Of a stretch of DNA of 64,000 bases, positions 1 through 64,000 are shown one piece after another; positions within the stretch are counted from its first letter, which is position 1, and the number at the start of each line of letters is the position of its first letter. Where the stretch lies: the NCBI RefSeq assembly GCF_016598595.1, contig NZ_CP066786.1, positions 1,759,501 through 1,823,500 on the forward strand. Reading direction: 5' to 3'. The position numbers were made by a program, and so were the translations under genes. Source of the DNA: Martelella lutilitoris (GTDB lineage Bacteria; Pseudomonadota; Alphaproteobacteria; Rhizobiales; Rhizobiaceae). The notes under the pieces are model-generated. The model made no database searches. It worked only from the letters and a program-made list of their open reading frames with translations, and had not been told where the DNA came from.

Positions 1-347
1 CCGGCGACCATGCCCATGGCCATGCCGGCGATCAGCGCGCCGCCGGTTCCGAGCAGGGCGACCTTGAAGGCGGTGCGCGTGCCGAAGATCACGCGGCTGA
101 GAAGATCGCGCCCCAGCTGGTCGGTTCCCAGCCAGTGGGCAAGGGAGGGGCCCTGCATTCTGACCCTGGGGACGATCGCATTCGGGTCATAGGGCGCGAC
201 GAGCGGAGCGGCGAGGGCGGCGGCGATGAAGAGAAGGATGACGATCGTCGCGATCGCGCCCGTCGGGTTGCGCATCAGTCGTCCGAGCGTTGCGAAACGC
301 CGCGGAGCGGCGGCCGCAGGGGTGATGTTCGCAGTGGCGTCGGTCAA
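1..347 (-). CDS. Oligopeptide-type ABC transporter permease, DppC/OppC-like (partial)
   Basis: Inner-membrane permease, second subunit of a peptide/nickel-type importer; the window cuts it off after about 115 codons. Translation from a TTG at 347 gives a short polar N-terminus, a hydrophobic helix, a PYDPN segment and the LGTDQLGRDLLSRVIFG signature that marks DppC N-terminal domains. TTG is preferred because GGAGAAAGG lies a normal distance upstream and the codon begins four bases after the stop of the neighbouring permease; the alternative ATG at 275 would remove residues normally present before the first helix. It follows the DppB-like gene in one operon, so ATPases and perhaps a binding protein should lie beyond the window edge. 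The family is clear, the substrate is not. Confidence 0.85.
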   Translation of the reverse strand, partial: MTDATANITPAAAAPRRFATLGRLMRNPTGAIATIVILLFIAAALAAPLVAPYDPNAIVPRVRMQGPSLAHWLGTDQLGRDLLSRVIFGTRTAFKVALLGTGGALIAGMAMGMVA

Positions 348-350
348 GGG

Positions 351-1295
351 TCAACCTTTCTCCGCAAGGCGGGGATCGAGCATGGCGATGGCGATATCGG
401 CGAGGAAATTGGCAACCACATAGAGCGCCGTGGTTACGACGACCGAACCCAGAACGACCGGAAAGTTGCGGCTGATCACCGCGTCATAGGCCATCGAGCC
501 GAGGCCGGGGCGCGAGAACACGACCTCGACCAGCACCGCGCCGGACAGGAGATTGCCCATGCCGACGCCGAGGACGGAAATCACCGGTATGATCGCGATC
601 GGCAGCACGCAGCGCAGCACGATGTGCGCCTTGCCGACGCCGAAGGCCTCATAGGTGCGCACATGCGGCTCCGCCAGCGTCTCCAGCATGGCGACGCGCA
701 CCAGCCGCGCGATATACCCGACCCAGGCGACGCCGACGGCAAAGGCGGGAAGGACAAGGTGATGGATCTGGTCGCCGAAATCGCCCGGCTCTCCCGCGCC
801 GATGGAGGGAAACCAGCCCAACTGCACGGAAAACAGGATCAGCGCGTAGATCGCCATCAGGAAGGCCGGAAGCGCGACGACGCTGGTTGAAATCAAGCCG
901 ATGATGCGGTCGGTCCAGCTGTCGGGCCTCAGCGCCGCCCAGATGCCGAGCGGGATGCCGATGAGCGCCGCCCAGCCAAGACCCGTAACGGCGAGCAGGA
1001 CGGTCTTGGGAAGCGCCGCGAGCACCATTTGCGTGACCGGGCGCTGGTTGAGGATGTCCGTGCCCAGATCGCCGTGCAGTAGCGACCAGAGAAAATTCAG
1101 CGCCTGCACCGCGAGCGGCTGATCGAGCCCCATGCGCAGCCGGAATGCCTCCTTCTGCAATTCGCTGGCGCGCGGGCCGAGCGCGATCGTCGCCGGGTCG
1201 CCGGGCACCGTGTAGATCAGAAGGAAGAGAATGGTCATGGCGACAAGCAGCACTGCTACGCCGAGCACGAATCGTCTTGCGATATAGCTAGCCAT
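351..1295 (-). CDS. Oligopeptide-type ABC transporter permease, DppB/OppB-like
   Basis: First inner-membrane permease of the same importer, 314 residues, the usual length. It starts MASYIARRF with an immediate membrane helix ending in PGDPA, followed by a periplasmic loop containing LGLDQP-like LRMGLDQPL and then the GDLGTDI segment typical of DppB proteins; about six helices in total, with the EAA-type cytoplasmic loop around residues 195-225 (ARLVRVAMLETLAEPHVRTYEAFG). It is the first visible gene of a leftward operon and is divergent from the FCD regulator at 1475, with about 180 bases between them. That arrangement suggests the regulator controls it. Substrate unknown; peptides, opines or glycosides are all possible for this family. 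Confidence 0.92.
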   Translation of the reverse strand: MASYIARRFVLGVAVLLVAMTILFLLIYTVPGDPATIALGPRASELQKEAFRLRMGLDQPLAVQALNFLWSLLHGDLGTDILNQRPVTQMVLAALPKTVLLAVTGLGWAALIGIPLGIWAALRPDSWTDRIIGLISTSVVALPAFLMAIYALILFSVQLGWFPSIGAGEPGDFGDQIHHLVLPAFAVGVAWVGYIARLVRVAMLETLAEPHVRTYEAFGVGKAHIVLRCVLPIAIIPVISVLGVGMGNLLSGAVLVEVVFSRPGLGSMAYDAVISRNFPVVLGSVVVTTALYVVANFLADIAIAMLDPRLAEKG

Positions 1296-1399
1296 TGGCT
1301 CCGTTTCGGTCAGTGACGGCGCGCCGAAGTGTGGTGGACGGTGCCGCCTGAGCTTCTGCCTTTAAAGAAGGCTTTTCTGGAAATACGCACCATAATATA

Positions 1400-1415
1400 T
1401 TACGGTATACATTGC
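1400..1415. promoter_or_regulatory. Candidate FCD/GntR operator
   Basis: An AT-rich stretch in the divergent gap holds the palindromic core GTATAC (1405-1410). Cores of the form GT-N(0-3)-AC are known for FCD-subfamily GntR regulators. Position between the transporter and its regulator fits control of both, but only the short core is symmetrical, so this is a weak call. Confidence 0.3.
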
Positions 1416-1474
1416 AAATAAGGTATCAACCTTTTAGAGTCAACGCACGCAATCAGAAGCGGGGTGGAGCCGAA

Positions 1475-2218
1475 ATGGCAGCAGAGCGCGTTTTCAAATG
1501 GCGGGACGATATCGTCGACGGCCGCGGCAGGACGCCGTCCCTGACCGACAAGGCCTATGAGCGCATCCGCGAGCGCATCGTCGAGCGCAGTCTGGAGCCG
1601 GGACACGATTTCACCGAAGCGGAACTGGCGCGCCATCTCGAAATGAGCAAGACGCCGGTGCGCGAGGCTCTCGCCCGTCTTCAGATGGAGGGGTTCGTCC
1701 AGGCAATTCCGCGGCGCGGTTACATGGTGACGCCGTTGCACATGTCCGCCATCAGGGATCTCTTCGCCTTCCGGGCGCTGGTCGACGGCGAGGCGGCGGC
1801 GCTTGCGGCCGCGCATATCTCGGCGCGGCAGTCATGCGAGCTTGAGGAACTGCTCGAAGCCAGCGCCCTTACGCCCCCGCAGATGAAGCCCGACGCCTGC
1901 GAAATCGCCCGCATGATCCGGATCGACAACGCCTTTCACGAGATCATCGCCATCGCCTCGGGCAATGAAAGGCTCCACCGCTGCGTCGTCGGCGTTCTCC
2001 GCGAATTCGAGCGCTTCTATCACATCGAAGCCAGCCACCCGGAGTTTTACGGGCCCGATTTCATCGGCCATGCGGACGTCTACCGGTCGATTGTCGAGGG
2101 AACCGCTGAGGCTGCGCGCAAGACCATGCATGCCCATCTGGAGAGTTCGCGGCGCGTGCTGATCAAGGGCATCACCGAAGGGCCCTCGGATACGGGCGGG
2201 CAATCGGCCTGGCTTTAG
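1475..2218 (+). CDS. GntR-family transcriptional regulator, FCD subfamily
   Basis: DNA-binding regulator of 247 residues. The N-terminal winged helix (about residues 20-90) contains the family pattern YERIRERIVERSLEPG, followed by TEAELARHLEMSKTPVREAL and the wing GFVQAIPRRGYMV. The C-terminal all-helical FCD domain (about 100-235) shows the ligand/metal residues of the family, with D in the FRALVDGEAA helix and histidines in NAFHEII and GHADVYRSI. ATG 1475 was chosen over an ATG 63 bases upstream because GTGGAG lies at the right distance and the extension is not family-like. It is divergent from the peptide-type permeases and probably responds to their substrate or its breakdown product. Confidence 0.9.
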   Translation: MAAERVFKWRDDIVDGRGRTPSLTDKAYERIRERIVERSLEPGHDFTEAELARHLEMSKTPVREALARLQMEGFVQAIPRRGYMVTPLHMSAIRDLFAFRALVDGEAAALAAAHISARQSCELEELLEASALTPPQMKPDACEIARMIRIDNAFHEIIAIASGNERLHRCVVGVLREFERFYHIEASHPEFYGPDFIGHADVYRSIVEGTAEAARKTMHAHLESSRRVLIKGITEGPSDTGGQSAWL

Positions 2219-2346
2219 CAACGACCATTCAGAGGAATTGGTCTGCCCTGCCGCTGGATAGCGGGACCGAAAGGCGAGGGCGCCTCGACCGCCGCCATCC
2301 ATGACCGCCTGGCGGCCTGGAAGGCGGCAGGCTGGCGCGACGCCGG

Positions 2347-3450
2347 TCAACGCGGCGCGAGCGATGCGATCAGGCCATTGACGACCTGGGCCATTTCCGC
2401 GCTGGCCGAGAAGTTGAACTGGTTGATGGCCATGAAAATCCCGACGCCGCGCGACGGCGCAAAGGCGAGATAGCTGAAGACGCCGTCGGTGCCTCCTGCT
2501 TTCTGGATGATCAGCGGCCGGTCGCCTTCGGGCATCATAATGACCCATCCGAGCCCCATCGCGTTCATGTGGCCGGACTCATCCATCCCGGAGACCGGAT
2601 CCAGACCGTCACGGATCAACCACGCCGCGTGGCTCAAGGCGCGCATCTCCGCGTCATTCTCGCCGAAGCGGTCAAGGTTCCAGCGCAGATACTGCAGCAT
2701 GTCGTTTGCGGTCGTATAAAGGCCCGACGCGCCCTGGCGGTTTTCGATAGGGTCGCCCGGATCGATTTCATTGCCGTTCCAGTCGTAGCCGGCCATGGCA
2801 TTTGCGCCCTGGGGGCGTTCATAGCTGGTGGACATCAGGCCGATGCGATCGAGAACGTCGGATTTCAGCAGGTCCGCATAGGGCGCGCCGGCAATGTCGG
2901 AAAGCGACATGGCGAGGACATCGAAGCCGACATTCGAGTAAAGGACGCCGCTTCCCGGGGCGAAGAGCAGCGGGGCATCGGAAAGGTTGGCCGCGAAAGA
3001 GGCATCGCTGTATTTTTCGACGCCCTCGACAGGCGCGAGTTCGCGCGGCAGGCCGCTTGAATGAGTGGCAAGGTCGATCAGACGGATCTGTCGTCCGTCC
3101 TCTCCGGGCAGGGCGTCGACCACCCCGGCATGCGACCCGACGGGATCGGTGAGGGAAACGACGCCCTGTGCTGCGAGCGATGCAAGCGACAGTCCCGTGA
3201 AGGTCTTGGTCACGGACCCGACCCCGATCACCGTGTCGGCATCCGGCTCCAGGCCGCTGCCCCTGGCAACTTCGCCGAAGCCGAAAACGGCGCTCTCGTC
3301 GCCCCGCACGGCGGCAATGACGAGACCCGGGACGCCGGTGTCGAGGTAAAAGATCTGCCCTGTGAATTCGATCGCGTCTTCCAGAAGCGGGTCGTTGGCA
3401 GAGGCTGACGTTGCGGCCAGAATGGCGATTGCTGCAAGAGCGTATTTCAT
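2347..3450 (-). CDS. Beta-lactamase-fold serine hydrolase (class C / esterase type), exported
   Basis: Predicted periplasmic serine hydrolase of 367 residues with an N-terminal signal peptide (MKYALAAIAILAATSASA). The catalytic S-x-x-K is SVTK (S79, K82) and the Tyr motif is Y171-S-N. The third motif, normally H/K-T/S-G, reads KAGGTDG near residue 335. This three-motif set defines the large family that includes AmpC, D-aminopeptidases, EstB esterases and many hydrolases of unknown substrate; the family tends not to be true antibiotic resistance enzymes. The start at 3450 is supported by GGGAGATCC upstream and by the signal peptide; an in-frame extension of 44 codons has neither. It stands alone and convergent to the FCD regulator. 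Substrate unknown. Confidence 0.88.
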   Translation of the reverse strand: MKYALAAIAILAATSASANDPLLEDAIEFTGQIFYLDTGVPGLVIAAVRGDESAVFGFGEVARGSGLEPDADTVIGVGSVTKTFTGLSLASLAAQGVVSLTDPVGSHAGVVDALPGEDGRQIRLIDLATHSSGLPRELAPVEGVEKYSDASFAANLSDAPLLFAPGSGVLYSNVGFDVLAMSLSDIAGAPYADLLKSDVLDRIGLMSTSYERPQGANAMAGYDWNGNEIDPGDPIENRQGASGLYTTANDMLQYLRWNLDRFGENDAEMRALSHAAWLIRDGLDPVSGMDESGHMNAMGLGWVIMMPEGDRPLIIQKAGGTDGVFSYLAFAPSRGVGIFMAINQFNFSASAEMAQVVNGLIASLAPR

Positions 3451-3661
3451 CGGATCTCCCGTTTTCTTTTCCGAGGTCTTGGAACCTGGGCCGACGCGCA
3501 ATGCTCTCCTCCAGCCCCCTTTGTTTCGCCGCAAACAGTAGACGATCGTCTTCGGTAAAGAAATACCGCAAGATACGAGCATGCGCCTGGCGGTACACCC
3601 GGAGGCGCGCCTCCGGCGTGCGGCGGGCGATCCGGGCCGAGGACGGCGCGGGAGGCGGGGC

Positions 3662-4231
3662 TCAGTCCAGCCCGCCGTAGAGCACCGTGATCCAGACGAT
3701 GCTGCCTGCCAGCCAGATCAGGCCCAGCCAGGTGAGCTTGCGGCTGTCGGCCGTTCTCATCGCCGTGAACGCTATGGCCGCGCCCGCGACAAGACGGACG
3801 CCGTACCAGATGCCAAGTGCGGCGAGATGGTCGCGCCCCTTGATCAGCGTATCGACCAGGTCGAACCCGAAGGAGACGGCGAACAGCGCGAAGAACGCAT
3901 GTCGCCTGCGAATGAAGAATTCTTCCCTGTCGGCATGTTCGTGAATGTGATCCGGATAGAGCAGCGTCGACATCAGGAAGAATAGCGAGGCGTAGGACAG
4001 GATGAAGATATAGATCCAGAAGTTCCAGTGATCGATGAAGCGAAGGGCGAACTCCCACCACCAGAAGTGCACGGCGCTCAGGAGAACGACGAGCGACCAG
4101 ACGATCTGTGCATGCCTGCGATCTGTCTTAACGGGCTCCTGCAGGCGGCGGGCCAGCCCCGACAGGACGCGCGTGATCGCCAGCCCCAGAATGAGACTGA
4201 CCAGGATTCTCAGATGTCCGTATGCGTCCAT
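3662..4231 (-). CDS. Conserved hypothetical membrane protein
   Basis: Unrecognised integral membrane protein of 189 residues with about five hydrophobic helices (roughly residues 8-25, 45-65, 72-95, 115-140, 150-185). Between helices three and four there is a charged loop (HIHEHADREEFFIRRRHAF) rich in His and acidic residues. The start at 4231 (MDAYGHLRIL) is chosen because the 34-codon upstream extension is arginine-rich and out of character; the ribosome site is weak. It stands alone between the serine hydrolase and the Rnk-like gene. No function can be assigned. Confidence 0.65.
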   Translation of the reverse strand: MDAYGHLRILVSLILGLAITRVLSGLARRLQEPVKTDRRHAQIVWSLVVLLSAVHFWWWEFALRFIDHWNFWIYIFILSYASLFFLMSTLLYPDHIHEHADREEFFIRRRHAFFALFAVSFGFDLVDTLIKGRDHLAALGIWYGVRLVAGAAIAFTAMRTADSRKLTWLGLIWLAGSIVWITVLYGGLD

Positions 4232-4457
4232 GGTCTGTCCGAACCCTTTGTTGATCGTCAACTCGAAGCATAAACGCCTGAGCCGCTTCGCGCCAAGGAC
4301 GGGGAGGGTGACCGCGCGGCCGGGCGCGAGCACGGCCCCGGGGCTCCCTCGCCTGCCTTGCCTGCGGCAAGAACCGTCACGCCGGGATCGCGATGATGCC
4401 CGGTCCGATCAGGGCGCGACCGGGATGTAAGGGCGCCTTTGCCTGAAGATGAACGGC

Positions 4458-4877
4458 CTAACCGTCTGTCCGGGCGCGCGGTTGGCTCACGGCTTCCACC
4501 GTCAGGCGGCATATCCGGCCGTCCCGTGTGGTCCAGTCGATCGCGTGTCCGACCTTCAGGCCGATCAGCGCCGTGCCGATCGGCGTCAGGATGGAAACCC
4601 GGCCCTCCGCGATATCGGCCTTTCCCGGGTAGACGAGCGTTACCTGTCGGTCCTCTCCGAGGTCGGTGGTGAAGCGAACGGTCGTTCCCATGCGCACGAC
4701 ATCGTCGGCTATGCGTTCGTCCGCCACGATGCGGGCGCGCTCGAGCTCGGTAAACAGCACGTCGGCCAGATCGGCATGTTTGTCGTCAAACTGTTCGGCG
4801 AGAAGCGAAAGCCGCTTGTGGTCGGTTTGCGTCAGGACAATTAACGGTTTGCGTTGTTTCTTGTGGTTGGTAGGCAC
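4458..4877 (-). CDS. rnk: Rnk-like / GreA-C-terminal domain RNA polymerase-binding factor
   Basis: Small cytoplasmic factor of 139 residues. The first 75 residues form a short Rnk-type helical region (TQTDHKRLSLLAEQFDDKHADLADVLFTELERA) and the rest is the FKBP-like GreA/GreB C-terminal domain (VRMGTTVRFTTDL, VTLVYPGKADIAEGRVSILTPIGTALIGL). Rnk proteins bind RNA polymerase in competition with Gre factors and were first described as affecting nucleoside diphosphate kinase levels. A GTG start at 4877 is chosen because a near-perfect AAGGAGACGG precedes it; the longer frame beginning at 4979 has no such site and its extra residues do not look like the family. Confidence 0.85.
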   Translation of the reverse strand: MPTNHKKQRKPLIVLTQTDHKRLSLLAEQFDDKHADLADVLFTELERARIVADERIADDVVRMGTTVRFTTDLGEDRQVTLVYPGKADIAEGRVSILTPIGTALIGLKVGHAIDWTTRDGRICRLTVEAVSQPRARTDG

Positions 4878-5365
4878 AGTCCGTCTCCTTGCTGGTATGA
4901 GCAGCACAATGAACGCCGCGCGCGGGCGTTGTGGTCTCTGTCTGAGGATTTTCGTGTCGCTTGACAGGCGCCGTCTCAAACGCCCGGTGGCAAACGGCCT
5001 ATGCCCCGCGACCGGGGCGCGACGCGACCAGGCCGGGGGTTATCTGCCTGCGATGAGGCACACCCGATGAGAGCGGAGATGGAGACGCGTGTTGATCATG
5101 AGCAAGGATGTGTCCCCGAACTGTCCGCAAGTCAAGCCGTCCCCGTTGCCGCAAGATGCGTCCAGTTGTCCGATCTCCTGCCCGGTCGGGCCCCCGCCGG
5201 TGCTGAAGCCGGCGGCCATGAGGCGGCTTTGACATGGTCCGTTGACAGGGATCAATGCGGCCCGCGATTGGCCTGCGGAGAATGGCTCTGTTGAATGGCC
5301 GTCGCCCGACTGCCCGACCTGCGGTCTCTGCGACGCGTGTTCAGCGGATGACAGAGGAGGTCACC
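4878..5365. other. Intergenic leader between rnk and the flavoprotein gene
   Basis: No convincing gene. The gap contains the FNR/FixK-type box at 5242-5255 and a poorer half-matching copy, TTGAT-CATG-AGCAA, at 5092-5105. Short frames here lack codon bias and recognisable motifs. Confidence 0.6.
5242..5255 (+). promoter_or_regulatory. FNR/FixK-type binding site
   Basis: The sequence TTGAC-AGGG-ATCAA matches the dyad consensus TTGAT-N4-ATCAA of FNR/FixK/FnrN regulators, with one changed base in ten. It lies about 110 bases upstream of the flavoprotein start, a position compatible with activation from near -41 of a promoter close to 5290. It predicts induction when oxygen is low, which suits the reductase it precedes. 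Confidence 0.65.
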
Positions 5366-6913
5366 ATGGAGAAGTCCAGAGACGATCCCCGCGGGCTGAG
5401 CCGCAGGCAGGTGCTCGGCGCCGGCGCATCGACCGTTCTCGGCGGTCTTGCGCTTTCCGCTTCCGGAGCATCTGCGCAAACAAGCGAACTTCCAGCCGAA
5501 TGGGATGAGACTGTCGACGTCGTGGTGGTGGGGACCGGTTTTGCCGGATTGGCCGCCGCCTATGAGGCCGCCAAGGCGGGGGCATCCGTCGCACTGCTCG
5601 AGAAAATGCGCACGCCCGGCGGCAACTCGATCATCAGCGGCGGCGTGATCGCTGCGGCGGGATCGCCGCTCCAGGCCGAGCGGGGGATCGAAGATTCGCC
5701 GCAGAGCCTTTACGAGGACATGCTCAGAGCCGGATTGCGGCTCAACCAGCCCGAACTTGCCAGAACCGTCGCCGAAAAATCGATGGAAACGGTGCAGTGG
5801 ACGATCGATGAGCTGGGCGTCCGGTATGCCGGGCTTGTGCACATGGGCGGCCACTCGGTGCCGCGTTCCTACGGACTGGAGGCGGAAAGCGGCTCGGGCA
5901 TCATCGTGCCGCAGCTGCAAAAGCTGAAGGAACTGGGCGTCGAACCGCGCATGCGTATGCTTCTCAAGCGTATCATCCGTGATGAAGACGGTCGTGTAAA
6001 AGGCGTTCTGGTGCACCGCAATTTCAGGCATCCCGATCTTGAAAGCGGAACGCCGATGACGATCAGGGCCAGCCGCGCGGTCGTTCTGGCAACGGGCGGG
6101 TTCGGCGCCGATCCGGCTTTCCGGGCGCTGCAGGATCCTCGTCTCGGCGGTGATCTCGATACGACCAACCAGCCGGGCGCAACCGCAGAAGCGCTGCGCG
6201 AGGCGCTCAGCATCGGTTGCATCCTGGTGCAGCCGTCATGGATCCAGCTTGGCCCCTGGGCCAGTCCCGACGAGCGCGGTTTCGGCCGAGCGCCGCATTT
6301 CGTGCAGGAGGTCACTGCCTCCTACGGGCTCTGGATCGACACGCTGACCGGCAAGCGGTTCGTCAACGAGAACGCCGACCGCAAGACGCGCGCCGACGCC
6401 ATTCTCGCGGCGGGCAACAAGACGATCGCCATCGCCGATGCTGCGGGTTATGCCAAGGCAACCGGCGGTGACACGGAAGATCTCGCGAGCATGATGAGCG
6501 CCGGCGTCGTCAGGGAATATGCCAGCCTCGAGGCGATCGCAGACGCGCATCAGATCCCGCTGGAGCCCTTGCTGGAGACGATCGGCGCCTTCAACCGCGA
6601 TCTCGATGCCGGCGCCGACAGGGCGTTCGGGCGCTACCTGCCGGCCGATATCGGAACGGTGGCCACGCCGCCCTTCTATGTGGTCAGGCTGTCGCCGAAA
6701 ATTCACCATACGATGGGCGGCTGCGCGATCAATGCCGATGCGCAGGCGCTCGACATCCGTTCGGGCGCGCCGATTACCGGTCTTTATGCCGCCGGGGAGG
6801 TTGCCGGCGGCGTGCACGGGGCCTCGCGCCTCGGCTCCTGCGCCTATGCGGATTGCCTCGTGTTCGGCCGGATCGCCGGGCGCAATGCCGCGGCCGCACC
6901 GCGCTGGGATTAG
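5366..6913 (+). CDS. Tat-exported FAD-dependent reductase (fumarate reductase / flavocytochrome c family)
   Basis: Periplasmic flavoprotein of 515 residues that probably reduces an unsaturated organic acid. A twin-arginine signal (LSRRQVLGAG, then A-rich helix to ASAQ) is followed by the FAD Rossmann motif GTGFAGLAAAYEAAKAGA and the GGNSIISGG loop. Residues corresponding to the soluble fumarate reductase active site are recognisable: HMGGHSVPRS, the FVNENADRKTRAD segment, HHTMGGCAI, and GVHGASRLGSCAYADCLVFG near the C-terminus. Start 5366 is chosen for AGGAGG and the signal. It has no heme motifs of its own; a hexaheme cytochrome is encoded 178 bases downstream, so the flavin and heme modules that are fused in Shewanella FccA appear split here. 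Substrate (fumarate, methacrylate, urocanate or another enoate) cannot be told from sequence. Confidence 0.85.
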   Translation: MEKSRDDPRGLSRRQVLGAGASTVLGGLALSASGASAQTSELPAEWDETVDVVVVGTGFAGLAAAYEAAKAGASVALLEKMRTPGGNSIISGGVIAAAGSPLQAERGIEDSPQSLYEDMLRAGLRLNQPELARTVAEKSMETVQWTIDELGVRYAGLVHMGGHSVPRSYGLEAESGSGIIVPQLQKLKELGVEPRMRMLLKRIIRDEDGRVKGVLVHRNFRHPDLESGTPMTIRASRAVVLATGGFGADPAFRALQDPRLGGDLDTTNQPGATAEALREALSIGCILVQPSWIQLGPWASPDERGFGRAPHFVQEVTASYGLWIDTLTGKRFVNENADRKTRADAILAAGNKTIAIADAAGYAKATGGDTEDLASMMSAGVVREYASLEAIADAHQIPLEPLLETIGAFNRDLDAGADRAFGRYLPADIGTVATPPFYVVRLSPKIHHTMGGCAINADAQALDIRSGAPITGLYAAGEVAGGVHGASRLGSCAYADCLVFGRIAGRNAAAAPRWD

Positions 6914-6957
6914 CGCATCGGCCCGAAGATCGGAATCGATTTTCGGAAAGCGCGATG
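6912..6957. repeat. Intergenic repeat, copy A (inverted relative to copy B)
   Basis: This segment is the reverse complement, with about four mismatches over 45 bases, of 7925-7969. Its core CCGAAGATCGGAATCGATTT belongs to a palindromic repeat type that I recognise as common between rhizobial genes. With copy B it brackets the hexaheme cytochrome gene. Confidence 0.75.
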
Positions 6958-7091
6958 TGTCGATTCCACAGGTTGGCGCTCTGGCGCCGCTGCTTCCTGC
7001 GCCTCCGGTTTTCGGATGGAGGCGCGGTGCCTAAACGCGATGCGGCGAAGGGTTGCGCGCCGCATCGGTATTTCAAAGGGAGCTTCGCGTG

Positions 7092-7814
7092 ATGAAACAG
7101 GCAAGCATAGGCCAAGTGGTTGCCCTTGTGTTGTGGGCGGCGGCTATCTGGGCGTCCGCAGCAGCGCCGCCGGCATCCGGCGCGCAGGATATCGCGTGTT
7201 CGACCCTTGAAACGGCGGTCTCTCAGGATCCGGCGTTGGAGAATATGTCCTCGGCCGAGCGGAGCATCTGCCAGTTGCAGGCGCTGAATGCCGCCTTCGG
7301 GGAGGACCGGCGACACGCCCTTCTGTTTCAGTCTTCAGGGTATTTGCGCGATGTGGGGGGCGCCGCCGGCATCAAGACGAGCGCGACCGTCGCCGATGCC
7401 GTGACGCCTTCCGCCTGCGGCGCCTGCCATGTCGACGGAGCCGTTCTTCCCGATGCCCACCCTCCTGTCGAAGGGATGACGATGAACGGGTGCCGGGACT
7501 GCCATGTTCCGGGAACGCCGCTTGCCCTGGAGGGAAGGCTCCACCTTGACCACACCCATTACCTTTCGGGGCTGGAATGCGCGACATGCCACGGGAATGC
7601 GCAGGCGCCGGAGGAGCCGGAAACAGGGGTATGTCTCGACTGTCACGGGCCGCTGGAAGCGCTTGGCGCAAGATCCGCCGACGCGTCCCCGACCAACCCG
7701 CACAGCTCGCCGCACGGCGCTCCCTTCGCCGAATGTTCCTTGTGCCATCTGCAGCACGCGCCGCAGGAAAACTACTGCGCGTCCTGCCACAATTTCAAAT
7801 TCACCTTTCCATGA
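7092..7814 (+). CDS. Periplasmic hexaheme c-type cytochrome
   Basis: Exported multiheme cytochrome of 240 residues and likely electron donor to the flavoprotein upstream. After a hydrophobic signal peptide (to about residue 31) there is a heme-free N-terminal region of about 80 residues, then six CxxCH heme sites: CGACH, CRDCH, CATCH, CLDCH, CSLCH and CASCH. Extra histidines (HPPVEG, HLDHTHYL, HSSPHG) can serve as distal ligands, which suggests bis-His hemes. ATG 7092 is preferred over an upstream start because AAGGGAG precedes it and the signal follows directly. Gene order flavoprotein then cytochrome matches two-component methacrylate- or fumarate-type reductases. Its 5' and 3' flanks carry inverted copies of one intergenic repeat. 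Confidence 0.9.
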   Translation: MKQASIGQVVALVLWAAAIWASAAAPPASGAQDIACSTLETAVSQDPALENMSSAERSICQLQALNAAFGEDRRHALLFQSSGYLRDVGGAAGIKTSATVADAVTPSACGACHVDGAVLPDAHPPVEGMTMNGCRDCHVPGTPLALEGRLHLDHTHYLSGLECATCHGNAQAPEEPETGVCLDCHGPLEALGARSADASPTNPHSSPHGAPFAECSLCHLQHAPQENYCASCHNFKFTFP

Positions 7815-7924
7815 GGAGTGCTGAGGGGCATTGATGGTTCCGCAAGCCCGCCCGGCGTCGGGATCATCGAGAAACGGTGAGACGATGCCGGGCCGGTCCG
7901 GCTTGTAAGCTATTGAATTGACGA

Positions 7925-7969
7925 ATCGTGCTTTCCGAAAATCGACTCCGATCTTCGGGCCGGTGTGCT
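7925..7969. repeat. Intergenic repeat, copy B
   Basis: Inverted partner of 6912-6957 (core TTTCCGAAAATCGACTCCGA). It runs directly into the composite palindromic element at 7970-8075. Confidence 0.75.
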
Positions 7970-8075
7970 AGAGCATTTCGCAGTCAGATGGAAACATCTG
8001 ACGTCCGCGAAAATGCGCTAAAACAAATAGATAGATCATTTCCGCGTTTCCAGGAAATGCGGAAACGATCTAGCG
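7970..8075. repeat. Composite palindromic intergenic element (two hairpins)
   Basis: Two imperfect hairpins in tandem. The first nests GCATTTCGC and AGTCAGATG against CATCTGACG and GCGAAAATGC around GAAA (about 7973-8019). The second pairs ATTTCCGCGTTTCC with GGAAATGCGGAAACG (about 8039-8069). The architecture is that of mosaic rhizobial intergenic repeats; it may also end transcription of the genes that converge here. Confidence 0.6.
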
Positions 8076-8690
8076 CTCCATCGCGCCTTTGCCGGCGATG
8101 ATCCTGTCGCGGAACTTCTTGATACGGGCGACGCGGGTCGTCGATTTTCTGGCCTGGTTGAGGTTGAACATATAGCTTCTTTGTCGCCCGGGGGTCAGCG
8201 CATGAAACGCTTCGGCCAGTTCCGGATCGGCATCCAGCGCCTCGGCCAGCTCATCGGGCATGTCGATCTCGGCGTGCGCCTTCGGCGGTTTCGTGCCCGC
8301 CTCGGCATGATCCATCAATTGCCGCAGATAAGCCCGGATCACCGGTTCCATCCCGCCGACCTGCGCCGCATCGGTGAAGCGGATCATTCCCGGCGTACGG
8401 CTGTTCGGCCCTTGCGGCTCAAGCACACCGTCTGTGTCGTTCAGGAGGCTTGGGTTCATGAAGCTCAACCGGAAGTCGCCACGCAACGCGCCGAAGATCG
8501 CGATGTTGCGACCTGCATGCATGTAGGTGGGGTGGGCCCACTTCACGGTCTCTTCCAGCCCCATGTCGCGGCATATGCGACGCAGGTTATTGAGGCCGTC
8601 GATCCATTGACGGGTCGAGCAGTCCGGTGTGTCGAAGCGCTCGCATCGACCGCAGCCCTTGGTGAAGAAATCATCGGCGTCGGTAATCAT
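8070..8690 (-). CDS. YdeI/OmpD-associated family protein (DUF1801-like)
   Basis: Cytoplasmic protein of 206 residues in the YdeI family. The N-terminal part has the DUF1801-like pattern RRICRDMGLEETVKWAHPTYMHAGRNIAIFGAL (E-x-x-KW...P-x-Y), and the C-terminal part the YdeI tail (MPDELAEALDADPELAEAFHALTPGRQRSYMFNLNQARKSTTRVARIKKF), where a basic helix bundle follows PGRQRSY. Family members are linked in the literature to peptide or acid stress, but the biochemical role is unclear. It stands alone, converging on the cytochrome gene across the repeat element. Confidence 0.85.
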   Translation of the reverse strand: MITDADDFFTKGCGRCERFDTPDCSTRQWIDGLNNLRRICRDMGLEETVKWAHPTYMHAGRNIAIFGALRGDFRLSFMNPSLLNDTDGVLEPQGPNSRTPGMIRFTDAAQVGGMEPVIRAYLRQLMDHAEAGTKPPKAHAEIDMPDELAEALDADPELAEAFHALTPGRQRSYMFNLNQARKSTTRVARIKKFRDRIIAGKGAMER

Positions 8691-9130
8691 CGTCTGCTAC
8701 GTTTCGCGTGTTGCCCACCCAAAATAGCAGTGCCCAAACAGGTGTAAAGCCTTGAGCGACAACACTGCCGGGCCCCTTGGGACCCAGTGGTCTCGGGTAA
8801 CCGCCGCGGAACAGGTCCCCCGCGCTTACCGAAGAACTGACCCGCCTCGGCTCCTCGACGAAACCGGGGCGTTCGTCGCCGAAGTCCAGAAGATCAGGCG
8901 GATCGGTCGAGGCTGCATCTCCGGCGCGGCCATGGCCGGGACCGTGTTCGCAGTGCCTTTCCGATGGGCTGATGCAGGATCTGAAGACGGTGAAGGACGG
9001 GTGAGAGGAACCGCCGGGAAGCGCCATAGGCCTTTGGTTCTCGCCTGGACGACAACATGCCGGTTACTTACGGAGCGCGGTTGGGGACATACCGGGCCGG
9101 ACGAAGGGATCGGCCCGGCATGCCGAATGC
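8691..9130. other. Intergenic stretch without a supportable gene
   Basis: Frames on both strands lack codon bias and motifs. The only structure seen is a short GC-rich palindrome, GGGCCCCTTGGGACCC, near 8770. Confidence 0.5.
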
Positions 9131-9850
9131 CTAAAAGAAGGTCACGACGCCCGTAGCGATGTCGTAAACGCCGGCGGAGGATTTGATCTTTCCATTGGCC
9201 GCAAAATCGGACAGGATCGGGCCGGTTGCGACTGCTTTCTCCGCATTGATTATCGCATTTTGAGCGGTAGCGGCTTCAAGCATGTTTTCCGGATTGTTTC
9301 CGATCACGTCATAGACCGCCGGGCGGATCGCGTTCACGAGGCTCGGCAGGTGGCCGGGCGGCAGTTCATTGTCCTCAATCGACGTGATCGTGGCGCTGAT
9401 GGCGCCGCAACTGGTGTGACCGAGCACCAGAACGGCCTGAATGCCGAGCACGGCGGTGGCAAATTCCAGGCTTGCTATGCCGTCTTCATTGAGGAAATTC
9501 CCTGCGACTCTGACGACAAACAGATCACCGGGAGCCTGATCGAATATCAGTTCCGGAATGACGCGGGAGTCAGAACAGGCAACGACAGCGGCAAAGGGCT
9601 GCTGGCCCTGTGAGCGACTGTAGCGACCGGCCGAGTGGTCGGTATTATTCGGCGTTCCATCCACGTAGCGCTTGTTGCCATCCACAAGGCGCTGCAGCGC
9701 TTCGTCGGGCGAAGCCGGAGCAGCCATCGGCGCACTGCCTGGCTCCTGCGCATACGCGCTCGATACGAAGGGAAGCGCGAGCGAAGCAGCGGCGCCGCCC
9801 CTGAGCAGATTGCGCCTGGTTACGGCCCTGTCTTTACAATCCTGACACAT
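9131..9850 (-). CDS. Beta-class carbonic anhydrase, Tat-exported
   Basis: Zinc enzyme interconverting CO2 and bicarbonate, 239 residues. Zinc ligands and the Asp-Arg dyad are present in CSDSR (C92, D94, R96) and HTSCGA (H145, C148). Unusually for this class the N-terminus carries a twin-arginine signal (TRRNLLRGGAAASLALPFVSSAYAQ), so the enzyme should act folded in the periplasm. Start 9850 is chosen for GGAGGATATC; an ATG five codons upstream sits inside that ribosome site. It appears monocistronic. An exported beta enzyme could trap or supply CO2 or buffer the periplasm. Confidence 0.92.
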   Translation of the reverse strand: MCQDCKDRAVTRRNLLRGGAAASLALPFVSSAYAQEPGSAPMAAPASPDEALQRLVDGNKRYVDGTPNNTDHSAGRYSRSQGQQPFAAVVACSDSRVIPELIFDQAPGDLFVVRVAGNFLNEDGIASLEFATAVLGIQAVLVLGHTSCGAISATITSIEDNELPPGHLPSLVNAIRPAVYDVIGNNPENMLEAATAQNAIINAEKAVATGPILSDFAANGKIKSSAGVYDIATGVVTFF

Positions 9851-9946
9851 GATATCCTCCTCCAAACCCCAAGAACCTTTGCACCCTGCCGATTCATTAG
9901 GAAGGGTGAATATACGTCGCGGCCACGAACAACGCCATTAATATTC

Positions 9947-10345
9947 ATGGTTCCGTCCGGCAAGCACGACGAAACCGCGCCGCACCCGGTTGCCTGCGCT
10001 GGCGACGCGGCGTGTGAATGCCTCTCCGGCGTCGTTATCGAAGACCTCGACTGGCGCGCCTTTATCAACCGCTATGACAGGGAAGGGGGCTTTGTTCCGG
10101 CTCGACCCGCCCTATTTGGGCTGCGACACGGGGTGCAGCAGGGACAGCCTCCTGCGTGCCGGCCTTGCTGAAATGGCGAAGCGGCTCGCAGGGATCAAGG
10201 GACGGTTCATCCCTTCGCTGAATGACCGGCCGGAGGCGCGGGAGCGCTTCTCGGCGTTTCAGTTCGCCGATGTGAAGCTCGACTACACGATCGGCAGCGG
10301 CGGGCAGAAGCCGGTGGGCGAGGTGTTCATGCCGGTCGGCAAGGA
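9947..10345 (+). pseudogene. DNA adenine methylase (D12 class) remnant, frameshifted
   Basis: The downstream half of a phage-type N6-adenine methylase. One frame reads CLSGVVIEDLDWRAFINRYDRE (10019-10084) and the next frame continues GALFRLDPPYLGC, with the catalytic DPPY, then AEMAKRLAGIKGRFIPSLND and GQKPVGEVFM. The two frames join exactly if one G is removed from the GGGGG run at 10085-10089. The N-terminal half (the FxGG SAM-binding region) is missing, so even a repaired frame would be inactive. This is probably a prophage relic. It lies between the carbonic anhydrase and the GGDEF-EAL gene. Confidence 0.75.
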
Positions 10346-10513
10346 TATTCGTCCAGACGGATACCTTCCCGTGTTCCGGGGAAGAATCCCGCTCCGGCCA
10401 AGCGGCGCGAGACGAGGCTGGTGGGCTGTTCCGGACAAGAGGTCGGGGGACACTCTCTTGTGCGGAAGATTGTGTTCCTTCATAGTTTTCTAATTACATG
10501 GCAGGTTTCGAAA

Positions 10514-12703
10514 ATGCGCAGCAAGACAGTTTCTCTCAAATACTCGGGTTTCCTTCTCAAGCGCGCCCTGCCAATATTGGTGTTGACCGGCTGCATCGGC
10601 CTTGGCGTCTTGGGGCTCCTGATCTGGGCGGGTCAGGAGGCCGATCGCGTGTCGTACAATCGACAGGCCAGTCTGGCTCAACTCGTTGTTTCTCAACAGC
10701 GTTCCAAGGTCGCCCACAATCAGGAAAGTGTGACTGTATGGGACGATGCCGTCGAACAGGTGCGCGCGCGTGACAGCGAATGGATGGATAATAATCTTGG
10801 AGCCTGGATGCATGAGTACTTCGGACTCGATCAGGCCTATGTTCTCGATCCCTCGAATCAAGCAGTTTACGCGTTTGCAGATGGCGGACAGCGGGCTCCG
10901 GATGCGTTTAGCGTAGTCGAGGACGAAGCTCTGCCTTTGGTTCTTGCTCTTCGCGACAAGCTTCGGGTCGGCGACGACAGCCAGGTCAGCGATACCGTAC
11001 TCACGCCCGGCGTATCTGATTTGGCCGTCATCCAGGGGCGTCCCGCTGTCGTCAGCGTCAAGCCAATCGTTTCCGATACCGGTGACATTCAACAGACACC
11101 CGGTGAGGAAAGCGTTCACGTGGCTGTGCGCTTCCTTGACGGAAGCCTGATCGAAGAGCTGAAGACCGACTATCTGTTTGAAGACCTGCATTTTTCATGG
11201 TCGGCGAGCGATGCGCCGCATTATTCCAGCCTGCCGTTCTATGCGGCTGATGGATCCGTTTTGGGATACATGGTGTGGCATCCCCATCACCCGGGTGAAA
11301 CGATGCTATCAAAGCTTATCCCGGTTTTGTCCGCCTTTATTGTATTGGCACTTTGCGCAATTGCGTTCTCTCTGTTCCTTTATCACAACCGTTCAAAAGA
11401 GCTGCAGGCGAGCGAGGAGCAGATCCGGTACATGGCGCTCCACGATCCGTTGACCGAGCTTCCCAACAGAAACTATTTCAACGAGTACGTCGATGTCGAG
11501 TTGACCAAGGGAGGGGCGAGCGCCCTTCTGTTCCTCGATCTGGATCGGTTCAAGCAAGTGAACGATACGCTAGGCCACCCTTCAGGTGACGCTTTGATTC
11601 GCGAATTCGGTCAACGTTTGAAGGCTATCGTGCGTCAGGGCGATGTCGTTGCGCGCGTCGGCGGGGACGAATTTACCGTGATGCTCAGGGGAAAGGTCAG
11701 CGTGGGGGAAGTCGATGGTATCTGCCAGCGCATAGTCGATTCTGTCCGCCGTCCCTTTGTGCTCGGCGGCCAGGAAGTTTTTGTCGGCGTGAGCGTTGGA
11801 GTGGCGCTGGCGCCGCGCGATGGCAATGACCGTGTCAGCCTGCTTCGGAGGGCTGATGTTGCCCTGTATTTTTCGAAGAACTCCGGCCGCAGCCGGTATA
11901 CCTTCTTTTCCGAGAATATGGACCAGTTGCTCAGCAGGCGCCAGGAGATGGAAGGGGATATGCGTGCGGCCCTGAAGGCCGGCAATGAATTTCAGGTTCA
12001 CTATCAACCCATTATTGACGCTCGCGACCATCGGGTCAAAGGGTACGAGGCGCTCCTGCGCTGGGAACATCCCAAATTCGGCTCGATCTCTCCCGAATTG
12101 TTCATTCCCGTAGCGGAAGAAACCGGGCTGATCGATGCTGTCGGCGCGTTTGTCTTGCGGGAGGCCTGCACCGCCGCAGCTGAGTGGTCCGGGAAGTCCG
12201 TTGCCGTCAATGTGTCCGGCATCGAACTCCGCGACGAAGGCTACGCCGCAAAAGTCAAAAATATACTGTTGTCCACCGGACTGTCGCCGCAGGCTCTCGA
12301 ACTGGAGGTGACTGAAACAGCCGCGACCGACGAGGCCTCTGCCGTCGTCGCGAATCTCGACGCCCTGCGTGCAATAGGCGTGCAGATCGCGATTGATGAT
12401 TTCGGGACTGGCTTCTCGTCGCTTGGCCGGCTGCGAACCCTGAATGTCGATCGCATCAAGATCGACAGAAGCTTCGTCCGGGGGTTCGGCGAGAAAGCCG
12501 GCGATGAGGCTATAATCCGGGCCATTGTTGAACTGGCCCACGCGAGTGGCCTCAAGACGACCGCGGAAGGCGTGGAAACGTCATTTCAGGACGCCGGTCT
12601 GATCAGGATTGGCTGTGACAGCCTTCAGGGCTTCCTGTACTCGAAGCCCGTTCCTCTTCGCGACATTGAACTCACTCGCTTTACCGACAGCTCGCCCGGC
12701 TGA
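10514..12703 (+). CDS. Membrane CHASE4-GGDEF-EAL cyclic-di-GMP enzyme
   Basis: Inner-membrane c-di-GMP turnover protein of 729 residues. A first helix (about 15-40) and a second near 275-300 enclose a periplasmic CHASE4-type sensor with its VTVWDDAVE signature. The GGDEF domain carries an intact ARVGGDEF at about residue 382 preceded by an RQGD inhibitory site; the EAL domain has GYEALLRWEHP, NVSGIEL, ELEVTET, IDDFGTGFSSL, KIDRSFV and AEGVE, so all catalytic metal residues are present. Both synthesis and breakdown are therefore possible. Start 10514 is chosen because the positively charged MRSKTVSLKYSG leads straight into the helix. Codon usage looks somewhat more AT-rich than in neighbours, and a methylase relic precedes it, hinting at a transferred segment. 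Confidence 0.92.
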   Translation: MRSKTVSLKYSGFLLKRALPILVLTGCIGLGVLGLLIWAGQEADRVSYNRQASLAQLVVSQQRSKVAHNQESVTVWDDAVEQVRARDSEWMDNNLGAWMHEYFGLDQAYVLDPSNQAVYAFADGGQRAPDAFSVVEDEALPLVLALRDKLRVGDDSQVSDTVLTPGVSDLAVIQGRPAVVSVKPIVSDTGDIQQTPGEESVHVAVRFLDGSLIEELKTDYLFEDLHFSWSASDAPHYSSLPFYAADGSVLGYMVWHPHHPGETMLSKLIPVLSAFIVLALCAIAFSLFLYHNRSKELQASEEQIRYMALHDPLTELPNRNYFNEYVDVELTKGGASALLFLDLDRFKQVNDTLGHPSGDALIREFGQRLKAIVRQGDVVARVGGDEFTVMLRGKVSVGEVDGICQRIVDSVRRPFVLGGQEVFVGVSVGVALAPRDGNDRVSLLRRADVALYFSKNSGRSRYTFFSENMDQLLSRRQEMEGDMRAALKAGNEFQVHYQPIIDARDHRVKGYEALLRWEHPKFGSISPELFIPVAEETGLIDAVGAFVLREACTAAAEWSGKSVAVNVSGIELRDEGYAAKVKNILLSTGLSPQALELEVTETAATDEASAVVANLDALRAIGVQIAIDDFGTGFSSLGRLRTLNVDRIKIDRSFVRGFGEKAGDEAIIRAIVELAHASGLKTTAEGVETSFQDAGLIRIGCDSLQGFLYSKPVPLRDIELTRFTDSSPG

Positions 12704-12860
12704 GTGCAAGAGCGGCGCATGGACGTGGCCGTGGCGTGCGCTTGTTGCCGGCGAGAATGCTCGCGTCGATGGCATCGCTTTCGAGATCGGCAAAATCCGT
12801 GGTCGCCTCGATGGAAACCGTGAGGTTCCTCCGTTCGCATGTGAAGCGGCGGAGGCGCCT
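12704..12860 (-). pseudogene. Possible LysR-family fragment
   Basis: In a reverse frame the residues GWCRRLRRFTCERRNLTVSI followed by a DFADLESDAIDASILAG-like stretch resemble the start of the GcvA-type LysR effector domain (W-L-x-P-R-L-x-x-F ... DFxxDDxDVAIRxG). No helix-turn-helix and no C-terminal half can be found. The remainder of 12861-13071 holds nothing I can support apart from the sulfatase leader. Confidence 0.3.
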
Positions 12861-13071
12861 ACACCAGCCATGTCTGTCCACTGATCGTGAGATTTTGCAC
12901 AAGCTCTTTCTTGGAATGCCGGAAATGTCATTCGGCCTTCGCTTTGACGGAATTCCGATCGAAACACTTCCGACCTGCGAGCGATAAAATTGTTGCATGA
13001 AGCGGTTACGCCTTTCGAAAACTCCTGCCGCCGCATTTCGCTATGGTGCGGCGTCGGGATGGGAGGCGTTT

Positions 13072-14610
13072 ATGACGAGGCCGAATATTTTGCTGATCAC
13101 CACCGATCAGCAACACTACAACGCGCTTGGAGTTCGTGATCCAGGACTGAAGACACCAAACCTTGACCGCTTGTGCCGGGAAGGGACGCGTTTTGACCGG
13201 GCTTACTGCTCCTCGCCAGTCTGCACGCCATCGCGGGCAAGCATCATCACCGGGCAGTACCCATCGCATCACGGGGCCTGGACAATCGGGGTCAAGCTGC
13301 CGGAGGATGTCCCGACTGTCGGCGAACACCTGATAGCCGCAGGCTACAATACCGCGCTTGTCGGCAAAGCGCATTTTCAGCCGCTTGCCAGCACTCCGGA
13401 GTCCGAATCGCTCGAATGTCAGCCGATCCTGCGCGACCTTGATTTCTGGCGGGGGTTTAACCGGACCTGGTATGGGTTCGAACACCTGGAACTTGCCCGC
13501 AACCACGCCGATGAAAGCCATGCAGGCCAGCACTATGCGATCTGGATGGAGGAGAAGGGGCTTGTCGACTGGCGCGACTATTTCCAGCCGCTTTCGGGCG
13601 AAAATGCTGCGAAAGCGCCGCGCACCGGCAAGAAGGGCAGCTACACCCGGCTTGACCGTTCATGGTCTCTCCCCGCCGACATGCACTATACGACGTGGAC
13701 CGCGGAACGCAGCATCGCCTATCTCGACGAGCATGGCCGCAGCGGAAAGCCGTTCTTTCTATGGGCGAGCTTTCACGATCCGCATCCGCCTTACACCGTC
13801 AGCGAGCCATGGGCGTCGATGTACGATCCGGACGACATGGAAATCGATCGGGTCACGCCCGGTGAGCATGACCGCAACCCGCCGCATTTTGGCAAGACAC
13901 AGGAGGAAAATCCGGATTTCGGAGACTGGCATGATCCCTATCAGGCGCATGGCTGTGAAAGCCATCTCTATCCGGAAGAAGATCTGAAGAAGGACAAGGC
14001 CACCTATTTCGGAATGATGAGCTTTCTCGATTCCGAGATCGGCCGCATTCTGGACAGGCTCGACGACATGGGCCTGGCGGAGAATACGCTGGTGGTGTTC
14101 ACCACCGATCACGGCCACTTTCTCGGTCAGCACGGCCTCATCGCCAAAGGACCGTTTCACTATGAGGACATGCTGCGTCTGCCGATGATCGTCAGGCTGC
14201 CGGGCAAGGTGGCCGCCGGCGCGGTCAATGCGGATATGCAGAGCCTTGTCGATCTGGCGCCGACCTTTCTGGAGGCCGCCGGCATTGCCGTGCCCGGCGA
14301 AATGCAGGGCGTCTCGCAATGGTCGAACTGGCAGGGCGGACCGGAAGCGCGCGATTTCATTTTATGCGAAAACCGGCACAATCCGGTGATGCCGCATGTC
14401 GAGACCTATGTCGACCGGCGCTACAAGATCACGGTTTACCGTCAGGGCCATTTCGGCGAACTGTTCGACCTTCAGGATGATCCCGGCGAGATCGACAATC
14501 TCTGGGATGATCCCGCTTCGCAGGACCTCAAGGTCAGGATGCTTCATGCCATGATACAAGGCATCATGAAATCCGAACCCACCCGCATGCCGCGGGTTGC
14601 CGGTGCGTGA
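13072..14610 (+). CDS. Type I sulfatase (formylglycine-dependent), cytoplasmic
   Basis: Hydrolase of the alkaline-phosphatase superfamily that cleaves sulfate esters, 512 residues. The formylglycine motif is C51-T-P-S-R; metal residues are in TTDQQ (D12) and FTTDHGHFLGQHG, and PFFLWASFHDPHPPY is the conserved core. No signal peptide is seen, so the enzyme should be cytoplasmic and act on an imported sulfate ester. Start 13072 is supported by GGGAGG; upstream residues are not family-like. It is convergent to the LysR gene and lies upstream of an ABC importer that ends with a second sulfatase. A matching maturase for formylglycine formation is not in this window. Substrate unknown (choline-sulfate-like, aryl or sugar sulfates). 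Confidence 0.92.
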   Translation: MTRPNILLITTDQQHYNALGVRDPGLKTPNLDRLCREGTRFDRAYCSSPVCTPSRASIITGQYPSHHGAWTIGVKLPEDVPTVGEHLIAAGYNTALVGKAHFQPLASTPESESLECQPILRDLDFWRGFNRTWYGFEHLELARNHADESHAGQHYAIWMEEKGLVDWRDYFQPLSGENAAKAPRTGKKGSYTRLDRSWSLPADMHYTTWTAERSIAYLDEHGRSGKPFFLWASFHDPHPPYTVSEPWASMYDPDDMEIDRVTPGEHDRNPPHFGKTQEENPDFGDWHDPYQAHGCESHLYPEEDLKKDKATYFGMMSFLDSEIGRILDRLDDMGLAENTLVVFTTDHGHFLGQHGLIAKGPFHYEDMLRLPMIVRLPGKVAAGAVNADMQSLVDLAPTFLEAAGIAVPGEMQGVSQWSNWQGGPEARDFILCENRHNPVMPHVETYVDRRYKITVYRQGHFGELFDLQDDPGEIDNLWDDPASQDLKVRMLHAMIQGIMKSEPTRMPRVAGA

Positions 14611-14615
14611 GGTCG

Positions 14616-15530
14616 CTATGCGAGGCGTTGGTCGATGGTCTCGAAATAGTCCGCGCACAACGCCATCAGCGCCTGAAGCGGCGGATAATGGCTGATCGCC
14701 TTGCGGTAAACCGCTCCGGTGTCTGAGTTTCGCCGCCCAAGCTCGATCGGCACGGTCAGGATCGGGCGACCGGGAATGCCGAGGGCGGCGGCATCGGGAA
14801 GGATGCAGAGATAGTCGCCGTCCTGCAGAAGGCGGAAAATGGCCAGAAGAGAGCTTGATCTCACCCTGATCTGCGGCAGTCGCCCGGTGCGTTCCATGAC
14901 GGCGTGCAGCGTCTCCGCCTCGTAGATCGGATCGGCGGAATAGATGATCCATGGGTAGCAATGCACGGCTTCATAATCGTCGGCGCGGCATTGCTGGATC
15001 GGATGATCGGCGCGGGCAACGAGGCGGTCGCAGATCTTGGAAAAGGCGCGTGTCTCCAGGTTGGGATGTTCGCTTTCCGCGTAAAGCCCGCCGAACGAAA
15101 CATCGATTAGCCCGTCGATCAACGCCTGCGATGATCCGGCTACGCTCGGCGCCATTTCAAGCGTCAGATTGGGAAATTGCGCATGCAGTTTCGAGGTTAT
15201 CGTCGGCAGCACGACGGAGGACCACAACGGCCCGGCATGAATGCGCAACCGACCTTCGGCGGCCGGGTCATTGCCCGCCAGCTCCGCTTCGGCGAGCTCC
15301 CAGTCGCGGGCAAGCCGCGAAATCGTTGAAAGAAGCTTGGTGCCGAAAGGTGTCGGCCGAACGCCGCGGGCATGGCGCTCCAGCAGCTTGGCATCGTAGA
15401 AGTCCTCCAGTTGCGCCAGCGACCGCGAAAGCGCGGGCTGGGTCACGTTCAGGACTTCCGATGCCTTGCGTACACTGCCCGCTTCGGCAATCGTACGGAA
15501 GCGGAAAAGCAGGCTCATTCTGTCCAGCAT
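14616..15530 (-). CDS. LysR-family transcriptional regulator
   Basis: Regulator of 304 residues, the standard LysR length. The N-terminal winged helix-turn-helix reads FRTIAEAGSVRKASEVLNVTQPALSRSLAQLED, followed by the linker helix and a full periplasmic-binding-protein-like effector domain (about 90-295). It is divergent from the ABC operon whose first gene begins 260 bases away and only five bases beyond the end of the first sulfatase gene, so it probably controls uptake and both sulfatases in answer to the sulfated substrate or a product. Confidence 0.92.
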   Translation of the reverse strand: MLDRMSLLFRFRTIAEAGSVRKASEVLNVTQPALSRSLAQLEDFYDAKLLERHARGVRPTPFGTKLLSTISRLARDWELAEAELAGNDPAAEGRLRIHAGPLWSSVVLPTITSKLHAQFPNLTLEMAPSVAGSSQALIDGLIDVSFGGLYAESEHPNLETRAFSKICDRLVARADHPIQQCRADDYEAVHCYPWIIYSADPIYEAETLHAVMERTGRLPQIRVRSSSLLAIFRLLQDGDYLCILPDAAALGIPGRPILTVPIELGRRNSDTGAVYRKAISHYPPLQALMALCADYFETIDQRLA

Positions 15531-15790
15531 AGCTATTAAATTCCATTATCGCTGCAGCAAAGAATGGCATTTGTTTTTGATAACTTCAATTGATATCCGT
15601 CAGTTCGCAACCGTCATCGAATGGTTTACCGACGCCGCCTGCAGGAGGAGATTTGCGGTTGGCGTCATACGTTGGCTGCGAACTGTTTTCGCCTGAGGAG
15701 GCGTGTCCGTTCGTAAACGGAAAATGGTAGATTTACGTGTCGGGTCTGTCCTGACCGAAAACCGGTCAGGTGGCGCCAAGGGAGGAGACT
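15531..15790. other. Divergent control region LysR / ABC operon
   Basis: No gene is present. The region should hold both promoters. LysR T-N11-A type candidates occur but none stands out. GGGAGGAG just before 15791 is the ribosome site of the binding-protein gene. Confidence 0.45.
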
Positions 15791-17299
15791 ATGACGCAAA
15801 TGACATCGATGAAACGCCGCCAGTTCCTGGCTGGCAGCGCAGCGCTCGGCGCGCTGGCGCTGACCGGCGCCGGACGGGCTTTCGCGCAGGAGTTTGATAT
15901 TCCGGCCCCCATCGGCCCGATCAATGCCGACGGTCCATTTCGCTGGCTCGACAGCGGCGATCAGAAGGCGACGTTCTACAAGGCGTTCTTCCCTGAATAC
16001 GCCAGGGCGCGTGACATTGAAGTGGTCTATGATGGGCTGCCCTGGAACGAGATCAACCAGGTCCTGCCGCTCGGCATCCGCAATAATACCGCACAGGACG
16101 TCTTCAACCTGCCGCTCAACATGCCGCCGGCCTACGCCGTCAACGAGGGCTGGGTTCAGGCCTACGACGATTTCATCCCGGATATCGAAACCTGGAAGCA
16201 GGAATTTCCGCCCGGCGCATTTCTGGAAGGCCTGAATGTCTTCAATGGCAGGACCTATGGCCTGCCATACACGTCGGCGCGCGTCAGTTCGGCTTTCACG
16301 CTCTATAACCGGAAGTACCTGAATGATGCCGGCTATGACCCGGAGGCGACGCCGTTTACCTGGGATACATTCCGCGCGGCGGCGGCCAAGGTTACCGAGA
16401 TGAATGCCGGGCGCGCCTTCGGCTTCATTATCGGCGGCAACCAGGTCAATCGCTGGTGGGATGCCTGCCGGACGCTGGCACAGACCAACGGCCTGGCCTG
16501 CGGCGATACGTCGATCGGCAACGGCGTCGATTTCCGCACCGGCGAGGTGGTTTTCGACGCCAACGAAATCGTCGGCGCCATCGAGCTTCTGCTGGCGTTG
16601 AAGTCGGACGGCTCGATCTTCCCCGGCGTGATGAGCATCAATGCACCGCAGGCGCGCGCAATGATGCCGCAGGGCGCTGCCGGCATGATCCTCCAGGGGC
16701 CGTGGAATATTCCCCAGTGGGAGCGCGAGAACCCGAATTTCGATTTCGGCATAGCGCCGACCCCCGGCAAGGGTGGCTACTCCATCGTCGGCTCACTGGC
16801 ATCGGCGTCGAACACGATGTTCATCTATTCGAAGTCCAAAAACGCTTCCGTTGCCGCCGATATTTTCCATTATCTCGGCACGGAAGAGGGCCAGATCGCG
16901 TGGGGCAATGTCGTTGGCTCCTCCGATCCGCCGATCTTCCCGAAGGCTGTCGAGCAATCGACGATGTCGGCGCGATCGAAAAAGGCGTTGCAGATGTTCG
17001 AGCAGACCATCCGCATTTCGCCCAACCCGTTCGCGCGCAACCCGGAGCTTGCGGCCGTCGCCAGCATCTATCAGGAGCCGACCCCGAACGCCGCCCAGAC
17101 CATTCAGGGCCTGTTCACCGGCCAGACAACCGACATCAAGGGCGAACTGACCAAGCTGGTCTCGGCCACCAATACGGCGCTGGATGCCGCTTTCAAGACG
17201 GCGAAGGAAAATGGGGCGAATGTCAGCCGTGACGATCTCGTCTTCCCCAACTGGGACCCGTCGAAAGACTATGTGGCTTCGGATTACGAGGCGCTTTGA
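15791..17299 (+). CDS. Extracellular solute-binding protein, family 1 (sugar type), Tat-exported
   Basis: Periplasmic binding protein of 502 residues for the ABC importer encoded next. A twin-arginine signal (KRRQFLAGSAALGALALTGAGRAFAQ) precedes a family 1 fold with the typical YTSARVSSAFTLYNRKYLNDAGYD and PTPGKGGYSIVGSLASAS segments, the latter close to the hinge of maltose-type binding proteins. It is longer than most family 1 proteins (about 400-430). Start 15791 is chosen for GGAGGAG and the signal. It is first in an operon of binding protein, two permeases, ATPase and sulfatase; together these imply uptake of a sulfated sugar or similar solute. Confidence 0.92.
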   Translation: MTQMTSMKRRQFLAGSAALGALALTGAGRAFAQEFDIPAPIGPINADGPFRWLDSGDQKATFYKAFFPEYARARDIEVVYDGLPWNEINQVLPLGIRNNTAQDVFNLPLNMPPAYAVNEGWVQAYDDFIPDIETWKQEFPPGAFLEGLNVFNGRTYGLPYTSARVSSAFTLYNRKYLNDAGYDPEATPFTWDTFRAAAAKVTEMNAGRAFGFIIGGNQVNRWWDACRTLAQTNGLACGDTSIGNGVDFRTGEVVFDANEIVGAIELLLALKSDGSIFPGVMSINAPQARAMMPQGAAGMILQGPWNIPQWERENPNFDFGIAPTPGKGGYSIVGSLASASNTMFIYSKSKNASVAADIFHYLGTEEGQIAWGNVVGSSDPPIFPKAVEQSTMSARSKKALQMFEQTIRISPNPFARNPELAAVASIYQEPTPNAAQTIQGLFTGQTTDIKGELTKLVSATNTALDAAFKTAKENGANVSRDDLVFPNWDPSKDYVASDYEAL

Positions 17300-17321
17300 G
17301 GCTGGAAGCAGGCGAAAAGGG

Positions 17322-17339
17322 CCCGCCGCCGGCGGCGGG
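17322..17339 (+). terminator. Intra-operon GC hairpin after the binding-protein gene
   Basis: The inverted repeat CCCGCCGCC / GGCGGCGGG has no T tract. Such stems after binding-protein genes commonly protect the upstream mRNA so that the binding protein outnumbers the permeases; here that role is inferred from position only. Confidence 0.45.
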
Positions 17340-17362
17340 TCCGCAGTCAGGAAAACTATCCC

Positions 17363-18316
17363 ATGTCCGATTTCACCGTGTCATCCAGTCTGAGGCGCCG
17401 TCTCGGCGCACGGATCTGGAGCAGCCGCATCGACTATCTGTTCCTCGTTCCCGGCATGCTCATCTTCGGCGCCTTCATTCTCTACCCGATTTTTGCGGCG
17501 GAATATTTCTCGCTGCTGAACTGGTCCGGCTTCGATGCCAATGCCAAATTCGTCGGGCTCGCGAACTATGTCGAATTGCTTCGCGATCCGTTCTTCTGGA
17601 ATGCATTCGGGCGTTCATTTCTGTTCACGCTCAGCACCGTGCCCGCGCAGATGATCATTTCGCTGATCATCGCGATCATCCTGAACAACAAGCTTCTGAA
17701 GCTCTCGGCCCTTTTTCGCACGATGATCTTTCTGCCGGTGGTGACGCCGGTCGCCGTCATCGGCATCGTGATGACGATCATGCTGTCGCCCTTCAACGGG
17801 CCGATCAACATGGCCATCCTGGATATCGGTCTGCTGTCGCGGCCGCTGGACTTCCTCGGTGACCCGGACCTGGTCCTGTGGACGCTGGCGGCGATCTATG
17901 TCTGGAAATGGGTCGGCGTCACCATGGTCTACTGGCTGGCCGCGCTGCAGACGGTTCCCGCCGAACTCTACGAGGCCTGCAAGCTCGATGGCGTGAAGGG
18001 CTGGCAAGTCACGCTTTACGTCATCATGCCGATGATCATGCCCTTCGCCATCGTCATCGCGCTGATCTCTGCCATCAGCGCGCTCAACGTGTTTCCGCTG
18101 ATCATGTCGATGACCCAGGGTGGACCTTATTTCGCCTCGGAAGTGATGGAGGTCTATATCTTCCGCTACGCCTTTGCCACCGCAGGCGCCATACCGCGTC
18201 TCGGCTATGCCAGTGCGGCGGGCGTGTTCTTCGGACTGGCGATCATGTCGCTGACCATTCTTCAGGTGCTGGCGGTTCGCCACCTGCGCAACAGGGAGAA
18301 GCCCCATGCCGCATGA
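17363..18316 (+). CDS. Sugar ABC transporter permease, MalF/UgpA type
   Basis: Inner-membrane subunit of 317 residues with six predicted helices. The ATPase-coupling EAA loop reads LQTVPAELYEACKLDGVKGWQVTLYVIMP, a good match to E-A-A-x3-G-x9-I-x-L-P with small changes. It is the second gene of the importer operon. Its last codons overlap the next permease by 11 bases, which suggests coupled translation. Confidence 0.93.
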   Translation: MSDFTVSSSLRRRLGARIWSSRIDYLFLVPGMLIFGAFILYPIFAAEYFSLLNWSGFDANAKFVGLANYVELLRDPFFWNAFGRSFLFTLSTVPAQMIISLIIAIILNNKLLKLSALFRTMIFLPVVTPVAVIGIVMTIMLSPFNGPINMAILDIGLLSRPLDFLGDPDLVLWTLAAIYVWKWVGVTMVYWLAALQTVPAELYEACKLDGVKGWQVTLYVIMPMIMPFAIVIALISAISALNVFPLIMSMTQGGPYFASEVMEVYIFRYAFATAGAIPRLGYASAAGVFFGLAIMSLTILQVLAVRHLRNREKPHAA

Positions 18317-19169
18317 TGCCCGTGTTGCAATCCGGCAGCCGGCGCTGACGCCGCGCATGCGCCGCGTTCTGGTCTCCGTCGTGCTGGCAGCGGTCTGCGC
18401 CGTCTGGATCTATCCGCTGTTGTGGATGGTCTCGGCGTCGCTGAAGGACAATGCCGCGATCTTCGCCAATGAGGGGCTGATCCCCGGGCGGCCGACGTTC
18501 GAAAATTATGTTCGCGCCTGGAAAGAGGCCAATATCGGCTCCTATTTCTTCAACACCGTTTTCGTCACGGTGGGGTCGGTTCTCCTTGTCACGATCGCCT
18601 CCTCAATGATGGGCTATGTGCTGGGGCGCCGGCGGTTCGTCGGGCGCGGGCTGATCTTCGCGCTGATCGCGTTCACGATCTTCGTGCCGCAGGGCTATAC
18701 CATCATCCCGATCTTCGACCTGTTGACGCGCATCGGGCTTGGCCAGTCGCTCTGGGGCGTGATGCTGGCCACCTGCGGCGGGTCCTTCGTCATCTTCGTT
18801 CTCCTGTTTGCCGGCTATTTCAGTCAGATACCGAACGAGCTCGAAGAAGCGGCCAAGATGGACGGCGTCAGCTTCGTCAAGACTTTCTGGTACGTCATGC
18901 TGCCGCTTGCCCGCCCGATCGTTGTCACGGTCGTGGTGATGCAGACGCTCTATGCCTGGAACGATTTCCTGCTGCCGCTGGTCGTCACGCTCGCCAATCC
19001 CTCGATCCGGACGCTCTCGGTCGGCGTCTACGCCTTTCGCGGGGAGAACTTCATCGACTGGGGCGGCATGACCGCCGCTTCCACGATCTCCATCCTTCCG
19101 GTGGTGGTCCTGTTTTTGTTCCTGCAGCGCTACTTCATCGACGGCCTCGCCGGGGCGGTGAAGGGATGA
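18306..19169 (+). CDS. Sugar ABC transporter permease, MalG/UgpE type
   Basis: Second inner-membrane subunit, 287 residues, about six helices. The coupling loop reads IPNELEEAAKMDGVSFVKTFWYVMLPLARP, an almost canonical EAA motif. It pairs with the preceding permease to form the translocation channel. The start overlaps the upstream gene. Confidence 0.93.
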   Translation: MPHDARVAIRQPALTPRMRRVLVSVVLAAVCAVWIYPLLWMVSASLKDNAAIFANEGLIPGRPTFENYVRAWKEANIGSYFFNTVFVTVGSVLLVTIASSMMGYVLGRRRFVGRGLIFALIAFTIFVPQGYTIIPIFDLLTRIGLGQSLWGVMLATCGGSFVIFVLLFAGYFSQIPNELEEAAKMDGVSFVKTFWYVMLPLARPIVVTVVVMQTLYAWNDFLLPLVVTLANPSIRTLSVGVYAFRGENFIDWGGMTAASTISILPVVVLFLFLQRYFIDGLAGAVKG

Positions 19170-19197
19170 TTGCTGAGCTATTTGGGAGAGACCAGAC

Positions 19198-20283
<1,086 letters not shown>

Positions 20284-20300
20284 CATAAAGGGGCAGATCC

Positions 20301-21839
20301 ATGCGACCCAACATCATCTTCATCATGTCCGACGATCATGCCGCCCGTGCGATCTCGGCCTATGGCGGCGGGCTCAACAATACGCCCAATCTTGACCGGC
20401 TGGTCGACGAGGGCATGCGGCTCGACCGTTGCTATGTCACCAATTCGATCTGCACGCCAAGCCGCGCCGCGATCCTGACAGGCACCTATAATCACGTGAA
20501 CCTGGTGACGACGCTCGATACCCATATCGACAACCGGTTGCCGAACGTCGCCAGACACCTGCAAAAGTCCGGTTACCAGACGGCGATCTTCGGCAAGTGG
20601 CATCTCGGTGAGGGAAAGGCGCACGAGCCGACCGGATTTGATCAATGGGCAGTGATACCGGGGCAGGGCGTCTATTACGACCCGATCTTCATCGATCGCG
20701 ATGGCCCGAAGGTGCATCCGGGCTACGTCACCGACATCACCACCGACATGAGCATTGATTTCATCAAGGCCCGCGACAGGGAGCGGCCGTTCTTCCTGAT
20801 GTGTCACCACAAGGCGCCGCACCGGCATTTCGTCTGCGACCACAAGCACGAGGACATGTTTGAGGAGGACCTGCCGCTGCCAGACAGCTTCACCGATGAT
20901 TACGCCAACCGCGCGACGGCGGCGAAGGAGGCGAAGATGCGGGTGCGCTCGGACATGACCTATGAGGATCTCGGCCTGGTGCAGCCCGAAGGCGGCTCGG
21001 AGGTTGGCGCATTGCTGTTCGAGCATCCGAATGTTCACATGCGTAAGGTGCCGGAACTGACGGAGGGTGAAAGCCTGACGCTGATCGATGTGAAGACTGG
21101 CGAAAACTTCACCTTCACCGATCCGCAAAAACTCGCCGAATTCAAGTATCAGCGTTATATGAGGCGCTATTTGAGAACGGTGCAGTCGATCGACGACAAT
21201 GTCGGCCGTCTCCTCGATTATCTGGATGAAGAAGGGCTCGCCGAAAACACGGTTGTCATCTACACCTCCGATCAGGGCTTTTTCCTGGGTGAGCACGGCT
21301 GGTTCGACAAGCGCTTCATGTATGAGGAATCGCTGCAGATGCCGTTTCTGGTGCGCTATCCCGACGGGATAAAACCGGGCGGCATTTCCGGGAAGATCGC
21401 CATGAATGTCGATTTCGCACCGACCTTTCTCGATTATGCCGGCGTACCTGTCCCCTCCTACATGCAGGGAACGAGCATGCGGCCGGTGTTCGAAGGCCGG
21501 GCGGGCGAAGAGTGGCAGGATGTCGCCTATCATCGCTACTGGATGCACAAGGATGTCATCCACAATGCGTTCGCCCATTACGGCATTCGGACCGAGCGCT
21601 ACAAATTGATCTACTGGTACAACGAGCCGCTCGGCCAGATCGGGGCTACATCGGGCGATGATCCGCCCGAGTGGGAGCTGTTCGACTGCGACGCGGATCC
21701 CTTTGAACTGCACAATCGCGCCGGCGACCCGGAATATGCGGAGATTTTCCGTGACATGCTGGAAAAGCTGGATGCCAAGATGGCTGAGATCGGCGATGTG
21801 CCGGAGCATAACGGGGCCGCCTGTCAGGACCGTACGTAG
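20301..21839 (+). CDS. Type I sulfatase, cytoplasmic, last gene of the ABC operon
   Basis: Second formylglycine-dependent sulfatase, 512 residues, with C51-T-P-S-R, metal residues in SDDHA, IYTSDQGFFLGEHGWFDKRFMYEE and core PFFLMCHHKAPHRHF. The Gly-rich GKWHLGEG matches the conserved G-K-W-H-x-G of this subfamily (S1_11-like mucopolysaccharide or glucosamine-sulfate enzymes share it), while the first sulfatase has GKAHFQ instead. No export signal is present. Its place directly behind the importer ATPase means the sulfate ester is most likely imported intact and cleaved inside the cell. Confidence 0.93.
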   Translation: MRPNIIFIMSDDHAARAISAYGGGLNNTPNLDRLVDEGMRLDRCYVTNSICTPSRAAILTGTYNHVNLVTTLDTHIDNRLPNVARHLQKSGYQTAIFGKWHLGEGKAHEPTGFDQWAVIPGQGVYYDPIFIDRDGPKVHPGYVTDITTDMSIDFIKARDRERPFFLMCHHKAPHRHFVCDHKHEDMFEEDLPLPDSFTDDYANRATAAKEAKMRVRSDMTYEDLGLVQPEGGSEVGALLFEHPNVHMRKVPELTEGESLTLIDVKTGENFTFTDPQKLAEFKYQRYMRRYLRTVQSIDDNVGRLLDYLDEEGLAENTVVIYTSDQGFFLGEHGWFDKRFMYEESLQMPFLVRYPDGIKPGGISGKIAMNVDFAPTFLDYAGVPVPSYMQGTSMRPVFEGRAGEEWQDVAYHRYWMHKDVIHNAFAHYGIRTERYKLIYWYNEPLGQIGATSGDDPPEWELFDCDADPFELHNRAGDPEYAEIFRDMLEKLDAKMAEIGDVPEHNGAACQDRT

Positions 21840-21863
21840 CTCGCCGCCGAGCACGGCGAGAGA

Positions 21864-22394
21864 TCATGCAGGAACATAGGCCAACCTGACCACATTCTCG
21901 CCAATCCGGTCATGCGACAGCAGCTGGAGTGGCGGCCGGGGGCCGGCGAAGCAAGGCGTGCCATGACCGAGTACGACGGGATGAAGGTAAAGCCGGTACT
22001 CGTCGATCAGTCCTAGGTCTGTGAGGCTTCGCGCCAGGTTTGGACCGGCGATTTCGATCTCCCCGTCGTGCTCGGCTTTCAGCCGGCGAACCGCGCTTTC
22101 CAGATCATCCCCGACCAGCCTTGCATTGGGACCGACCGAGCCCAGGGTTCGGGAGACGACCCATTTCGTCTGTTTTCGCCAGGCAGCAGCGAAGGCTGCT
22201 CCCTCCGGCTCCCAGTCGGCATGGTCCTCGTCCCAGTACCGCATGATCTCATACATCTTGCGGCCGTAGATGCTGCCCACCTGTCTCTCAGCCTCGTCGA
22301 TGAAATGCCGGAAGAGCGTGGGGTCCGGTGCGAACCTGTCGTGATCGACATAGCCGTCCAGTGATACGTTCATACCGAATACGAGCTTCGCCAT
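21864..22394 (-). CDS. Dihydrofolate reductase-fold (RibD C-terminal-like) protein
   Basis: Cytoplasmic protein of 176 residues in the DHFR/RibD-C family (YyaP/YwjB type). Visible motifs are MNVSLDGYVDHD near the N-terminus, GRKMYEIMRYWDE, VVSRTL, EIAGPNLARSLTDLGLIDEYRLYLHPVVLGHGTPCF. These bind a pyridine nucleotide, but the reaction is unknown and these proteins are not housekeeping DHFRs. It converges on the sulfatase gene with about 25 bases between stops. Confidence 0.88.
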   Translation of the reverse strand: MAKLVFGMNVSLDGYVDHDRFAPDPTLFRHFIDEAERQVGSIYGRKMYEIMRYWDEDHADWEPEGAAFAAAWRKQTKWVVSRTLGSVGPNARLVGDDLESAVRRLKAEHDGEIEIAGPNLARSLTDLGLIDEYRLYLHPVVLGHGTPCFAGPRPPLQLLSHDRIGENVVRLAYVPA

Positions 22395-22423
22395 TTCTTC
22401 TCTCCCTCAGTGCTGTTGAACGT

Positions 22424-22675
22424 TTATTTCAGCGGCCACACTTCGACAACGCCACGGGCGACGGCGCAGGGAACCTGCGAAACCTTGTCGACAGCCTCTT
22501 CCAGGCTGGCGGCCTCGATCTCCGCGAAGCCGGCGATGGGCAGACCGGAAGACAAGAACGCACCGTCCTGCCTTTTGACGCCGGCGGCATCCGGATTGCG
22601 CACCTGCACCGGTGCGCCGGCAATCCCCACCAGGGCGCCTTCCGAAACCAGCCTGGCGTCCTGAGCATGGGCGGC
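22424..22675 (-). pseudogene. YciI/DGPF-domain protein, N-terminus missing
   Basis: The last 80 or so residues of a YCII-related protein: LVSEGALVGIAGAPVQVRNP, then a GLPIAGFAEIEAASLEEAVD stretch and ending VARGVVEVWPLK. Full-length relatives have about 40 further N-terminal residues; upstream the frame runs into unrelated sequence that is the antisense of a LysR fragment. It is a truncated relic at a rearrangement junction near 22680. Confidence 0.65.
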
Positions 22676-22691
22676 GTCCCTCACGTCCTGA

Positions 22692-22945
22692 GGCGTGCGG
22701 TCGTAACCGGCCCGGTCGACGACACCTGCATTCTGCGCGAGGCGGTGCTTTGCGGCATGGGTCTCGCCTGCCTGCCCGACAGGCTCGTTGCGCCGCTGGC
22801 GGAGGCGGGCCGCCTCGTGCGGGTGCTTACGGAATTCTGCCCCGCCCAACCCGGTTTCTTTCTGTACTGCCCCCTGGACGGGCACCCATCGGCCGCGCTG
22901 AAGGCCTTCATCGGCTTCGTCAGGGCCGCCGGCGTGCACCAATGA
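22692..22945 (+). pseudogene. LysR-family regulator, C-terminal fragment
   Basis: Only the last 85 or so residues of a LysR effector domain remain: ILREAVLCGMGLACLPDRLV and later YCPLDGHPSAALKAFIGFVR, matching the usual AVxxGxGIAxLPxxLV and H.sAKVRAFIDFL elements. No helix-turn-helix is present upstream, where the YciI relic begins on the other strand. Confidence 0.65.
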
Positions 22946-22994
22946 TGCGGGCCGTGGCCGAACCCGGTTCCAGCTTTCTGTAACAACGGGTGGC

Positions 22995-23125
22995 TATCGC
23001 TGTCCCTTCTCGACATAGCGGGCGAGCTCTTCGGGCAGTCCTCCGGAAAGGCCGCCCGCAGATGGTCGAGGAAGGCGGAGACGCGGGCGCTGACAAGCCC
23101 GCGATGGGATAGAGCGCGACCGCCC
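22995..23125 (-). pseudogene. Second LysR C-terminal fragment, multiply frameshifted
   Basis: Across three reverse frames one can read VWAVALYP, then HRGLVSARVSAFLDHLRAAF, then ELARYVEKGQR and a stop, a good LysR C-terminus broken by at least two frameshifts. It is distinct from the forward fragment at 22692-22945. Confidence 0.5.
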
Positions 23126-23160
23126 AAACTCTTCCCAATAGCCGAAGGGGGGCGGATCGA

Positions 23161-24318
23161 TCATTGCCAACGTCTCTTTAGGCGTGCGGCAAACCTTCGT
23201 CCGATCAGCAGGTGAGCCTTTGCCTCCGGATGCAGTTGATCCGGCAGGGGCAACATGGAATGATCGTGCTCCCCATAAAGCGCGAGACCATCCAGATAGT
23301 GGATATTCCGGTCGCTCGTGCGACGCTGCTCCACAATGGCTTTCAGATGCTCCCGAATGACGGACAAGGTCAGTTTCCCGGCATTTACTTCGTCGGGTCG
23401 ACCTGTTGCCTCAAATCTGATCTCCCCCTTTGCCAGCGCTTTCAGATCGAATGTGCCAGGACCAGGCGTGTTTTCGTGGATGGGGCAGAATATCGGAGAG
23501 ATGACAAGAAGCGGCGTTTCCGGATGACCGTCGCGTATCGTGTCCAGAAAGCCATGAACGGCGGGCACGAAAGCTCTCAGACGCATCAGATCCGCATTGA
23601 CGAGATTGATGCCGATCTTGACGCTGACAAGATCGGCGGATGTATCTCTCATTGCGCGCGAGACGAAGGGATCGAGCAGGGCATTGCCGCCGAAGCCCAG
23701 ATTGACGAGATCGAAATTTTCCATACGCGAAGCAACCACCGGCCAGATCCCGGTCGGAGAAGCCGCGTTCGAACCCTGGCTGATCGAGCTGCCATGGTGG
23801 AGCCAGACTGGCTGACCGGCGTCGGTATCCGGCTTGATGGGAGCATCCGATCGCATGGTCGCGAGTTCTACGATCTCATTGTGGGGAAGCCAGATCTCGA
23901 ACAGCTTTTCGCCGTCGGGCAGGTTCGCAAAGCGCAACGTTTCCGCAATTCCCGGCTCGCGACGCGTTGTGCCGGTGGACAGGTCCGTGCGCAAAAGCGT
24001 GGCGCTCTCTGCCGATTGCTGTGCTTGCAATTGCCCGTCGATGCAAAGGTCAAACACGCCTTTCGGTCGGGGCGGCACCCCGACAAGCTCCCTTCGGGTC
24101 GGAAGAACATCGAGCTCGATCGCGGTCGCGCTGCTGCGAAACCGCAGGCGGACACCGGAGGTTTCGGCTTCGACGAATCCAAGCTGAGGGTCTGGATATT
24201 GGGCGCGCGCCCATGCCGGCAGGCGGTGCGGGAGCAGGCCGAACTCCGTCTCCTCCAGGTCCAGGATGCCCTTGAGCAGGGATCCGGTGATGGGGGTGGT
24301 GACTGCGAGATTGTTCAT
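23161..24318 (-). CDS. SGNH/GDSL-type hydrolase
   Basis: Serine hydrolase of 385 residues. The second half holds the SGNH blocks: HHGSSISQG with the nucleophile Ser, NLGFGGNALLDP (Gly block), KIGINLVNAD (Asn block) and LPDQLHPEAKAH (Asp-x-x-His). The first half (about 1-190) is a beta-rich domain similar to those in front of carbohydrate esterases that remove acetyl or acyl groups. No signal peptide is apparent from start 24318. It lies 34 bases downstream of the TetR gene on the same strand, so it is likely repressed by it. The ribosome site is weak; a longer start at 24393 would overlap the TetR gene. Confidence 0.85.
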   Translation of the reverse strand: MNNLAVTTPITGSLLKGILDLEETEFGLLPHRLPAWARAQYPDPQLGFVEAETSGVRLRFRSSATAIELDVLPTRRELVGVPPRPKGVFDLCIDGQLQAQQSAESATLLRTDLSTGTTRREPGIAETLRFANLPDGEKLFEIWLPHNEIVELATMRSDAPIKPDTDAGQPVWLHHGSSISQGSNAASPTGIWPVVASRMENFDLVNLGFGGNALLDPFVSRAMRDTSADLVSVKIGINLVNADLMRLRAFVPAVHGFLDTIRDGHPETPLLVISPIFCPIHENTPGPGTFDLKALAKGEIRFEATGRPDEVNAGKLTLSVIREHLKAIVEQRRTSDRNIHYLDGLALYGEHDHSMLPLPDQLHPEAKAHLLIGRRFAARLKRRWQ

Positions 24319-24352
24319 TTTTTTTGCCGGGTATTGCTGGAAATTCGATTGT

Positions 24353-24922
24353 TCAGTCTTTGCTCCAGCTTCGAATGAGAGCGTCGATAGCATCTATGCC
24401 GCGCTCCCACGAAAGCTCAGAAGGAGGTGGTCTGTGTGCAAAGCTTCCTGCCGTTTCGAGCAGGGAGAAGCCCAGCACGAACGAACCGAAAAGGCGGATG
24501 GCGTGGACGCTCTCATCCTCCGGCAGGCCGTAGCCGCGAAGCATTGCGAGGCTCACCCTGGCCAAGCGCGTGCCGCCGTTTCCGGGAGCGCCACTGGGAT
24601 CAAGCGGATAGCGGATAGCGTGAAACAGGCCCGGATGCTGGCACGCAAATTCACGATGCACATTTGCCAGTGCCCGCAATGCATCTTTCCCGGATCGTCC
24701 CGCGACGGCATCTTCCGCCCGCTCCGCCAGCCGTCCCAGCGCCAGCAGCGCGACGCCCTTTTTCAGATCGTCGGAATTGGCAACGTGACCGTAAAGGCTC
24801 GGCAAGCGAACCTGAAAATGCCGGGCCACGGCTGTGAGTGTCAGCTTTTCAAAGCCCGACTCGTCCGCCAGGCTACCGGCGACCTCTATGATTTTCTCGC
24901 GCGTCAAACCTGCTCTCGCCAT
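24353..24922 (-). CDS. TetR-family transcriptional regulator
   Basis: Repressor of 189 residues with the helix-turn-helix LTAVARHFQVRLPSLYGHVANSDDLKKG near the N-terminus and a C-terminal domain of the WHG type (HPGLFHAIRYPLDPS, RLFGSFVLGFSLLETAGSFAHRPP). It heads a two-gene unit with the SGNH hydrolase. Two copies of a CCTAAT-N3-ATTAGG-like site lie in its promoter region, consistent with self-repression. Confidence 0.9.
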   Translation of the reverse strand: MARAGLTREKIIEVAGSLADESGFEKLTLTAVARHFQVRLPSLYGHVANSDDLKKGVALLALGRLAERAEDAVAGRSGKDALRALANVHREFACQHPGLFHAIRYPLDPSGAPGNGGTRLARVSLAMLRGYGLPEDESVHAIRLFGSFVLGFSLLETAGSFAHRPPPSELSWERGIDAIDALIRSWSKD

Positions 24923-24936
24923 TGCCGTTTCTATAT

Positions 24937-24972
24937 CCTAATTTTATAAGCAGATACCCTAATAACATTAGG
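24937..24972. promoter_or_regulatory. Twin candidate TetR operators
   Basis: A perfect palindrome CCTAAT-AAC-ATTAGG spans 24958-24972. An imperfect copy CCTAAT-TTT-ATAAG lies at 24937-24950, about two helical turns away. Both sit within 50 bases of the TetR start and are the only strong dyads in the region. The rest of 24973-25195 holds nothing I can support. Confidence 0.6.
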
Positions 24973-25195
24973 ATTTGTGGGGGCAAGGAAAAAATGTCAG
25001 AACGGCGGAAGAAAGTGCCCAAACGGGGCAGTTAAAGCTCCACTCAGCGGTAACGCTGGAGGGGTTGAGTGCTGTATGGCGCGCAATTGTCAGCAATGGC
25101 GGTGATACGAATCGGCCGTCGGTGCGGTAATCGCCGCCTTCAGCTTGCAACTGCATTCATGAGCCCTGCGCGATCATCGTCGCGTTTGACATCAA

Positions 25196-25209
25196 ACCGA
25201 CTAGTTGGT
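25196..25209. promoter_or_regulatory. Candidate TetR operator for the downstream operon
   Basis: ACCGACTAGTTGGT is a near-perfect 14-base palindrome (one mismatched pair) about 30 bases upstream of the next TetR gene, of the ACCgACTAGTcGGT kind bound by several TetR regulators of detoxification genes. Confidence 0.6.
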
Positions 25210-25236
25210 ATGTGTTCCCGGAACAGGAGGCGACGC

Positions 25237-25869
25237 ATGTCCAAAACGACCCCAAAGCCGGATGCGAGATCGAAGCTGCTTGATGCGGCGCTGTCGCTGA
25301 TCCGCGCCAAGGGCTATACGGCCACCACCGTCGACGAACTTTGTTCGGCCGCGGGCGTGACCAAGGGGGCCTTCTTCCATCACTTCAAGAGCAAGGACGC
25401 GCTCGGTATCGCGGCGGCGGAGCACTGGTCGGCCACCACCGGCGCATTCTTCGCCGGCGCCCCCTATCACGACCATGATGATCCGTTCGACCGGCTGATC
25501 GGCTATATCGAGTTCCGCAAGGCGATCATCGAGGGCGATCTCGCCGAGTTTACCTGCCTCGTCGGCACCATGACGCAGGAAGTCTATGGGTCAAATCCGG
25601 CGATCCGCGATGCCTGCGCGGCAAGCATTTTCGGGCATGCGGCCACGCTTGAGCCCGATATCGAGGCTGCGATGAAAGCGCGCGGGATCGTGGCGGACTG
25701 GACGCCCGCCAGCCTGGCCGCGCATACCCAGGCCGTGCTGCAGGGTGCATTCATACTGGCCAAGGCGACGGGTGGCCGCGCCATCGCGCGCGACAGCGTC
25801 GATCATCTGAAACGCTATCTGCTGCTCCTGTTCGAGAGGCCATCGAAGAGCGGTGCGACAGGTTCCTGA
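25237..25869 (+). CDS. TetR-family transcriptional regulator
   Basis: Regulator of 210 residues. The DNA-binding domain reads SKLLDAALSLIRAKGYTATTVDELCSAAGVTKGAFFHHFKSKDAL, a model TetR helix-turn-helix. The ligand domain is of the type found with small-molecule detoxification genes. ATG 25237 is supported by CAGGAGG and by the motif position; the longer frame from 25069 would run over the operator. It is first of six same-strand genes with short gaps and probably controls them all. Confidence 0.92.
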   Translation: MSKTTPKPDARSKLLDAALSLIRAKGYTATTVDELCSAAGVTKGAFFHHFKSKDALGIAAAEHWSATTGAFFAGAPYHDHDDPFDRLIGYIEFRKAIIEGDLAEFTCLVGTMTQEVYGSNPAIRDACAASIFGHAATLEPDIEAAMKARGIVADWTPASLAAHTQAVLQGAFILAKATGGRAIARDSVDHLKRYLLLLFERPSKSGATGS

Positions 25870-25885
25870 GGAGGAGGTTCATAAC

Positions 25886-26575
25886 ATGACTGGAATTTCA
25901 GACCATGAGACGAAGATGGTGTCCGGTGTCGTTCGCCAAACAACATCGCCGCATGCCTGGCGCAACGAACTCGCCGACCTGCGCGATGCGGAAAAGGACC
26001 TGACCCGTGCCCAGGACCGGCTGGCCGCAAGGCGGCGGCGCATGCCGTGGACGAAGGTCGATGGCGAGTATGCCTTCACCGGGCCCGAAGGCACCGGCAC
26101 GCTGGCTGACCTGTTCGACGACCGTCGGCAACTCATCGTCTATCATCATATGCTGAAGCCCGCGGATCCGAGCCCGTGCGCAGGCTGCTGCATGGTCGCC
26201 GACCAGATCCCGCATCTCTCCCATCTTCACGCCCGCAACACCACGCTCGTCTTCGTGTCGAAAGCGCCGATTAGCGAGATCGCGGCGTTCCGAAAGCGCA
26301 TGGGCTGGTCGATGCCCTGGTACGAGACACGGGACAGTTTCAACGCCGACTTCGACGTGTCTTCGGGGTTCGGCCTCAACGTTTTCTATCGCGATGGCGC
26401 GGACATCTACCGGACCTACTACACGACCGGTCGCGGGGTCGAGACGCTCGGCACGGTCTGGACTCTGCTCGACCTGACGCCCCTCGGCCGGCAGGAAGAC
26501 TGGGAGGACGCGCCCGAAGGAACGCCGCAGACCAGACCGTACCAGTGGTGGCGGAGGCACGACGCGTATGACTGA
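25886..26575 (+). CDS. DUF899 thioredoxin-like protein
   Basis: Thioredoxin-fold protein of 229 residues in the DUF899 family. Characteristic segments are YAFTGPEGTGTLADLFDDRRQLIVYHHM, the cysteine cluster PCAGCCMVADQI, FVSKAPISEIAAFRKRMGW and the C-terminal DLTPLGRQEDWEDAPEGTP ... YQWWRRHD. Family members resemble peroxiredoxins but lack a proven reaction; many sit beside GSTs. It overlaps the GST gene by eight bases, supporting joint translation. Confidence 0.9.
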   Translation: MTGISDHETKMVSGVVRQTTSPHAWRNELADLRDAEKDLTRAQDRLAARRRRMPWTKVDGEYAFTGPEGTGTLADLFDDRRQLIVYHHMLKPADPSPCAGCCMVADQIPHLSHLHARNTTLVFVSKAPISEIAAFRKRMGWSMPWYETRDSFNADFDVSSGFGLNVFYRDGADIYRTYYTTGRGVETLGTVWTLLDLTPLGRQEDWEDAPEGTPQTRPYQWWRRHDAYD

Positions 26576-27254
26576 GGCACGCCTCCAGCAGCTGAACGGC
26601 GACTCCGGGCCCACCATCACCGTCTTTGAGCGTTCGCCCGATGGCGGGAAGGGGCTGGCGCGCGACATGCGGGTGCGCTGGGCGCTCGAGGAAGTTGGCC
26701 AACCTTACGACGTGCGACCAGTGTCTTTCGCCGCGATGAAGCAACCCGCGCACAGGACCCTGCAGCCGTTCGGGCAGATCCCGACCTATGAGGAGGGCGA
26801 CCTCGCGCTGTTTGAAACCGGCGCAATCGTCTTTCACATCGTCGATCGCCATAACGGTCTGCTCCCGCTGGATGCGACCGCGCGGGCACGGGCGATCAAC
26901 TGGATGTTTGCCGCGCTCAGCACCATCGAACCCACGATCGTCGACCGGGAGGTCGTCCTCTATCTCGAACGGGACCAAAACTGGTTCGAGCAGCGCCTGA
27001 CGCTTGTGGAGGACCGCATTCGCGCCAGGCTGACCGACCTGTCCAACCGCCTCGGCAATGCCGACTGGCTCGATGGCCGTTTCAGCGCCGGCGACCTGAT
27101 GACGGCCGATGTTCTGCGCAGGCTGGGCGGATCGGGGCTGCTCGAAGAATATCCCAATCTCGCGGCCTATGTGGCCCGTGCCGAAGCGCGACCGGCCTTC
27201 AGACGCGCGTTCACTGCCCAGAGGGAATTCTTCAACGCTGCGGCGGAGCCGTAG
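26568..27254 (+). CDS. Glutathione S-transferase family protein
   Basis: Cytoplasmic protein of 228 residues. The N-terminal thioredoxin domain contains RWALEEVGQPYDVRPVSF and the glutathione-contact PFGQIPTYEEGDLALFETGAIVFHIV (cis-Pro in QIPTY and the E-T pair for E-S). The C-terminal helical domain is GST_C-like with WLDGRFSAGDLMTADVLRR. The extra leader of about 15 residues before TITVFERSP is unusual, but the start overlaps the upstream stop. It probably conjugates or reduces electrophiles. Confidence 0.9.
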   Translation: MTEARLQQLNGDSGPTITVFERSPDGGKGLARDMRVRWALEEVGQPYDVRPVSFAAMKQPAHRTLQPFGQIPTYEEGDLALFETGAIVFHIVDRHNGLLPLDATARARAINWMFAALSTIEPTIVDREVVLYLERDQNWFEQRLTLVEDRIRARLTDLSNRLGNADWLDGRFSAGDLMTADVLRRLGGSGLLEEYPNLAAYVARAEARPAFRRAFTAQREFFNAAAEP

Positions 27255-27302
27255 CCAATCGTCGCCGTTGAAGGCGGCATAAACCGTAAGGGAGGAACTG
27301 AC

Positions 27303-27725
27303 ATGGAACCGACAATCTATCTTTTCTTCAAGGGCAACTGCTTCGAGGCGATGACCCGTTATGCCGAGGTGCTCGGCGGCGAGATCGGCGGCGTTTTCCG
27401 CAACGGTGATGCGCCCGACCCGGAAAGCCGGATGCCCGGCGGCGACGATCTGGTGATGAACATGGCCATGAGTTTAGGCAATGCCACGGTCATGGCCTCG
27501 GACGTCCCGACCGAAATGTACAGGAAGCCAGCCGGCTTCCGCGTATCGATCGCGCCGTCCTCGCGCGCGGAATTCGACCGCATCCACGACGCGCTGGCAG
27601 AGGATGCGGAAAGCGTCGAGATGGCGCCCGGCGAAACCTTCTGGGCAGAACGCTTCGCCATGTTCACCGACAGGTACGGCACGCCGTGGATGCTCAATTT
27701 CGAGGGCGCCAAGGGCTCCGCCTGA
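27303..27725 (+). CDS. VOC (glyoxalase/PhnB-like) superfamily protein
   Basis: A 140-residue single VOC module beginning PTIYLFFKGNCFEAMTRYAEVLGG, the PhnB/YjdN-type start, ending ERFAMFTDRYGTPWMLNFEG. The final WMLNF pattern matches metal-site strands of this subfamily. It is the fourth gene of the TetR operon. VOC proteins in such clusters handle dicarbonyls, thiol adducts or drugs, with no substrate to be read here. Confidence 0.9.
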   Translation: MEPTIYLFFKGNCFEAMTRYAEVLGGEIGGVFRNGDAPDPESRMPGGDDLVMNMAMSLGNATVMASDVPTEMYRKPAGFRVSIAPSSRAEFDRIHDALAEDAESVEMAPGETFWAERFAMFTDRYGTPWMLNFEGAKGSA

Positions 27726-27757
27726 GCGGACCTCAACGAAAGCAGGGAGAGACAATC

Positions 27758-28621
27758 ATGTTCCGAATGGTCATTCTGACCGCATTGCTCGCGGTCGCCG
27801 CCCCGGCATTGGCCGATGAGGAGCCGACAGGCGATCGCGTCGCGGTCAACGGTATGAAGATGTATTACGAGGTCTCCGGAAAGGGCGATCCGCTGATCGT
27901 GCTGCACGGCGCCTATATGAACATCCCCGCGATGGGCGAGATCATCCCGGTGCTCGCCGAGACGCACAAGGTCTATGCGCTGGAATTCCAGGGACACGGC
28001 CGCACCACCGACATCGACCGGCCGATCACCTATCCGAACCTTGCGGGCGATGTCGCCGCCTTCATGGACGCAGTCGGGATCGAGAAGGCCGACATATTCG
28101 GCTATTCCATGGGCGCGGCCGCCGGGCTGCGGTTCGCCATCGACTTTCCTGAGCGGGTCGATCAGCTTGTCGCAGCATCGGTGGCGTATGATTACGAAGG
28201 CTGGCAGCCCGCCTTCAGGGACTTCGTCCCGCAGATGAGTGTCGAGATGTTCCTGGAGATGCCGTTTGCCGCCGAATACCGGGAACTGGCGGCCGATCCG
28301 GATGGGTTTCCCGCGCTCGTCGAAAAGCTGATCGCGCTCGAGCATGAGCCGATGGCCTGGGGCGAGGACGTGGCAGCATTGGAGACCCCGGTGCTGATCA
28401 TCACCGGCGACGCCGATGTCGCGACGCTGGAACATTCAGTCGCGATGTTCCGCCTGCTGGGCGGCGGGGTGATGGGCGACATGGGCCAACCGCTGCCGGC
28501 CTCCCGGCTCGCGGTAATGCCGGCGACCTCCCACACCGCGGTCATCAACCAGCCCGCGCTTCTGCACGCATTCATCGAACCCTTCCTTCAAGGGACGACA
28601 CCGAAAGGGTTCTTCGAATAG
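27758..28621 (+). CDS. Exported alpha/beta hydrolase
   Basis: Serine hydrolase of 287 residues with a signal peptide ([19 protein letters not shown]). The oxyanion HGAYMN, nucleophile elbow GYSMGAA, acidic residue in ITGDAD and catalytic His in ATSHTAV are all present in the expected order, with a cap region between. Relatives include haloperoxidase-like and epoxide or ester hydrolases. Start 27758 is supported by AGGGAGA. Export sets it apart from its cytoplasmic neighbours in the TetR operon. Confidence 0.9.
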
Positions 28622-28682
28622 CCCGCGTCGCGTCCTAGCCCGGGGCGGCTTACCCACCACAACAGACACAGGGAGAAACGTC

Positions 28683-29159
28683 ATGACCGAGATCATCAAC
28701 TGCCTTTGGTACGATTACGGCGAAGCCAGGAAAGCGGCCGCGTTCTATGCCGCCACTTTTCCCGACAGCCATGTCGATCGCGTGAACACCGCCGCCTCCG
28801 ATTATCCCGGCGGCAAGGAAGGCGACGAACTGACCGTCGAATTCACCGTGCTCGGGCGCAAGTTCGTCGGCCTGAATGGCGGCCCCAACTTCACGCCGAA
28901 CGAGGCCGTCTCCTTCATGGTGGTCACAGAAGATCAGGAAGAGACCGACCGCTTCTGGAACGCCATCGTCGGCAATGGCGGACAGGAAAGCGCCTGCGGC
29001 TGGTGCAAGGACCGCTGGGGCCATTCCTGGCAGATCACGCCGAAACTGCTGCTCGACCTGACGACGGGACCCGACAGGGACAAAGCCAAACGCGCCTTCG
29101 AGGCAATGATGACGATGGGCAAGATCGACATCGCCGCCCTGGAAAAAGCGGTGGAATAG
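28683..29159 (+). CDS. VOC superfamily protein, 3-demethylubiquinone methyltransferase-like type
   Basis: Protein of 158 residues with [43 protein letters not shown] and [20 protein letters not shown], the pattern of the PhnB-like group once named 3-demethylubiquinone-9 3-methyltransferase; it is not a methyltransferase. It is the last gene of the TetR operon and only a distant relative of the VOC protein at 27303. Confidence 0.9.
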
Positions 29160-29354
29160 CCGTCAGGGACCATCTCGATCGCCGTGACAGGAACACTTTG
29201 GCGGGTGCTTTCTTGTTCGTGCCGGCAAGAAGATCGCGCGAAGAAGAATTGCCGGGTTTCCTGGCCATCGTCGCGTTCTTTGCTCAGACCACGTCCTGGT
29301 GGCACTGTCCGCCAGGACCGCCATTTCTCCTTTAACATCCGACTGTCGTCGGCC
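29160..29354. other. Intergenic, convergent end of the TetR operon
   Basis: No gene or strong terminator hairpin found. Confidence 0.4.
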
Positions 29355-29573
29355 TCACTCGTCTGACTTGCCGCGTCGCCCGCTGAAATAGGGCAGCGCG
29401 AACAGATAGAGACCGGTGACCAGCATCAGGAACAACGGGAACAAGGGCAGGAAGTACACCCATTCGGCGGGTTCCCTGCCGAACCCCTGGGCGCCGAAGA
29501 TGCCGATCACGATCAGGGTGAAAACGATCGACAGCCAGCGATGACATTGTCTTATCAGCTTGCTCCAGCTCAT
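29355..29573 (-). CDS. Small two-helix membrane protein (rhizobial conserved hypothetical)
   Basis: Protein of 72 residues beginning MSWSKLIRQCHRWLSI with two hydrophobic helices (about 13-30 and 40-62) and a basic tail (SGRRGKSDE). The IRQCHRWLSIVFTL start resembles the first helix of PepSY-type membrane proteins. Start 29573 has AAAGAGG at a good distance. Function unknown. Confidence 0.7.
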   Translation of the reverse strand: MSWSKLIRQCHRWLSIVFTLIVIGIFGAQGFGREPAEWVYFLPLFPLFLMLVTGLYLFALPYFSGRRGKSDE

Positions 29574-29611
29574 TTGTACCTCTTTCCAATCTCGTCGGAT
29601 GCGAAAAGGGC

Positions 29612-29649
29612 TAGAGCGCCGTGCGTCCATTCGGACGCACGGCGCTCTA
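29612..29649. repeat. Perfect 17-bp palindromic element
   Basis: The arms TAGAGCGCCGTGCGTCC and GGACGCACGGCGCTCTA pair perfectly around ATTC. It has no T run. Elements opening with (C)TAGAGCGCCGTGCGTCC are frequent in rhizobial intergenic DNA, so this is probably a repeat-family member rather than a one-off terminator. Confidence 0.75.
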
Positions 29650-29767
29650 ACCTATTGAATCTACGCATCGAGCTTACCCCCGACGATTTCCTCGGCACGC
29701 TTGCCGAAAGGCTGCCACCCCTTTGGAGACTGCTCCTTTTCTCAGTGGGCAGGCTCGGCAAGCTGCA

Positions 29768-29997
29768 TCAGACGGTGGCCCCCTCGAACTCCTCGGCCGC
29801 CTCGCGCGCATAGCGCGCCGGTGACATGCCCACGCTTCGACCGAATGCCACGCTGAAGGCGCTCGCGGAACTGAAGCCGACTTGGCAGGCAATTGCGCTT
29901 ACGCTCAACTCCCGCTTGCGCAAGAGATCCTTTGCCAGTGTCAGTCGCCAGGCCGTAAGCTATTCCATCGGCGCCATTCCCATTGCTCGATCCGTGC
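29768..29997 (-). pseudogene. AraC-family regulator, C-terminal remnant
   Basis: The frame reads MAPME, a stop where tyrosine is expected, then LTAWRLTLAKDLLRKRELSV, AIACQVGFSSASAFSVAFGR and SVGMSPARYAREAAEEFEG. This is the second helix-turn-helix of an AraC protein. The first helix-turn-helix and the effector domain are gone, and TAG at the Tyr position adds a nonsense change. No other content is seen in 29998-30083. Confidence 0.75.
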
Positions 29998-30083
29998 ATT
30001 CGGAGCCTCAGGTGAATGCTGAAGCGTGGTAACTCCAGTCTCCTCGGTCTGCTCCGAATGAACAGCCTTCTGCAAGATCACAG

Positions 30084-31445
30084 CTAGAGAACCTCAACAC
30101 TGACGTTCAATGCGGTCTCAAGCTGATCTGCGATCTGCATCCAGCGTTCTGCGAACGGACCATAGGCGGTCTTGATGTCGACGCCGACCGGCAGTTCCGG
30201 GCATTCGTTTTCGCCATTCGAGCCCCAGTTGACCCAGCCCGACTGTTTGCGCTGAACGATCTGGAAGGCACCAGAGGCTTTCGAGGTCCACCAGACCATC
30301 GCGCGACCGCTTTCCTGATCGAATTCGACGGTCTTGTTCGCCGGTCCCGGGAAGATGGTTTCGTGGGGAAGGGCGGAGACGTCCACGGGTTCATCCGTGA
30401 TGATCCATTCGCGGTCGTTGAGATCAGCCTTCACATGCGCAGATGCACACACCTGCGCCAGTCTGTCGCGGATCTCATCGTCGCTCAAAACCCCTTCCCA
30501 GGCACAGAACAACCGCCAGTAAAGATCCCAGTGGGCGGATTCCATATCTGCGAGTTCCGCCCTGAATTCCTCAAGCTTGGCGCTGCCGGATTTCACGGTC
30601 CTGACCGTATCCGCGACCATATCGACCAGTTCTCCGGCATAGGGGTCACCCGCCCGGTAGCGCGTTCCGCCATAGGCGGCGAAGCGATCGAAGACCAGCT
30701 TTCCCTTGCCGCCTTCGAACTCATCCCCGACCGTGATCTTGTTTGTGACCGATCGACCATTGATTACCGTCTGGAATGGCGTGACATCATAGCGGCGCTC
30801 GAAGAATGGCGTTCCGGCGTAGAACGTCCAGTCGATTGAGAAGGACTTTCCCTTCAGTTCGTCCAGAAGCCCGTCGGGTATCTGGCCATGCATGCGATAG
30901 TGATGCATGACCGGCCCCTTTTCGATGATTTCGATTTCGACCATCGTGTGTTCCGGCGGATTGATGAGCCCGTTTTCCGGGGTGAAGAAAGGACCATAGA
31001 AACCGCCGATGGCATTGTTTCCGGACGGCAGCAGTTCGAAGCCGTCGCTCAGTGCCCGAAAATGCCGCAGGCCCCATTTCGAGGAGCCAAGCCCCTCTGC
31101 CTTGCCCGAGCAGAGTTCGAGGTCGAAGGCGCCGGTGTCGAGACGGACAAAGCAGTCGGTTTCGCGGCCTTGCTTTTCGCTGATCACCGGCGCGATATCG
31201 GCCGGCAGCGTTTCACAGGCTTCCGCCAGATCCAGAGTTGCCGTCTGGTTGACGTCGACGGTCGCGACGAAGCGCGTCTGCAGAGCGTTGGAGCCCTGGT
31301 TCAGTCTCTGGCAGAGAATTTTCTCGCCATCGTCGGTCTTGGCCCAAAGGAGCGGCGCGTCGATGGCGGCGTTGACGGTGAAGACGATCGGCTCGCGCAC
31401 GCGTGCGCCATTGAGCGGATCTTCGATCCGGATACGGTAGGTCAT
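30084..31445 (-). CDS. Unrecognised protein of a sugar-uptake operon
   Basis: A 453-residue protein with no signal peptide and no family I can name. It opens like a beta-sandwich (MTYRIRIEDPLNGARVREPIVFTV), then has GLGSSKWGLRHFRALSDG, PSGNNAIGGFYGPFFTPENGLI, FYAGTPFFERRYDVTPF and a tail ending WMQIADQLETALNVSV. The many aromatic residues and His-rich turn MHHYRMHG suggest carbohydrate handling, such as a lyase, isomerase or hydrolase. It is the last gene of the LacI-controlled importer operon, 74 bases after the permease, so it most likely acts on the imported sugar. Function is not assigned. Confidence 0.8.
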   Translation of the reverse strand: MTYRIRIEDPLNGARVREPIVFTVNAAIDAPLLWAKTDDGEKILCQRLNQGSNALQTRFVATVDVNQTATLDLAEACETLPADIAPVISEKQGRETDCFVRLDTGAFDLELCSGKAEGLGSSKWGLRHFRALSDGFELLPSGNNAIGGFYGPFFTPENGLINPPEHTMVEIEIIEKGPVMHHYRMHGQIPDGLLDELKGKSFSIDWTFYAGTPFFERRYDVTPFQTVINGRSVTNKITVGDEFEGGKGKLVFDRFAAYGGTRYRAGDPYAGELVDMVADTVRTVKSGSAKLEEFRAELADMESAHWDLYWRLFCAWEGVLSDDEIRDRLAQVCASAHVKADLNDREWIITDEPVDVSALPHETIFPGPANKTVEFDQESGRAMVWWTSKASGAFQIVQRKQSGWVNWGSNGENECPELPVGVDIKTAYGPFAERWMQIADQLETALNVSVEVL

Positions 31446-31519
31446 GGTGTCGGTCTTTCACAAGACGTGAGATTGAAGTCTGGGAGGGACAAAGGGTGCT
31501 GGACCCTTTGCGTGTTGCT

Positions 31520-32551
31520 CTAGCTTTGACGGGGGACCTGTTTGCGCGACAGGAAACCGAAGTGGAATGTGCGCTGTTTCAGGCTGTCGATGGCAACGGC
31601 GAAAATGATGACCACGCCCTTGATCAGAAGCTGGGTGAAGAAGGGTACATCCATCAGGATCAGGCCGGTGCTCAGAACACCCAGAATGACGGCGCCGATC
31701 AGCGTGCCGATGATCCGGCCGCGACCGCCTGAAAGACTGGTGCCGCCAAGAACGACCGCCGCGATCGCATCAAGTTCGTAACCGGTGCCCGCCGTTGGCT
31801 GCGCGGAAATCACCCGGGCGGCGAAAATGACGCCGGCAAGGCCCGCGCAAAGGCCGGCAATGACATAGACCGCCGTCAGGATCCGCTTGACGCGCACGCC
31901 GGCCAGCTCCGCCGCCTCTTCATTGCCGCCCACGGCATAGATGTGCCGTCCGAACCGTGTGCGTTCCAGAACGAACCAGGCAATGAAATAGACGACGATC
32001 ATGGTGATGACGGGGATCGGCACATCCGCGATATAGCCGCTGCCGAACGCCTTGAAGTTGAGGCTGCTCGAGACGATCGGCTGGCCTTCTGTCATGGTAT
32101 AGGCCAGCCCGCGCAGGAAGGTCATCAGGCCGAGCGTCACGATGAAGGGTGCAAGACCCATATAGGCGACCAGCGCGCCATTGACGACACCGCAGGCCGC
32201 GCCGACCGCCATGCCGGAGAGGACGGCGATCGGGGCCGGCACGCCTGCGATGGCCGCCAGCACGGCGACGACGCCGGAAACGGCGACCGTCGAGCCGACG
32301 GAAAGGTCGATACCCTTGGTCAGGATGACAAAGGTCATCCCGGCTGCCAGAATGGCATTGACCGAAATCGAGCGCGCGATGTTGAAAAGGTTGTCGATCC
32401 GCGCGAAGTTCGGCGCAAAGATCGACATGAACACGACCAGCGCCAGCAATACGATCAGAATACCGACACGGTCCCACCAGCGGGCGAAATCAAACGGTTC
32501 CTTTTCCATCTGCACCGGCTGCCGGCGAACGGCTTCATCTTTCTGGTTCAT
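31520..32551 (-). CDS. Ribose/xylose-type ABC transporter permease
   Basis: Inner-membrane permease of 343 residues in the RbsC/XylH family with about ten hydrophobic segments. Diagnostic segments are ITAAGMTFVILTKGIDLSVGST-like MTFVILTKGIDLSVGSTVAV, GAACGVVNGALVAYMGLAPFIVTLG, YAVGGNEEAAELAGVRVKR and GGTSLSGGRGRIIGTLIGA. It acts as a homodimer with the tandem ATPase encoded upstream, whose stop its start overlaps by four bases. Confidence 0.94.
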   Translation of the reverse strand: MNQKDEAVRRQPVQMEKEPFDFARWWDRVGILIVLLALVVFMSIFAPNFARIDNLFNIARSISVNAILAAGMTFVILTKGIDLSVGSTVAVSGVVAVLAAIAGVPAPIAVLSGMAVGAACGVVNGALVAYMGLAPFIVTLGLMTFLRGLAYTMTEGQPIVSSSLNFKAFGSGYIADVPIPVITMIVVYFIAWFVLERTRFGRHIYAVGGNEEAAELAGVRVKRILTAVYVIAGLCAGLAGVIFAARVISAQPTAGTGYELDAIAAVVLGGTSLSGGRGRIIGTLIGAVILGVLSTGLILMDVPFFTQLLIKGVVIIFAVAIDSLKQRTFHFGFLSRKQVPRQS

Positions 32552-34092
32552 TGTAACACCTCTTCGCCGGCCGGCGCGTTTTGCGCTGCCGTTCCGGTCG
32601 CGTGGAACATGACGTCCTGTTCGGTTGCGGATGCCGACGGCATTTCATGAACGATACGCCCGTGCCGCATGACCAGGACGCGATCGCTGATGCCGATCGC
32701 CTCCGGCAGGTCGGAGGAAATCACCAGTATGGCCTTGCCTGCCTCGGCAAGCTCCTGGATCATCTCGTAGATTTCGCGCTTGGCGCCGATATCGACGCCG
32801 CGCGTGGGCTCGTCCATGATGAGCACGTCGCTGTCGCGCAGCAGCCAGCGGGCAACCGCCGCCTTCTGCTGGTTTCCGCCTGAAAGCGCCTTGACGGGCA
32901 GGCGGATGGCGTTGCTCCTCAGGTTGAGGCGCTTCATCTCCTGTTCGACTGCTTCCCGCTCCAGCTTTTCACGCAGGACGCCCGCGCGCACGAACTGCAG
33001 CAATGAGCTGATCGAGATATTCGCCGCGACCGTGTGGTCGAGGAACAGCCCCTGTACCTTGCGGTCCTCGGGAAGCATGCCGATGCCGTCTGCAATCGCG
33101 TCGCTTGGACCGTCTGGCTCGGAAGGCCGCCCGTTGACGAACACCGTGCCGCTCGTGCGGCGGCCGGCGCCGAAGATCAAACGGGCGACCTCGGTACGGC
33201 CGGCGCCGACAAGACCGGCCATGGCGACCACTTCGCCTGCGTGCACATCGAAGCTGACGGGACCCTCGACCCCGTCTCCGGAAAGATCACGAACACTGAG
33301 GACGGATTTTCCCGGATTGCGGTCGGGGTGTTCGTAGAGGTGCCCGACGGACCGGCCGACCATCATGCGGACGACCTCCTGAGGGGATGTGTCCTCCATG
33401 CGGCTAGTGCCGACGTAACAGCCGTCGCGGAAAACCGTGACGCGATCGGCCAGACGCCAGACCTCTTCCATGCGGTGTGAGATATAGACGAGGCCGACGC
33501 CCTCGGCCCGCATCTTCGCGATCAGCGTATAGAGCTGTTCCGCCTCTGCGCGTGAAAGTGCGGCCGTCGGCTCGTCGAGCACCAGAACGCGTGCGTTTTC
33601 ACCGATGGCGCGGGCGATCTCGACCATCTGCTGTCGTCCGACGCTGAGCGAGCCTAGCGGCTTGCGGGGATCGATGTCGGAGCCGATCGTGGCGAGTTTC
33701 TCGCGCGCCGAATCCAGCATGGCGCGACGATCCAGCATCCTCAGTCCTGTGACCGGTTCCTGACCGAGGCCTAGATTTTCGGCGACTGTCATCTGCGGAA
33801 CGGTATTCAATTCCTGGTGAATGATCGCGATGCCGTGGGCGCGGGCATCGCGTGCCGAGCGGATTTCGATTTTCTTGCCGTCCATCAGGATGCGTCCGCT
33901 GTCGCGGGTGATGTTGCCGGCCAGAACCTTCATCAGGGTGGATTTGCCGGCGCCGTTTTCGCCCATAAGGGCGTGAACCTCTCCTGCGCGAAGATCGAAA
34001 CTGGCATTGTCGAGCGCCAGCGTTGCGCCGTAGCGCTTGCTGATCGATTCCAGTTTCAACAGCGGTTCAGGGTTATCAGTTGGGCCTGCCAT
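32548..34092 (-). CDS. Ribose-type ABC transporter tandem ATP-binding protein
   Basis: Cytoplasmic ATPase of 514 residues with two nucleotide-binding halves as in RbsA/XylG. The first half has GENGAGKST, LSVGRQQMVEIARA and LVLDEPTAALS; the second has a degenerate Walker A (GLVGAGRTEVARL) with LSGGNQQKAAVARWL and LIMDEPTRGVD, the usual asymmetry of this class. Start 34092 follows AAAGGAG; a TTG six codons upstream is possible. An 11-bp hairpin lies between it and the binding-protein gene. Confidence 0.94.
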   Translation of the reverse strand: MAGPTDNPEPLLKLESISKRYGATLALDNASFDLRAGEVHALMGENGAGKSTLMKVLAGNITRDSGRILMDGKKIEIRSARDARAHGIAIIHQELNTVPQMTVAENLGLGQEPVTGLRMLDRRAMLDSAREKLATIGSDIDPRKPLGSLSVGRQQMVEIARAIGENARVLVLDEPTAALSRAEAEQLYTLIAKMRAEGVGLVYISHRMEEVWRLADRVTVFRDGCYVGTSRMEDTSPQEVVRMMVGRSVGHLYEHPDRNPGKSVLSVRDLSGDGVEGPVSFDVHAGEVVAMAGLVGAGRTEVARLIFGAGRRTSGTVFVNGRPSEPDGPSDAIADGIGMLPEDRKVQGLFLDHTVAANISISSLLQFVRAGVLREKLEREAVEQEMKRLNLRSNAIRLPVKALSGGNQQKAAVARWLLRDSDVLIMDEPTRGVDIGAKREIYEMIQELAEAGKAILVISSDLPEAIGISDRVLVMRHGRIVHEMPSASATEQDVMFHATGTAAQNAPAGEEVLQ

Positions 34093-34110
34093 GAGGCGCT
34101 CCTTTCCCAA

Positions 34111-34138
34111 TGCACAGAGCGCCTTGACGCTCTGTGCA
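34111..34138 (-). terminator. Intercistronic hairpin between binding protein and ATPase genes
   Basis: TGCACAGAGCG and CGCTCTGTGCA pair perfectly around CCTTGA. There is no U tract. Such stems stabilise the upstream message or attenuate read-through and give excess binding protein; that role is inferred from position. Confidence 0.6.
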
Positions 34139-34171
34139 CCCGTATTGCATGCCGACTGGGTAGACCGGTTC

Positions 34172-35128
34172 TTACCAGCCTGGATATTCGTCGACCGTGT
34201 CGCGCGTCACCAGGACGCTCGGGATGAGAATGGTCGTTTCTTCCGGGGGATTGCCGGCAATCATGTCCTCGGCAATCCGCACGGCTTCGCGGACCATCTG
34301 TGCCGGGTTCTGCGTTGCCGTTCCGATGAAGGGCGAGCCTTCGCGCTTCAGTTCGTCGACGCCTTCGGGGCTTCCGTCAACGCCGGTCACGACCACTTGA
34401 TCGGCAAGGCCAGCCTGTTCGACCGCAAGGACCGCGCCCAGCGCGGAGGGGTCGTTCATACCGAAAATGCCGTTCACATCGGGGTTTGCCGTCAGCATGT
34501 CGGTGGTGACGGCAAGGCCCGAGGCCCTGTCGTTCATCGAGGACTGGTGCCCTACGACTTCAATGCCGGGGAAATCCTTGAGCACATTGTTGCAGCCGTC
34601 GATCCGGTCGATGATGGTCTGGATCGGCGTGCCGTCGACAAGAAGGACCTTGCCCTCGCCGCCCATCTGCTCGAACAGGTAACGGCAGGATTTCTCACCT
34701 GCCTGAACGGCGTCGGTCATGATCACGGCATCGGCGCCATGGGCCGGCGTGTCCACGGCCATGACGATAATGCCCGAGGCCTTCGCCTGTTCAATGGCAG
34801 GTTCGATTCCTGCTTCATCCACCGACGAAATGACGATCAGGTCCACACCCTGCTGGATGAAAGCGTCGATCTGCGTATACTGGCGCGACAGGTCCAGCTG
34901 CGCATCCTGAGTGTTGAGCGATGCGCCGAGCCGGTCGGCGGCGTCCTTGGCGCCTTTCTCCATGGCGGAGAAGAAGGGATTGGACATATCCTGTACCATC
35001 AGCCCGATCTTCTCGATCTTGTCCGGCAATTGCCGGTCTTGCGCGTTGGCGGGGGAAAAGGCCATGAGTGCTGCCAGCGCCGAGGCGGCCAACAGGCTTC
35101 CCGACCTTGTGTAGGATTTCGTTTTCAT
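34172..35128 (-). CDS. Ribose-type periplasmic sugar-binding protein
   Basis: Periplasmic binding protein of 318 residues with a Sec signal (KTKSYTRSGSLLAASALAALMAFSPANAQ). Family features are IGLMVQDMSNPFFSAMEKGAKDAA, IDAFIQQGVDLIVISSVDEAGIEP, MAVDTPAHGADAVIMTD and GIFGMNDPSALGAVLA, matching the RbsB type-I fold. It should bind a monosaccharide or polyol. It is first after lacI in the same direction and is followed by ATPase, permease and the 453-residue protein. Confidence 0.94.
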   Translation of the reverse strand: MKTKSYTRSGSLLAASALAALMAFSPANAQDRQLPDKIEKIGLMVQDMSNPFFSAMEKGAKDAADRLGASLNTQDAQLDLSRQYTQIDAFIQQGVDLIVISSVDEAGIEPAIEQAKASGIIVMAVDTPAHGADAVIMTDAVQAGEKSCRYLFEQMGGEGKVLLVDGTPIQTIIDRIDGCNNVLKDFPGIEVVGHQSSMNDRASGLAVTTDMLTANPDVNGIFGMNDPSALGAVLAVEQAGLADQVVVTGVDGSPEGVDELKREGSPFIGTATQNPAQMVREAVRIAEDMIAGNPPEETTILIPSVLVTRDTVDEYPGW

Positions 35129-35131
35129 ACT

Positions 35132-35331
35132 ATACCTCCCTTGGTGATGCGGAGCTGTTCGCTAAAAATCGCTCCGGATTGCATTGAACGACTGATCAAC
35201 ATCGCTTCCGGCGATGCTTCCGGCAAAACGCTTCCCTTCCGGCGTGTTCCAGCACGCAGGTGGAGAATTGTCCGGCGGATTGGTTAGCTGCCTTTAGAGG
35301 CCTGGAAACCGGCTGGTCTCCGGTCGGTTTT
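35132..35331. other. Leader between lacI and the binding-protein gene
   Basis: No gene. An AAAACGCTT element (about 35223-35232) resembles half of the LacI-type site found upstream of the regulator. A weak hairpin near 35306-35336 (AAACCGGC / GTCGGTTT) could end the lacI message. Confidence 0.4.
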
Positions 35332-36408
35332 CTAGTTTCTCTCCCTTGTGTCAGAAGTGCAGCCGCACGAACGCCGTACGACAAGTCGTGCCGGCATCTG
35401 CTGTCTGTATTCGGGTTTATAATCCGGTTTCGTGGACCGGCCGCGTTTCTCGCTTTCGATCTGCTGCTCGATGATGGCCGTCAGCGTTGCGGCGGCGCGA
35501 CTGCCGATGGATTTGCTGTCCTCGTCCAGAACGGTCAGCGGCGGATCCATCAGCGGCGCCCAGGCAAAATCGTCAAAGCTGACCACAGCCATGTCTCCGG
35601 GAATACCGATTGTCTTCTCGCGGCAGAACTTGAGAGCGCCGAGCAGAAGCGGATTATTGCCGGCAATCAGCACGTCAGGCAGACGGGCTGCTCCTTCGAG
35701 GTGACGTGTCAATGCCTCCTGCGCAGCGAGATCATTGTTTTCGCATTCGATAACGATCAGATCAGCCGCGTGCCTTGTGGCGGCGTCCCGTATGCCACGT
35801 TCGCGTTCGAAGCGGGTGGACCACTTATCCGGATACATCAGAAGAAGCCAGTTGCCATAGCCATGCGAGGCGATGTGGTCGCCGACGGTAAGGCTGGCCT
35901 CATAGTTGTTTGTTGTAACGCTTGGATAATGTCCGGCGCCTTCAGGCGGATCTGAGTCGACGAAGACCACCGGCACGTCCCACTGGTCAAGGAGCTTCAG
36001 GTTTTCAGGCCTTAGCGTCAGAGTGGCGATCACGCCCGCCGTGCGCGATTCGATCAGGCGTCGGATGAGTTGATCTTCAAGTTCGGCGCTGTATACGCCG
36101 TCAATCGCGATATCGCCGACGATGACGGCGCGTCCTGTGGATCTGAGCGCGTGGTGGATGCCCTCCATCAGATCGAGATAGTAGGAATTGGATGTGCTGG
36201 CGGTGATGACGGCGACGGAATCACGGTTGGCGCGCCGCAACTCCTGCGCTGCGCGATTGGGAATATAGCCGATCTCGCGGGCAACCTTGAGGACATGCGC
36301 GCGGGATTCCGCCGAAACGCCGTCCGCTCCCGAAAGGGCGCGCGAAACGGTATAGGTTGAAAGCCCCGTGGCAACGCTGACGTCACGCATCGTTTTCCTG
36401 CGCATCAT
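35332..36408 (-). CDS. LacI-family transcriptional regulator
   Basis: Repressor of 358 residues. The helix-turn-helix and hinge read TMRDVSVATGLSTYTVSRALSGADGVSAESRAHVLKVAREIGYIPN, canonical for LacI, and the rest is a RbsB-like effector domain with VVSFDDFAWAPLMDPPLTVLDED near its C-terminal end. It precedes the ribose-type importer on the same strand and is preceded by two perfect TAAACGTTTA-type operators, so it probably represses itself and the importer until the sugar or its phosphate binds. Confidence 0.94.
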   Translation of the reverse strand: MMRRKTMRDVSVATGLSTYTVSRALSGADGVSAESRAHVLKVAREIGYIPNRAAQELRRANRDSVAVITASTSNSYYLDLMEGIHHALRSTGRAVIVGDIAIDGVYSAELEDQLIRRLIESRTAGVIATLTLRPENLKLLDQWDVPVVFVDSDPPEGAGHYPSVTTNNYEASLTVGDHIASHGYGNWLLLMYPDKWSTRFERERGIRDAATRHAADLIVIECENNDLAAQEALTRHLEGAARLPDVLIAGNNPLLLGALKFCREKTIGIPGDMAVVSFDDFAWAPLMDPPLTVLDEDSKSIGSRAAATLTAIIEQQIESEKRGRSTKPDYKPEYRQQMPARLVVRRSCGCTSDTRERN

Positions 36409-36423
36409 TTCCTCCGCCCAAGC

Positions 36424-36484
36424 TCAACGTTTATCTGCGTCATAAACGTTTAGTATGGTTATGTTGATAATGCTAAACGTTTAG
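36424..36484. promoter_or_regulatory. Cluster of LacI-type operators
   Basis: Perfect palindromes TAAACGTTTA (36443-36452) and CTAAACGTTTAG (36473-36484) are about 31 bases apart, three helical turns. A third, partial copy TCAACGTTTATC lies at 36424-36435. The central CG and AAACGTTT arms are typical of LacI-family sites in this order of bacteria. Confidence 0.8.
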
Positions 36485-36570
36485 GGTGTCAAGGTGCCTC
36501 GGCGCAGAACAACGAACGACCAATGCCCCATAGGAACGTCGGAACGACCGTGAACATTAATTCCAGGCGA

Positions 36571-36775
36571 CGTTCACGCCAATCAGATCAAGCAATGGAA
36601 AGATCAATTGCTCGAGGGGCGATGAACGTCTTCGGTGATGGACGCAAGGAAGATGCGGCGCCTGCCGTCGATGTCAAAAACCTTCATGCGAAGATCGGCG
36701 AACTGACACTGGAAAACGATTTTTAGCCGGCGCGCTCGACAAGGCCGGACTGTTGAGCCGACTTTGCTGATCGCG
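36571..36775 (+). pseudogene. IS3-family transposase OrfA remnant
   Basis: Three overlapping frames give VHANQIKQWKDQLLEG, then AMNVFGDGRKEDAAP and VKNLHAKIGELTLENDF, then LAGALDKAGLLSR. Together this is the central and leucine-zipper part of an IS3-family OrfA. Two frameshifts separate the pieces and no OrfB or terminal repeats can be found. The sequence from 36776 to 37091 carries no supportable gene. Confidence 0.75.
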
Positions 36776-37091
36776 AGCTATCCGCTATTGCGCACGGAGC
36801 TTTCCCTCGACTTTCTGCAGATCGGCATGCTGAGCCTGACTTATCAGGTTACCCGCGCTCGTGGCGCGAGCGTGAACAGAGGATGAATCCAAGTTCCAGA
36901 ATCCTGAAATTGCCGGATCAGACTGTTTGGACAAACGTGACAAAGTTCAGCGGCTTTCGACCAAACGGCCGATCTACTGTGAAAAAAACCGGAACAAAAG
37001 CCTGAGCTGTGGAATAGGGCGGGCAATGGCAGATGCGATGCCAACGGATCGCACCATGTCATAATTTTGCAAACTAGCTTGGAGGGAATCC

Positions 37092-37511
37092 ATGAAACGC
37101 CTTTTTCTGACCACCGCTGCAGCCGCTCTGATTTCTGCGCCAGTTCTGGCTCAAATGACCGACTACTCCAACCTGATCCGGACCCGCGACATCACTGGCG
37201 GCACCATCTACACCATGAATGAGGCTTACGACGAAGGGTCTTGGGCTACCGAAACATACTACACCGAAGCCGGTGCAGGATGGAACGATATCGGTGAAAT
37301 CGAAGATGTGATCCTCAACCGCGAAGGTAAAATGATCGGCATCGTTGCCGAAGTCGGTGGATTTCTCGATATTGGCGACAAGCATGTGATGCTGCCAGTG
37401 GAAGACGTGAAGCTCGTCGCCGTTGACGATAAAAGCTACGCCTACGTCACGCGCCTCTCCGAAGAGCAGCTGGAAGAGAGGGAAAGCGTTGACGAAGGAT
37501 GGTGGGATTGA
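37092..37511 (+). CDS. Exported PRC-barrel domain protein
   Basis: Periplasmic protein of 139 residues: signal peptide (MKRLFLTTAAAALISAPVLAQ), then one PRC-barrel with the elements GGTIYTMNEAY, WNDIGEIEDVILNREGKMIGIVAEVGGFLDIGDKHVMLPVEDVKLV. The same GGFL-IG(D/E)K-V core occurs twice in the larger protein at 58328-59290, so the two are paralogues. PRC-barrels bind RNA or protein partners; the exported rhizobial group is unstudied. Its base composition looks lower in GC than the flanking operons. Confidence 0.88.
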   Translation: MKRLFLTTAAAALISAPVLAQMTDYSNLIRTRDITGGTIYTMNEAYDEGSWATETYYTEAGAGWNDIGEIEDVILNREGKMIGIVAEVGGFLDIGDKHVMLPVEDVKLVAVDDKSYAYVTRLSEEQLEERESVDEGWWD

Positions 37512-37669
37512 TTTCCAGATTTCCAAGTAGCGCATAGCGCTTGGCCGCCGCTGGTGCTAACCGGCGGGGCCTTTCTTGTCCTAGGACCTCTCCGCGATTT
37601 ACGGGCTGGCCGGCCGAGGGAGGCAACCATGGAATTTCGTTGATAAGGCCGCCACATCAGGGAACCGCA

Positions 37670-38155
37670 ATGACAGAAGCAGAAATCATCATCCGTCTGC
37701 TTGCCGCCACCAGTTGCGGTATCGTCATAGGGCTCGATCGGGAGCTTCGGGGAATCTCCGCTGGTATTCGGACCCATGGACTGGTTGGACTGAGTTCTGC
37801 CGCCATTACCTTGTCGGCGCTCCTCCTGTACGAAGATTTGCATACCGGAAGTGGCATTGCCGGCCTCGATCCCCTCCGTGTCATTCAAGGATTGGCGCAG
37901 GCAATCGGCTTTATTGCGGCGGGAACGATCTTTTTCTCACGCGGTGAAGTGCATAATCTGACTTCGGCCGCCAATCTCTGGCTCGCTGCCACCCTTGGCA
38001 TAGCGGCGGGGGCTGGACAGTACATTTTGTTGTCTACCGCGCTCTTCCTGGGCATCCTGTTGGTGACAGCCGTCCGCGTGTTGGAGCGGTTCATCTCACC
38101 AAGGGCCGAAACCAGCAGGGACCGAGGCGACGATGACCAAACCCGACAAAATTGA
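37670..38155 (+). CDS. MgtC/SapB family membrane protein
   Basis: Inner-membrane protein of 161 residues. It shows the MgtC-family start EIIIRLLAATSCGIVIGLDRELRG and SAGIRTHGLVGLSSA, then GLAQAIGFIAAGTIFF and LTSAANLWLAATLGIAAGAG, with four or five helices and the conserved Arg/Asp residues. It has the short YhiD-like form without a C-terminal ACT domain. MgtC proteins are linked to low-magnesium and intracellular survival through effects on ATP synthase. Start 37670 is chosen for family match; the longer frame from 37541 is not conserved-looking. Confidence 0.88.
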   Translation: MTEAEIIIRLLAATSCGIVIGLDRELRGISAGIRTHGLVGLSSAAITLSALLLYEDLHTGSGIAGLDPLRVIQGLAQAIGFIAAGTIFFSRGEVHNLTSAANLWLAATLGIAAGAGQYILLSTALFLGILLVTAVRVLERFISPRAETSRDRGDDDQTRQN

Positions 38156-38319
38156 AAGGTGCCAATGATCTGCGGCTGTTCGATTCTCGCGCGGGGTCTG
38201 TGTGCCAAGAGATGCCGGGCTGTGCCGTCTCTTGACGCGTCTTGACGGGCGGCTGCACCGAGTCTGATTGCAAGATCGTTGGCCGACATTGGCGGGTGCC
38301 TAAATTCGGGAAGATGCTT

Positions 38320-38937
38320 TTAGGAGCTCGGCTCAGGATAAGCGTGATCGACAAGTAACCTCGCCAGATGCACGGAGTTGGAGACGGCCATATCGATGGT
38401 TGTCTGCACTTTGGCAGGCTCCTCTTTCAAGTCGACGAAATTGACGGACTGCATCGCTTCGCCGACCCAATAGGCGACCGCGTTGGCGGGTATCGAGAAA
38501 CCCACGTCATTCAACGCCTGGTAGACCTCCGCCGACACATGATGTGCTCCGTCCTCATTGCCGACGACGGCGACAAGGGCGACCTTGCCGAAGGTTCGCA
38601 TGCGACCGGCGTCGTCGGTTTCGCTCAGGAATGCATCCATGCGCTCCAGGGCTCTTTTGCTCACGCTCGATGGCTGACCCATCCAGATCGGCGTGCCCAT
38701 CACGAGAATATCGGCGTCAAGGATGCGCTCTCTGATGCCGGGCCACGCGTCGCCTTCGCCCTCGTCGGCGCTCACGCCCGGCTTTATGTCGTGGTCTGCG
38801 AGGCGCACCGTTTCCATCTCGACGCCGTGTTTCGAAAATGCTTCTGCGATGACCTCAAGCATGCGATCGGTCGAGGATGGGGCTTTGTTGCTGGACGCTT
38901 TCAGTGTTGCATTGAGTGCAATTGCTTTGAGCGGCAT
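38320..38937 (-). CDS. NADPH-dependent FMN reductase / flavodoxin-fold protein
   Basis: Flavoprotein of 205 residues. The N-terminal FMN phosphate loop follows LNATLKASSNKAPSSTDRML, and ILVMGTPIWMGQPSSVSKRALERMD is the second FMN-contact block; GNEDGAHHVSAEVYQALNDVGFSIP follows. The family reduces quinones, flavins or chromate. A GGAAC-N17-GTT promoter match on the same strand about 190 bases upstream (39127-39151) suggests control by an EcfG-type sigma factor. Confidence 0.87.
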   Translation of the reverse strand: MPLKAIALNATLKASSNKAPSSTDRMLEVIAEAFSKHGVEMETVRLADHDIKPGVSADEGEGDAWPGIRERILDADILVMGTPIWMGQPSSVSKRALERMDAFLSETDDAGRMRTFGKVALVAVVGNEDGAHHVSAEVYQALNDVGFSIPANAVAYWVGEAMQSVNFVDLKEEPAKVQTTIDMAVSNSVHLARLLVDHAYPEPSS

Positions 38938-39126
38938 GTCGATCTCCCGGTGTCGGTTGTCATTTCCATTAGGTTGGCGGGCCGGCGGCTCAGAGACCGA
39001 AGAATCCCGCGCGGCTAGGCGGATTTCCTCGGTCCTTCAGAAGGCGGAGGCAGCTTTCTGCGCTCCGGATTCCGTCGCGCAGCCTCGCCATCCACAGTTC
39101 CTGCGTCTTGGGCTTGTTTTGCACCC

Positions 39127-39151
39127 AACTGCAGGGGGCTGGGAATGTTCC
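39127..39151 (-). promoter_or_regulatory. EcfG-type promoter (leftward)
   Basis: On the reverse strand GGAAC (39151-39147), 17-base spacer, GTT (39129-39127). It points to the FMN reductase gene. Confidence 0.55.
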
Positions 39152-39191
39152 AGCCGACGCTCTGTCTGGTGCTTGCTGGTCCTGCGGCGCG

Positions 39192-39216
39192 GGAACAATT
39201 GGGCAGGCGCCGGGTT
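39192..39216 (+). promoter_or_regulatory. EcfG-type promoter (rightward) for UDP-glucose dehydrogenase
   Basis: GGAAC (39192-39196), 17-base spacer, GTT (39214-39216), about 120 bases before the dehydrogenase start. Confidence 0.65.
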
Positions 39217-39338
39217 TGGCAGCATCCGAACCGGGACGAGGAGCCGGGGCAATGCAGCGCTTTGTCTGCGTCGGGGCGAGTGATGTTCCTGCAGATGCCG
39301 CCATCCTGGCAAGATCACTGAAACAGCTGGAGTGAAAC

Positions 39339-40505
39339 ATGAAAATCGCGGTTGCCGGTATCGGCTATGTCGGGCTTTCGAACGCGGTGCTGCTGGCGCA
39401 GAACCATGAGGTGGTGGCCATCGATATCGATCCGGGGCGGGTTGATGCGCTGAATGCCGGCAGGAGCCCGATCGGCGACGCCGAGATCGAACGCTATCTG
39501 GCGGAAAAGCCGCTGCGGCTGAAGGCGACGACGGAGGCGGCGGCCGCCTATCGCGAGGCCGATTTCGTGATTGTTGCCACGCCGACCAATTACGATCCCG
39601 AGACCAACCACTTCGACACCTCGTCGGTGACCAAGGTTATAAGTGATGTGCTGGCCTCGGGCAGCGCCGCCACGATCGTCATCAAATCGACCGTGCCGGT
39701 TGGCTTTACCGACCGCGCGCGGCTGGCCTTTCAAACCGACCGCATCATCTTCTCGCCGGAATTCCTGCGCGAGGGGCGGGCGCTTTACGACAACCTCAAT
39801 CCTTCGCGCATCGTCATCGGCGAGCGTTCCGCCCGGGCGGAGACCTTTGTCGGCCTTCTGGTCGAAGGCGCGCTGAGGAAGGATGTTCCGGTGCTCTACA
39901 CCGGCGCCTCGGAGGCCGAGGCAATCAAGCTGTTCGCCAACACCTATCTCGCCATGCGCGTCGCCTATTTCAACGAGCTCGACAGCTATGCCGTGACCCA
40001 TGGCATGGATTCGCGGCAGATCATCGAGGGCATCGGCCTCGATCCGCGCATTGGCGACCATTACAACAATCCATCCTTCGGCTATGGCGGCTACTGTCTT
40101 CCGAAGGACACAAGGCAGCTTCTGGCCAATTATTCAGAGGTGCCGCAGAACCTTATCCGCGCCATCGTTGACGCCAATACCACCCGCAAGGATTTCATCG
40201 CCGAGCGCATCATCGCGCTGAAGCCGAAGTCGGTCGGCATCTACCGGCTGGTGATGAAGGCGGGCTCCGACAATTTCCGCCAATCCTCCGTTCAGGGCAT
40301 CATGAAGCGGATCAAGGCCAAGGGCATACCGGTTGTCATCTACGAGCCAACGCTGCAGAGCAGCGCCTACTTCAATTCTCCCGTGCTCCAGGATCTGGAA
40401 GCGTTCAAAAGCGAAGCGGGACTGATCCTTGCCAACAGGATGACAGGCGAAATCCACGATGTGGCGGAGAAGGTCTTCACCCGCGATCTTTTCGGCGCTG
40501 ACTGA
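39339..40505 (+). CDS. ugd: UDP-glucose 6-dehydrogenase
   Basis: Cytoplasmic NAD enzyme of 388 residues, the length of the short E. coli/Klebsiella-type Ugd, that oxidises UDP-glucose twice to UDP-glucuronate. It has the N-terminal [21 protein letters not shown]ossmann motif, [40 protein letters not shown], the helical [19 protein letters not shown], and the catalytic cysteine in [14 protein letters not shown]-glucuronate feeds capsular or lipopolysaccharide sugars. It is followed after 70 bases by a convergent oxidoreductase and then by a glycan operon, so it probably supplies its precursor. Confidence 0.93.
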
Positions 40506-40576
40506 GCGGTTCCCGGCCCGCGCATGGTGACGAAAGCCCGTTGCGACGCCTCCGTTCGTAGCCAGGCCGCCAAACC

Positions 40577-41614
40577 TCAAGACCTGCCATAGATCCTGTC
40601 CAGCACGTCAGCGACGGCGAGAGCGTGACGAATGTCCGGATCGAAGCTGCAGCCCTGCGACAAGCGCCGGGCGAAGCAACTGGCCATGCCTCCGGACCAA
40701 TCGCTGCGCTCTTCACCGACAATCGCACGGTTCGTGCCCTGATGCCGCTCGGTGGCGAAATCGAAGAAGGAGCCATCGATGTTTCGCCAGAGAGCCGAGC
40801 CGTCGCTGCCATGAAACCGAGCGGAAATCTCGGCATCCTTTCCGGCATGGGCATTCCATGAGCAGGACAGCGAGACCCGCGCATCGCCGGCAAGGTCAAT
40901 ATCGGCTATCGCGAAGTCTTCAACCTCGTCCGAGCCTCTTGCGAGAGCAACCCCATTCCGGAACAGCCGGCCGTGAACGGAGCACACGTCGGGAAAGCCA
41001 AGGCACCAGAGCGCGGTGTCGACGAGGTGGACGCCGAGGTCGATGACGCAGCCGCCCCCGGAAAGCGACCTGTCGTAGTACCAGGCCTTGTCCGGGCCGT
41101 AAGCATTGTGGAAGACAAGGTCGACGGCAAAGACGCGGCCGAGTTCGCCGCCTGCGATCATCCGCCTTATCGCCTCCAGCCCTTCCGTGGCGCGGTAGGA
41201 AAAATCCACGCCAAGAAGCCGGTCGTTCCGCTCCGCGGCCGCAATCACGTCGGCGGTCTCGGCCGCTGTCCGTCCGAGCGGCTTCTGGACGAAGGCGGCC
41301 TTGCCGGCCTCAAGCACTGCGATAGCCTCGCGCGCATGGCTGGCGCTCGGCGTGGCGATCACCACGGCATCGAGATCGCAGGCAAGAAGCTCGTCAAGCG
41401 AGCTGCACGCAATGCCCGTCGGCGCAAGCTTATGCGCTTGCTCAAGCGTTTTATCATTGGCATCGGCCACCGCCGCGATCTCCACCAGCTTCGTGTTCGC
41501 GATCGCTTTCAGCCGGTTTTGGCCGATCCAGCCGGTGCCCAGAAAACCGACACGCGGCTTTGTCGTGGCCGGCCTGGAGGCGGTGAGGCTCGTTGTTGTC
41601 TGGCTGATGTTCAT
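40577..41614 (-). CDS. Gfo/Idh/MocA-family sugar oxidoreductase
   Basis: NAD(P)-dependent enzyme of 345 residues. The nucleotide site is VGFLGTGWIGQNRLKAI, the family Lys lies in VQKPLGRTAAE (EKP-like, with Q for E), and the active-site block is GGGCVIDLGVHLVDTALWCLG with the catalytic Asp/His. Relatives oxidise or epimerise sugars, including 3-keto formation on nucleotide sugars. Start 41614 is chosen for GGAGAAGAAGG and the fold; the frame from 41677 would include the promoter. It is divergent from the epimerase operon at 41819 and convergent to ugd, and very likely modifies an intermediate of the same glycan. An EcfG-type promoter lies at 41677-41701. Confidence 0.9.
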   Translation of the reverse strand: MNISQTTTSLTASRPATTKPRVGFLGTGWIGQNRLKAIANTKLVEIAAVADANDKTLEQAHKLAPTGIACSSLDELLACDLDAVVIATPSASHAREAIAVLEAGKAAFVQKPLGRTAAETADVIAAAERNDRLLGVDFSYRATEGLEAIRRMIAGGELGRVFAVDLVFHNAYGPDKAWYYDRSLSGGGCVIDLGVHLVDTALWCLGFPDVCSVHGRLFRNGVALARGSDEVEDFAIADIDLAGDARVSLSCSWNAHAGKDAEISARFHGSDGSALWRNIDGSFFDFATERHQGTNRAIVGEERSDWSGGMASCFARRLSQGCSFDPDIRHALAVADVLDRIYGRS

Positions 41615-41676
41615 GCCTTCTTCTCCGAGGTTTGCGTTTTTTTCTGGCGCCGGGAGCGGCGGCGAAGCGCTCTTCA

Positions 41677-41701
41677 AACCGCGCGATTTCCCGAATGTTC
41701 C
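41677..41701 (-). promoter_or_regulatory. EcfG-type promoter for the Gfo/Idh oxidoreductase
   Basis: Reverse strand GGAAC (41701-41697), 17-base spacer, GTT (41679-41677), giving a leader of about 60 bases. Confidence 0.65.
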
Positions 41702-41743
41702 AGAAGAAGAACCCCGGCCGTTTCAGCTGTCCGAAATACATCA

Positions 41744-41768
41744 GGAACAATTACCCGCCTTTGCAGTT
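41744..41768 (+). promoter_or_regulatory. EcfG-type promoter for the glycan operon
   Basis: GGAAC (41744-41748), 17-base spacer, GTT (41766-41768), about 50 bases before the epimerase start and back to back with the leftward site at 41677-41701. Confidence 0.68.
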
Positions 41769-41818
41769 GGGAGCCCGATTTCAAACCCAAAAGCATCAAG
41801 TATTTCAGCAGGTGACCC

Positions 41819-42925
41819 ATGGCGAAAATTCTTGTTACCGGCGGATCGGGTTTCATCGGCCGGCATCTCTCCCACGAACTCGTCAACCACGGCTATCAGG
41901 TCAAGATCTATGACGCTCTGATTGATCAGGTTCATCAGGGCGGTTCCGTCACCCTTGACGACGCGACCGAACTTGTCCGTGCCGATATCCGCGACCGCGC
42001 CGCGCTCGATCAGGCGCTCGAGGATGTTGACGGCGTCATTCACCTCGCCGCCGAGGTGGGGGTTGGCCAATCGATGTACGAGATCGCGCGCTATGTCGGC
42101 GCCAATGATCTCGGAACGGCCGTGTTGCTGGAAGCCATGATCGGCCGGAACATCAACAAGCTGGTGGTCGCCTCCTCGATGAGCGTCTACGGCGAAGGTC
42201 GCTACGAGGATCGCGAAGGCAGGCATGTCTCAAGCGCACGGCGCAGGCCCGGCGACATTGCGGCAGGCGATTGGGAAGTGCGCGCTGCGGACGGCGAAGC
42301 GCTGCGGCCGGTCGCCACCGACGAGACCAAGCCGGTTGACCTCGCCTCGATCTACGCGCTGACAAAATACGCCCAGGAACGCCAGGCGTTGATCTTCGGC
42401 GAGGCCTATGGCGTCGAGACCGTCGCTCTCCGGCTGTTCAACGTGTTCGGCATGGGGCAGGCGCTTTCCAACCCCTATACCGGCGTTCTGGCGAACTTCG
42501 CCTCCCGCCTTGCCACCGGAGAAGCGCCGCTGATCTTCGAGGACGGGGAACAGCGCCGCGACTTCGTCCATGTCGGCGATGTGGCGACGGCCTTCCGTCT
42601 TGCGCTTGAAACGTCCGGCATTGGCGGCGAAGTCATCAATATCGGCAGCGGCCGCGCCTACCGCGTGGCCGACGTCGCCACACTGCTGGCAGAAGCGATG
42701 GAGCGGTCCGATATCCGGCCGGAGATCCTCGGCAAGGTGCGCAAGGGGGACATCCGCAACTGCTTCGCGGATATTTCCAAGGCGCAATCCCTGCTCGGCT
42801 TTGCCCCCGAGTGCTTCCTCGAAGACGGGCTTGACGAATTCACGGCCTGGGTCCGCAGCGTGGCGGTTGTCGACAACGCCAGCCAGATGCGGCATGAACT
42901 CGAATCGCGGGGGCTGGTATCATGA
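41819..42925 (+). CDS. NAD-dependent nucleotide-sugar epimerase/dehydratase
   Basis: Extended short-chain dehydrogenase of 368 residues. It has ILVTGGSGFIGRHLSHEL at the N-terminus, HLAAEVGVGQSMYEI, VVASSMSVYGEGRYE and the catalytic Y-x-x-x-K as YALTKYAQE, followed by LRLFNVFGMGQ and RRDFVHVGDVATAFRLAL. An insert around residues 135-165 (SSARRRPGDIAAGDWEVRAADG) is not usual for UDP-glucose 4-epimerases. It probably epimerises or dehydrates a nucleotide-linked sugar made from UDP-glucuronate. It is the first gene of a tightly packed operon and overlaps the fusion gene by four bases. Confidence 0.92.
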   Translation: MAKILVTGGSGFIGRHLSHELVNHGYQVKIYDALIDQVHQGGSVTLDDATELVRADIRDRAALDQALEDVDGVIHLAAEVGVGQSMYEIARYVGANDLGTAVLLEAMIGRNINKLVVASSMSVYGEGRYEDREGRHVSSARRRPGDIAAGDWEVRAADGEALRPVATDETKPVDLASIYALTKYAQERQALIFGEAYGVETVALRLFNVFGMGQALSNPYTGVLANFASRLATGEAPLIFEDGEQRRDFVHVGDVATAFRLALETSGIGGEVINIGSGRAYRVADVATLLAEAMERSDIRPEILGKVRKGDIRNCFADISKAQSLLGFAPECFLEDGLDEFTAWVRSVAVVDNASQMRHELESRGLVS

Positions 42926-44943
42926 GCGGGCGCCCCTTTCACCAGAAACCCTACGGATTTGTCGAATGGTTCCGACCGGGTGAATATGAATGGGCTGAGG
43001 AGACCCTTCCGGGCCTGCTCGAGTCGGGCGCAAGCTTCCTGCGCACCCATGTTTCCTGGGCCGAATATCTCGCCCCGGGCGGCGAGGAATGGTTCGACTG
43101 GCTGATCCCGAAAATAGGCCCGGCGATCGACCTTCTGCCCTGCATCCATTATACGCCGCCGTCGATGTCGCGCACCGGCAAGACCTCCGGTCCGCCGCAT
43201 GACTTGAAGGCTTACGCCGATTTCGTCGATCATGTGCTGACCCGTTATGGCCGCCACTTCGAGCATATCGAACTGTGGAACGAGCCGAACAACCTGCTCG
43301 ACTGGGACTGGCGGCTCGACACCGACTTCCAGATGTTCTGCGAGATGGTCGGCGGCGCGGCCTACTGGGCGCAGAAACGCGGCTGGAAAACGGTTCTCGG
43401 TGGCCCCAGCCCGTTTGATCCCTATTGGCTGAACCTGATGGGCGAGCGCGGCGTGCTGGGCGTTGTCGATGCCGTCGGCTTTCACGGTTTTCCCGGCACC
43501 TGGGAGAGCGAGGAGAACACCTGGGCCGGCTGGGACCATCATATGGGCGAGATGCGCAACGTCGTCGAGCGCTACAATCAAGACGCGGCGATCTGGATCA
43601 CCGAGGCCGGCTATTCGACATGGCGCAACGGCGAACTCGAGCAGGTCCGCCACTTCGTCGACACCATGAAATCCAGCGCCGACAGGCTCTACTGGTATGG
43701 CTGGCGCGACATCCCGGGAGACGTCGCCGTGCAGGAGGGGCACTGGTTCGACCCGCGGCACTACCATCTCGGGGTCGTCGACCGCTCCAATCGGCCGAAA
43801 CTCCTGGCGAGGCTGCTGACGGAAGGCGGTCCGCAACGGCTTGCCGAATTTGCCGACCTTCCAGCGCCTGCCATCAATGAAGGCATCCGCCCCGTGGTAA
43901 TTACCGGAGGCTGCGGTTTCATCGGCGCCAATCTCGCAGATAGCCTGCTCTGTGATGGCGAAGATGTGGTGATCCTCGACAATCTGGGCCGGCTCGGCGT
44001 GGACCAGAACCTGCATTGGCTGAAAGATCGGCACGGCGACCGCGCCCATCCGTTCCTGGCAGATGTGCGCGACTTGCCGGCGATCGAAAACGCGTTTGCG
44101 GACGCGAGTGCGGTGTTTCATTTCGCCGGACAGACGGCGGTAACGACGAGCCTCGTCCATCCGCTCGACGATTTCGAGATCAATGCACGCGGCACCATCA
44201 ATGTTCTGGAAGCCGTTCGCCGGTCAGGCCGTCGCGCGCCGGTGATCTTTTCCTCAACGAACAAGGTCTATGGCAGTCTTGAGGACATCAGCCTTGTCGA
44301 AGAGGAAGAGCGCTACACTCCGCTGGACGACATCCTGCGCCGTCACGGCGTGGCGGAAACGCGGCCGCTGGATTTCCACACGCCCTATGGCTGCTCGAAG
44401 GGCGCGGCAGATCAATATGTGCTCGACTATGCCCGCAGCCACGGCATTCCGACCGGCGTGCTGCGAATGAGCTGCATCTACGGCGAGCGGCAGTTCGGAA
44501 CCGAGGATCAGGGTTGGGTCGCGCATTTTCTGCTTAAGGCGCTTTCCGGCGAACCGATCACCATCTTCGGTGATGGCAAGCAGGTTCGCGACATTCTCGA
44601 AATTGGCGACGCGGTCCGCGCCTATCGCCTGCTCCTGTCGCGGATCGAAAAGATGCCGGGACGGGTGTTCAACCTTGGCGGCGGTTCGCAGAATGCGGTG
44701 AGCCTTCTCCAGTTGCTGCGTGAAATCGGCCGCATCGTCGGTCATCCGGTCGATGTCCGTCACGAGGGCTGGCGCGAGGGCGATCAGCTTTACTTCGTTG
44801 CCGACACCCGCAGGCTGATCGAGGAAACCGGCTGGCAGGCGCAGACGGAATGGCGGCGGGGCATCCGCACGCTCGCCGATTGGCTTCGTGAAAACCGGTT
44901 TTCCGGCGGGGACCGTGAACAGCGCCGGAGGGCCGCGGAATGA
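42922..44943 (+). CDS. Fusion of GH39-like glycosidase domain and CDP-tyvelose-2-epimerase-like domain
   Basis: Two enzymes in one 673-residue chain. Residues 1-310 are a (beta/alpha)8 glycosidase-like domain with catalytic candidates E121 in IELWNEPNN (acid/base) and E228 in WITEAGYSTW (nucleophile), the clan A pattern of GH39-like proteins. Residues 323-660 form an extended epimerase with ITGGCGFIGANLAD, FSSTNKVYGS, TPYGCSKGAADQYVLDYARS (Y489, K493), RMSCIYGERQFGTEDQGWVAHF and VRDILEIGDAVRAY; these are hallmarks of CDP-paratose/tyvelose 2-epimerase relatives. No signal peptide is present, so the glycosidase half would act in the cytoplasm. Start and end overlap the neighbours by four bases each. 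A fusion of this kind is unfamiliar to me; the join lies between residues 311 and 322 with no frameshift sign. Confidence 0.88.
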   Translation: MSGRPFHQKPYGFVEWFRPGEYEWAEETLPGLLESGASFLRTHVSWAEYLAPGGEEWFDWLIPKIGPAIDLLPCIHYTPPSMSRTGKTSGPPHDLKAYADFVDHVLTRYGRHFEHIELWNEPNNLLDWDWRLDTDFQMFCEMVGGAAYWAQKRGWKTVLGGPSPFDPYWLNLMGERGVLGVVDAVGFHGFPGTWESEENTWAGWDHHMGEMRNVVERYNQDAAIWITEAGYSTWRNGELEQVRHFVDTMKSSADRLYWYGWRDIPGDVAVQEGHWFDPRHYHLGVVDRSNRPKLLARLLTEGGPQRLAEFADLPAPAINEGIRPVVITGGCGFIGANLADSLLCDGEDVVILDNLGRLGVDQNLHWLKDRHGDRAHPFLADVRDLPAIENAFADASAVFHFAGQTAVTTSLVHPLDDFEINARGTINVLEAVRRSGRRAPVIFSSTNKVYGSLEDISLVEEEERYTPLDDILRRHGVAETRPLDFHTPYGCSKGAADQYVLDYARSHGIPTGVLRMSCIYGERQFGTEDQGWVAHFLLKALSGEPITIFGDGKQVRDILEIGDAVRAYRLLLSRIEKMPGRVFNLGGGSQNAVSLLQLLREIGRIVGHPVDVRHEGWREGDQLYFVADTRRLIEETGWQAQTEWRRGIRTLADWLRENRFSGGDREQRRRAAE

Positions 44944-46115
44944 AACAGGATCCGAGAGATGTCTGGGTCCAGCGCGATGGCGCGGCCGGCCAAGGGGCGA
45001 ACGTTGCGCAGCACGGGAACGACGAACCGCTGCGGGTACTGATGACGGTCGACGCGGTCGGCGGTCTCTGGCGCTATGCCGTGGCGCTTGGCGAACAGCT
45101 GAAGAAAAACGGGGTTGAAATTTGCTTCGCCGGCTTCGGACCCGCGCCTCGGCCCGAGCAGGTTGCCGAGGCCGAACGCATCGGCCGGTTGCGCTGGTTC
45201 GACATGCCGCTGGACTGGATGGTGACTGACGGGCACGAGTTGGCCGATGTTCCCAAGGCGGTCGCCGAGGCCCGCGAGGCGTTCGATGCCCATATCGTTC
45301 AGGTCAACCTGCCGACGCAGGCTGCCAGTCTCGAGGTCGATGTGCCGATCGTGGCGGTCAGCCACTCCTGCCTGCCGACATGGTTCGAGGCGATGTGCGC
45401 GGGCGAGGAAAACGACATGCTCGCCTGGCACAGGCGCCTCAACCGCACCGGTTTCGACAATGCCGATGCCGTGGTCGTGCCGAGCGGAAGTCATGCCGCC
45501 GCACTGTTTAGGACCTATGGCGAGATTGTCGCCCTGAAGATTGTCCACAATGCGCTCTGCGCCGCGCCGGCCCCGGCGCCGAAGCAGAACTTCGTCTTCG
45601 CCGCCGGGCGGTGGTGGGACGAAGCCAAGAATGCGCGGACGCTGGATGAGGCAGCCCTCAGCGCCTGGTGGCCGGTGGTGCTTGCCGGCAGCGCCCGTGG
45701 CCCCGATGGCAGCGAAACGGGGATCGAACACGCGATCAATCGTGGCGCGCTGCCTTACGACGAGACCATGGCGCTGATGGCGCAGGCGGCAATCTTTGCC
45801 TCGCCGTCGCTCTACGAGCCTTTCGGGCTCGCGGCGCTCGAAGCGGCGGCTTCAGGCGCGGCGCTGGTGCTTGCCGACATTCCGACCTACCGCGAATTAT
45901 GGGAGGGCGCGGCGGTCTTCGCGGATCCGCACGAGCCGCAGGCCTTCGCCCATGCGATCAATCATCTGGCAGGCAATCCCCCTCTGCGGCAGCAGATCGC
46001 CAGCCGGGCGATGGACCGAAGCCTTCACTTCGCACCGCAATCGCAGACCGCCGCCATGACGGCGCTCTACCGGGAACTCCTGAACACGGCCGGAGCCGGC
46101 CGGACGGTGAGGTAA
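44940..46115 (+). CDS. Glycosyltransferase, GT4-like (GT-B fold)
   Basis: Transferase of 391 residues. The N-terminal domain starts near residue 32 with LRVLMTVDAVGGLWRYAVALGEQLKKNG, where GGLWRYA is the acceptor-side glycine loop. The C-terminal domain has the E-x7-E donor motif in SLYEPFGLAALEAAASG. The first 30 residues are polar and probably flexible. It overlaps the upstream fusion gene by four bases and lies two bases from the first CgeB-like gene, indicating one transcript. Donor sugar unknown. Confidence 0.9.
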   Translation: MKQDPRDVWVQRDGAAGQGANVAQHGNDEPLRVLMTVDAVGGLWRYAVALGEQLKKNGVEICFAGFGPAPRPEQVAEAERIGRLRWFDMPLDWMVTDGHELADVPKAVAEAREAFDAHIVQVNLPTQAASLEVDVPIVAVSHSCLPTWFEAMCAGEENDMLAWHRRLNRTGFDNADAVVVPSGSHAAALFRTYGEIVALKIVHNALCAAPAPAPKQNFVFAAGRWWDEAKNARTLDEAALSAWWPVVLAGSARGPDGSETGIEHAINRGALPYDETMALMAQAAIFASPSLYEPFGLAALEAAASGAALVLADIPTYRELWEGAAVFADPHEPQAFAHAINHLAGNPPLRQQIASRAMDRSLHFAPQSQTAAMTALYRELLNTAGAGRTVR

Positions 46116-46116
46116 T

Positions 46117-47241
46117 ATGCGCTTTATCTTCTACACCCATTCGCTTGTCTCCGACTGGAACCACGGCAACGCCCACTTCCTGCGCGGCGTCATGCGCGCG
46201 CTCATGCGGCGCGGTCATACGGCGCTGGCGCTTGAGAAAGAGGGGAGCTGGAGCCGAGAAAACCTGCTTGCGGATCAGGGGCCGGCGGCGCTCGCTCGCT
46301 TTCACGATCACTTTCCGCATCATCAAAGCGAGACTTACGACGATGATGCTGACCACGAAGCGCTGATCGGCGATGCCGATGTCGTGGTGGTTCACGAATG
46401 GACCGATCCGGCGCTGGTCGCAAAGCTCGGAAGGCTGCGGCGGCAGGGTGGCAAGTTCCTCCTGCTGTTTCACGATACCCATCACCGCGCCGTCTCGGCC
46501 GAAACCGAAATCGCCGGCCTCGATCTCGACGGCTATGACGGCGTGCTTGCCTTTGGCGCGACCTTGAAGGAGCGATACCTGAAGGCCGGCTGGGGCAGTC
46601 GCGTTTTCGTCTGGCACGAGGCGGCCGACACCGCGCTGTTCCACCCGCTGCCGGACGAAGACGCCTCGCGCAATCTCGTCTGGATCGGCAATTGGGGCGA
46701 TGACGAGCGGTCGAGCGAGCTCAGCGAATTCCTGATCGAACCGGCGCGCGCGCTTGGCCTTACCGGAACCGTGCATGGCGTGCGTTACCCACCCAAAGCG
46801 CTGGAGGCGCTGGCGAAGACCCGGCTCGACTATCGCGGCTGGATCGCCAATGCCGATGTGCCGCTCGCCTTCGCGCGCCACCGGGTGACGGTGCATATTC
46901 CGCGCCGGCCCTATGTGGAATCCCTTCCGGGAATCCCGACCATTCGCGTGTTCGAGGCGCTGGCGAGCGGTATTCCGCTGATCTGCGCGCCGTGGCGCGA
47001 TGCCGAGGGCCTGTTCCGGCCGGGAACGGATTACCTGCAGGCGGAAAGCGGAGACGAGATGCGCAGTCAGCTCCGCGCCGTCCTCCTCGATCCCGATCTC
47101 GCGACATCGCTCGTCAAATCCGGATACGAAACCATCAGGGCGCGCCACACCTGCGAACATCGCGTCGACGAACTTCTCACCATCATCGAGCAGATCGGCG
47201 GCAAACAGCCGGCGATCGCGGAAGGAGCAGTTTCCAGATGA
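46117..47241 (+). CDS. CgeB-like glycosyltransferase (first of three)
   Basis: GT-B transferase of 374 residues in the CgeB / glycosyltransferase 1-2 group. It starts MRFIFYTHSLVSDWNHGNAHFLRGVMRAL and has the characteristic middle (VWIGNWGDDERSSELSEFLIEPARAL) and C-terminal donor region (IPTIRVFEALASGIPLICAPWRDAEGLFRPGTDYL). The FEALASG Glu sits where GT4 enzymes hold the donor phosphates. CgeB of Bacillus glycosylates spore surface proteins; the rhizobial members are uncharacterised. It overlaps the next paralogue by four bases. Confidence 0.88.
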   Translation: MRFIFYTHSLVSDWNHGNAHFLRGVMRALMRRGHTALALEKEGSWSRENLLADQGPAALARFHDHFPHHQSETYDDDADHEALIGDADVVVVHEWTDPALVAKLGRLRRQGGKFLLLFHDTHHRAVSAETEIAGLDLDGYDGVLAFGATLKERYLKAGWGSRVFVWHEAADTALFHPLPDEDASRNLVWIGNWGDDERSSELSEFLIEPARALGLTGTVHGVRYPPKALEALAKTRLDYRGWIANADVPLAFARHRVTVHIPRRPYVESLPGIPTIRVFEALASGIPLICAPWRDAEGLFRPGTDYLQAESGDEMRSQLRAVLLDPDLATSLVKSGYETIRARHTCEHRVDELLTIIEQIGGKQPAIAEGAVSR

Positions 47242-48326
47242 AGATCGCATTTTACGGATCAAGCCTGCTGTCGTCCTACTGGAACGGCGCGGCGACCTAT
47301 TACCGGGGCCTGTTGAAGGCGCTTGCCGGTCTTGGCCACGATATCACCTTCTACGAGCCGGATGTTTTGGATCGGCAGGCGCACCGCGATATCGAACCGC
47401 CGGACTGGTGCCATGTCGTCGTCTATTCCGGAACGCTGCCCGCCATGCGCGAGGCCGCGGCAAAGGCAAGCGCGGCTGATGTGGTGATCAAGGCAAGCGG
47501 CGTCGGCTTTATGGACGACGCCCTGCTTGAGTCCCTCCTGCTTTCGGCCCGCAAGGACGCGCTGAAGATATTCTGGGACGTCGACGCGCCAGCGACGCTT
47601 GCCGAGTTCGCTGCAGCGCCCGACCATCCGCTCAGAAGATCGCTTCCGGCGCTCGACATGGTCTGCACGTATGGCGGCGGTGATCCGGTTGTGGACGCCT
47701 ATCGCGGGCTCGGCGCGCGCGCCTGCCTGCCGGTCTATAACGCGCTCGATCCCGACACCCATCATCCCGTTCCGCCAGACCCGCGCTTCGAGGCCGATCT
47801 CGGCTTTCTCGGCAACCGGCTGCCCGATCGCGAGGCGCGCGTGGAAGATTTCCTGCTGGAACCGGCGGAAAGCCTTCCGGACAGGAAATTCATCCTCGGC
47901 GGCTCCGGTTGGGAATCGAAGGCGATGCCGTCGAATGTGCGGGCTATCGGCCATGTGCCGACAGGCGATCACAACACCTTCAATGTCACGCCCATGGCGG
48001 TGCTCAACATTGCCCGCGCCAGCATGGCAGAGACCGGGTTCTCGCCGGCGACGCGGGTGTTCGAGGCCGCCGGCGCGGGTGCCTGCCTGATCACCGACGA
48101 CTGGAAAGGGATCGAGATGTTCCTGGAACCGGAAAAGGAAATACTGGTGGCGCGCGACGGCCGCGACGTTGCCGAACTGCTGGCCGGCCTTGACCATGAC
48201 CGGTCCCGCGCGATCGGCAGGGCGGCGATGCAGCGGGTGCTGCGCGACCACACCTATGCCGACCGCGCCGAAATCGTCGATCGCGCATTTCGCGACCACT
48301 TCAAGGCAAAGGAAAACGCCGCATGA
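47238..48326 (+). CDS. CgeB-like glycosyltransferase (second of three)
   Basis: Paralogue of 362 residues, MKIAFYGSSLLSSYWNGAATYYRGLLKAL at the start and FLGNRLPDREARVEDFLLEPAESL, VLNIARASMAETGFSPATRVFEAAGAGACLITDDWKGIEMFLEPEKEIL in the second half. The start is set by ATGA overlap with the preceding stop; a much longer upstream frame is a shadow. The sequences of the three CgeB-like proteins align throughout but differ in the N-terminal acceptor domains, suggesting different acceptors or successive sugars. Confidence 0.88.
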   Translation: MKIAFYGSSLLSSYWNGAATYYRGLLKALAGLGHDITFYEPDVLDRQAHRDIEPPDWCHVVVYSGTLPAMREAAAKASAADVVIKASGVGFMDDALLESLLLSARKDALKIFWDVDAPATLAEFAAAPDHPLRRSLPALDMVCTYGGGDPVVDAYRGLGARACLPVYNALDPDTHHPVPPDPRFEADLGFLGNRLPDREARVEDFLLEPAESLPDRKFILGGSGWESKAMPSNVRAIGHVPTGDHNTFNVTPMAVLNIARASMAETGFSPATRVFEAAGAGACLITDDWKGIEMFLEPEKEILVARDGRDVAELLAGLDHDRSRAIGRAAMQRVLRDHTYADRAEIVDRAFRDHFKAKENAA

Positions 48327-49450
48327 CCAGCCCCGCAACCGATACGCCCATGACCATCGTCGTCATCGGCATGACGCTTTCCTCATCCTGGGGCAATGGC
48401 CATGCCACGACCTTCCGCTCGCTGCTGCGCGGCGCCCGCGCGCTCGGCCACCGGACCCTGTTCCTGGAATGCGAGCGCCCGTGGTTTTCGGCCAACCGGG
48501 ATATGCCCCATCCCGATTTCTGCGAGCTCGACTACTTCGACACGCCCCAGGACCTCGTCGACCGCCATGGCCACGCGATCCGGCGGGCCGATGCGGTCAT
48601 TATCGGCTCCTACGTGCCACACGGGGCGGAGGTGATCGCGGCGGTTGCCGCCCTGCAACCCGAACGGCTGTGCTTCTACGATATCGACACGCCGGTTACC
48701 CTACGGCGTCTTCAGGAGGACAATGAGGAATACATCACCCGCGACCAGGTGCCGCTGTTCGACATCTATTTCTCCTTCTCGGGCGGGGCCAATCTGGAGC
48801 GTCTGGAAACCGATTACCGCGCACAGCGCGCCGAAGCGCTCTACTGCTCGGTCGATCCCGATCTCTATCGGCCGACGGGCGCGCCGCGGCAATGGGATCT
48901 CGGCTATCTCGGCACCTATAGCGATGACCGCCAACCGGTGCTTGAACGCCTGCTGATCGAACCGGCGCGAAGACTGCCGGAGAAGAAATTCGTCGTTGCC
49001 GGCGCACAATATCCCGCATCGATCGACTGGCCGGACAATGTGGAGCGGATCGAACACGTGCCGCCAGCCGAGCATGCCGATTTCTACAGCCGCCAGCGTT
49101 TTACTCTCAACGTCACCCGCCAGGATATGGTCCGCGCCGGCTGGTCGCCGAGCGTGCGGCTGTTCGAGGCCGCCGCCTGCGGAACGCCGGTGATCAGCGA
49201 TATCTGGCCCGGCCTGGAGGAACTGCTGCCGGACGGCGAAGCGATCCTTCTCGCACCGGACAGCGAAGCCGTTGTCGCGGCGCTCACCGAAACCGATGAC
49301 GGACGCCTGGCCGAAATCGCCGATGCGGCGCGCCGGCGCGTGATGGCGGACCACACCGGCCGGGCCCGGGCGGAGGAACTGATCGCGGCGCTCGCCAGCC
49401 TGAAGGGACGGCGCGCCGAGGCGTCGGCGACCGCATCCTCAGCGGTCTGA
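48323..49450 (+). CDS. CgeB-like glycosyltransferase (third of three)
   Basis: Paralogue of 375 residues. IVVIGMTLSSSWGNGHATTFRSLLRGARALGH is the N-terminal loop; YLGTYSDDRQPVLERLLIEPARRLP and FTLNVTRQDMVRAGWSPSVRLFEAAACGTPVISDIWPGLEELLPDG form the donor half. It overlaps the second paralogue by four bases and is followed 20 bases later by the methyltransferase gene. Confidence 0.88.
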   Translation: MTSPATDTPMTIVVIGMTLSSSWGNGHATTFRSLLRGARALGHRTLFLECERPWFSANRDMPHPDFCELDYFDTPQDLVDRHGHAIRRADAVIIGSYVPHGAEVIAAVAALQPERLCFYDIDTPVTLRRLQEDNEEYITRDQVPLFDIYFSFSGGANLERLETDYRAQRAEALYCSVDPDLYRPTGAPRQWDLGYLGTYSDDRQPVLERLLIEPARRLPEKKFVVAGAQYPASIDWPDNVERIEHVPPAEHADFYSRQRFTLNVTRQDMVRAGWSPSVRLFEAAACGTPVISDIWPGLEELLPDGEAILLAPDSEAVVAALTETDDGRLAEIADAARRRVMADHTGRARAEELIAALASLKGRRAEASATASSAV

Positions 49451-49470
49451 TCATGACAAGGAGGAACACG

Positions 49471-50220
49471 ATGACGACAATCGATCGCAACAAGACTGAA
49501 GCCGATATTGCGGCGCTCGGGCCATGGTTCCACAATCTGCGGATCAACGGCATAGATACGGCGCCCGACCATTTCCTCGGCGACTTTCCGTCGATGAAGT
49601 GGGCCGGCTTCAGCCACGTGCTTCCCGACGATCTGGAGGGCCAGAGCGTCCTCGACATCGGCTGCAATGCCGGCTTTTACGCGCTTGAGATGAAACGCCG
49701 CAATGCAGGGCGCGTGCTCGGCATCGATTCCGACGAACGCTATCTGGCGCAGGCTCGCTATGCCGCTGAACAATACGGCGTCGACATCGAATACCGCCAG
49801 ATGTCGGTCTACGATCTGCGCCAGCTTGAGGAAACCTTCGACCTGGTGCTGTTCATGGGCGTGTTCTACCATCTGCGTCACCCGCTATTAGCGCTCGATC
49901 TGCTCCATGAAACGGTGGTGGGCGACAAGATGCTGTTCCAGTCGCTGCAGCGCGGCAGCCAGCAAACGTCGGAGCTTGCGGAAAACTACTCATTCGACGA
50001 GCAAGCGCTGTTCGATCGGCCGGACTTTCCGAAACTTCACTTCGTCGAACAACGCTACGCCGACGATCCGACCAACTGGTTCATACCCAACAAGGCCGCC
50101 GTGGAAGCCATGCTCAGAAGCGCCGGTTTCGCTATTCTCGAAAACCCGGAGCCGGAAGTGTTCCTCGTCGAGAGCGCCGAGCGCTACTTTGCGGCCGAGC
50201 CGGCGCCGCGCCTCGATTGA
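49471..50220 (+). CDS. SAM-dependent methyltransferase, CmoB-like, of the glycan operon
   Basis: Class I methyltransferase of 249 residues. It reads ALGPWFHNLRINGIDTAPDH, then the SAM site VLDIGCNAGFYALEMKRRNAGRVLGIDSDERYL, and FDLVLFMGVFYHLRHPLLALDLLHE, as in CmoB-related enzymes that act on small or sugar substrates. Being the last gene of the operon it probably caps or decorates the product by O-methylation. Start 49471 follows AAGGAGGAACACG; an ATG six codons earlier overlaps that site. Confidence 0.9.
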   Translation: MTTIDRNKTEADIAALGPWFHNLRINGIDTAPDHFLGDFPSMKWAGFSHVLPDDLEGQSVLDIGCNAGFYALEMKRRNAGRVLGIDSDERYLAQARYAAEQYGVDIEYRQMSVYDLRQLEETFDLVLFMGVFYHLRHPLLALDLLHETVVGDKMLFQSLQRGSQQTSELAENYSFDEQALFDRPDFPKLHFVEQRYADDPTNWFIPNKAAVEAMLRSAGFAILENPEPEVFLVESAERYFAAEPAPRLD

Positions 50221-50300
50221 GCTTGCATGAGCCGGCTCAAACCGCTGCTTGCGGCAGGCGACGACGGTTCGCCTTCGCGTGACATCAAAAGGAGAAGAAC

Positions 50301-50438
50301 ATGAGACGTTGGATCATCGCGGGTGCAGCAGTCATTATCGCCGTGATCATCGCTGCCTTTGCCATTGGCAGAGTGAGCAGCGGCACTGGTGATCAGCCGG
50401 AAAACGCCCCGCCCCACGCCATGGACCCAAGCAACTGA
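50301..50438 (+). CDS. Short membrane-anchored protein
   Basis: A 45-residue protein: MRRWIIAGAAVIIAVIIAAFAIG is one membrane helix and the rest a short polar tail with DQPENAPPHAMDPSN. AAAAGGAGAAGAAC gives a strong ribosome site. Its plan (basic start, one helix, Pro- and acid-rich tail) recurs at 59481, 59774 and 62209. Function unknown. Confidence 0.6.
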   Translation: MRRWIIAGAAVIIAVIIAAFAIGRVSSGTGDQPENAPPHAMDPSN

Positions 50439-50450
50439 TCGCAAAGGCTC

Positions 50451-50475
50451 AGCGCCGGGCGGGTCGCCCGACGCT
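50451..50475. terminator. Hairpin between convergent small genes
   Basis: AGCGCCGGGC and GCCCGACGCT form a ten-base stem with one mismatch around GGGTC, between two convergent stops; no T run. It could serve both directions. Confidence 0.45.
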
Positions 50476-50497
50476 GCGGCATTTCCTTCCACGACGC

Positions 50498-50716
50498 CTA
50501 ATCGCCGTCGCGGCGGTTGGCGCTATGGTCCTTGTATTCCTCATTCTGGACATTCTTGCTGTCGAGCCCGCGTTCCTCGGTGTGGCGCGCCTTGTCGCGA
50601 TTGGAAAGCACCTTGTCTTTCGGCAGAACCTCGTCTTCGAGGTTGGTCATGGCGCCTTCACCGCTGCTCTTTCCGTGAGAACCCGGTCCGAAGTGTTTCT
50701 TGTCGGCATTTGCCAT
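50498..50716 (-). CDS. Small hydrophilic stress-type protein
   Basis: Seventy-two residues, highly charged and almost without hydrophobic residues (MANADKKHFGPGSHGKSSGEGAMTNLEDEVLPKDKVLSNRDKARHTEERG...). The Gly/Lys/Glu/Asp-rich composition suggests an intrinsically disordered, hydrophilin-like protein. AAAGGAG precedes the start and a clear EcfG-type promoter lies at 50771-50795. Likely stress-induced; role unknown. Confidence 0.7.
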   Translation of the reverse strand: MANADKKHFGPGSHGKSSGEGAMTNLEDEVLPKDKVLSNRDKARHTEERGLDSKNVQNEEYKDHSANRRDGD

Positions 50717-50770
50717 CGGTTTCTCCTTTCGATTCAGGTTTGGCCGGCGATGGGACTGGCCGTTGTGCCT

Positions 50771-50795
50771 AACCGGATCGGGGCTCCGATGTTCC
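50771..50795 (-). promoter_or_regulatory. EcfG-type promoter
   Basis: Reverse strand GGAAC (50795-50791), 17-base spacer, GTT (50773-50771), 55 bases before the start at 50716. Confidence 0.65.
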
Positions 50796-50887
50796 GGCAA
50801 ATCCAAGATCGCGATCCCCTGGCATCCGTTCGACGTTGCCGCTCAAAAATGATCTCATAAACAGAAGTTCGTCTGCGCCATCCGGCG

Positions 50888-50912
50888 GGAACATTTCCGA
50901 GCCTCTTTGCTT
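50888..50912 (+). promoter_or_regulatory. Imperfect EcfG-type promoter of the catalase gene
   Basis: GGAAC (50888-50892), 17-base spacer, CTT instead of GTT (50910-50912). One mismatch, correct spacing, 35 bases before the start. Confidence 0.4.
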
Positions 50913-50946
50913 AGGGGACCTCCACGACCACAAAGAGGAAAAACCC

Positions 50947-51774
50947 ATGTTTCATCACTCCGCCAAGCTTCAGTACAAGGTGACCGTCGACAAGCCCGAT
51001 CCTCTGTTTGCCAAGCATCTCCAGCAGGCGATCGGCGGCATCGAGGGCGAGATCCGCGTTGCCATGCAGTACTTCTTCCAGGCAATGGGCGCGCGCGGCG
51101 ACAGCAAATACCGCGACCTGCTGATGATGACGGCGACAGAGGAATTGTCGCATATCGAGTTCCTGGGCCATGCCGTGGCGCTCAATCTAGAGGGCGCGCC
51201 GCTCTCCGAACAGGAAAAGGCGGCGGAAGATCCGATCGTCAATGCCATCCTCGGCGGCATGAACCCGCGCCATATTCTGTCTTCGGGCCTGTCTGCAATG
51301 CCCGTGAACTCGAACGGCGTGCCCTTCGACATGAGTCATGTCTATGCCACCGGCAATATCGCGACCGATATGCTCGCCAACGTCACCGCGGAATCGGGCG
51401 GCCGCGTGCTGGCGAGCCGGCTCTACAACATGACGGATGATGCCGGCATGAAGGACATGCTCTCCTTCCTGATCGCCCGCGACACAATGCACCAGCAGCA
51501 GTGGCTTGCCGTCATTGAAGAGCTCGGCGGCATGGAGAAACAGCTTCCGATCCCGAACACGACGCCCGAGGATCACGAGGCTCTGGAGCACTCCTACTAC
51601 TTCCTTAATACCTCGCTTGACGAGCCGACGCCCGAGGGCCGCTGGACCGAAGGCAAATCGCTCGACGGCCGCTCCGAATTCACCGTTGTGGAAAAGCCCG
51701 ATCCGCTCGGCCAGAAGCCCGATCTCGGCAAGGCCCGGCCTGGCACGGGCGCGCAGAAGGCGCAGGTCGGATAA
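50947..51774 (+). CDS. Manganese catalase
   Basis: Heme-free catalase of 275 residues, a four-helix ferritin-like dimanganese enzyme that breaks down H2O2 in the cytoplasm. Ligand residues are recognisable in GGIEGEIRVAMQYFFQ (E), TATEELSHIEFLGHAVAL (E and H, E-x-x-H), and AESGGRVLASRLY with FLIARDTMHQQQW (E and H). The C-terminal tail with YYFLNTSLDEPTPEGRWTEGKSLDG is typical. Start 50947 follows AAAGAGG; the longer frame from 50836 has no support. It sits in the stress island, near a peroxygenase that also uses H2O2. Confidence 0.94.
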   Translation: MFHHSAKLQYKVTVDKPDPLFAKHLQQAIGGIEGEIRVAMQYFFQAMGARGDSKYRDLLMMTATEELSHIEFLGHAVALNLEGAPLSEQEKAAEDPIVNAILGGMNPRHILSSGLSAMPVNSNGVPFDMSHVYATGNIATDMLANVTAESGGRVLASRLYNMTDDAGMKDMLSFLIARDTMHQQQWLAVIEELGGMEKQLPIPNTTPEDHEALEHSYYFLNTSLDEPTPEGRWTEGKSLDGRSEFTVVEKPDPLGQKPDLGKARPGTGAQKAQVG

Positions 51775-51792
51775 GGTTTACGGCTGCCTGAC

Positions 51793-51854
51793 CGCGGTGA
51801 AGGCCGGAACAGAACGCGCCGGGAGGTGCTTCACTTCCATAAGCCTTCACCGCG
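51793..51854 (+). terminator. Long-loop inverted repeat after the catalase gene
   Basis: CGCGGTGAAGGC (51793-51804) pairs perfectly with GCCTTCACCGCG (51843-51854) across 38 bases. It begins 19 bases after the catalase stop. It may end or protect the message, or be part of an element; no T run. Confidence 0.4.
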
Positions 51855-52071
51855 ATTGATGGCTAAGACGCTGTAAGGAGACCGGCGTGGCACAGATTTT
51901 CAGCGCTGCAGCGGATGCGAAGCTTCGGCCTTTCGCCGGAGGGTCGCGCTGTTCCACCACTTTAGCGGCGCTGACTGGGTGCGCGAATAGCCCGCGCCCT
52001 CTGGTCATCAGCACCAACCACTACAACTGACAAGACGAAATCTCCTGGTTTGTCAGCGATGGTCATTTCCA

Positions 52072-52245
52072 GGTGAAAGCGAAGCGCCGATCGCGCCACC
52101 TGAGAACCACGGCTTCGGCAGCACTCTGATCAAAGGCGAGATATCCTATCGCCTCGGCGGCACGTTCGAAACCGAGTACGCAGCTTCCGGACTGATCGCG
52201 ACGATCAGCATTCCCTTCGACAAGCTGCATGCCCTTGAGGAATAG
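52072..52245 (+). pseudogene. HWE/HisKA_2 histidine kinase, C-terminal remnant
   Basis: Fifty-seven codons read GESEAPIAPPENHGFGSTLI, KGEISYRLGGTFETEY and SGLIATISIPFDKLHALEE, the end of an HWE-type ATP-binding domain (P-P-x-x-x-G-F-G-x-x-L-I and the final I-P strand). The dimerisation helix, HWE box and sensor are missing; upstream codons contain stops. HWE kinases normally phosphorylate PhyR-type or REC-only regulators, so this relic beside the REC and sigma genes is telling. Nothing else is supportable in 51855-52536. Confidence 0.7.
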
Positions 52246-52536
52246 GGCCTTCAGGCCGATTTTACCTTTGGGGTGTCTTTCGGCGGATCATGGGCGTATG
52301 GTCTTCCAAGGTTGCAACATCTATCCATGCCGGACAAGCACTTGCGAAACCCGCGAGCAAGCATCCAAGGGAACAGCAACCGTTCCCGCGCGTGCTGTTC
52401 AGGAAGCCGGCCTCTCCATCGTGATACCTGCTTTTAAGGAAAGTTCAGTCGCGAATGCGTTTGTTTCGCCGGCCGTCTTCGGCCGGGGAGCTCTGCGTCG
52501 TGCCTACTGACACATTCACCGAATTGGAGATCGCAG

Positions 52537-53199
52537 ATGCAACTCTTACCGGAAACCCCTTCCAGCGGTCTACAGGATCCTGACGAAAACAGCTTGCACG
52601 GAAACCTCGACAGGCTGCGCGGATCGCGGATCCTGATCGTTGAGGACGAATATCTGATCGCCCAGAACCTTTCCCGCACCTTCGAAAAGGTCGGCGCCAA
52701 AGTGTTGGGGCCCGTGGCGTCCATCGCCCAGGCCATCCCCCATCTCGGCAGGACCGATGCCGCCGTCCTCGATATCAATCTCGACGGTACGCCGGTCTTT
52801 CCGCTGGCGGATATCCTGCACCAGAACCACACGCCTTTCGTCTTCTTCTCCGGATGCGCGGAAATCATCATTCCCCATCGTTTCCGCTTCATCAATACGC
52901 TGCCGAAGCCGAACGGAATCCGCGAAGTCATCGCGTCGCTGATCGCGACCTATGACCGGTCTGCGACAGTTGCCGCCGAGGGCGACGGCGAAGATGTGAT
53001 AACGCTGATGCCGAGTCTGAGGCTGGCCGCCCGGCTGCTTGTCGCCGATGACGCCGCCGCCGACCGGCTTGTGGAGCGGACCTTCGAATACGCAATCGCC
53101 CATGTCGACGAGAGACCTGCCGGAATGTCCCGGCTGGAATGGCTGCTCTCGACGCTTGAGGATCTGCGTCTCGTCGAGGGCCGAAGCATTCTCAACTGA
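52537..53199 (+). CDS. Response regulator: REC domain with sigma-region-2-like tail
   Basis: Cytoplasmic protein of 220 residues. Residues 30-142 are a receiver with the acidic pair in IVEDEY (E37-D38), phosphoacceptor D79 in LDINLDG, S105 in FFSG and K124 in LPKP. Residues 159-208 (PSLRLAARLLVADDAAADRL ... RLEWLL) align without gaps to residues 22 onward of the EcfG-type sigma factor encoded next door (16 identities in 47 by eye), that is, its region 2. PhyR anti-anti-sigma proteins have a complete sigma-like domain in front of REC; here a shorter one follows REC. It may bind NepR, or merely share ancestry. GGAAA-type sequence upstream is not a convincing EcfG promoter. Confidence 0.85.
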   Translation: MQLLPETPSSGLQDPDENSLHGNLDRLRGSRILIVEDEYLIAQNLSRTFEKVGAKVLGPVASIAQAIPHLGRTDAAVLDINLDGTPVFPLADILHQNHTPFVFFSGCAEIIIPHRFRFINTLPKPNGIREVIASLIATYDRSATVAAEGDGEDVITLMPSLRLAARLLVADDAAADRLVERTFEYAIAHVDERPAGMSRLEWLLSTLEDLRLVEGRSILN

Positions 53200-53390
53200 G
53201 CGTCTGGCCGCCGTCGCTTTCCATGGCCGTCGTCAACACGCGATCCTGTCCATCGCTGCCGATATGTTCCCGTCCGGCTTTCACGGATTTCATGGAACAA
53301 AATCTTTGTCGTCGCGATTGGGGGACGTGTTGAACGGAGGTCGAAGTCTCAGTAAACAGCGCTGGTGGAATCGGGCCTCAGGAAAACTGG

Positions 53391-53900
53391 CTACTGCACC
53401 TCGCCAAGTTCTTCGAGAAGCAGTTGACGCGCCCGGTTTACCCGGCTTTTCACGGTTCCGATCGCGCAGTCGCAAATCTCGGCAGCATCGATATAGCTCT
53501 CGCCGAGCACCATCACCAGGACGAACATCTCGCGGTAATGCGGCGGAATGCGCGCCAGCGCATCCAGCAGTTCCTGCCCCCTGACCGACCAGTCCTGCGT
53601 CGCGTCATTTTGCGGCAGGCTGGCGACGCAATCTTCTTCGCCGGGCGCTTCACGGTTCCTCACCTTGATCTGGGTGTAGAAGGTATTGCGCATGATCGTG
53701 AACAGCCAGGATTTCAACCTTGTTCCCGGCTTGAACTTGTCGAGGTTGGCGATACCCTTCAGCATCGTCTCCTGAACCAGGTCATCGGCGTCGTCGGGAT
53801 TGCGGCAGAAGGTTCGGGCGAACGCCCGGAGCGCCGGGATGAGTTCGACCACCTCCTGGTGTTGCCGGCTCCTTAGTCTCACTTCTTGCTGGTTCATCAT
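53391..53900 (-). CDS. ECF RNA polymerase sigma factor, EcfG type (general stress response)
   Basis: Sigma factor of 169 residues. Region 2 covers about residues 20-85 (IPALRAFARTFCRNPDDADDLVQETMLKGIANLDKFKPGTRLKSWLFTIMRN) and region 4 about 108-165 (LLDALARIPPHYREMFVLVMVLGESYIDAAEICDCAIGTVKSRVNRARQLL), with the EcfG-typical AAEIC-C-GT-KSRVNRAR. Such factors recognise GGAAC and GTT, are held by NepR and released by phosphorylated PhyR. A possible own promoter with an 18-base spacer lies at 53933-53958. It converges on the REC-sigma-like gene. The NepR-like gene lies 2.9 kb away rather than adjacent. Confidence 0.92.
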   Translation of the reverse strand: MMNQQEVRLRSRQHQEVVELIPALRAFARTFCRNPDDADDLVQETMLKGIANLDKFKPGTRLKSWLFTIMRNTFYTQIKVRNREAPGEEDCVASLPQNDATQDWSVRGQELLDALARIPPHYREMFVLVMVLGESYIDAAEICDCAIGTVKSRVNRARQLLLEELGEVQ

Positions 53901-53932
53901 GGGCTCCGTCTCGATTTGGTCCCTCTGAACCT

Positions 53933-53958
53933 AACGAAGCCGACGGGCTCGCGGTTCC
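53933..53958 (-). promoter_or_regulatory. Candidate EcfG-type promoter of the sigma gene
   Basis: Reverse strand GGAAC (53958-53954), 18-base spacer, GTT (53935-53933); one base longer than the other sites. Confidence 0.4.
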
Positions 53959-54106
53959 TCTCTTTCTGTCCAAGCCGGCGATATTCGCGTGGCGCACAGA
54001 AACAGCCCTCGAACTGAAACGGCGGCAAGCGCCGCCAAACCGTCTCTACCGTCGCGCTTGATCGCCTCCGGTGACGCTCTGCCATCGTCAGCCGCGCAAA
54101 ATTCCT

Positions 54107-54131
54107 GGAACAACCGTCTGCCAACCCAGTT
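54107..54131 (+). promoter_or_regulatory. EcfG-type promoter of the small gene / P450 operon
   Basis: GGAAC (54107-54111), 17-base spacer, GTT (54129-54131), 33 bases before the start at 54164. Confidence 0.65.
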
Positions 54132-54163
54132 CTGCGGCACGTCCGTTCAGAGAAAGGAAAGAG

Positions 54164-54430
54164 ATGACCCTGACCTTCCGTCATTATTCAAAGGAAGCCG
54201 CGACGCCCGACACTGTCCTTCTCAGGGTCGTTCAGCGCGGCAACCGTGCCATCGGCTTTGTCGATTCGATCGACTTCGGCAATGAGGACACGCCCCTTTC
54301 TCCGACCGAGGAGATGTCGATGCCAGAGGCGATCCGGCTTGCCGAGAACCGGAACGACACCGGCGGACCGATCATGGTGAAGCTGGAGGAAGACGCAGAA
54401 TGGGATCCGCGAAGGGGCAAGCTGGAATGA
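54164..54430 (+). CDS. Small acidic hypothetical protein coupled to the P450 gene
   Basis: Protein of 88 residues beginning MTLTFRHYSKEAATPDTVLL, with FVDSIDFGNEDTPLSPTEEMSMPEAIRLAENRN and an acidic end (KLEEDAEWDPRRGKLE). No family recognised; the MPEAIRLAEN helix recurs in small conserved rhizobial proteins. AAAGGAAAGAG precedes it. Its stop overlaps the P450 start (ATGA), so the two are co-translated, suggesting a partner or regulator role. Confidence 0.7.
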   Translation: MTLTFRHYSKEAATPDTVLLRVVQRGNRAIGFVDSIDFGNEDTPLSPTEEMSMPEAIRLAENRNDTGGPIMVKLEEDAEWDPRRGKLE

Positions 54431-55683
54431 GCGGACTGCCAAAGCCATCGATCATCGAGGACCAGACCCTTGCACTTCTGCGCGAGGGTTATCTCTTCCT
54501 GCCGCGCCGTCTTGCGACGCGGACTCCGCCGATCTGGCGCACACGGCTGATGCTGCGCGACGTCGTTTGTGTTTCCGGTCCCGAAGCCGCCGAATTATTC
54601 TATACCGGCGATACGGTGACCCGGCGCGGCGCGACGCCCGGCACGACGCTGCGCCTGCTGCAGGACAAGCACAGCGTCCAGCAACTCGACGGAGAGGCGC
54701 ACCGCCATCGCAAGGCGATGTTCGTGCGCATGCTGGTCAGTCATCCATCGAACGTCGACGATCTGGTGACCCGTTTCGAGGACGCCTGGCTGCGCAGGTT
54801 TGCGGCATGGGAAAGGCGAGGGCGGATATCGCTCGCCGCCGCCGCCGAAACAACGCTCGCCGAAGCGGCGCTGTCATGGGCCGGCCTGCCGGCGAACCAG
54901 CAATCGGTAGAGCGTGATGCACCCGTGCTTGCGGGCATGGTGGAAAACGCAGGCCGCTTCCGTCCGGCAACGGTTACCGCCCTTTTGCGCCGCCGCCGGC
55001 TGGAAAGGCGCTTGCAGGCCGAGATCAGGGCAGTCCGTTCCGGCAGGCGCAAGGTACGCGAAGGCGCGCCGATCGCGGAGATCGCCGGCTATCGCGATGC
55101 CGACGGCCGTCCGCTTCCTGCCTCAGTTGCGGCGGTAGAAGTGCTGAACCTGTTGAGGCCGATCGTGGCGGTTGGCCGCTATATTACCTTTGCCGCGCTG
55201 ATGCTGCACCAAAAGCCCGCCTGGCGCGCGCGTTTTGCCGATGGCAGTCGCGAGGGCCTCATCCAGTTTACCGAGGAGGTGCGCCGCTATGCGCCCTTCT
55301 TCCCCTTCGTCGGCGGCATACTGACGCGTGACGCCGAGTGCTACGGCTACCGCCTGCAGAAAGGTCAGTGGCTGTTGTTCGATCTCTATGGAACCTGCCA
55401 CGATCCGCGCTGGTTTACGGAACCGGACGCATTCCGTCCCGAGCGGGACCTTTCCTGGCAGAAGGACAGGGAGCGCTTTGTTCCGCAGGGCGGAGGCGAA
55501 ACGGCGCAGTCGCACCGCTGCCCCGGCGAGAAAGCGACCGTCGCGCTGATTGCAGAGGCTGTGCGGCTGCTGACATACCATATGGCCTTTGATGTGCCGG
55601 AGCAGGAACTGGATGTTCCGCTGGGAACCGTGCCCACAGGCCCCGCAAGCGGCTTTATCCTTGAGAATGTGCGAAAACGCTGA
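54427..55683 (+). CDS. Cytochrome P450 peroxygenase, CYP152-like
   Basis: Heme-thiolate enzyme of 418 residues that most resembles fatty-acid alpha/beta-hydroxylating peroxygenases (CYP152), which use H2O2 and need no reductase. The distal I-helix region reads FTEEVRRYAPFFPFVGG, with the Arg-x-x-Pro-Phe arrangement (R-RYaPFFP) that binds the fatty-acid carboxylate in place of the usual acid-alcohol pair. The heme-binding loop is PQGGGETAQSHRCPGEKATVALI, with the Cys in HRCPGE. The N-terminal DQTLALLREGYLFLPRR is also a CYP152 hallmark. The ATGA overlap fixes the start. A peroxide-using enzyme near manganese catalase under the same promoter class suggests membrane-lipid modification in stress. 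Confidence 0.9.
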   Translation: MSGLPKPSIIEDQTLALLREGYLFLPRRLATRTPPIWRTRLMLRDVVCVSGPEAAELFYTGDTVTRRGATPGTTLRLLQDKHSVQQLDGEAHRHRKAMFVRMLVSHPSNVDDLVTRFEDAWLRRFAAWERRGRISLAAAAETTLAEAALSWAGLPANQQSVERDAPVLAGMVENAGRFRPATVTALLRRRRLERRLQAEIRAVRSGRRKVREGAPIAEIAGYRDADGRPLPASVAAVEVLNLLRPIVAVGRYITFAALMLHQKPAWRARFADGSREGLIQFTEEVRRYAPFFPFVGGILTRDAECYGYRLQKGQWLLFDLYGTCHDPRWFTEPDAFRPERDLSWQKDRERFVPQGGGETAQSHRCPGEKATVALIAEAVRLLTYHMAFDVPEQELDVPLGTVPTGPASGFILENVRKR

Positions 55684-55788
55684 GAAGCGTCGTTTGGCGG
55701 AGTGACTGTCTTTGCCGGTCGGCCGCGAGCGTTTCCGGAGCGTCGGGCAAAGAGCTGACCATTCACCCGCCGCGCCGGAACAAGCAAT

Positions 55789-56103
55789 CTACAGCATCGG
55801 GGGACGATGCGGCCCGGGACCGGTGGCGCCCGGCACGAAATTGCGGGCACGCCCCGAATGACCGCTGAAAAGCCCGGCCTCCAGCGCGGCGGCGATGAAG
55901 GCCTCTCTCGACATTTCCAGCCATCCCGGCTGTGCAACGGCGCGCTCGCAACAACTCACGGCCGCATGGTAGTGCCGCCCGCGCCGGCGCGGCCAGTCTT
56001 CCGCGAGCAGGTTGCGGGCCTGGGACGGTCCTTTGACGGCAAGCGGGCCGTCTTCGCCGAAGCCGAGATTTACCGGCGCAACCCACCTTGCGAAATGTCC
56101 CAT
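55789..56103 (-). CDS. DUF982-like small protein
   Basis: Protein of 104 residues: MGHFARWVAPVNLGFGEDGPLAVKGPSQARNLLAEDWPRRRGRHYHAAVSCCERAVAQPGWLEMSREAFIAAALEAG is the DUF982 pattern, common in multiple copies in Rhizobiaceae and of unknown role. GGGAGGAG precedes start 56103. It follows the hydrophilic gene at 56118-56354 by 14 bases and should share its promoter. Confidence 0.82.
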   Translation of the reverse strand: MGHFARWVAPVNLGFGEDGPLAVKGPSQARNLLAEDWPRRRGRHYHAAVSCCERAVAQPGWLEMSREAFIAAALEAGLFSGHSGRARNFVPGATGPGPHRPPML

Positions 56104-56117
56104 CGTCGTCTCCTCCC

Positions 56118-56354
56118 TCATTTGTCGTCAGCCGGGCCTTCGGTGGGCCGGTCTCTATCGTCACGTCTTGTTTTCATGGCATCGGAGAGGTCGCGCTTGC
56201 GGGGATGATTGAGATTTTCCCGCATGGCATCGCGATCCTTGCCGGGGTCGTCCCTGGCCGGCTTATACGCGCTTGGCCGGCTTTCTTCAGGGCCTTCCCA
56301 ACGGGGCCGCTCATCGCTCGTGCCCGGAGGGGCGCCGGATGGTTTATCGGTCAT
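56118..56354 (-). CDS. Hydrophilic, disordered stress-type protein
   Basis: Seventy-eight residues with no hydrophobic core, rich in Asp, Arg, Pro and Glu (MTDKPSGAPPGTSDERPRWEGPEESRP ... RDDRDRPTEGPADDK). The composition resembles hydrophilins. An EcfG-type promoter is 33 bases upstream at 56387-56411. It is first of two genes with the DUF982 gene. Function unknown. Confidence 0.68.
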   Translation of the reverse strand: MTDKPSGAPPGTSDERPRWEGPEESRPSAYKPARDDPGKDRDAMRENLNHPRKRDLSDAMKTRRDDRDRPTEGPADDK

Positions 56355-56386
56355 GGTTTGTCCTCTTGTTTGTCCAACCAGCGCCA

Positions 56387-56411
56387 AACCAAGTCGGCTG
56401 GGTTTTGTTCC
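56387..56411 (-). promoter_or_regulatory. EcfG-type promoter
   Basis: Reverse strand GGAAC (56411-56407), 17-base spacer, GTT (56389-56387). The remaining bases to 56751 hold nothing I can support. Confidence 0.65.
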
Positions 56412-56751
56412 GGTCATTTTGTTTGAAACAAGCGTCGGCCGAGCGAGTTGGATGTCCATGAACGAAGGCACCTCCGATGTATAGCGGAGGCGTTTGCCTA
56501 CACGGAAAACTGAACCAACCTCAGTTGCGTCGAGGGAGCGATAACAGCTATAAGGATAGCGGACGAGAAAACGCCCACAGATCATGGCTATCCGAGAATT
56601 CCCTCGCGGGCAAACGTAGTATTTGTTCCGCGAGCGACAATTTGCTTCTGCCAACCGATCGCATCAAACAGTTTAAATCTACCGGCGCTCCGGAGACGTA
56701 GCGTCGTATGACAACCCAAAAATATGCCCGAGAACAAAGTAAGGCGATAAG

Positions 56752-56925
56752 ATGGCAGAAGGCAATGACAAGAACAAAGTTGCGTCCGAGCGTTCCGACG
56801 CGTTTCTGGATCAAAGGACTACAGAGCTCCTCTCCCAGATCAAGCAGGAGCCTGTGCCCGACCGCCTGCTCGAGCTTGCGGTGAAACTGCAGCAGGCGCT
56901 GAACGAGCGGGAGAACAAATCCTGA
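56752..56925 (+). CDS. NepR-like anti-sigma factor
   Basis: Small protein of 57 residues: MAEGNDKNKVASERSDAFLDQRTTELLSQIKQEPVPDRLLELAVKLQQALNERENKS in outline, read as a polar N-terminus, a first helix and the NepR core EPVPDRLLELAVKLQQAL. The E-x-V-P-D-R-(F/L)-x-x-L core contacts both EcfG sigma factors and PhyR. It would hold the sigma factor encoded at 53391-53900 until a phosphorylated PhyR-type protein takes it away. A perfect terminator hairpin follows. It is not next to the sigma gene, which is unusual, and an IS256 element has landed just downstream. Confidence 0.82.
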   Translation: MAEGNDKNKVASERSDAFLDQRTTELLSQIKQEPVPDRLLELAVKLQQALNERENKS

Positions 56926-56953
56926 TAAGCCTCGTTTGCCTGAGATCTCGCGG

Positions 56954-56980
56954 AAACGCCGTGCGGCTTGCACGGCGTTT
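56954..56980 (+). terminator. Terminator of the nepR-like gene
   Basis: AAACGCCGTGC and GCACGGCGTTT pair perfectly around GGCTT, ending in TTT. The target duplication of the insertion element (CGTTTGTG) overlaps its 3' arm. Confidence 0.75.
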
Positions 56981-58307
56981 GTGGAGACTGTCTAGAATTT
57001 TGTGCCCTGGCGCTGTTTCAGGACATAGGAAAACGTTCTTCGAACATGATTGCGAGCTGGCTTTTGACGGCGTGCCATTCTCGCACTGAACGCTTCCACT
57101 CGGTTGAGGTAGCATTGAGGGCCAGATAGATCAACTTGGCCGCTGCCTCATCGCTCGGGAAATGGCCGCGGGTTCTGACGGCGCGGCGGATTTTCGAATT
57201 CAGAGCCTCAATGGAATTCGTCGTGTAGATCAGCCTGCGCACCTCTGGCGGATAGTCGAGAAACGGGATGACCTCGTTCCAGGCCTTTCGCCAACTCGGC
57301 ACGATCGCCGGATAACGCTTGGCGAGATCGCTGTCCTCGAACGTCGCCAGCGCTTCTTCCGCCGCCTCGACATTGACGGCGGTGTAAACCGTCTTGAGCG
57401 CCTTGGCGACGGCCTTGCGGTCCTTGTAGCTGGCGAAGTTCATGGAATGGCGCAGGAGATGGACGATGCAGGTCTGAACCTGTGTTCTCGGGAAGGCGGC
57501 CTCGATGGCCTGCGGAAAGCCTTTGAGACCATCGACGACGGCGATCAGGATGTCCTGGACACCGCGATTGCGCAGGTCGCCCAGCACGCTGGCCCAGAAC
57601 TTGGCGCCTTCATTGGCCTGGAACCACAGGCCCAGCACGTCGCGCGTGCCGTCCGGCAGAATGGCCAGCGCCACGAACACCGCCTTGTTGGAGACCACGC
57701 CGTCGCTGCGGATATTGACCCGGATCGCGTCCATGAAGACGATCGGATAGCAGGGCTCCAGAGGGCGGTTCTGCCATGCCGTGACCTCATCCATCACGCT
57801 GTCGGTGATCGCGGAAATCAGGCCGGGCGAGGCCTCGACGCCGTAGATTTCCTCGATATGCCCCTGGATCTCGCGCGTTGTCATGCCCCGGGCATACATC
57901 GAGATGATCTTGCGGTCGAAATCGGGAAAGCGGCGCTGGTATTTGGCGATCAGCACCGGATCGAAGGTGCCGTTGCGGTCACGAGGAATGTCGAGGACCA
58001 CCTTGCCGCTGTCGGTGGTCACCGTCTTGCTGCTGGAGCCATTGCGACGGTTTGCCGACTGGTTATGGCCTTCGGGCACAGCCTCAGCCCGTTCCTCATC
58101 AAGATGGACGTCCATCTCGGTGCTCAGGGCGCGTTCGGCCAGCGCTTTTGTCAGTTCGGACAGGATACCGTCCTTGCCGAAAAGATCACCGGGCGAGCGC
58201 CCTTGCATCAGGCGGTCCAAGAGTTCTTTGTCGATGCTCATACGTGGGTCTCCTCAAAGAGCAGTTACCACGCCAGAGCACAAAAATCAGGACAGTCCCC
58301 GTTTGTG
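56976..58307. mobile_element. IS256-family insertion sequence with 8-bp target duplication
   Basis: The element spans 56984-58299 (1316 bp). Ends are imperfect inverted repeats of about 27 bases, GAGACTGTCTAGAATTTTGT at the left and, in reverse complement, GGGACTGTCCTGATTTTTGT at the right. The direct repeat CGTTTGTG flanks both sides (56976-56983 and 58300-58307), the 8-bp duplication usual for IS256. It holds one full-length transposase gene. Intact ends and duplication point to a recent insertion. Confidence 0.92.
57018..58241 (-). CDS. IS256-family transposase (mutator type)
   Basis: Full-length DDE transposase of 407 residues. Conserved blocks are RNGSSSKTVTTDSGKVVLDIPRDRNGTFDP, KIISMYARGMTTREIQGHIEEIYGVEASPGLISAITD, YPIVFMDAIRVNIR (first Asp), ILIAVVDGLKGFPQAIEAAFPRTQVQTCIVHLLRHS (second Asp and C-x2-H) and IYTTNSIEALNSKIRRAVRTRGHFPSDEAAAKLIYLA (Glu). 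No frameshift is seen, so it should be active. Confidence 0.95.
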   Translation of the reverse strand: MSIDKELLDRLMQGRSPGDLFGKDGILSELTKALAERALSTEMDVHLDEERAEAVPEGHNQSANRRNGSSSKTVTTDSGKVVLDIPRDRNGTFDPVLIAKYQRRFPDFDRKIISMYARGMTTREIQGHIEEIYGVEASPGLISAITDSVMDEVTAWQNRPLEPCYPIVFMDAIRVNIRSDGVVSNKAVFVALAILPDGTRDVLGLWFQANEGAKFWASVLGDLRNRGVQDILIAVVDGLKGFPQAIEAAFPRTQVQTCIVHLLRHSMNFASYKDRKAVAKALKTVYTAVNVEAAEEALATFEDSDLAKRYPAIVPSWRKAWNEVIPFLDYPPEVRRLIYTTNSIEALNSKIRRAVRTRGHFPSDEAAAKLIYLALNATSTEWKRSVREWHAVKSQLAIMFEERFPMS

Positions 58308-58327
58308 TATTCGGGAACCTGTCGGTT

Positions 58328-59290
58328 TCATCGCATCAGGAAATTGTCCGGGTTGTCTGCAAAAGCCTCTGCGTCGTAGGTCTTCTGCCCCTCAAGCTCT
58401 GTCTCGCTGAATGGGGTGAAGACCGCAAAGTCATCGCCGTCACGCCGCACGTTGAGATTTTGCGAAGCGATTGCAACTTCCTTCTCACCGATACCGAGAA
58501 AGCCGCCAACATCGACGATATATGCTTGGACCTCGCCCTGCGGTCGAAGAATCACATCCCCGATGTCGCCGATCTCATCACCGCTCTCACCGTAAACCAC
58601 GGCATCAAGCAACTCGTCCGCCCTCAGATTGGTGTGTGAGACCGGCTTCGTATCGCGCCAGGCCATGCCGGCGGGCGACTGAGCAAACGCGTTGTCGGCC
58701 ATCCGGTCCTCGATGTCCGGCGCTCTGCTGCTCCCTTCGCCCGCCATCTGGTCTTTCGGCCTTGTCGGAGCGGTTTCCTCTCCGGGAAAGCGGTTGCTTC
58801 GATCAAGCGCGGTATCGCTATCGCGGGAAATGTCGGTTTGCAGGTCTGCCGAGGGCCTGACCGTGCCATAGTCGAAATCAGGCGCGCTTTGCAGTTGGTC
58901 GCGGTTTGTGGCGAGTGTCAGGTACAGCATGCCCTGGTCGTCACGGTTCTGCTCGACCTTGTCGAATGGAACGGCGACGTTCTTCTCGCCGATTTCCAGA
59001 AAACCGCCAACGCCGATAATCAGCCCGGCGATTTCCCCATCCTGACTGATGAGCAGATCGTCGACATCGCCGACAGCTTCGCCGGTGGGACCCGGGTTGG
59101 TGTAGACCGTGCCGCCCATCAGATCCGTTCCGAGGATCTGTTTTTCTGACACCTGCACGGAGTGGATATCGGTCGTCTGCATGGCGGCCGTGTTTTGCAT
59201 TGTGTCGGCATCAGTTTGGCTCTGGGCCCAGGCGGTGCCCGCCAGAACGGCGCACACGGCGGTGGTGGCTGTGAACTTGGTCATGAACAT
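58328..59290 (-). CDS. Exported protein with two PRC-barrel domains
   Basis: Periplasmic protein of 320 residues with signal peptide (MFMTKFTATTAVCAVLAGTAWAQ). First PRC-barrel about residues 50-135 (TDLMGGTVYTNPGPTGEAVGDVDDLLISQDGEIAGLIIGVGGFLEIGEKNVAVPFDKVE), then a low-complexity polar linker, then a second barrel about 225-300 (RADELLDAVVYGESGDEIGDIGDVILRPQGEVQAYIVDVGGFLGIGEKEVAI). It is a paralogue of 37092-37511. The start at 59290 has AAAGGGA; a second ATG two codons on is also possible. An EcfG-type promoter lies at 59365-59389. The IS256 element lies 20 bases beyond its 3' end. Confidence 0.88.
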   Translation of the reverse strand: MFMTKFTATTAVCAVLAGTAWAQSQTDADTMQNTAAMQTTDIHSVQVSEKQILGTDLMGGTVYTNPGPTGEAVGDVDDLLISQDGEIAGLIIGVGGFLEIGEKNVAVPFDKVEQNRDDQGMLYLTLATNRDQLQSAPDFDYGTVRPSADLQTDISRDSDTALDRSNRFPGEETAPTRPKDQMAGEGSSRAPDIEDRMADNAFAQSPAGMAWRDTKPVSHTNLRADELLDAVVYGESGDEIGDIGDVILRPQGEVQAYIVDVGGFLGIGEKEVAIASQNLNVRRDGDDFAVFTPFSETELEGQKTYDAEAFADNPDNFLMR

Positions 59291-59364
59291 ATCAATGTCC
59301 CTTTCTGTTGTTGCAGATTCTCGCAAACGGAAACGACGCGTTCTGTCCCGCCCACTGACCTGCC

Positions 59365-59389
59365 AACCGTGAACGCGCCGCGATGTTCC
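59365..59389 (-). promoter_or_regulatory. EcfG-type promoter of the double PRC gene
   Basis: Reverse strand GGAAC (59389-59385), 17-base spacer, GTT (59367-59365), 75 bases before the start. Confidence 0.65.
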
Positions 59390-59418
59390 CGACAAACCGA
59401 GGGCGCTTCTGCGCCGCT

Positions 59419-59443
59419 GGAACAAAACCGGCATGCGCCTGTT
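59419..59443 (+). promoter_or_regulatory. EcfG-type promoter of the short anchored-protein genes
   Basis: GGAAC (59419-59423), 17-base spacer, GTT (59441-59443), 38 bases before the GTG start at 59481; back to back with 59365-59389. Confidence 0.68.
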
Positions 59444-59480
59444 CGGCGCCAAACGGACATTCACAGATGGAGATTGTGAC

Positions 59481-59699
59481 GTGGCGAAAGAGAACAAATC
59501 GGCCAGCGATCAGACACGTGGACCGACCATCCCGGAAGAGAAGGCGAAACAAGGTACGACAGTCCTTCGAACGCGCTCTGCGCGGATCGTTTTCATTGGC
59601 GGACTCGTCCTCTTCATCTTGCTGGCCCTCTCAACGCTCTTTTTCCCATGGCGTGAGGACACAGGTCAGCAGCCGGCGAGCATAACGCTGCCGGAGTGA
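59481..59699 (+). CDS. Short single-helix membrane protein
   Basis: Protein of 72 residues with a GTG start (MAKENKSASDQTRGPTIPEEKAKQG...), one membrane helix (IVFIGGLVLFILLALSTLFF) and a short tail (PWREDTGQQPASITLPE). GGAG lies at the right distance from the GTG; no ATG is available in frame. N-terminus likely in the cytoplasm. It precedes a similar gene at 59774 and probably shares its message. Confidence 0.68.
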   Translation: MAKENKSASDQTRGPTIPEEKAKQGTTVLRTRSARIVFIGGLVLFILLALSTLFFPWREDTGQQPASITLPE

Positions 59700-59773
59700 C
59701 GACTGCGAGGGCAGGGAGCCGCGAAAGGCGGTCCGTGCTTGGTCCGTGTAAAGACACAAGATAGGAGGACGCC

Positions 59774-60004
59774 ATGGAACCCGACATCCCGCCCAAGAAA
59801 GCCAGGCAGGGGCGTCGCTCGCCCCGCATCTTCGTCATCCTTGCGGTATCAACCGCGCTCGCCCTCGTTGCCTGGGCGGCTGTGGAATTCTACTACAATC
59901 TCGAAATCGCACCGGAGGAACCGATGGAGAATGCCGACCCTCCGGCCGTCGAAAGGCAGTCGACACCCGCCGAGGAAAGGGCGCTGCCCCCGGCCAATGA
60001 GTGA
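59774..60004 (+). CDS. Short single-helix membrane protein with Pro/Glu-rich tail
   Basis: Protein of 76 residues: basic N-terminus (MEPDIPPKKARQGRRSPR), one helix (IFVILAVSTALALVAWAAVEFYY) and a 40-residue acidic, proline-rich tail. AGGAGGACGCC gives a strong ribosome site. It resembles its neighbour at 59481 and the gene at 62209 in plan, not in sequence. Function unknown. Confidence 0.68.
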   Translation: MEPDIPPKKARQGRRSPRIFVILAVSTALALVAWAAVEFYYNLEIAPEEPMENADPPAVERQSTPAEERALPPANE

Positions 60005-60038
60005 CAAGGCCGGGGAACGAGAAGGCCGCAGGCGTGGC

Positions 60039-60221
60039 TCAGGATTTGTGTTCAGGTTTTCCCTTGCGCTCTCCGGATGCCAGTTCGTCCAGCTCCTTCT
60101 GCGACATTGACTTTTCCATCTGCCGCGCCGGCCCCTTGAGGTCGCTTTTCTTCTGTTCGCCGCGCTTTGCGGCAAGCGCCGCGCCGGCGGCCTTCTGCTG
60201 GGATTTTGATTTCGCGGGCAT
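60039..60221 (-). CDS. DUF3008-family small basic protein
   Basis: Sixty residues matching the DUF3008 pattern: MPAKSKSQQKAAGAALAAKRGE, KKSDLKGPARQMEKSMSQKELDELASGERKGKPEH. Lys- and Ala-rich, probably nucleic-acid associated or disordered. AAGGAG precedes it and an EcfG-type promoter lies at 60255-60279. Family function unknown; the proteins are common in proteobacterial stress gene sets. Confidence 0.85.
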   Translation of the reverse strand: MPAKSKSQQKAAGAALAAKRGEQKKSDLKGPARQMEKSMSQKELDELASGERKGKPEHKS

Positions 60222-60254
60222 GTCAGCTCCTTGGTCTGATGGGCATTGCCGCCC

Positions 60255-60279
60255 AACAGGCGAGGCCGGCACATGTTCC
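60255..60279 (-). promoter_or_regulatory. EcfG-type promoter of the DUF3008 gene
   Basis: Reverse strand GGAAC (60279-60275), 17-base spacer, GTT (60257-60255), 34 bases before the start. Confidence 0.65.
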
Positions 60280-60284
60280 CGCCG

Positions 60285-60309
60285 CGAACAAAAAAGCGTT
60301 TCAGACGTT
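60285..60309 (+). promoter_or_regulatory. Imperfect EcfG-type promoter, divergent from the previous one
   Basis: CGAAC (one mismatch, 60285-60289), 17-base spacer, GTT (60307-60309) ahead of the 37-codon gene at 60351. Confidence 0.4.
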
Positions 60310-60350
60310 TGGTCACTCCATCGATTGAGACAATTCAAGAGGACATCCCC

Positions 60351-60464
60351 ATGGCCGATATCGATCGACCTGCGAGAAAAGACCCGACGCGGAGATTTTT
60401 CGGGAACCAAATCGGCAAGCTGATGATTGGGCGGGGCGAACATTGCAAAGGAGTGTCCGGATGA
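60351..60464 (+). CDS. 37-residue basic peptide coupled to the next gene
   Basis: A frame of 37 codons, MADIDRPARKDPTRRFFGNQ followed by IGKLMIGRGEHCKGVSG. AAGAGGAC lies upstream. Its stop overlaps the next start as ATGA, and an EcfG-like promoter precedes it; both argue for a real, translated gene rather than a chance frame. Function unknown. Confidence 0.5.
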   Translation: MADIDRPARKDPTRRFFGNQIGKLMIGRGEHCKGVSG

Positions 60465-60718
60465 CACAGACCACGACAGATCACGCAAAAATCCGCCGCT
60501 GGGCCGAATCCCGCGACGGTCGGCCAAGCATCGTACCGGCGGGTGGCGAAGGCGGCATCCTGCGGATCGATTTCGCCGAGCCGGAGGAGAACCTGGAGCC
60601 CATTGAGTGGGAAGAGTTCTTCCGTATCTTCGAACAGAATGATCTCGCCTTTCTCTATCAGGAAGAGACAAGCGACGGCGAGACGAGCCGGTTCAACAAA
60701 TTCGTTTCGCGGGCATGA
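60461..60718 (+). CDS. Small hypothetical protein
   Basis: Protein of 85 residues: MTQTTTDHAKIRRWAESRDGRPSIVPAGGEGGILRIDFAEPEENLEPIEWEEFFRIFEQNDLAFLYQEETSDGETSRFNKFVSRA in outline. The HAKIRRWAESRGGRPS-VxGT...LRIDF pattern is known from small conserved proteins of unknown function found in many bacteria. AAAGGAG lies upstream. Co-translated with the 37-residue peptide. Confidence 0.8.
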   Translation: MTQTTTDHAKIRRWAESRDGRPSIVPAGGEGGILRIDFAEPEENLEPIEWEEFFRIFEQNDLAFLYQEETSDGETSRFNKFVSRA

Positions 60719-60796
60719 GGCCCGACCGCCGGACGACCGCGAGCCTGCCTCGCGGCCAGAGCCGGGCCTGAATTTCAACGATCAAGGGAGCATTAA

Positions 60797-60970
60797 ATGC
60801 TGAAATGGGCACTGATTTTTCTGGTCATCTCATTGGTGGCCGGCTTTTTCGGCTTTACCGGCGTATCAGCCGCCGCCGCCAAAATCGCGAAAATCCTGTT
60901 CTTCATCGCGATCGCGATCTTCCTGATCCTGCTCGTGCTCGCGCTGCTGGGCATCGGCGCCGCTATTTAG
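60797..60970 (+). CDS. DUF1328 membrane protein
   Basis: Two-helix membrane protein of 57 residues ([50 protein letters not shown]). The GFxGxxxxAAxxAKILFxIFLxLF pattern is DUF1328 (YtjA-like), very common next to stress genes in proteobacteria. AAGGGAG precedes the start. No EcfG box of its own is seen. Confidence 0.88.
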
Positions 60971-60979
60971 CGCAGAGAC

Positions 60980-62050
60980 TTACGAAAGCCGCCGCGCGCC
61001 TTTCAGAAAGGCGGTGAGGCGGCTTTCGGATACCCGCAGACCGTTGATCGGTTTTGCCGGACGCGCCGCCTGGCGCATCAACAGGCGGCGCTCCGCCGCG
61101 TCATTGGAAAGCGCCAGCACGGCGGGATGGATGTAGCTGTTGCGGCAGATGGTCGGCGTGTTGGAAAGTTCGCTCGCGGCAGCTTCCGACATGGTCTTGA
61201 TGAGCGGCGTCTCTCCGTTGCGGATATTCCGTTGCGCCACGTCGAAGGCGGCGACGGTCCCGCCCCAGGTGCGGAAGGTCTTTGCCGAGAACGGTGCGCC
61301 GGCAATTTCGGCGAGATAGGCGTTGAGCTGTCCGGAATCGATGGACCGCGGCGTGCCGTCCTCCTCCCGCCAGCCGAAGAGCTGGCGACCGGGCAGGTCC
61401 GCGATCCGCTCCAGGACACGCTGCAGGCGCGGCGCCTGCAGTCGGCGGCGCGCTCGCCGTCCGCCCTTTCCGGCAAATTCGAGCTCCAGGTGATCGCCGA
61501 AACGCACATGCCGCTTGAGCAGGGTCGAGGCGCCGTAGGTGCCGTTTTCCTCGAGATAGGAACGGTTACCTATTCTTAAATGCGCGGCGTCGAGAAGCAT
61601 TGTCATGGCGCCGAGGACGGCGCGGGAAAGATCATCGAACTGTTCGGCATCGCTACGGGCGCGTCGGCGGATCCGCGGCAGGGCCGCCGCGAAATCGACG
61701 AGTTGGTCATACTTCTTTTCCTCCCGAAGCGCCCGCCAGTCCGGATGATAGCGATATTGCTTGCGCCCGCGGGCATCGTAGCCTGTTGCCTGCAGGTGGC
61801 CATCAGGTCGAATGCAGATCCAGACGCGTTCATGGGCGGGCGGGATCGCCAGTGCATCCAACCGCCGACGCATTGCTTTGTCGCGCACCAGAGCGCCATC
61901 CGGCATCCTGTAGCTGAAGCCGCGGCCGCGGCGTTCGCGCGAGATGCCGGGGTCCCGGTCGCTGACATAGACAAGGCCCGCCTGTTCCAGAATGTAGACC
62001 TCATCGTCCATTTCGTCTTTCACTGAAGATGTCCTCGCCCCAGTGAACAT
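60980..62050 (-). CDS. DNA topoisomerase IB (poxvirus-like bacterial type)
   Basis: Type IB enzyme of 356 residues that relaxes supercoils through a 3'-phosphotyrosyl link. The N-terminal domain has LVYVSDRDPGISRERRGRGFSYR; the catalytic domain has RIGNRSYLEENGTYGASTLLKRHVRF (Arg), KGGRRARRRL (Lys), FRTWGGTVAAFDVA (Arg) and NSYIHPAVL with the nucleophile Tyr. Start 62050 is kept, though ATG 62011 (MDDEVYILEQ) is possible. Bacterial IB enzymes occur in stress and Ku/LigD contexts. Confidence 0.92.
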   Translation of the reverse strand: MFTGARTSSVKDEMDDEVYILEQAGLVYVSDRDPGISRERRGRGFSYRMPDGALVRDKAMRRRLDALAIPPAHERVWICIRPDGHLQATGYDARGRKQYRYHPDWRALREEKKYDQLVDFAAALPRIRRRARSDAEQFDDLSRAVLGAMTMLLDAAHLRIGNRSYLEENGTYGASTLLKRHVRFGDHLELEFAGKGGRRARRRLQAPRLQRVLERIADLPGRQLFGWREEDGTPRSIDSGQLNAYLAEIAGAPFSAKTFRTWGGTVAAFDVAQRNIRNGETPLIKTMSEAAASELSNTPTICRNSYIHPAVLALSNDAAERRLLMRQAARPAKPINGLRVSESRLTAFLKGARRLS

Positions 62051-62126
62051 GGGAAGGATCCGAGCCTCGCCCTGCCATTGCCGCCTTCAGACGGTCGCGA
62101 CGATTTATGCGCTTCGCGCTGAAACA

Positions 62127-62151
62127 GGAACATTCGCAGGTCCTTCAAGTT
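62127..62151 (+). promoter_or_regulatory. EcfG-type promoter of the 57-residue gene
   Basis: GGAAC (62127-62131), 17-base spacer, GTT (62149-62151), 58 bases before the start at 62209. Confidence 0.62.
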
Positions 62152-62208
62152 TGATGAGCAATGAAACGGCATCCAACGCCGAAACACGCGCTATGGATTG
62201 GGTAAATC

Positions 62209-62382
62209 ATGTTCAAGAACGGTCTCTCCCCGCTTACTCTGGCCCTCGTGGTGGCAGTTCTGATGCTGCTGGCGGTGGTCGGCGTCTATCGGTTCAACGC
62301 AGCGCCGGTTGAAGCGCCGACCCGGCATCCGCCCATCGAAGACGTGCCGCCGAGCGCCACGGGCGACGCCGACACCCCTTGA
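62209..62382 (+). CDS. Short single-helix membrane protein
   Basis: Protein of 57 residues: MFKNGLSPLTLALVVAVLMLLAVVGVYRF helix, then an Ala/Pro/Glu tail (APVEAPTRHPPIEDVPPSATGDADTP). The ribosome site is weak. Its plan matches the short anchored proteins at 50301, 59481 and 59774. Function unknown. Confidence 0.6.
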   Translation: MFKNGLSPLTLALVVAVLMLLAVVGVYRFNAAPVEAPTRHPPIEDVPPSATGDADTP

Positions 62383-62405
62383 GCGGGCGTCGGCGCCGAT
62401 ATTTC

Positions 62406-63332
62406 TCAGGTCACGCTCAGTACCACCTTGCCCTGCGTATGCTGGTTTTCCAGAACCGCCTGGGCCTTCGCCGCTTCGGAAAGCTGAAACGTGTTCTGCA
62501 CGGAAATCCGCAGCTTGCGCCGCTCGATGAGTTCGGCGATCTCGGCGAGCTGGCCGCCGTTGGGCTTGGCCATGTAGCCGGCGGTGCGGACCTTGAATTT
62601 CGAGGCGGTTTCCCGGTCGGGCTCGCCGAGCGTGGAGACCAGGATGCCGCCTTCCTTCAGCACCTCAAACGAACGCATGCGCGTTTCGCCGCCGATCAGG
62701 TCGAACACGAGATCGACCGGATCGAGGACGTCCTCGAAGATTTCCGATTTGTAGTCGATGACCTGATCGGCGCCGAGCTTGCGCGCGAATTCCATGTCTT
62801 CGGGCGAGACCGTCGTCGCCACCCAGGCGCCCTTCGCCTTTGCGATCTGAACGGCAAGATGACCGACGCCACCGCCGCCGCCATGGACGAGGACGCGCTG
62901 GCCCTGCTGAAGCCCGCCGTGATCGATGAGACCCTGCCAAGCGGTGAGGCCTGCAAGCGGAACGGCCGCGGCTTCCTCGGCGCTCAGCGATTGCGGCACG
63001 GCGGCGAGATGCTCTGCTGGCACCGCCACATACTCGGCATAGCCGCCGCGGCTCATCTCGAGAAAGGCGAACACGCGGTCGCCGACGGCAATGTGTCCGA
63101 CCCCTTCGCCAAGCGCCTCGACGTCTCCGCAGATATCGCGGCCAAGGATCATCGGCAGCCTGTCCTCGCCAACGGCGCCGTAATCGCCGGAACGGATCTT
63201 CCAGTCTACCGGATTGACGCTCGCGGCAAGCACCTTGATCAAAACCTCGCCAGCGGCCGGCTCCGGCCGCTCGACCTGCTCGAGCTTCAGAACCTCGGGC
63301 GTCCCGAAATCGTGGATGCGGATCGCTTTCAT
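62406..63332 (-). CDS. Quinone oxidoreductase-like MDR dehydrogenase (NADP-dependent, zinc-free)
   Basis: Cytoplasmic enzyme of 308 residues. [51 protein letters not shown] is the quinone oxidoreductase start and [29 protein letters not shown] the NADP loop; it lacks the zinc ligands. The C-terminal end has [26 protein letters not shown]. It probably reduces quinones or enones. Start 63332 follows AAAGGAG; the longer frame would cross the promoter region. An imperfect EcfG box (CGAAC-N17-GTT) lies at 63387-63411. Confidence 0.92.
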
Positions 63333-63386
63333 TTCTGCCGTCTCCTTTGTTGGTGCGGCGGTCACACCGCCGTCATTCTGTGCCCA

Positions 63387-63411
63387 AACGATTGAAACGG
63401 CGGATTGTTCG
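63387..63411 (-). promoter_or_regulatory. Imperfect EcfG-type promoter of the quinone oxidoreductase
   Basis: Reverse strand CGAAC (one mismatch, 63411-63407), 17-base spacer, GTT (63389-63387). Confidence 0.4.
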
Positions 63412-63440
63412 CACCGTCGTCCAAACGACAAGAAGAATCC

Positions 63441-63465
63441 GGAACCAAACGGGATGACTTCAGTT
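63441..63465 (+). promoter_or_regulatory. EcfG-type promoter of the zinc dehydrogenase
   Basis: GGAAC (63441-63445), 17-base spacer, GTT (63463-63465), 78 bases before the start at 63544. Confidence 0.62.
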
Positions 63466-63543
63466 AGGCGCTCAACCAGGGATCGACCGGGAAGGCCGCG
63501 CGGCGAGCGCGCGGCAACCGGGGCCCCAACAGGAGGACGCCCA

Positions 63544-64000
63544 ATGAAAGCTCTGCGTTGGCAAGGAAAACACGATATCCGCTGCGAAGCCGTGCCCGAT
63601 CCCGAGATCGAGGATGGCCGTGATGCAATCATCAAGGTCACGGCCTGTGCCATCTGCGGCTCGGACCTCCATATCTACGAGGGCACGATCCCGGAAATGC
63701 ACCATGGCGACGTCATCGGCCACGAGGCAATGGGCGAGGTCGCGGAAGTCGGCCGCGACAACAGCAATCTCAAGGTCGGCGACCGGGTGGTCGTTCCCTT
63801 CACGATCGCCTGCGGCGAATGCTTCTTCTGCAAGCGCGGATATTTCTCCGGCTGCGAACGCTCGAACCCCGACAGGGACAAGGTCAGTAAGCTCTGGGGC
63901 AATTCCCCCGGCGGCCTCTTCGGCTATTCGCACCTGCTCGGCGGCTATAGCGGCGGCCAGGCGGAATTTCTGCGCGTCCCCTTTGCCGATGTCGGCCCTG
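63544..64000 (+). CDS. Zinc-dependent alcohol/formaldehyde dehydrogenase-like protein (partial)
   Basis: The first 152 codons of a zinc MDR dehydrogenase. Catalytic zinc residues occur in [11 protein letters not shown] and IGHEAMGEV; the structural zinc site is [15 protein letters not shown]. The long [37 protein letters not shown] insert is typical of glutathione-independent formaldehyde dehydrogenase-like enzymes. AGGAGGACGCCCA precedes the start. The gene runs past the window end. Confidence 0.92.

Follow-up and report, generated by a model that had tools for sequence, protein, structure and literature searches.

The 12 exact GGAAC-N17-GTT sites found within 24 kb of the window (the whole 64,000-nucleotide stretch of Martelella lutilitoris DNA analysed here) probably act as promoters in an accessory island of general-stress genes; this island carries its own sigma factor, EcfG2, and would be joined to the resident response by an EcfG1 -> EcfG2 -> island cascade with gating. 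The clustering of the sites, their spacing, the two promoter classes, the link of these classes to two sigma clades and the gene kit can be read from the sequence itself. What is new here is that link, in which comparison of sites and sigma factors associates DGTT promoters (islands) with the EcfG2 clade and CGTT promoters (elsewhere) with the EcfG1 clade. Most start signals in the window depart from the main stress signals by a single letter, which suggests a testable answer to the purpose of extra EcfG copies; a 2013 survey counted at least two EcfG-like genes in half of the completed alphaproteobacterial genomes (PMC3892343), and a 2021 review described the promoter pattern of non-canonical EcfG as yet to be determined (PMC8103513).

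Promoter-like sites in the window

The features discussed are as follows (window coordinates, strand, description).

39127..39151, -, promoter-like AGTT site, 190 bases ahead of FMN reductase gene 38320-38937
39192..39216, +, promoter-like GGTT site upstream of UDP-glucose dehydrogenase gene 39339-40505
41677..41701, -, promoter-like GGTT site upstream of Gfo/Idh/MocA oxidoreductase gene 40577-41614
41744..41768, +, promoter-like AGTT site upstream of epimerase/glycosyltransferase/methyltransferase gene run 41819-50220
50771..50795, -, promoter-like GGTT site upstream of small protein gene 50498-50716
50888..50912, +, near match GGAAC-N17-CTT upstream of Mn catalase gene 50947-51774 (Pfam Mn_catalase)
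52037..52242, +, remnant, last ~73 residues of a CheR/HWE-like histidine kinase (tblastn, two pieces)
52537..53199, +, receiver domain then sigma2-like tail, 220 aa, candidate PhyR-like antagonist in reverse order
53391..53897, -, ecfG2, non-canonical EcfG-type (ECF15) sigma, 168 aa (Pfam Sigma70_r2, Sigma70_r4_2, PhyR_sigma2; clade)
53933..53958, -, putative ecfG2 promoter, GGAAC-N17-CGTT, canonical (EcfG1) type (pattern match)
54107..54131, +, promoter-like AGTT site upstream of 88-aa gene 54164-54430 and P450 gene 54427-55683
56387..56411, -, promoter-like GGTT site, 284 bases ahead of DUF982 gene 55789-56103
56752..56925, +, NepR-like small protein, 57 aa, candidate anti-sigma factor (PF18557 below cut-off, HMM, UniRef homologue)
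57018..58241, -, Mutator-family transposase gene within the island (Pfam Transposase_mut, 3e-136)
59365..59389, -, promoter-like GGTT site upstream of PRC-barrel gene 58328-59290
59419..59443, +, promoter-like TGTT site; nearest called start 59774, 331 bases off
60255..60279, -, promoter-like TGTT site upstream of DUF3008 gene 60039-60221
62127..62151, +, promoter-like AGTT site upstream of 57-aa gene 62209-62382
63441..63465, +, promoter-like AGTT site upstream of zinc alcohol dehydrogenase gene starting 63544

All 12 exact sites listed by the initial annotation were recovered at their coordinates and strands, and none lies upstream of position 39127 in the window. Its view that so constant a spacing is hard to obtain by chance held up: a spacing of 17 gave 12 window matches, while spacings of 10-16 and 18-25 gave 0-5 each, and 300 first-order Markov resamples of 38938-63998 yielded a mean of 0.55 and a maximum of 4 matches. 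None of the 12 falls inside a called gene, 18% of 38938-63998 being intergenic; the gene calls, and thus intergenic status and distances, come from the analysis's own script. The placement of nearly all sites 30-125 bases before a gene start applied to 9 of the 12 (33-123 bases), with three at 190, 284 and 331 bases; a frame at 59493-59696, near the 59419 site, has a matching 72-aa protein in the second island described below. Three of the four back-to-back pairs originally described consist of exact sites (39127/39192, 41677/41744 and 59365/59419), and the fourth requires a near match. The four near matches are indeed near rather than exact: besides the CTT ending at 50888, the one at 53933 has 18 bases ahead of GTT, and those at 60285 and 63387 start with CGAAC, one mismatch each.

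Two islands in the genome

Genome-wide, the plain GGAAC-N17-GTT pattern matches 164 times and its reversal 97 times, a total so near its control that many single matches elsewhere must be due to chance. Of these matches, 23 lie within 44 kb (binomial P = 2e-20) and 12 within 24 kb (binomial P = 8e-11), and a second site cluster occurs ~375 kb beyond the first on the same genome. The pattern GGAACMW-N14-DGTT, which was refined on the island's own sites and hence is not an independent test of the island, has 50 matches against 12 reversed, with 21 in C1:1798627-1842362 and 8 in C1:2217781-2240081; as a spacing control in this genome, the DGTT pattern with 18 spacer bases gave 8 matches and 1 reversed. 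The genome's EcfG regulon extends beyond the window cluster, which forms one of two islands. The sites are thus clustered as first proposed, but the 24-kb extent was too short, as the cluster runs beyond the window edge to C1:1842362 (would-be window position 82862). When the island flanks were searched for an empty insertion site among 12 genomes, the left flank had a full-length match only in G009 and the right flank scattered matches only.

The sigma factor and its island partners

EcfG2 has Pfam matches to sigma2 and sigma4.2 (1e-16 and 1e-13) and to PhyR_sigma2 (1e-10), and with these sigma2 and sigma4.2 domains it can be assigned to the EcfG (ECF15) family. It is 43% identical to the core EcfG of the genome and groups in the tree with R. 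etli EcfG2 and a homologue on S. meliloti pSymB, apart from core EcfG; support is modest for the EcfG2/RpoE5 clade (26 rows, 85/81) and 98/94 for the core-side clade. Judged by this placement, the window sigma is a paralogue in the non-canonical EcfG2 clade, not the canonical EcfG. Residues 69, 75 and 86, in and next to region 2, are nearly fixed and distinguish the two clades. The sigma factor and NepR-like protein first reported in the window are therefore present but as a second, non-canonical set: the core locus lies at C1:705706-707349 and is the only full PhyR_sigma2, NepR and EcfG locus found, whereas the island, measured against a canonical locus with adjacent phyR and nepR, has a NepR-like gene and no PhyR of normal order.

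The 57-aa NepR-like protein scores 15.5 bits with PF18557, under the cut-off of 25.7, but is matched by an HMM built on a pair of NepR ORFs of related genomes (E = 1.7e-8, database of 4), and UniRef names an 84% identical homologue a NepR-domain protein. A 95-aa ORF at 53897-54184 was also considered as NepR and rejected as arginine-rich and without the NepR motif. In PhyR, an N-terminal sigma-like part (sigma2 and sigma4) is followed by a C-terminal receiver. The island's 220-aa protein appears to have the reverse order, with a receiver match at 32-109, a sigma2-like match at 148-212 and no sigma4 match; its predicted structure has a mean pLDDT of 67, and so only the receiver match (SdrG, 5ieb) was used. 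A receiver protein ending in a sigma2-like tail is encoded in both islands, and the kinase remnant was found with the second island's 1000-aa protein as tblastn query.

Two -10 classes

We counted as likely promoters those sites that are intergenic and at most 250 bases ahead of a start. Within the two islands, 28 of 29 likely promoters are DGTT and one is CGTT; outside them we found 23 CGTT and at least 8 DGTT, a lower bound because DGTT was sought there solely as GGAACMW (21 of 21 matches placed). The genome's CGTT matches, 51 in total, were all located with respect to genes, the last 5 giving no further likely promoter. Restricted to GGAACMW sites, the DGTT:CGTT ratio is 26:1 in the islands and 8:10 elsewhere (P = 1.2e-4). 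Compared with the usual EcfG targets (-35 GGAAC and -10 CGTT at N16-17), the sites have the -35 element and the spacing, and the -10 in the island is mostly not the canonical CGTT; the description of the window sites as EcfG-type promoters in a clustered regulon adjoining an EcfG-type sigma gene is partly supported by their sequence.

The sole CGTT exception among island promoters precedes the second ecfG2 gene. A CGTT site stands upstream of ecfG2 in all six Martelella ecfG2 genes examined, with GGAAC-N17-CGTT at the same position in G001, G006 and G012. In 11 of 11 hand-picked groups of orthologous sites the spacer diverges while position 6 is invariant and position 22 is never C, positions 1-5 and 23-25 being fixed by the search itself. 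Across genomes the background varied: the CGTT pattern was barely above its control in several (G008, 48 vs 48; G000, 51 vs 29), and pattern matches exceeded reversed ones both in the five Martelella genomes with EcfG2 (149 vs 50) and in the eight without it (148 vs 70).

EcfG2 homologues in other Alphaproteobacteria

Around 17 plasmid-borne EcfG2 homologues (16 chosen for taxonomic spread among 60 of 343 records, plus R. etli; all counted), 171 matches had spacing 17, each of the other 15 spacings accounting for 10-40, and nine control stretches from the same replicons held 15 spacing-17 matches against 94 in their nine partner loci. A fresh set comprised the best 80 of at least 593 stretches from a profile search of genome contigs, divided according to profile score, with 31 loci in the EcfG2 class, 44 in the EcfG1 class and 5 intermediates dropped to leave 75. 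At spacing 17, with 16 palindrome-paired matches per class left out, the DGTT:CGTT ratio was 111:50 in EcfG2-class and 29:114 in EcfG1-class loci (P = 8e-18); by locus (24 + 24 loci with at least 3 sites), the mean D fraction was 0.65 and 0.22, respectively (P = 1.3e-7). Pooling spacings 17 and 18, palindrome pairs kept, gave 168:78 and 54:142 (by locus, P = 2.5e-8). Neither spacing nor -10 preference is strict, as the EcfG2-class loci also held 69 matches at spacing 18, 50 of their 161 spacing-17 sites were CGTT, and sites around EcfG2 homologues on two Mesorhizobium plasmids and one Ensifer plasmid were mostly CGTT.

PhyR was present in 0 of 31 EcfG2-class loci and 37 of 44 EcfG1-class loci, and the NepR HMM matched 18 of 31 and 41 of 44, respectively. 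At E < 1e-3 this HMM, which includes proteins of 2 of the 17 plasmid loci it scored, matched 9 of those 17 and 0 of 9 controls; a strict NepR pattern matched 2 of 17 and 0 of 9, but only 2 of 19 loci given as the core set. Few EcfG2 loci from beyond Martelella had a receiver-sigma2 protein nearby: one among 31 genome loci and two among 16 plasmid loci (Roseivivax and Paracoccus). Outside Martelella the rule that the sigma gene's own promoter is CGTT was weak: 4 of 7 against 34 of 164 in plasmid loci (P = 0.044), 5 of 12 against 49 of 165 in genome loci at spacing 17 (P = 0.52), and 6 of 6 at spacing 18, where 24 of all 69 sites were CGTT.

Proposed mechanism and alternatives

From these patterns we infer the assignment of EcfG2 to the sites, the cascade and the gating. 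Under stress, canonical EcfG1 would be released at the core locus and read the CGTT promoter ahead of ecfG2; the GGAAC-N16-DGTT promoters in the neighbourhood of ecfG2 would then be read by RNA polymerase carrying EcfG2, with predicted targets including UDP-sugar/glycan enzymes, P450, PRC-barrel, CBS and small stress-type proteins, alcohol dehydrogenases, cytochrome bd and an efflux pump, while the island's NepR-like and receiver-sigma2 proteins may gate EcfG2 by partner switching. A sigma factor that lies inside its own regulon and is set apart chiefly by a single -10 base would also illustrate how a cell can gain a further stress programme while the resident one stays undisturbed, and the motif, the candidate target list and the predicted cascade make the role of extra EcfG copies testable. 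We advance only tentatively the broader proposal that Alphaproteobacteria may carry accessory, self-contained second general stress responses with EcfG2, a DGTT -10 code, a clustered regulon and a NepR of their own, in some also a PhyR with its parts reversed (receiver before sigma2 mimic) and an HWE-like kinase, tied in Martelella to the core response by one CGTT promoter ahead of the sigma gene.

It is unlikely, but a serious alternative, that the island promoters are ordinary EcfG1 targets, or are read by both sigmas equally, with DGTT as tolerated drift and with stress genes and promoters gathered by selection or shared acquisition. Flexibility of the -10 with the same sigmas has been described (PMC7083833, PMC4814048). 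The M. extorquens consensus is C/GGTT (PMC4814048), and CGTT is given as best for both EcfGs of S. granuli (PMC7083833). The eight likely DGTT promoters outside the islands (5 GGTT, 2 TGTT, 1 AGTT), with similar sites, judged by eye, in the EcfG2-less G010, indicate that EcfG1 may read GGTT, and EcfG1-class loci show a local spacing-17 excess too (159 matches). Against a single sigma, the DGTT/CGTT split tracks sigma clade in the 75 fresh loci, the DGTT rule spares the sigma gene's own promoter in Martelella, and the clades differ at the three residues named above, although the classes were themselves made by sequence. That the window island is a decaying EcfG2 regulon, with the second, complete island doing the work, is improbable: its kinase is reduced to a remnant and it harbours the transposase gene, but open reading frames are present for the sigma, NepR-like and receiver-sigma2 proteins, all 12 promoter sites match exactly, and the island's receiver protein could be served by a kinase encoded elsewhere. 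That the enrichment merely reflects composition or repeats and means nothing for regulation, for which the modest genome-wide excess of the plain pattern might speak, is very improbable given the resamples and intergenic placement in the window, the excess at spacing 17 (smaller at 18) in 17 plasmid and 75 other loci, and the diverging spacers of orthologous sites.

Relation to known systems

The cascade with split targets favoured here shares with the canonical EcfG/NepR/PhyR response the sigma family, the -35 GGAAC, the spacing and NepR-like and sigma2-like partners, and differs in a -10 that is mostly not CGTT, a receiver that comes first, the lack of a sigma4-like part and its accessory island locus. 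Caulobacter SigT-SigU and the Sphingopyxis EcfG paralogues likewise act in series but are reported to have common targets (PMC8103513), unlike the split proposed for Martelella. The S. meliloti pSymB homologue, which we take to be RpoE5, has an adjoining NepR-like ORF, and 5 of 7 local sites are DGTT (one palindromic pair counted twice); RpoE5 is described as an ECF15 member on pSymB activated by RpoE2, with a single target given upon overexpression, unlike the proposed island regulon (PMC6180224).

For R. etli, a 2013 study reports that an EcfG2 motif was sought and not found, that each EcfG paralogue favours its own promoter in E. coli, that phyR is also read by EcfG2, and that ecfG2 expression is about halved without EcfG1 but not stimulated by EcfG1 in E. 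coli (PMC3892343). We assigned RHE_RS26680 on p42f as R. etli EcfG2 (gene PF00052). The NepR HMM found no NepR-like ORF near it, unlike in the Martelella island. Its surrounding 50 kb holds 14 GGAAC-N17-GTT sites, 12 of them DGTT (one palindromic pair counted twice), and its neighbours, a ferritin-like protein and a P450, are likewise found on Martelella pMM593.

Distribution of GGAAC-type sites in the window and the genome

A pattern scan of the window found all 12 of the GGAAC-N17-GTT promoters proposed by the initial annotation to be exact and correctly placed, and their constant spacing was borne out, with 12 matches at spacing 17 (GGAAC-N17-GTT, equivalent to GGAAC-N16 followed by CGTT or DGTT) and 0 to 5 at each other spacing from 10 to 25. 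Their density exceeded chance (12 observed, whereas 300 resamples of the stretch averaged 0.55 and never exceeded 4), and all 12 lay between genes, though only 18% of the stretch is intergenic; intergenic status and site-gene distances are based on our own gene calls. Three of the four suggested near matches (50888, 60285 and 63387) differ by one mismatch each, while the one at 53933 departs in spacing, having one extra spacer base. The sites are almost certainly real EcfG-type promoters. Genes with a site located at most about 330 bases upstream include the following.

Genes with a GGAAC-type site upstream
Window: FMN reductase gene
Window: UDP-glucose dehydrogenase gene
Window: Gfo/Idh/MocA oxidoreductase gene
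Window: run of epimerase, glycosyltransferase and methyltransferase genes
Window: 88-aa gene followed by a P450 gene
Window: DUF982 gene
Window: PRC-barrel gene
Window: DUF3008 gene
Beyond the window: SDR, cytochrome bd, epimerase and RND pump genes
Window: alcohol dehydrogenase gene

The Mn catalase gene had only a near match upstream, and by our site lists no exact site lies directly upstream of the island's topoisomerase IB, Cu/Zn superoxide dismutase and PQQ dehydrogenase genes.

In the source genome (4.79 Mb, 3 contigs), the cluster runs beyond the window to C1:1842362 (C1, contig NZ_CP066786.1) and spans 44 kb in all, with 22 of its 23 GGAAC-N17-GTT sites intergenic; a second cluster (island 2, C1:2217781-2245023) has 11 sites. 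GGAACMW-N14-DGTT, a pattern refined on the cluster sites themselves, matched the genome 50 times versus 12 for the reversed pattern; the first cluster accounts for 21 of the 50 and island 2 for 8. The right flank of the first island (locus L002, about 5700-19100; 85700-99100 on the window scale) contains many small genes of phage-like appearance and two 407-aa ORFs equal in length to the island transposase.

Two -10 classes and their probable readers

Gene positions were compared with every GGAAC-N16-CGTT match (51) and with every GGAACMW-N14-DGTT match outside the islands (21), and an intergenic match no more than 250 bases upstream of a start was taken as a likely promoter. By this measure the islands contain 28 DGTT and 1 CGTT likely promoters, and the rest of the genome 8 DGTT and 23 CGTT. 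At the first -10 position the island promoters have A in 10, G in 11, T in 7 and C in 1, the sole C case lying upstream of the second gene for EcfG2, the non-canonical EcfG-type sigma coded in the islands. Among 11 hand-picked groups of orthologous promoters, in which positions 1-5 and 23-25 were fixed by the search itself, 4 showed exchanges of this base between A, G and T, and none showed a change to C. EcfG2 is probably the main reader of the island sites.

A review describes the promoter pattern of non-canonical EcfG as yet to be determined (PMC8103513, available part). The accessible portion of an R. etli study gives GGAAC-N16-CGTT as the motif of EcfG1, the canonical core EcfG, and reports none found for EcfG2; each sigma preferred its own promoter in E. 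coli, and phyR was also read by EcfG2 (PMC3892343). As excerpted, other reports give a C/GGTT consensus in M. extorquens (PMC4814048), a flexible -10 with CGTT best in S. granuli (PMC7083833), and oxidative-stress sensitivity of an R. etli ecfG2 mutant (PMC3188799). Our searches found no paper on Martelella with EcfG and the general stress response and, judged by titles, none on an EcfG genomic island of this kind.

Promoter of ecfG2

All six Martelella ecfG2 genes examined carried a putative CGTT promoter: GGAAC-N17-CGTT upstream of the window's gene and its relatives in same-genus genomes G001, G006 and G012, and GGAAC-N16-CGTT upstream of the second-type gene in G000 (apparently the source genome) and G009. 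Elsewhere, the sigma's own site was CGTT in 4 of 7 plasmid loci (P=0.044), in 5 of 12 genome loci at spacing 17 versus 49 of 165 other sites (P=0.52), and in 6 of 6 at spacing 18, all from Neorhizobium, Pseudorhizobium and Rhizobium. In loci L155, L157, L158, L159, L162 and L167, from these three genera, the site GGAACCAAA...GCGTT recurs in similar form 66-87 bases upstream of the sigma match, with GTT after 18 bases. Because the rule is weak outside Martelella, we propose a cascade for this genus alone, in which EcfG1 would switch on EcfG2, a step we regard as reasonably likely. According to the available parts of the reports, ecfG2 expression is about halved in R. etli without EcfG1, with no stimulation by EcfG1 in E. 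coli (PMC3892343), and in S. meliloti RpoE2 activates rpoE5, RpoE5 having one target (PMC6180224).

Conservation in the genus and in other genera

EcfG2 occurred at 81-96% identity in 4 of 12 other same-genus genomes (best match about 42% in the remaining 8), borne in M. mediterranea on plasmid pMM593, and sites clustered around each of the four genes (14, 17 and 15 per 80 kb; 12 per 44 kb). Counts of the DGTT pattern alone do not separate genomes with and without EcfG2 (149 versus 50 for the reversed pattern in 5 with it; 148 versus 70 in 8 without).

Seventeen named plasmid loci (16 chosen from 60 listed of 343 EcfG2-homologue records, plus R. etli p42f) gave 171 spacing-17 matches, compared with 40 at spacing 18 and 10-29 at every other spacing. 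Nine control stretches from the same replicons held 15 spacing-17 matches versus 94 in their partner loci, the Ensifer control L088 running against the trend (7 versus 5). From a profile scan of genome contigs, the best 80 loci among the matches listed were taken; profile scores assigned 31 of them to an EcfG2 class and 44 to an EcfG1 class, and 5 were left out. PhyR adjoined 0 of the 31 versus 37 of the 44, so that the two classes correspond to the known non-canonical and canonical types. Among these best loci, spacing 17 peaked in both classes (177 matches in EcfG2-class, 159 in EcfG1-class). EcfG2-class loci had a further 69 matches at spacing 18 (45 DGTT), many in L155, L157, L162, L163, L165 and others, which suggests that lineages may differ by one base in their spacing. 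With palindromic pairs dropped, the D:C ratio of the first -10 base at spacing 17 was 111:50 in EcfG2-class versus 29:114 in EcfG1-class loci (P=8e-18; by locus P=1.3e-7), and at spacings 17 and 18 together, with these pairs kept, 168:78 versus 54:142 (P=1e-17; by locus P=2.5e-8). Relatedness among the species makes all of these P values too favourable, and the locus-level test is the fairer. Between 59 EcfG1 and 57 EcfG2 sequences, near-fixed differences in and beside region 2 (L69/M69, S75/T75 and D86/G86, numbered on the window's protein) are in part a consequence of having sorted the classes by sequence.

Putative regulators of EcfG2

Both the EcfG-type sigma and the NepR-like protein expected in the window were present, with receiver genes in both islands.

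53391-53897, window island: EcfG-type sigma (EcfG2)
56752-56925, window island: NepR-like protein, 57 aa
52537-53199 (+), window island: receiver protein, 220 aa, with the receiver domain first and a sigma2-like tail second
C1:2233185-2233847, island 2: second copy of the receiver-sigma2 gene

The core PhyR, NepR and EcfG genes are grouped elsewhere (C1:705.7-707.3 kb). Island 2 likewise has sigma (81% identical), NepR-like (58 aa) and receiver genes, a respiratory operon that matches one on pMM593, and a 1000-aa protein that we take to be a CheR/HWE-like kinase; the homologue on pMM593 is annotated as CheR family. At window position 52037-52242 (+) only the broken end of such a putative kinase is left, its intact relative lying in island 2. 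A further EcfG-like sigma stretch (C1:2354587-2355024, 30% identity) lies in an open frame of 419 aa, and the surrounding 18 kb contain no GGAAC-Nx-GTT site at spacings 14-20.

The receiver-sigma2 protein had 481 homologues, Mesorhizobium contributing many of the named ones among 120 listed, and aligning the window protein with 55 of those 120 showed the sigma2-like core to be kept in the tail. Profile comparison of residues 148-212 with 18 EcfG proteins gave 96.8% probability (P 3e-10). Its domain order is opposite to that of PhyR, and we found no paper, judged by titles and abstract openings, naming a receiver-then-sigma2 protein. We would guess that it binds NepR; that it and the NepR-like protein gate EcfG2 has perhaps an even chance of being correct. 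NepR-like ORFs occurred in 9 of 17 plasmid loci versus 0 of 9 controls, and in 18 of 31 EcfG2-class genome loci. On a plasmid of Roseivivax marinus (Rhodobacterales; L077, 20001-24746), a far relative, genes for the sigma, a CheR/HWE-like kinase (46%) and a receiver-sigma2 protein are adjacent, a kit similar to that of the Martelella islands.
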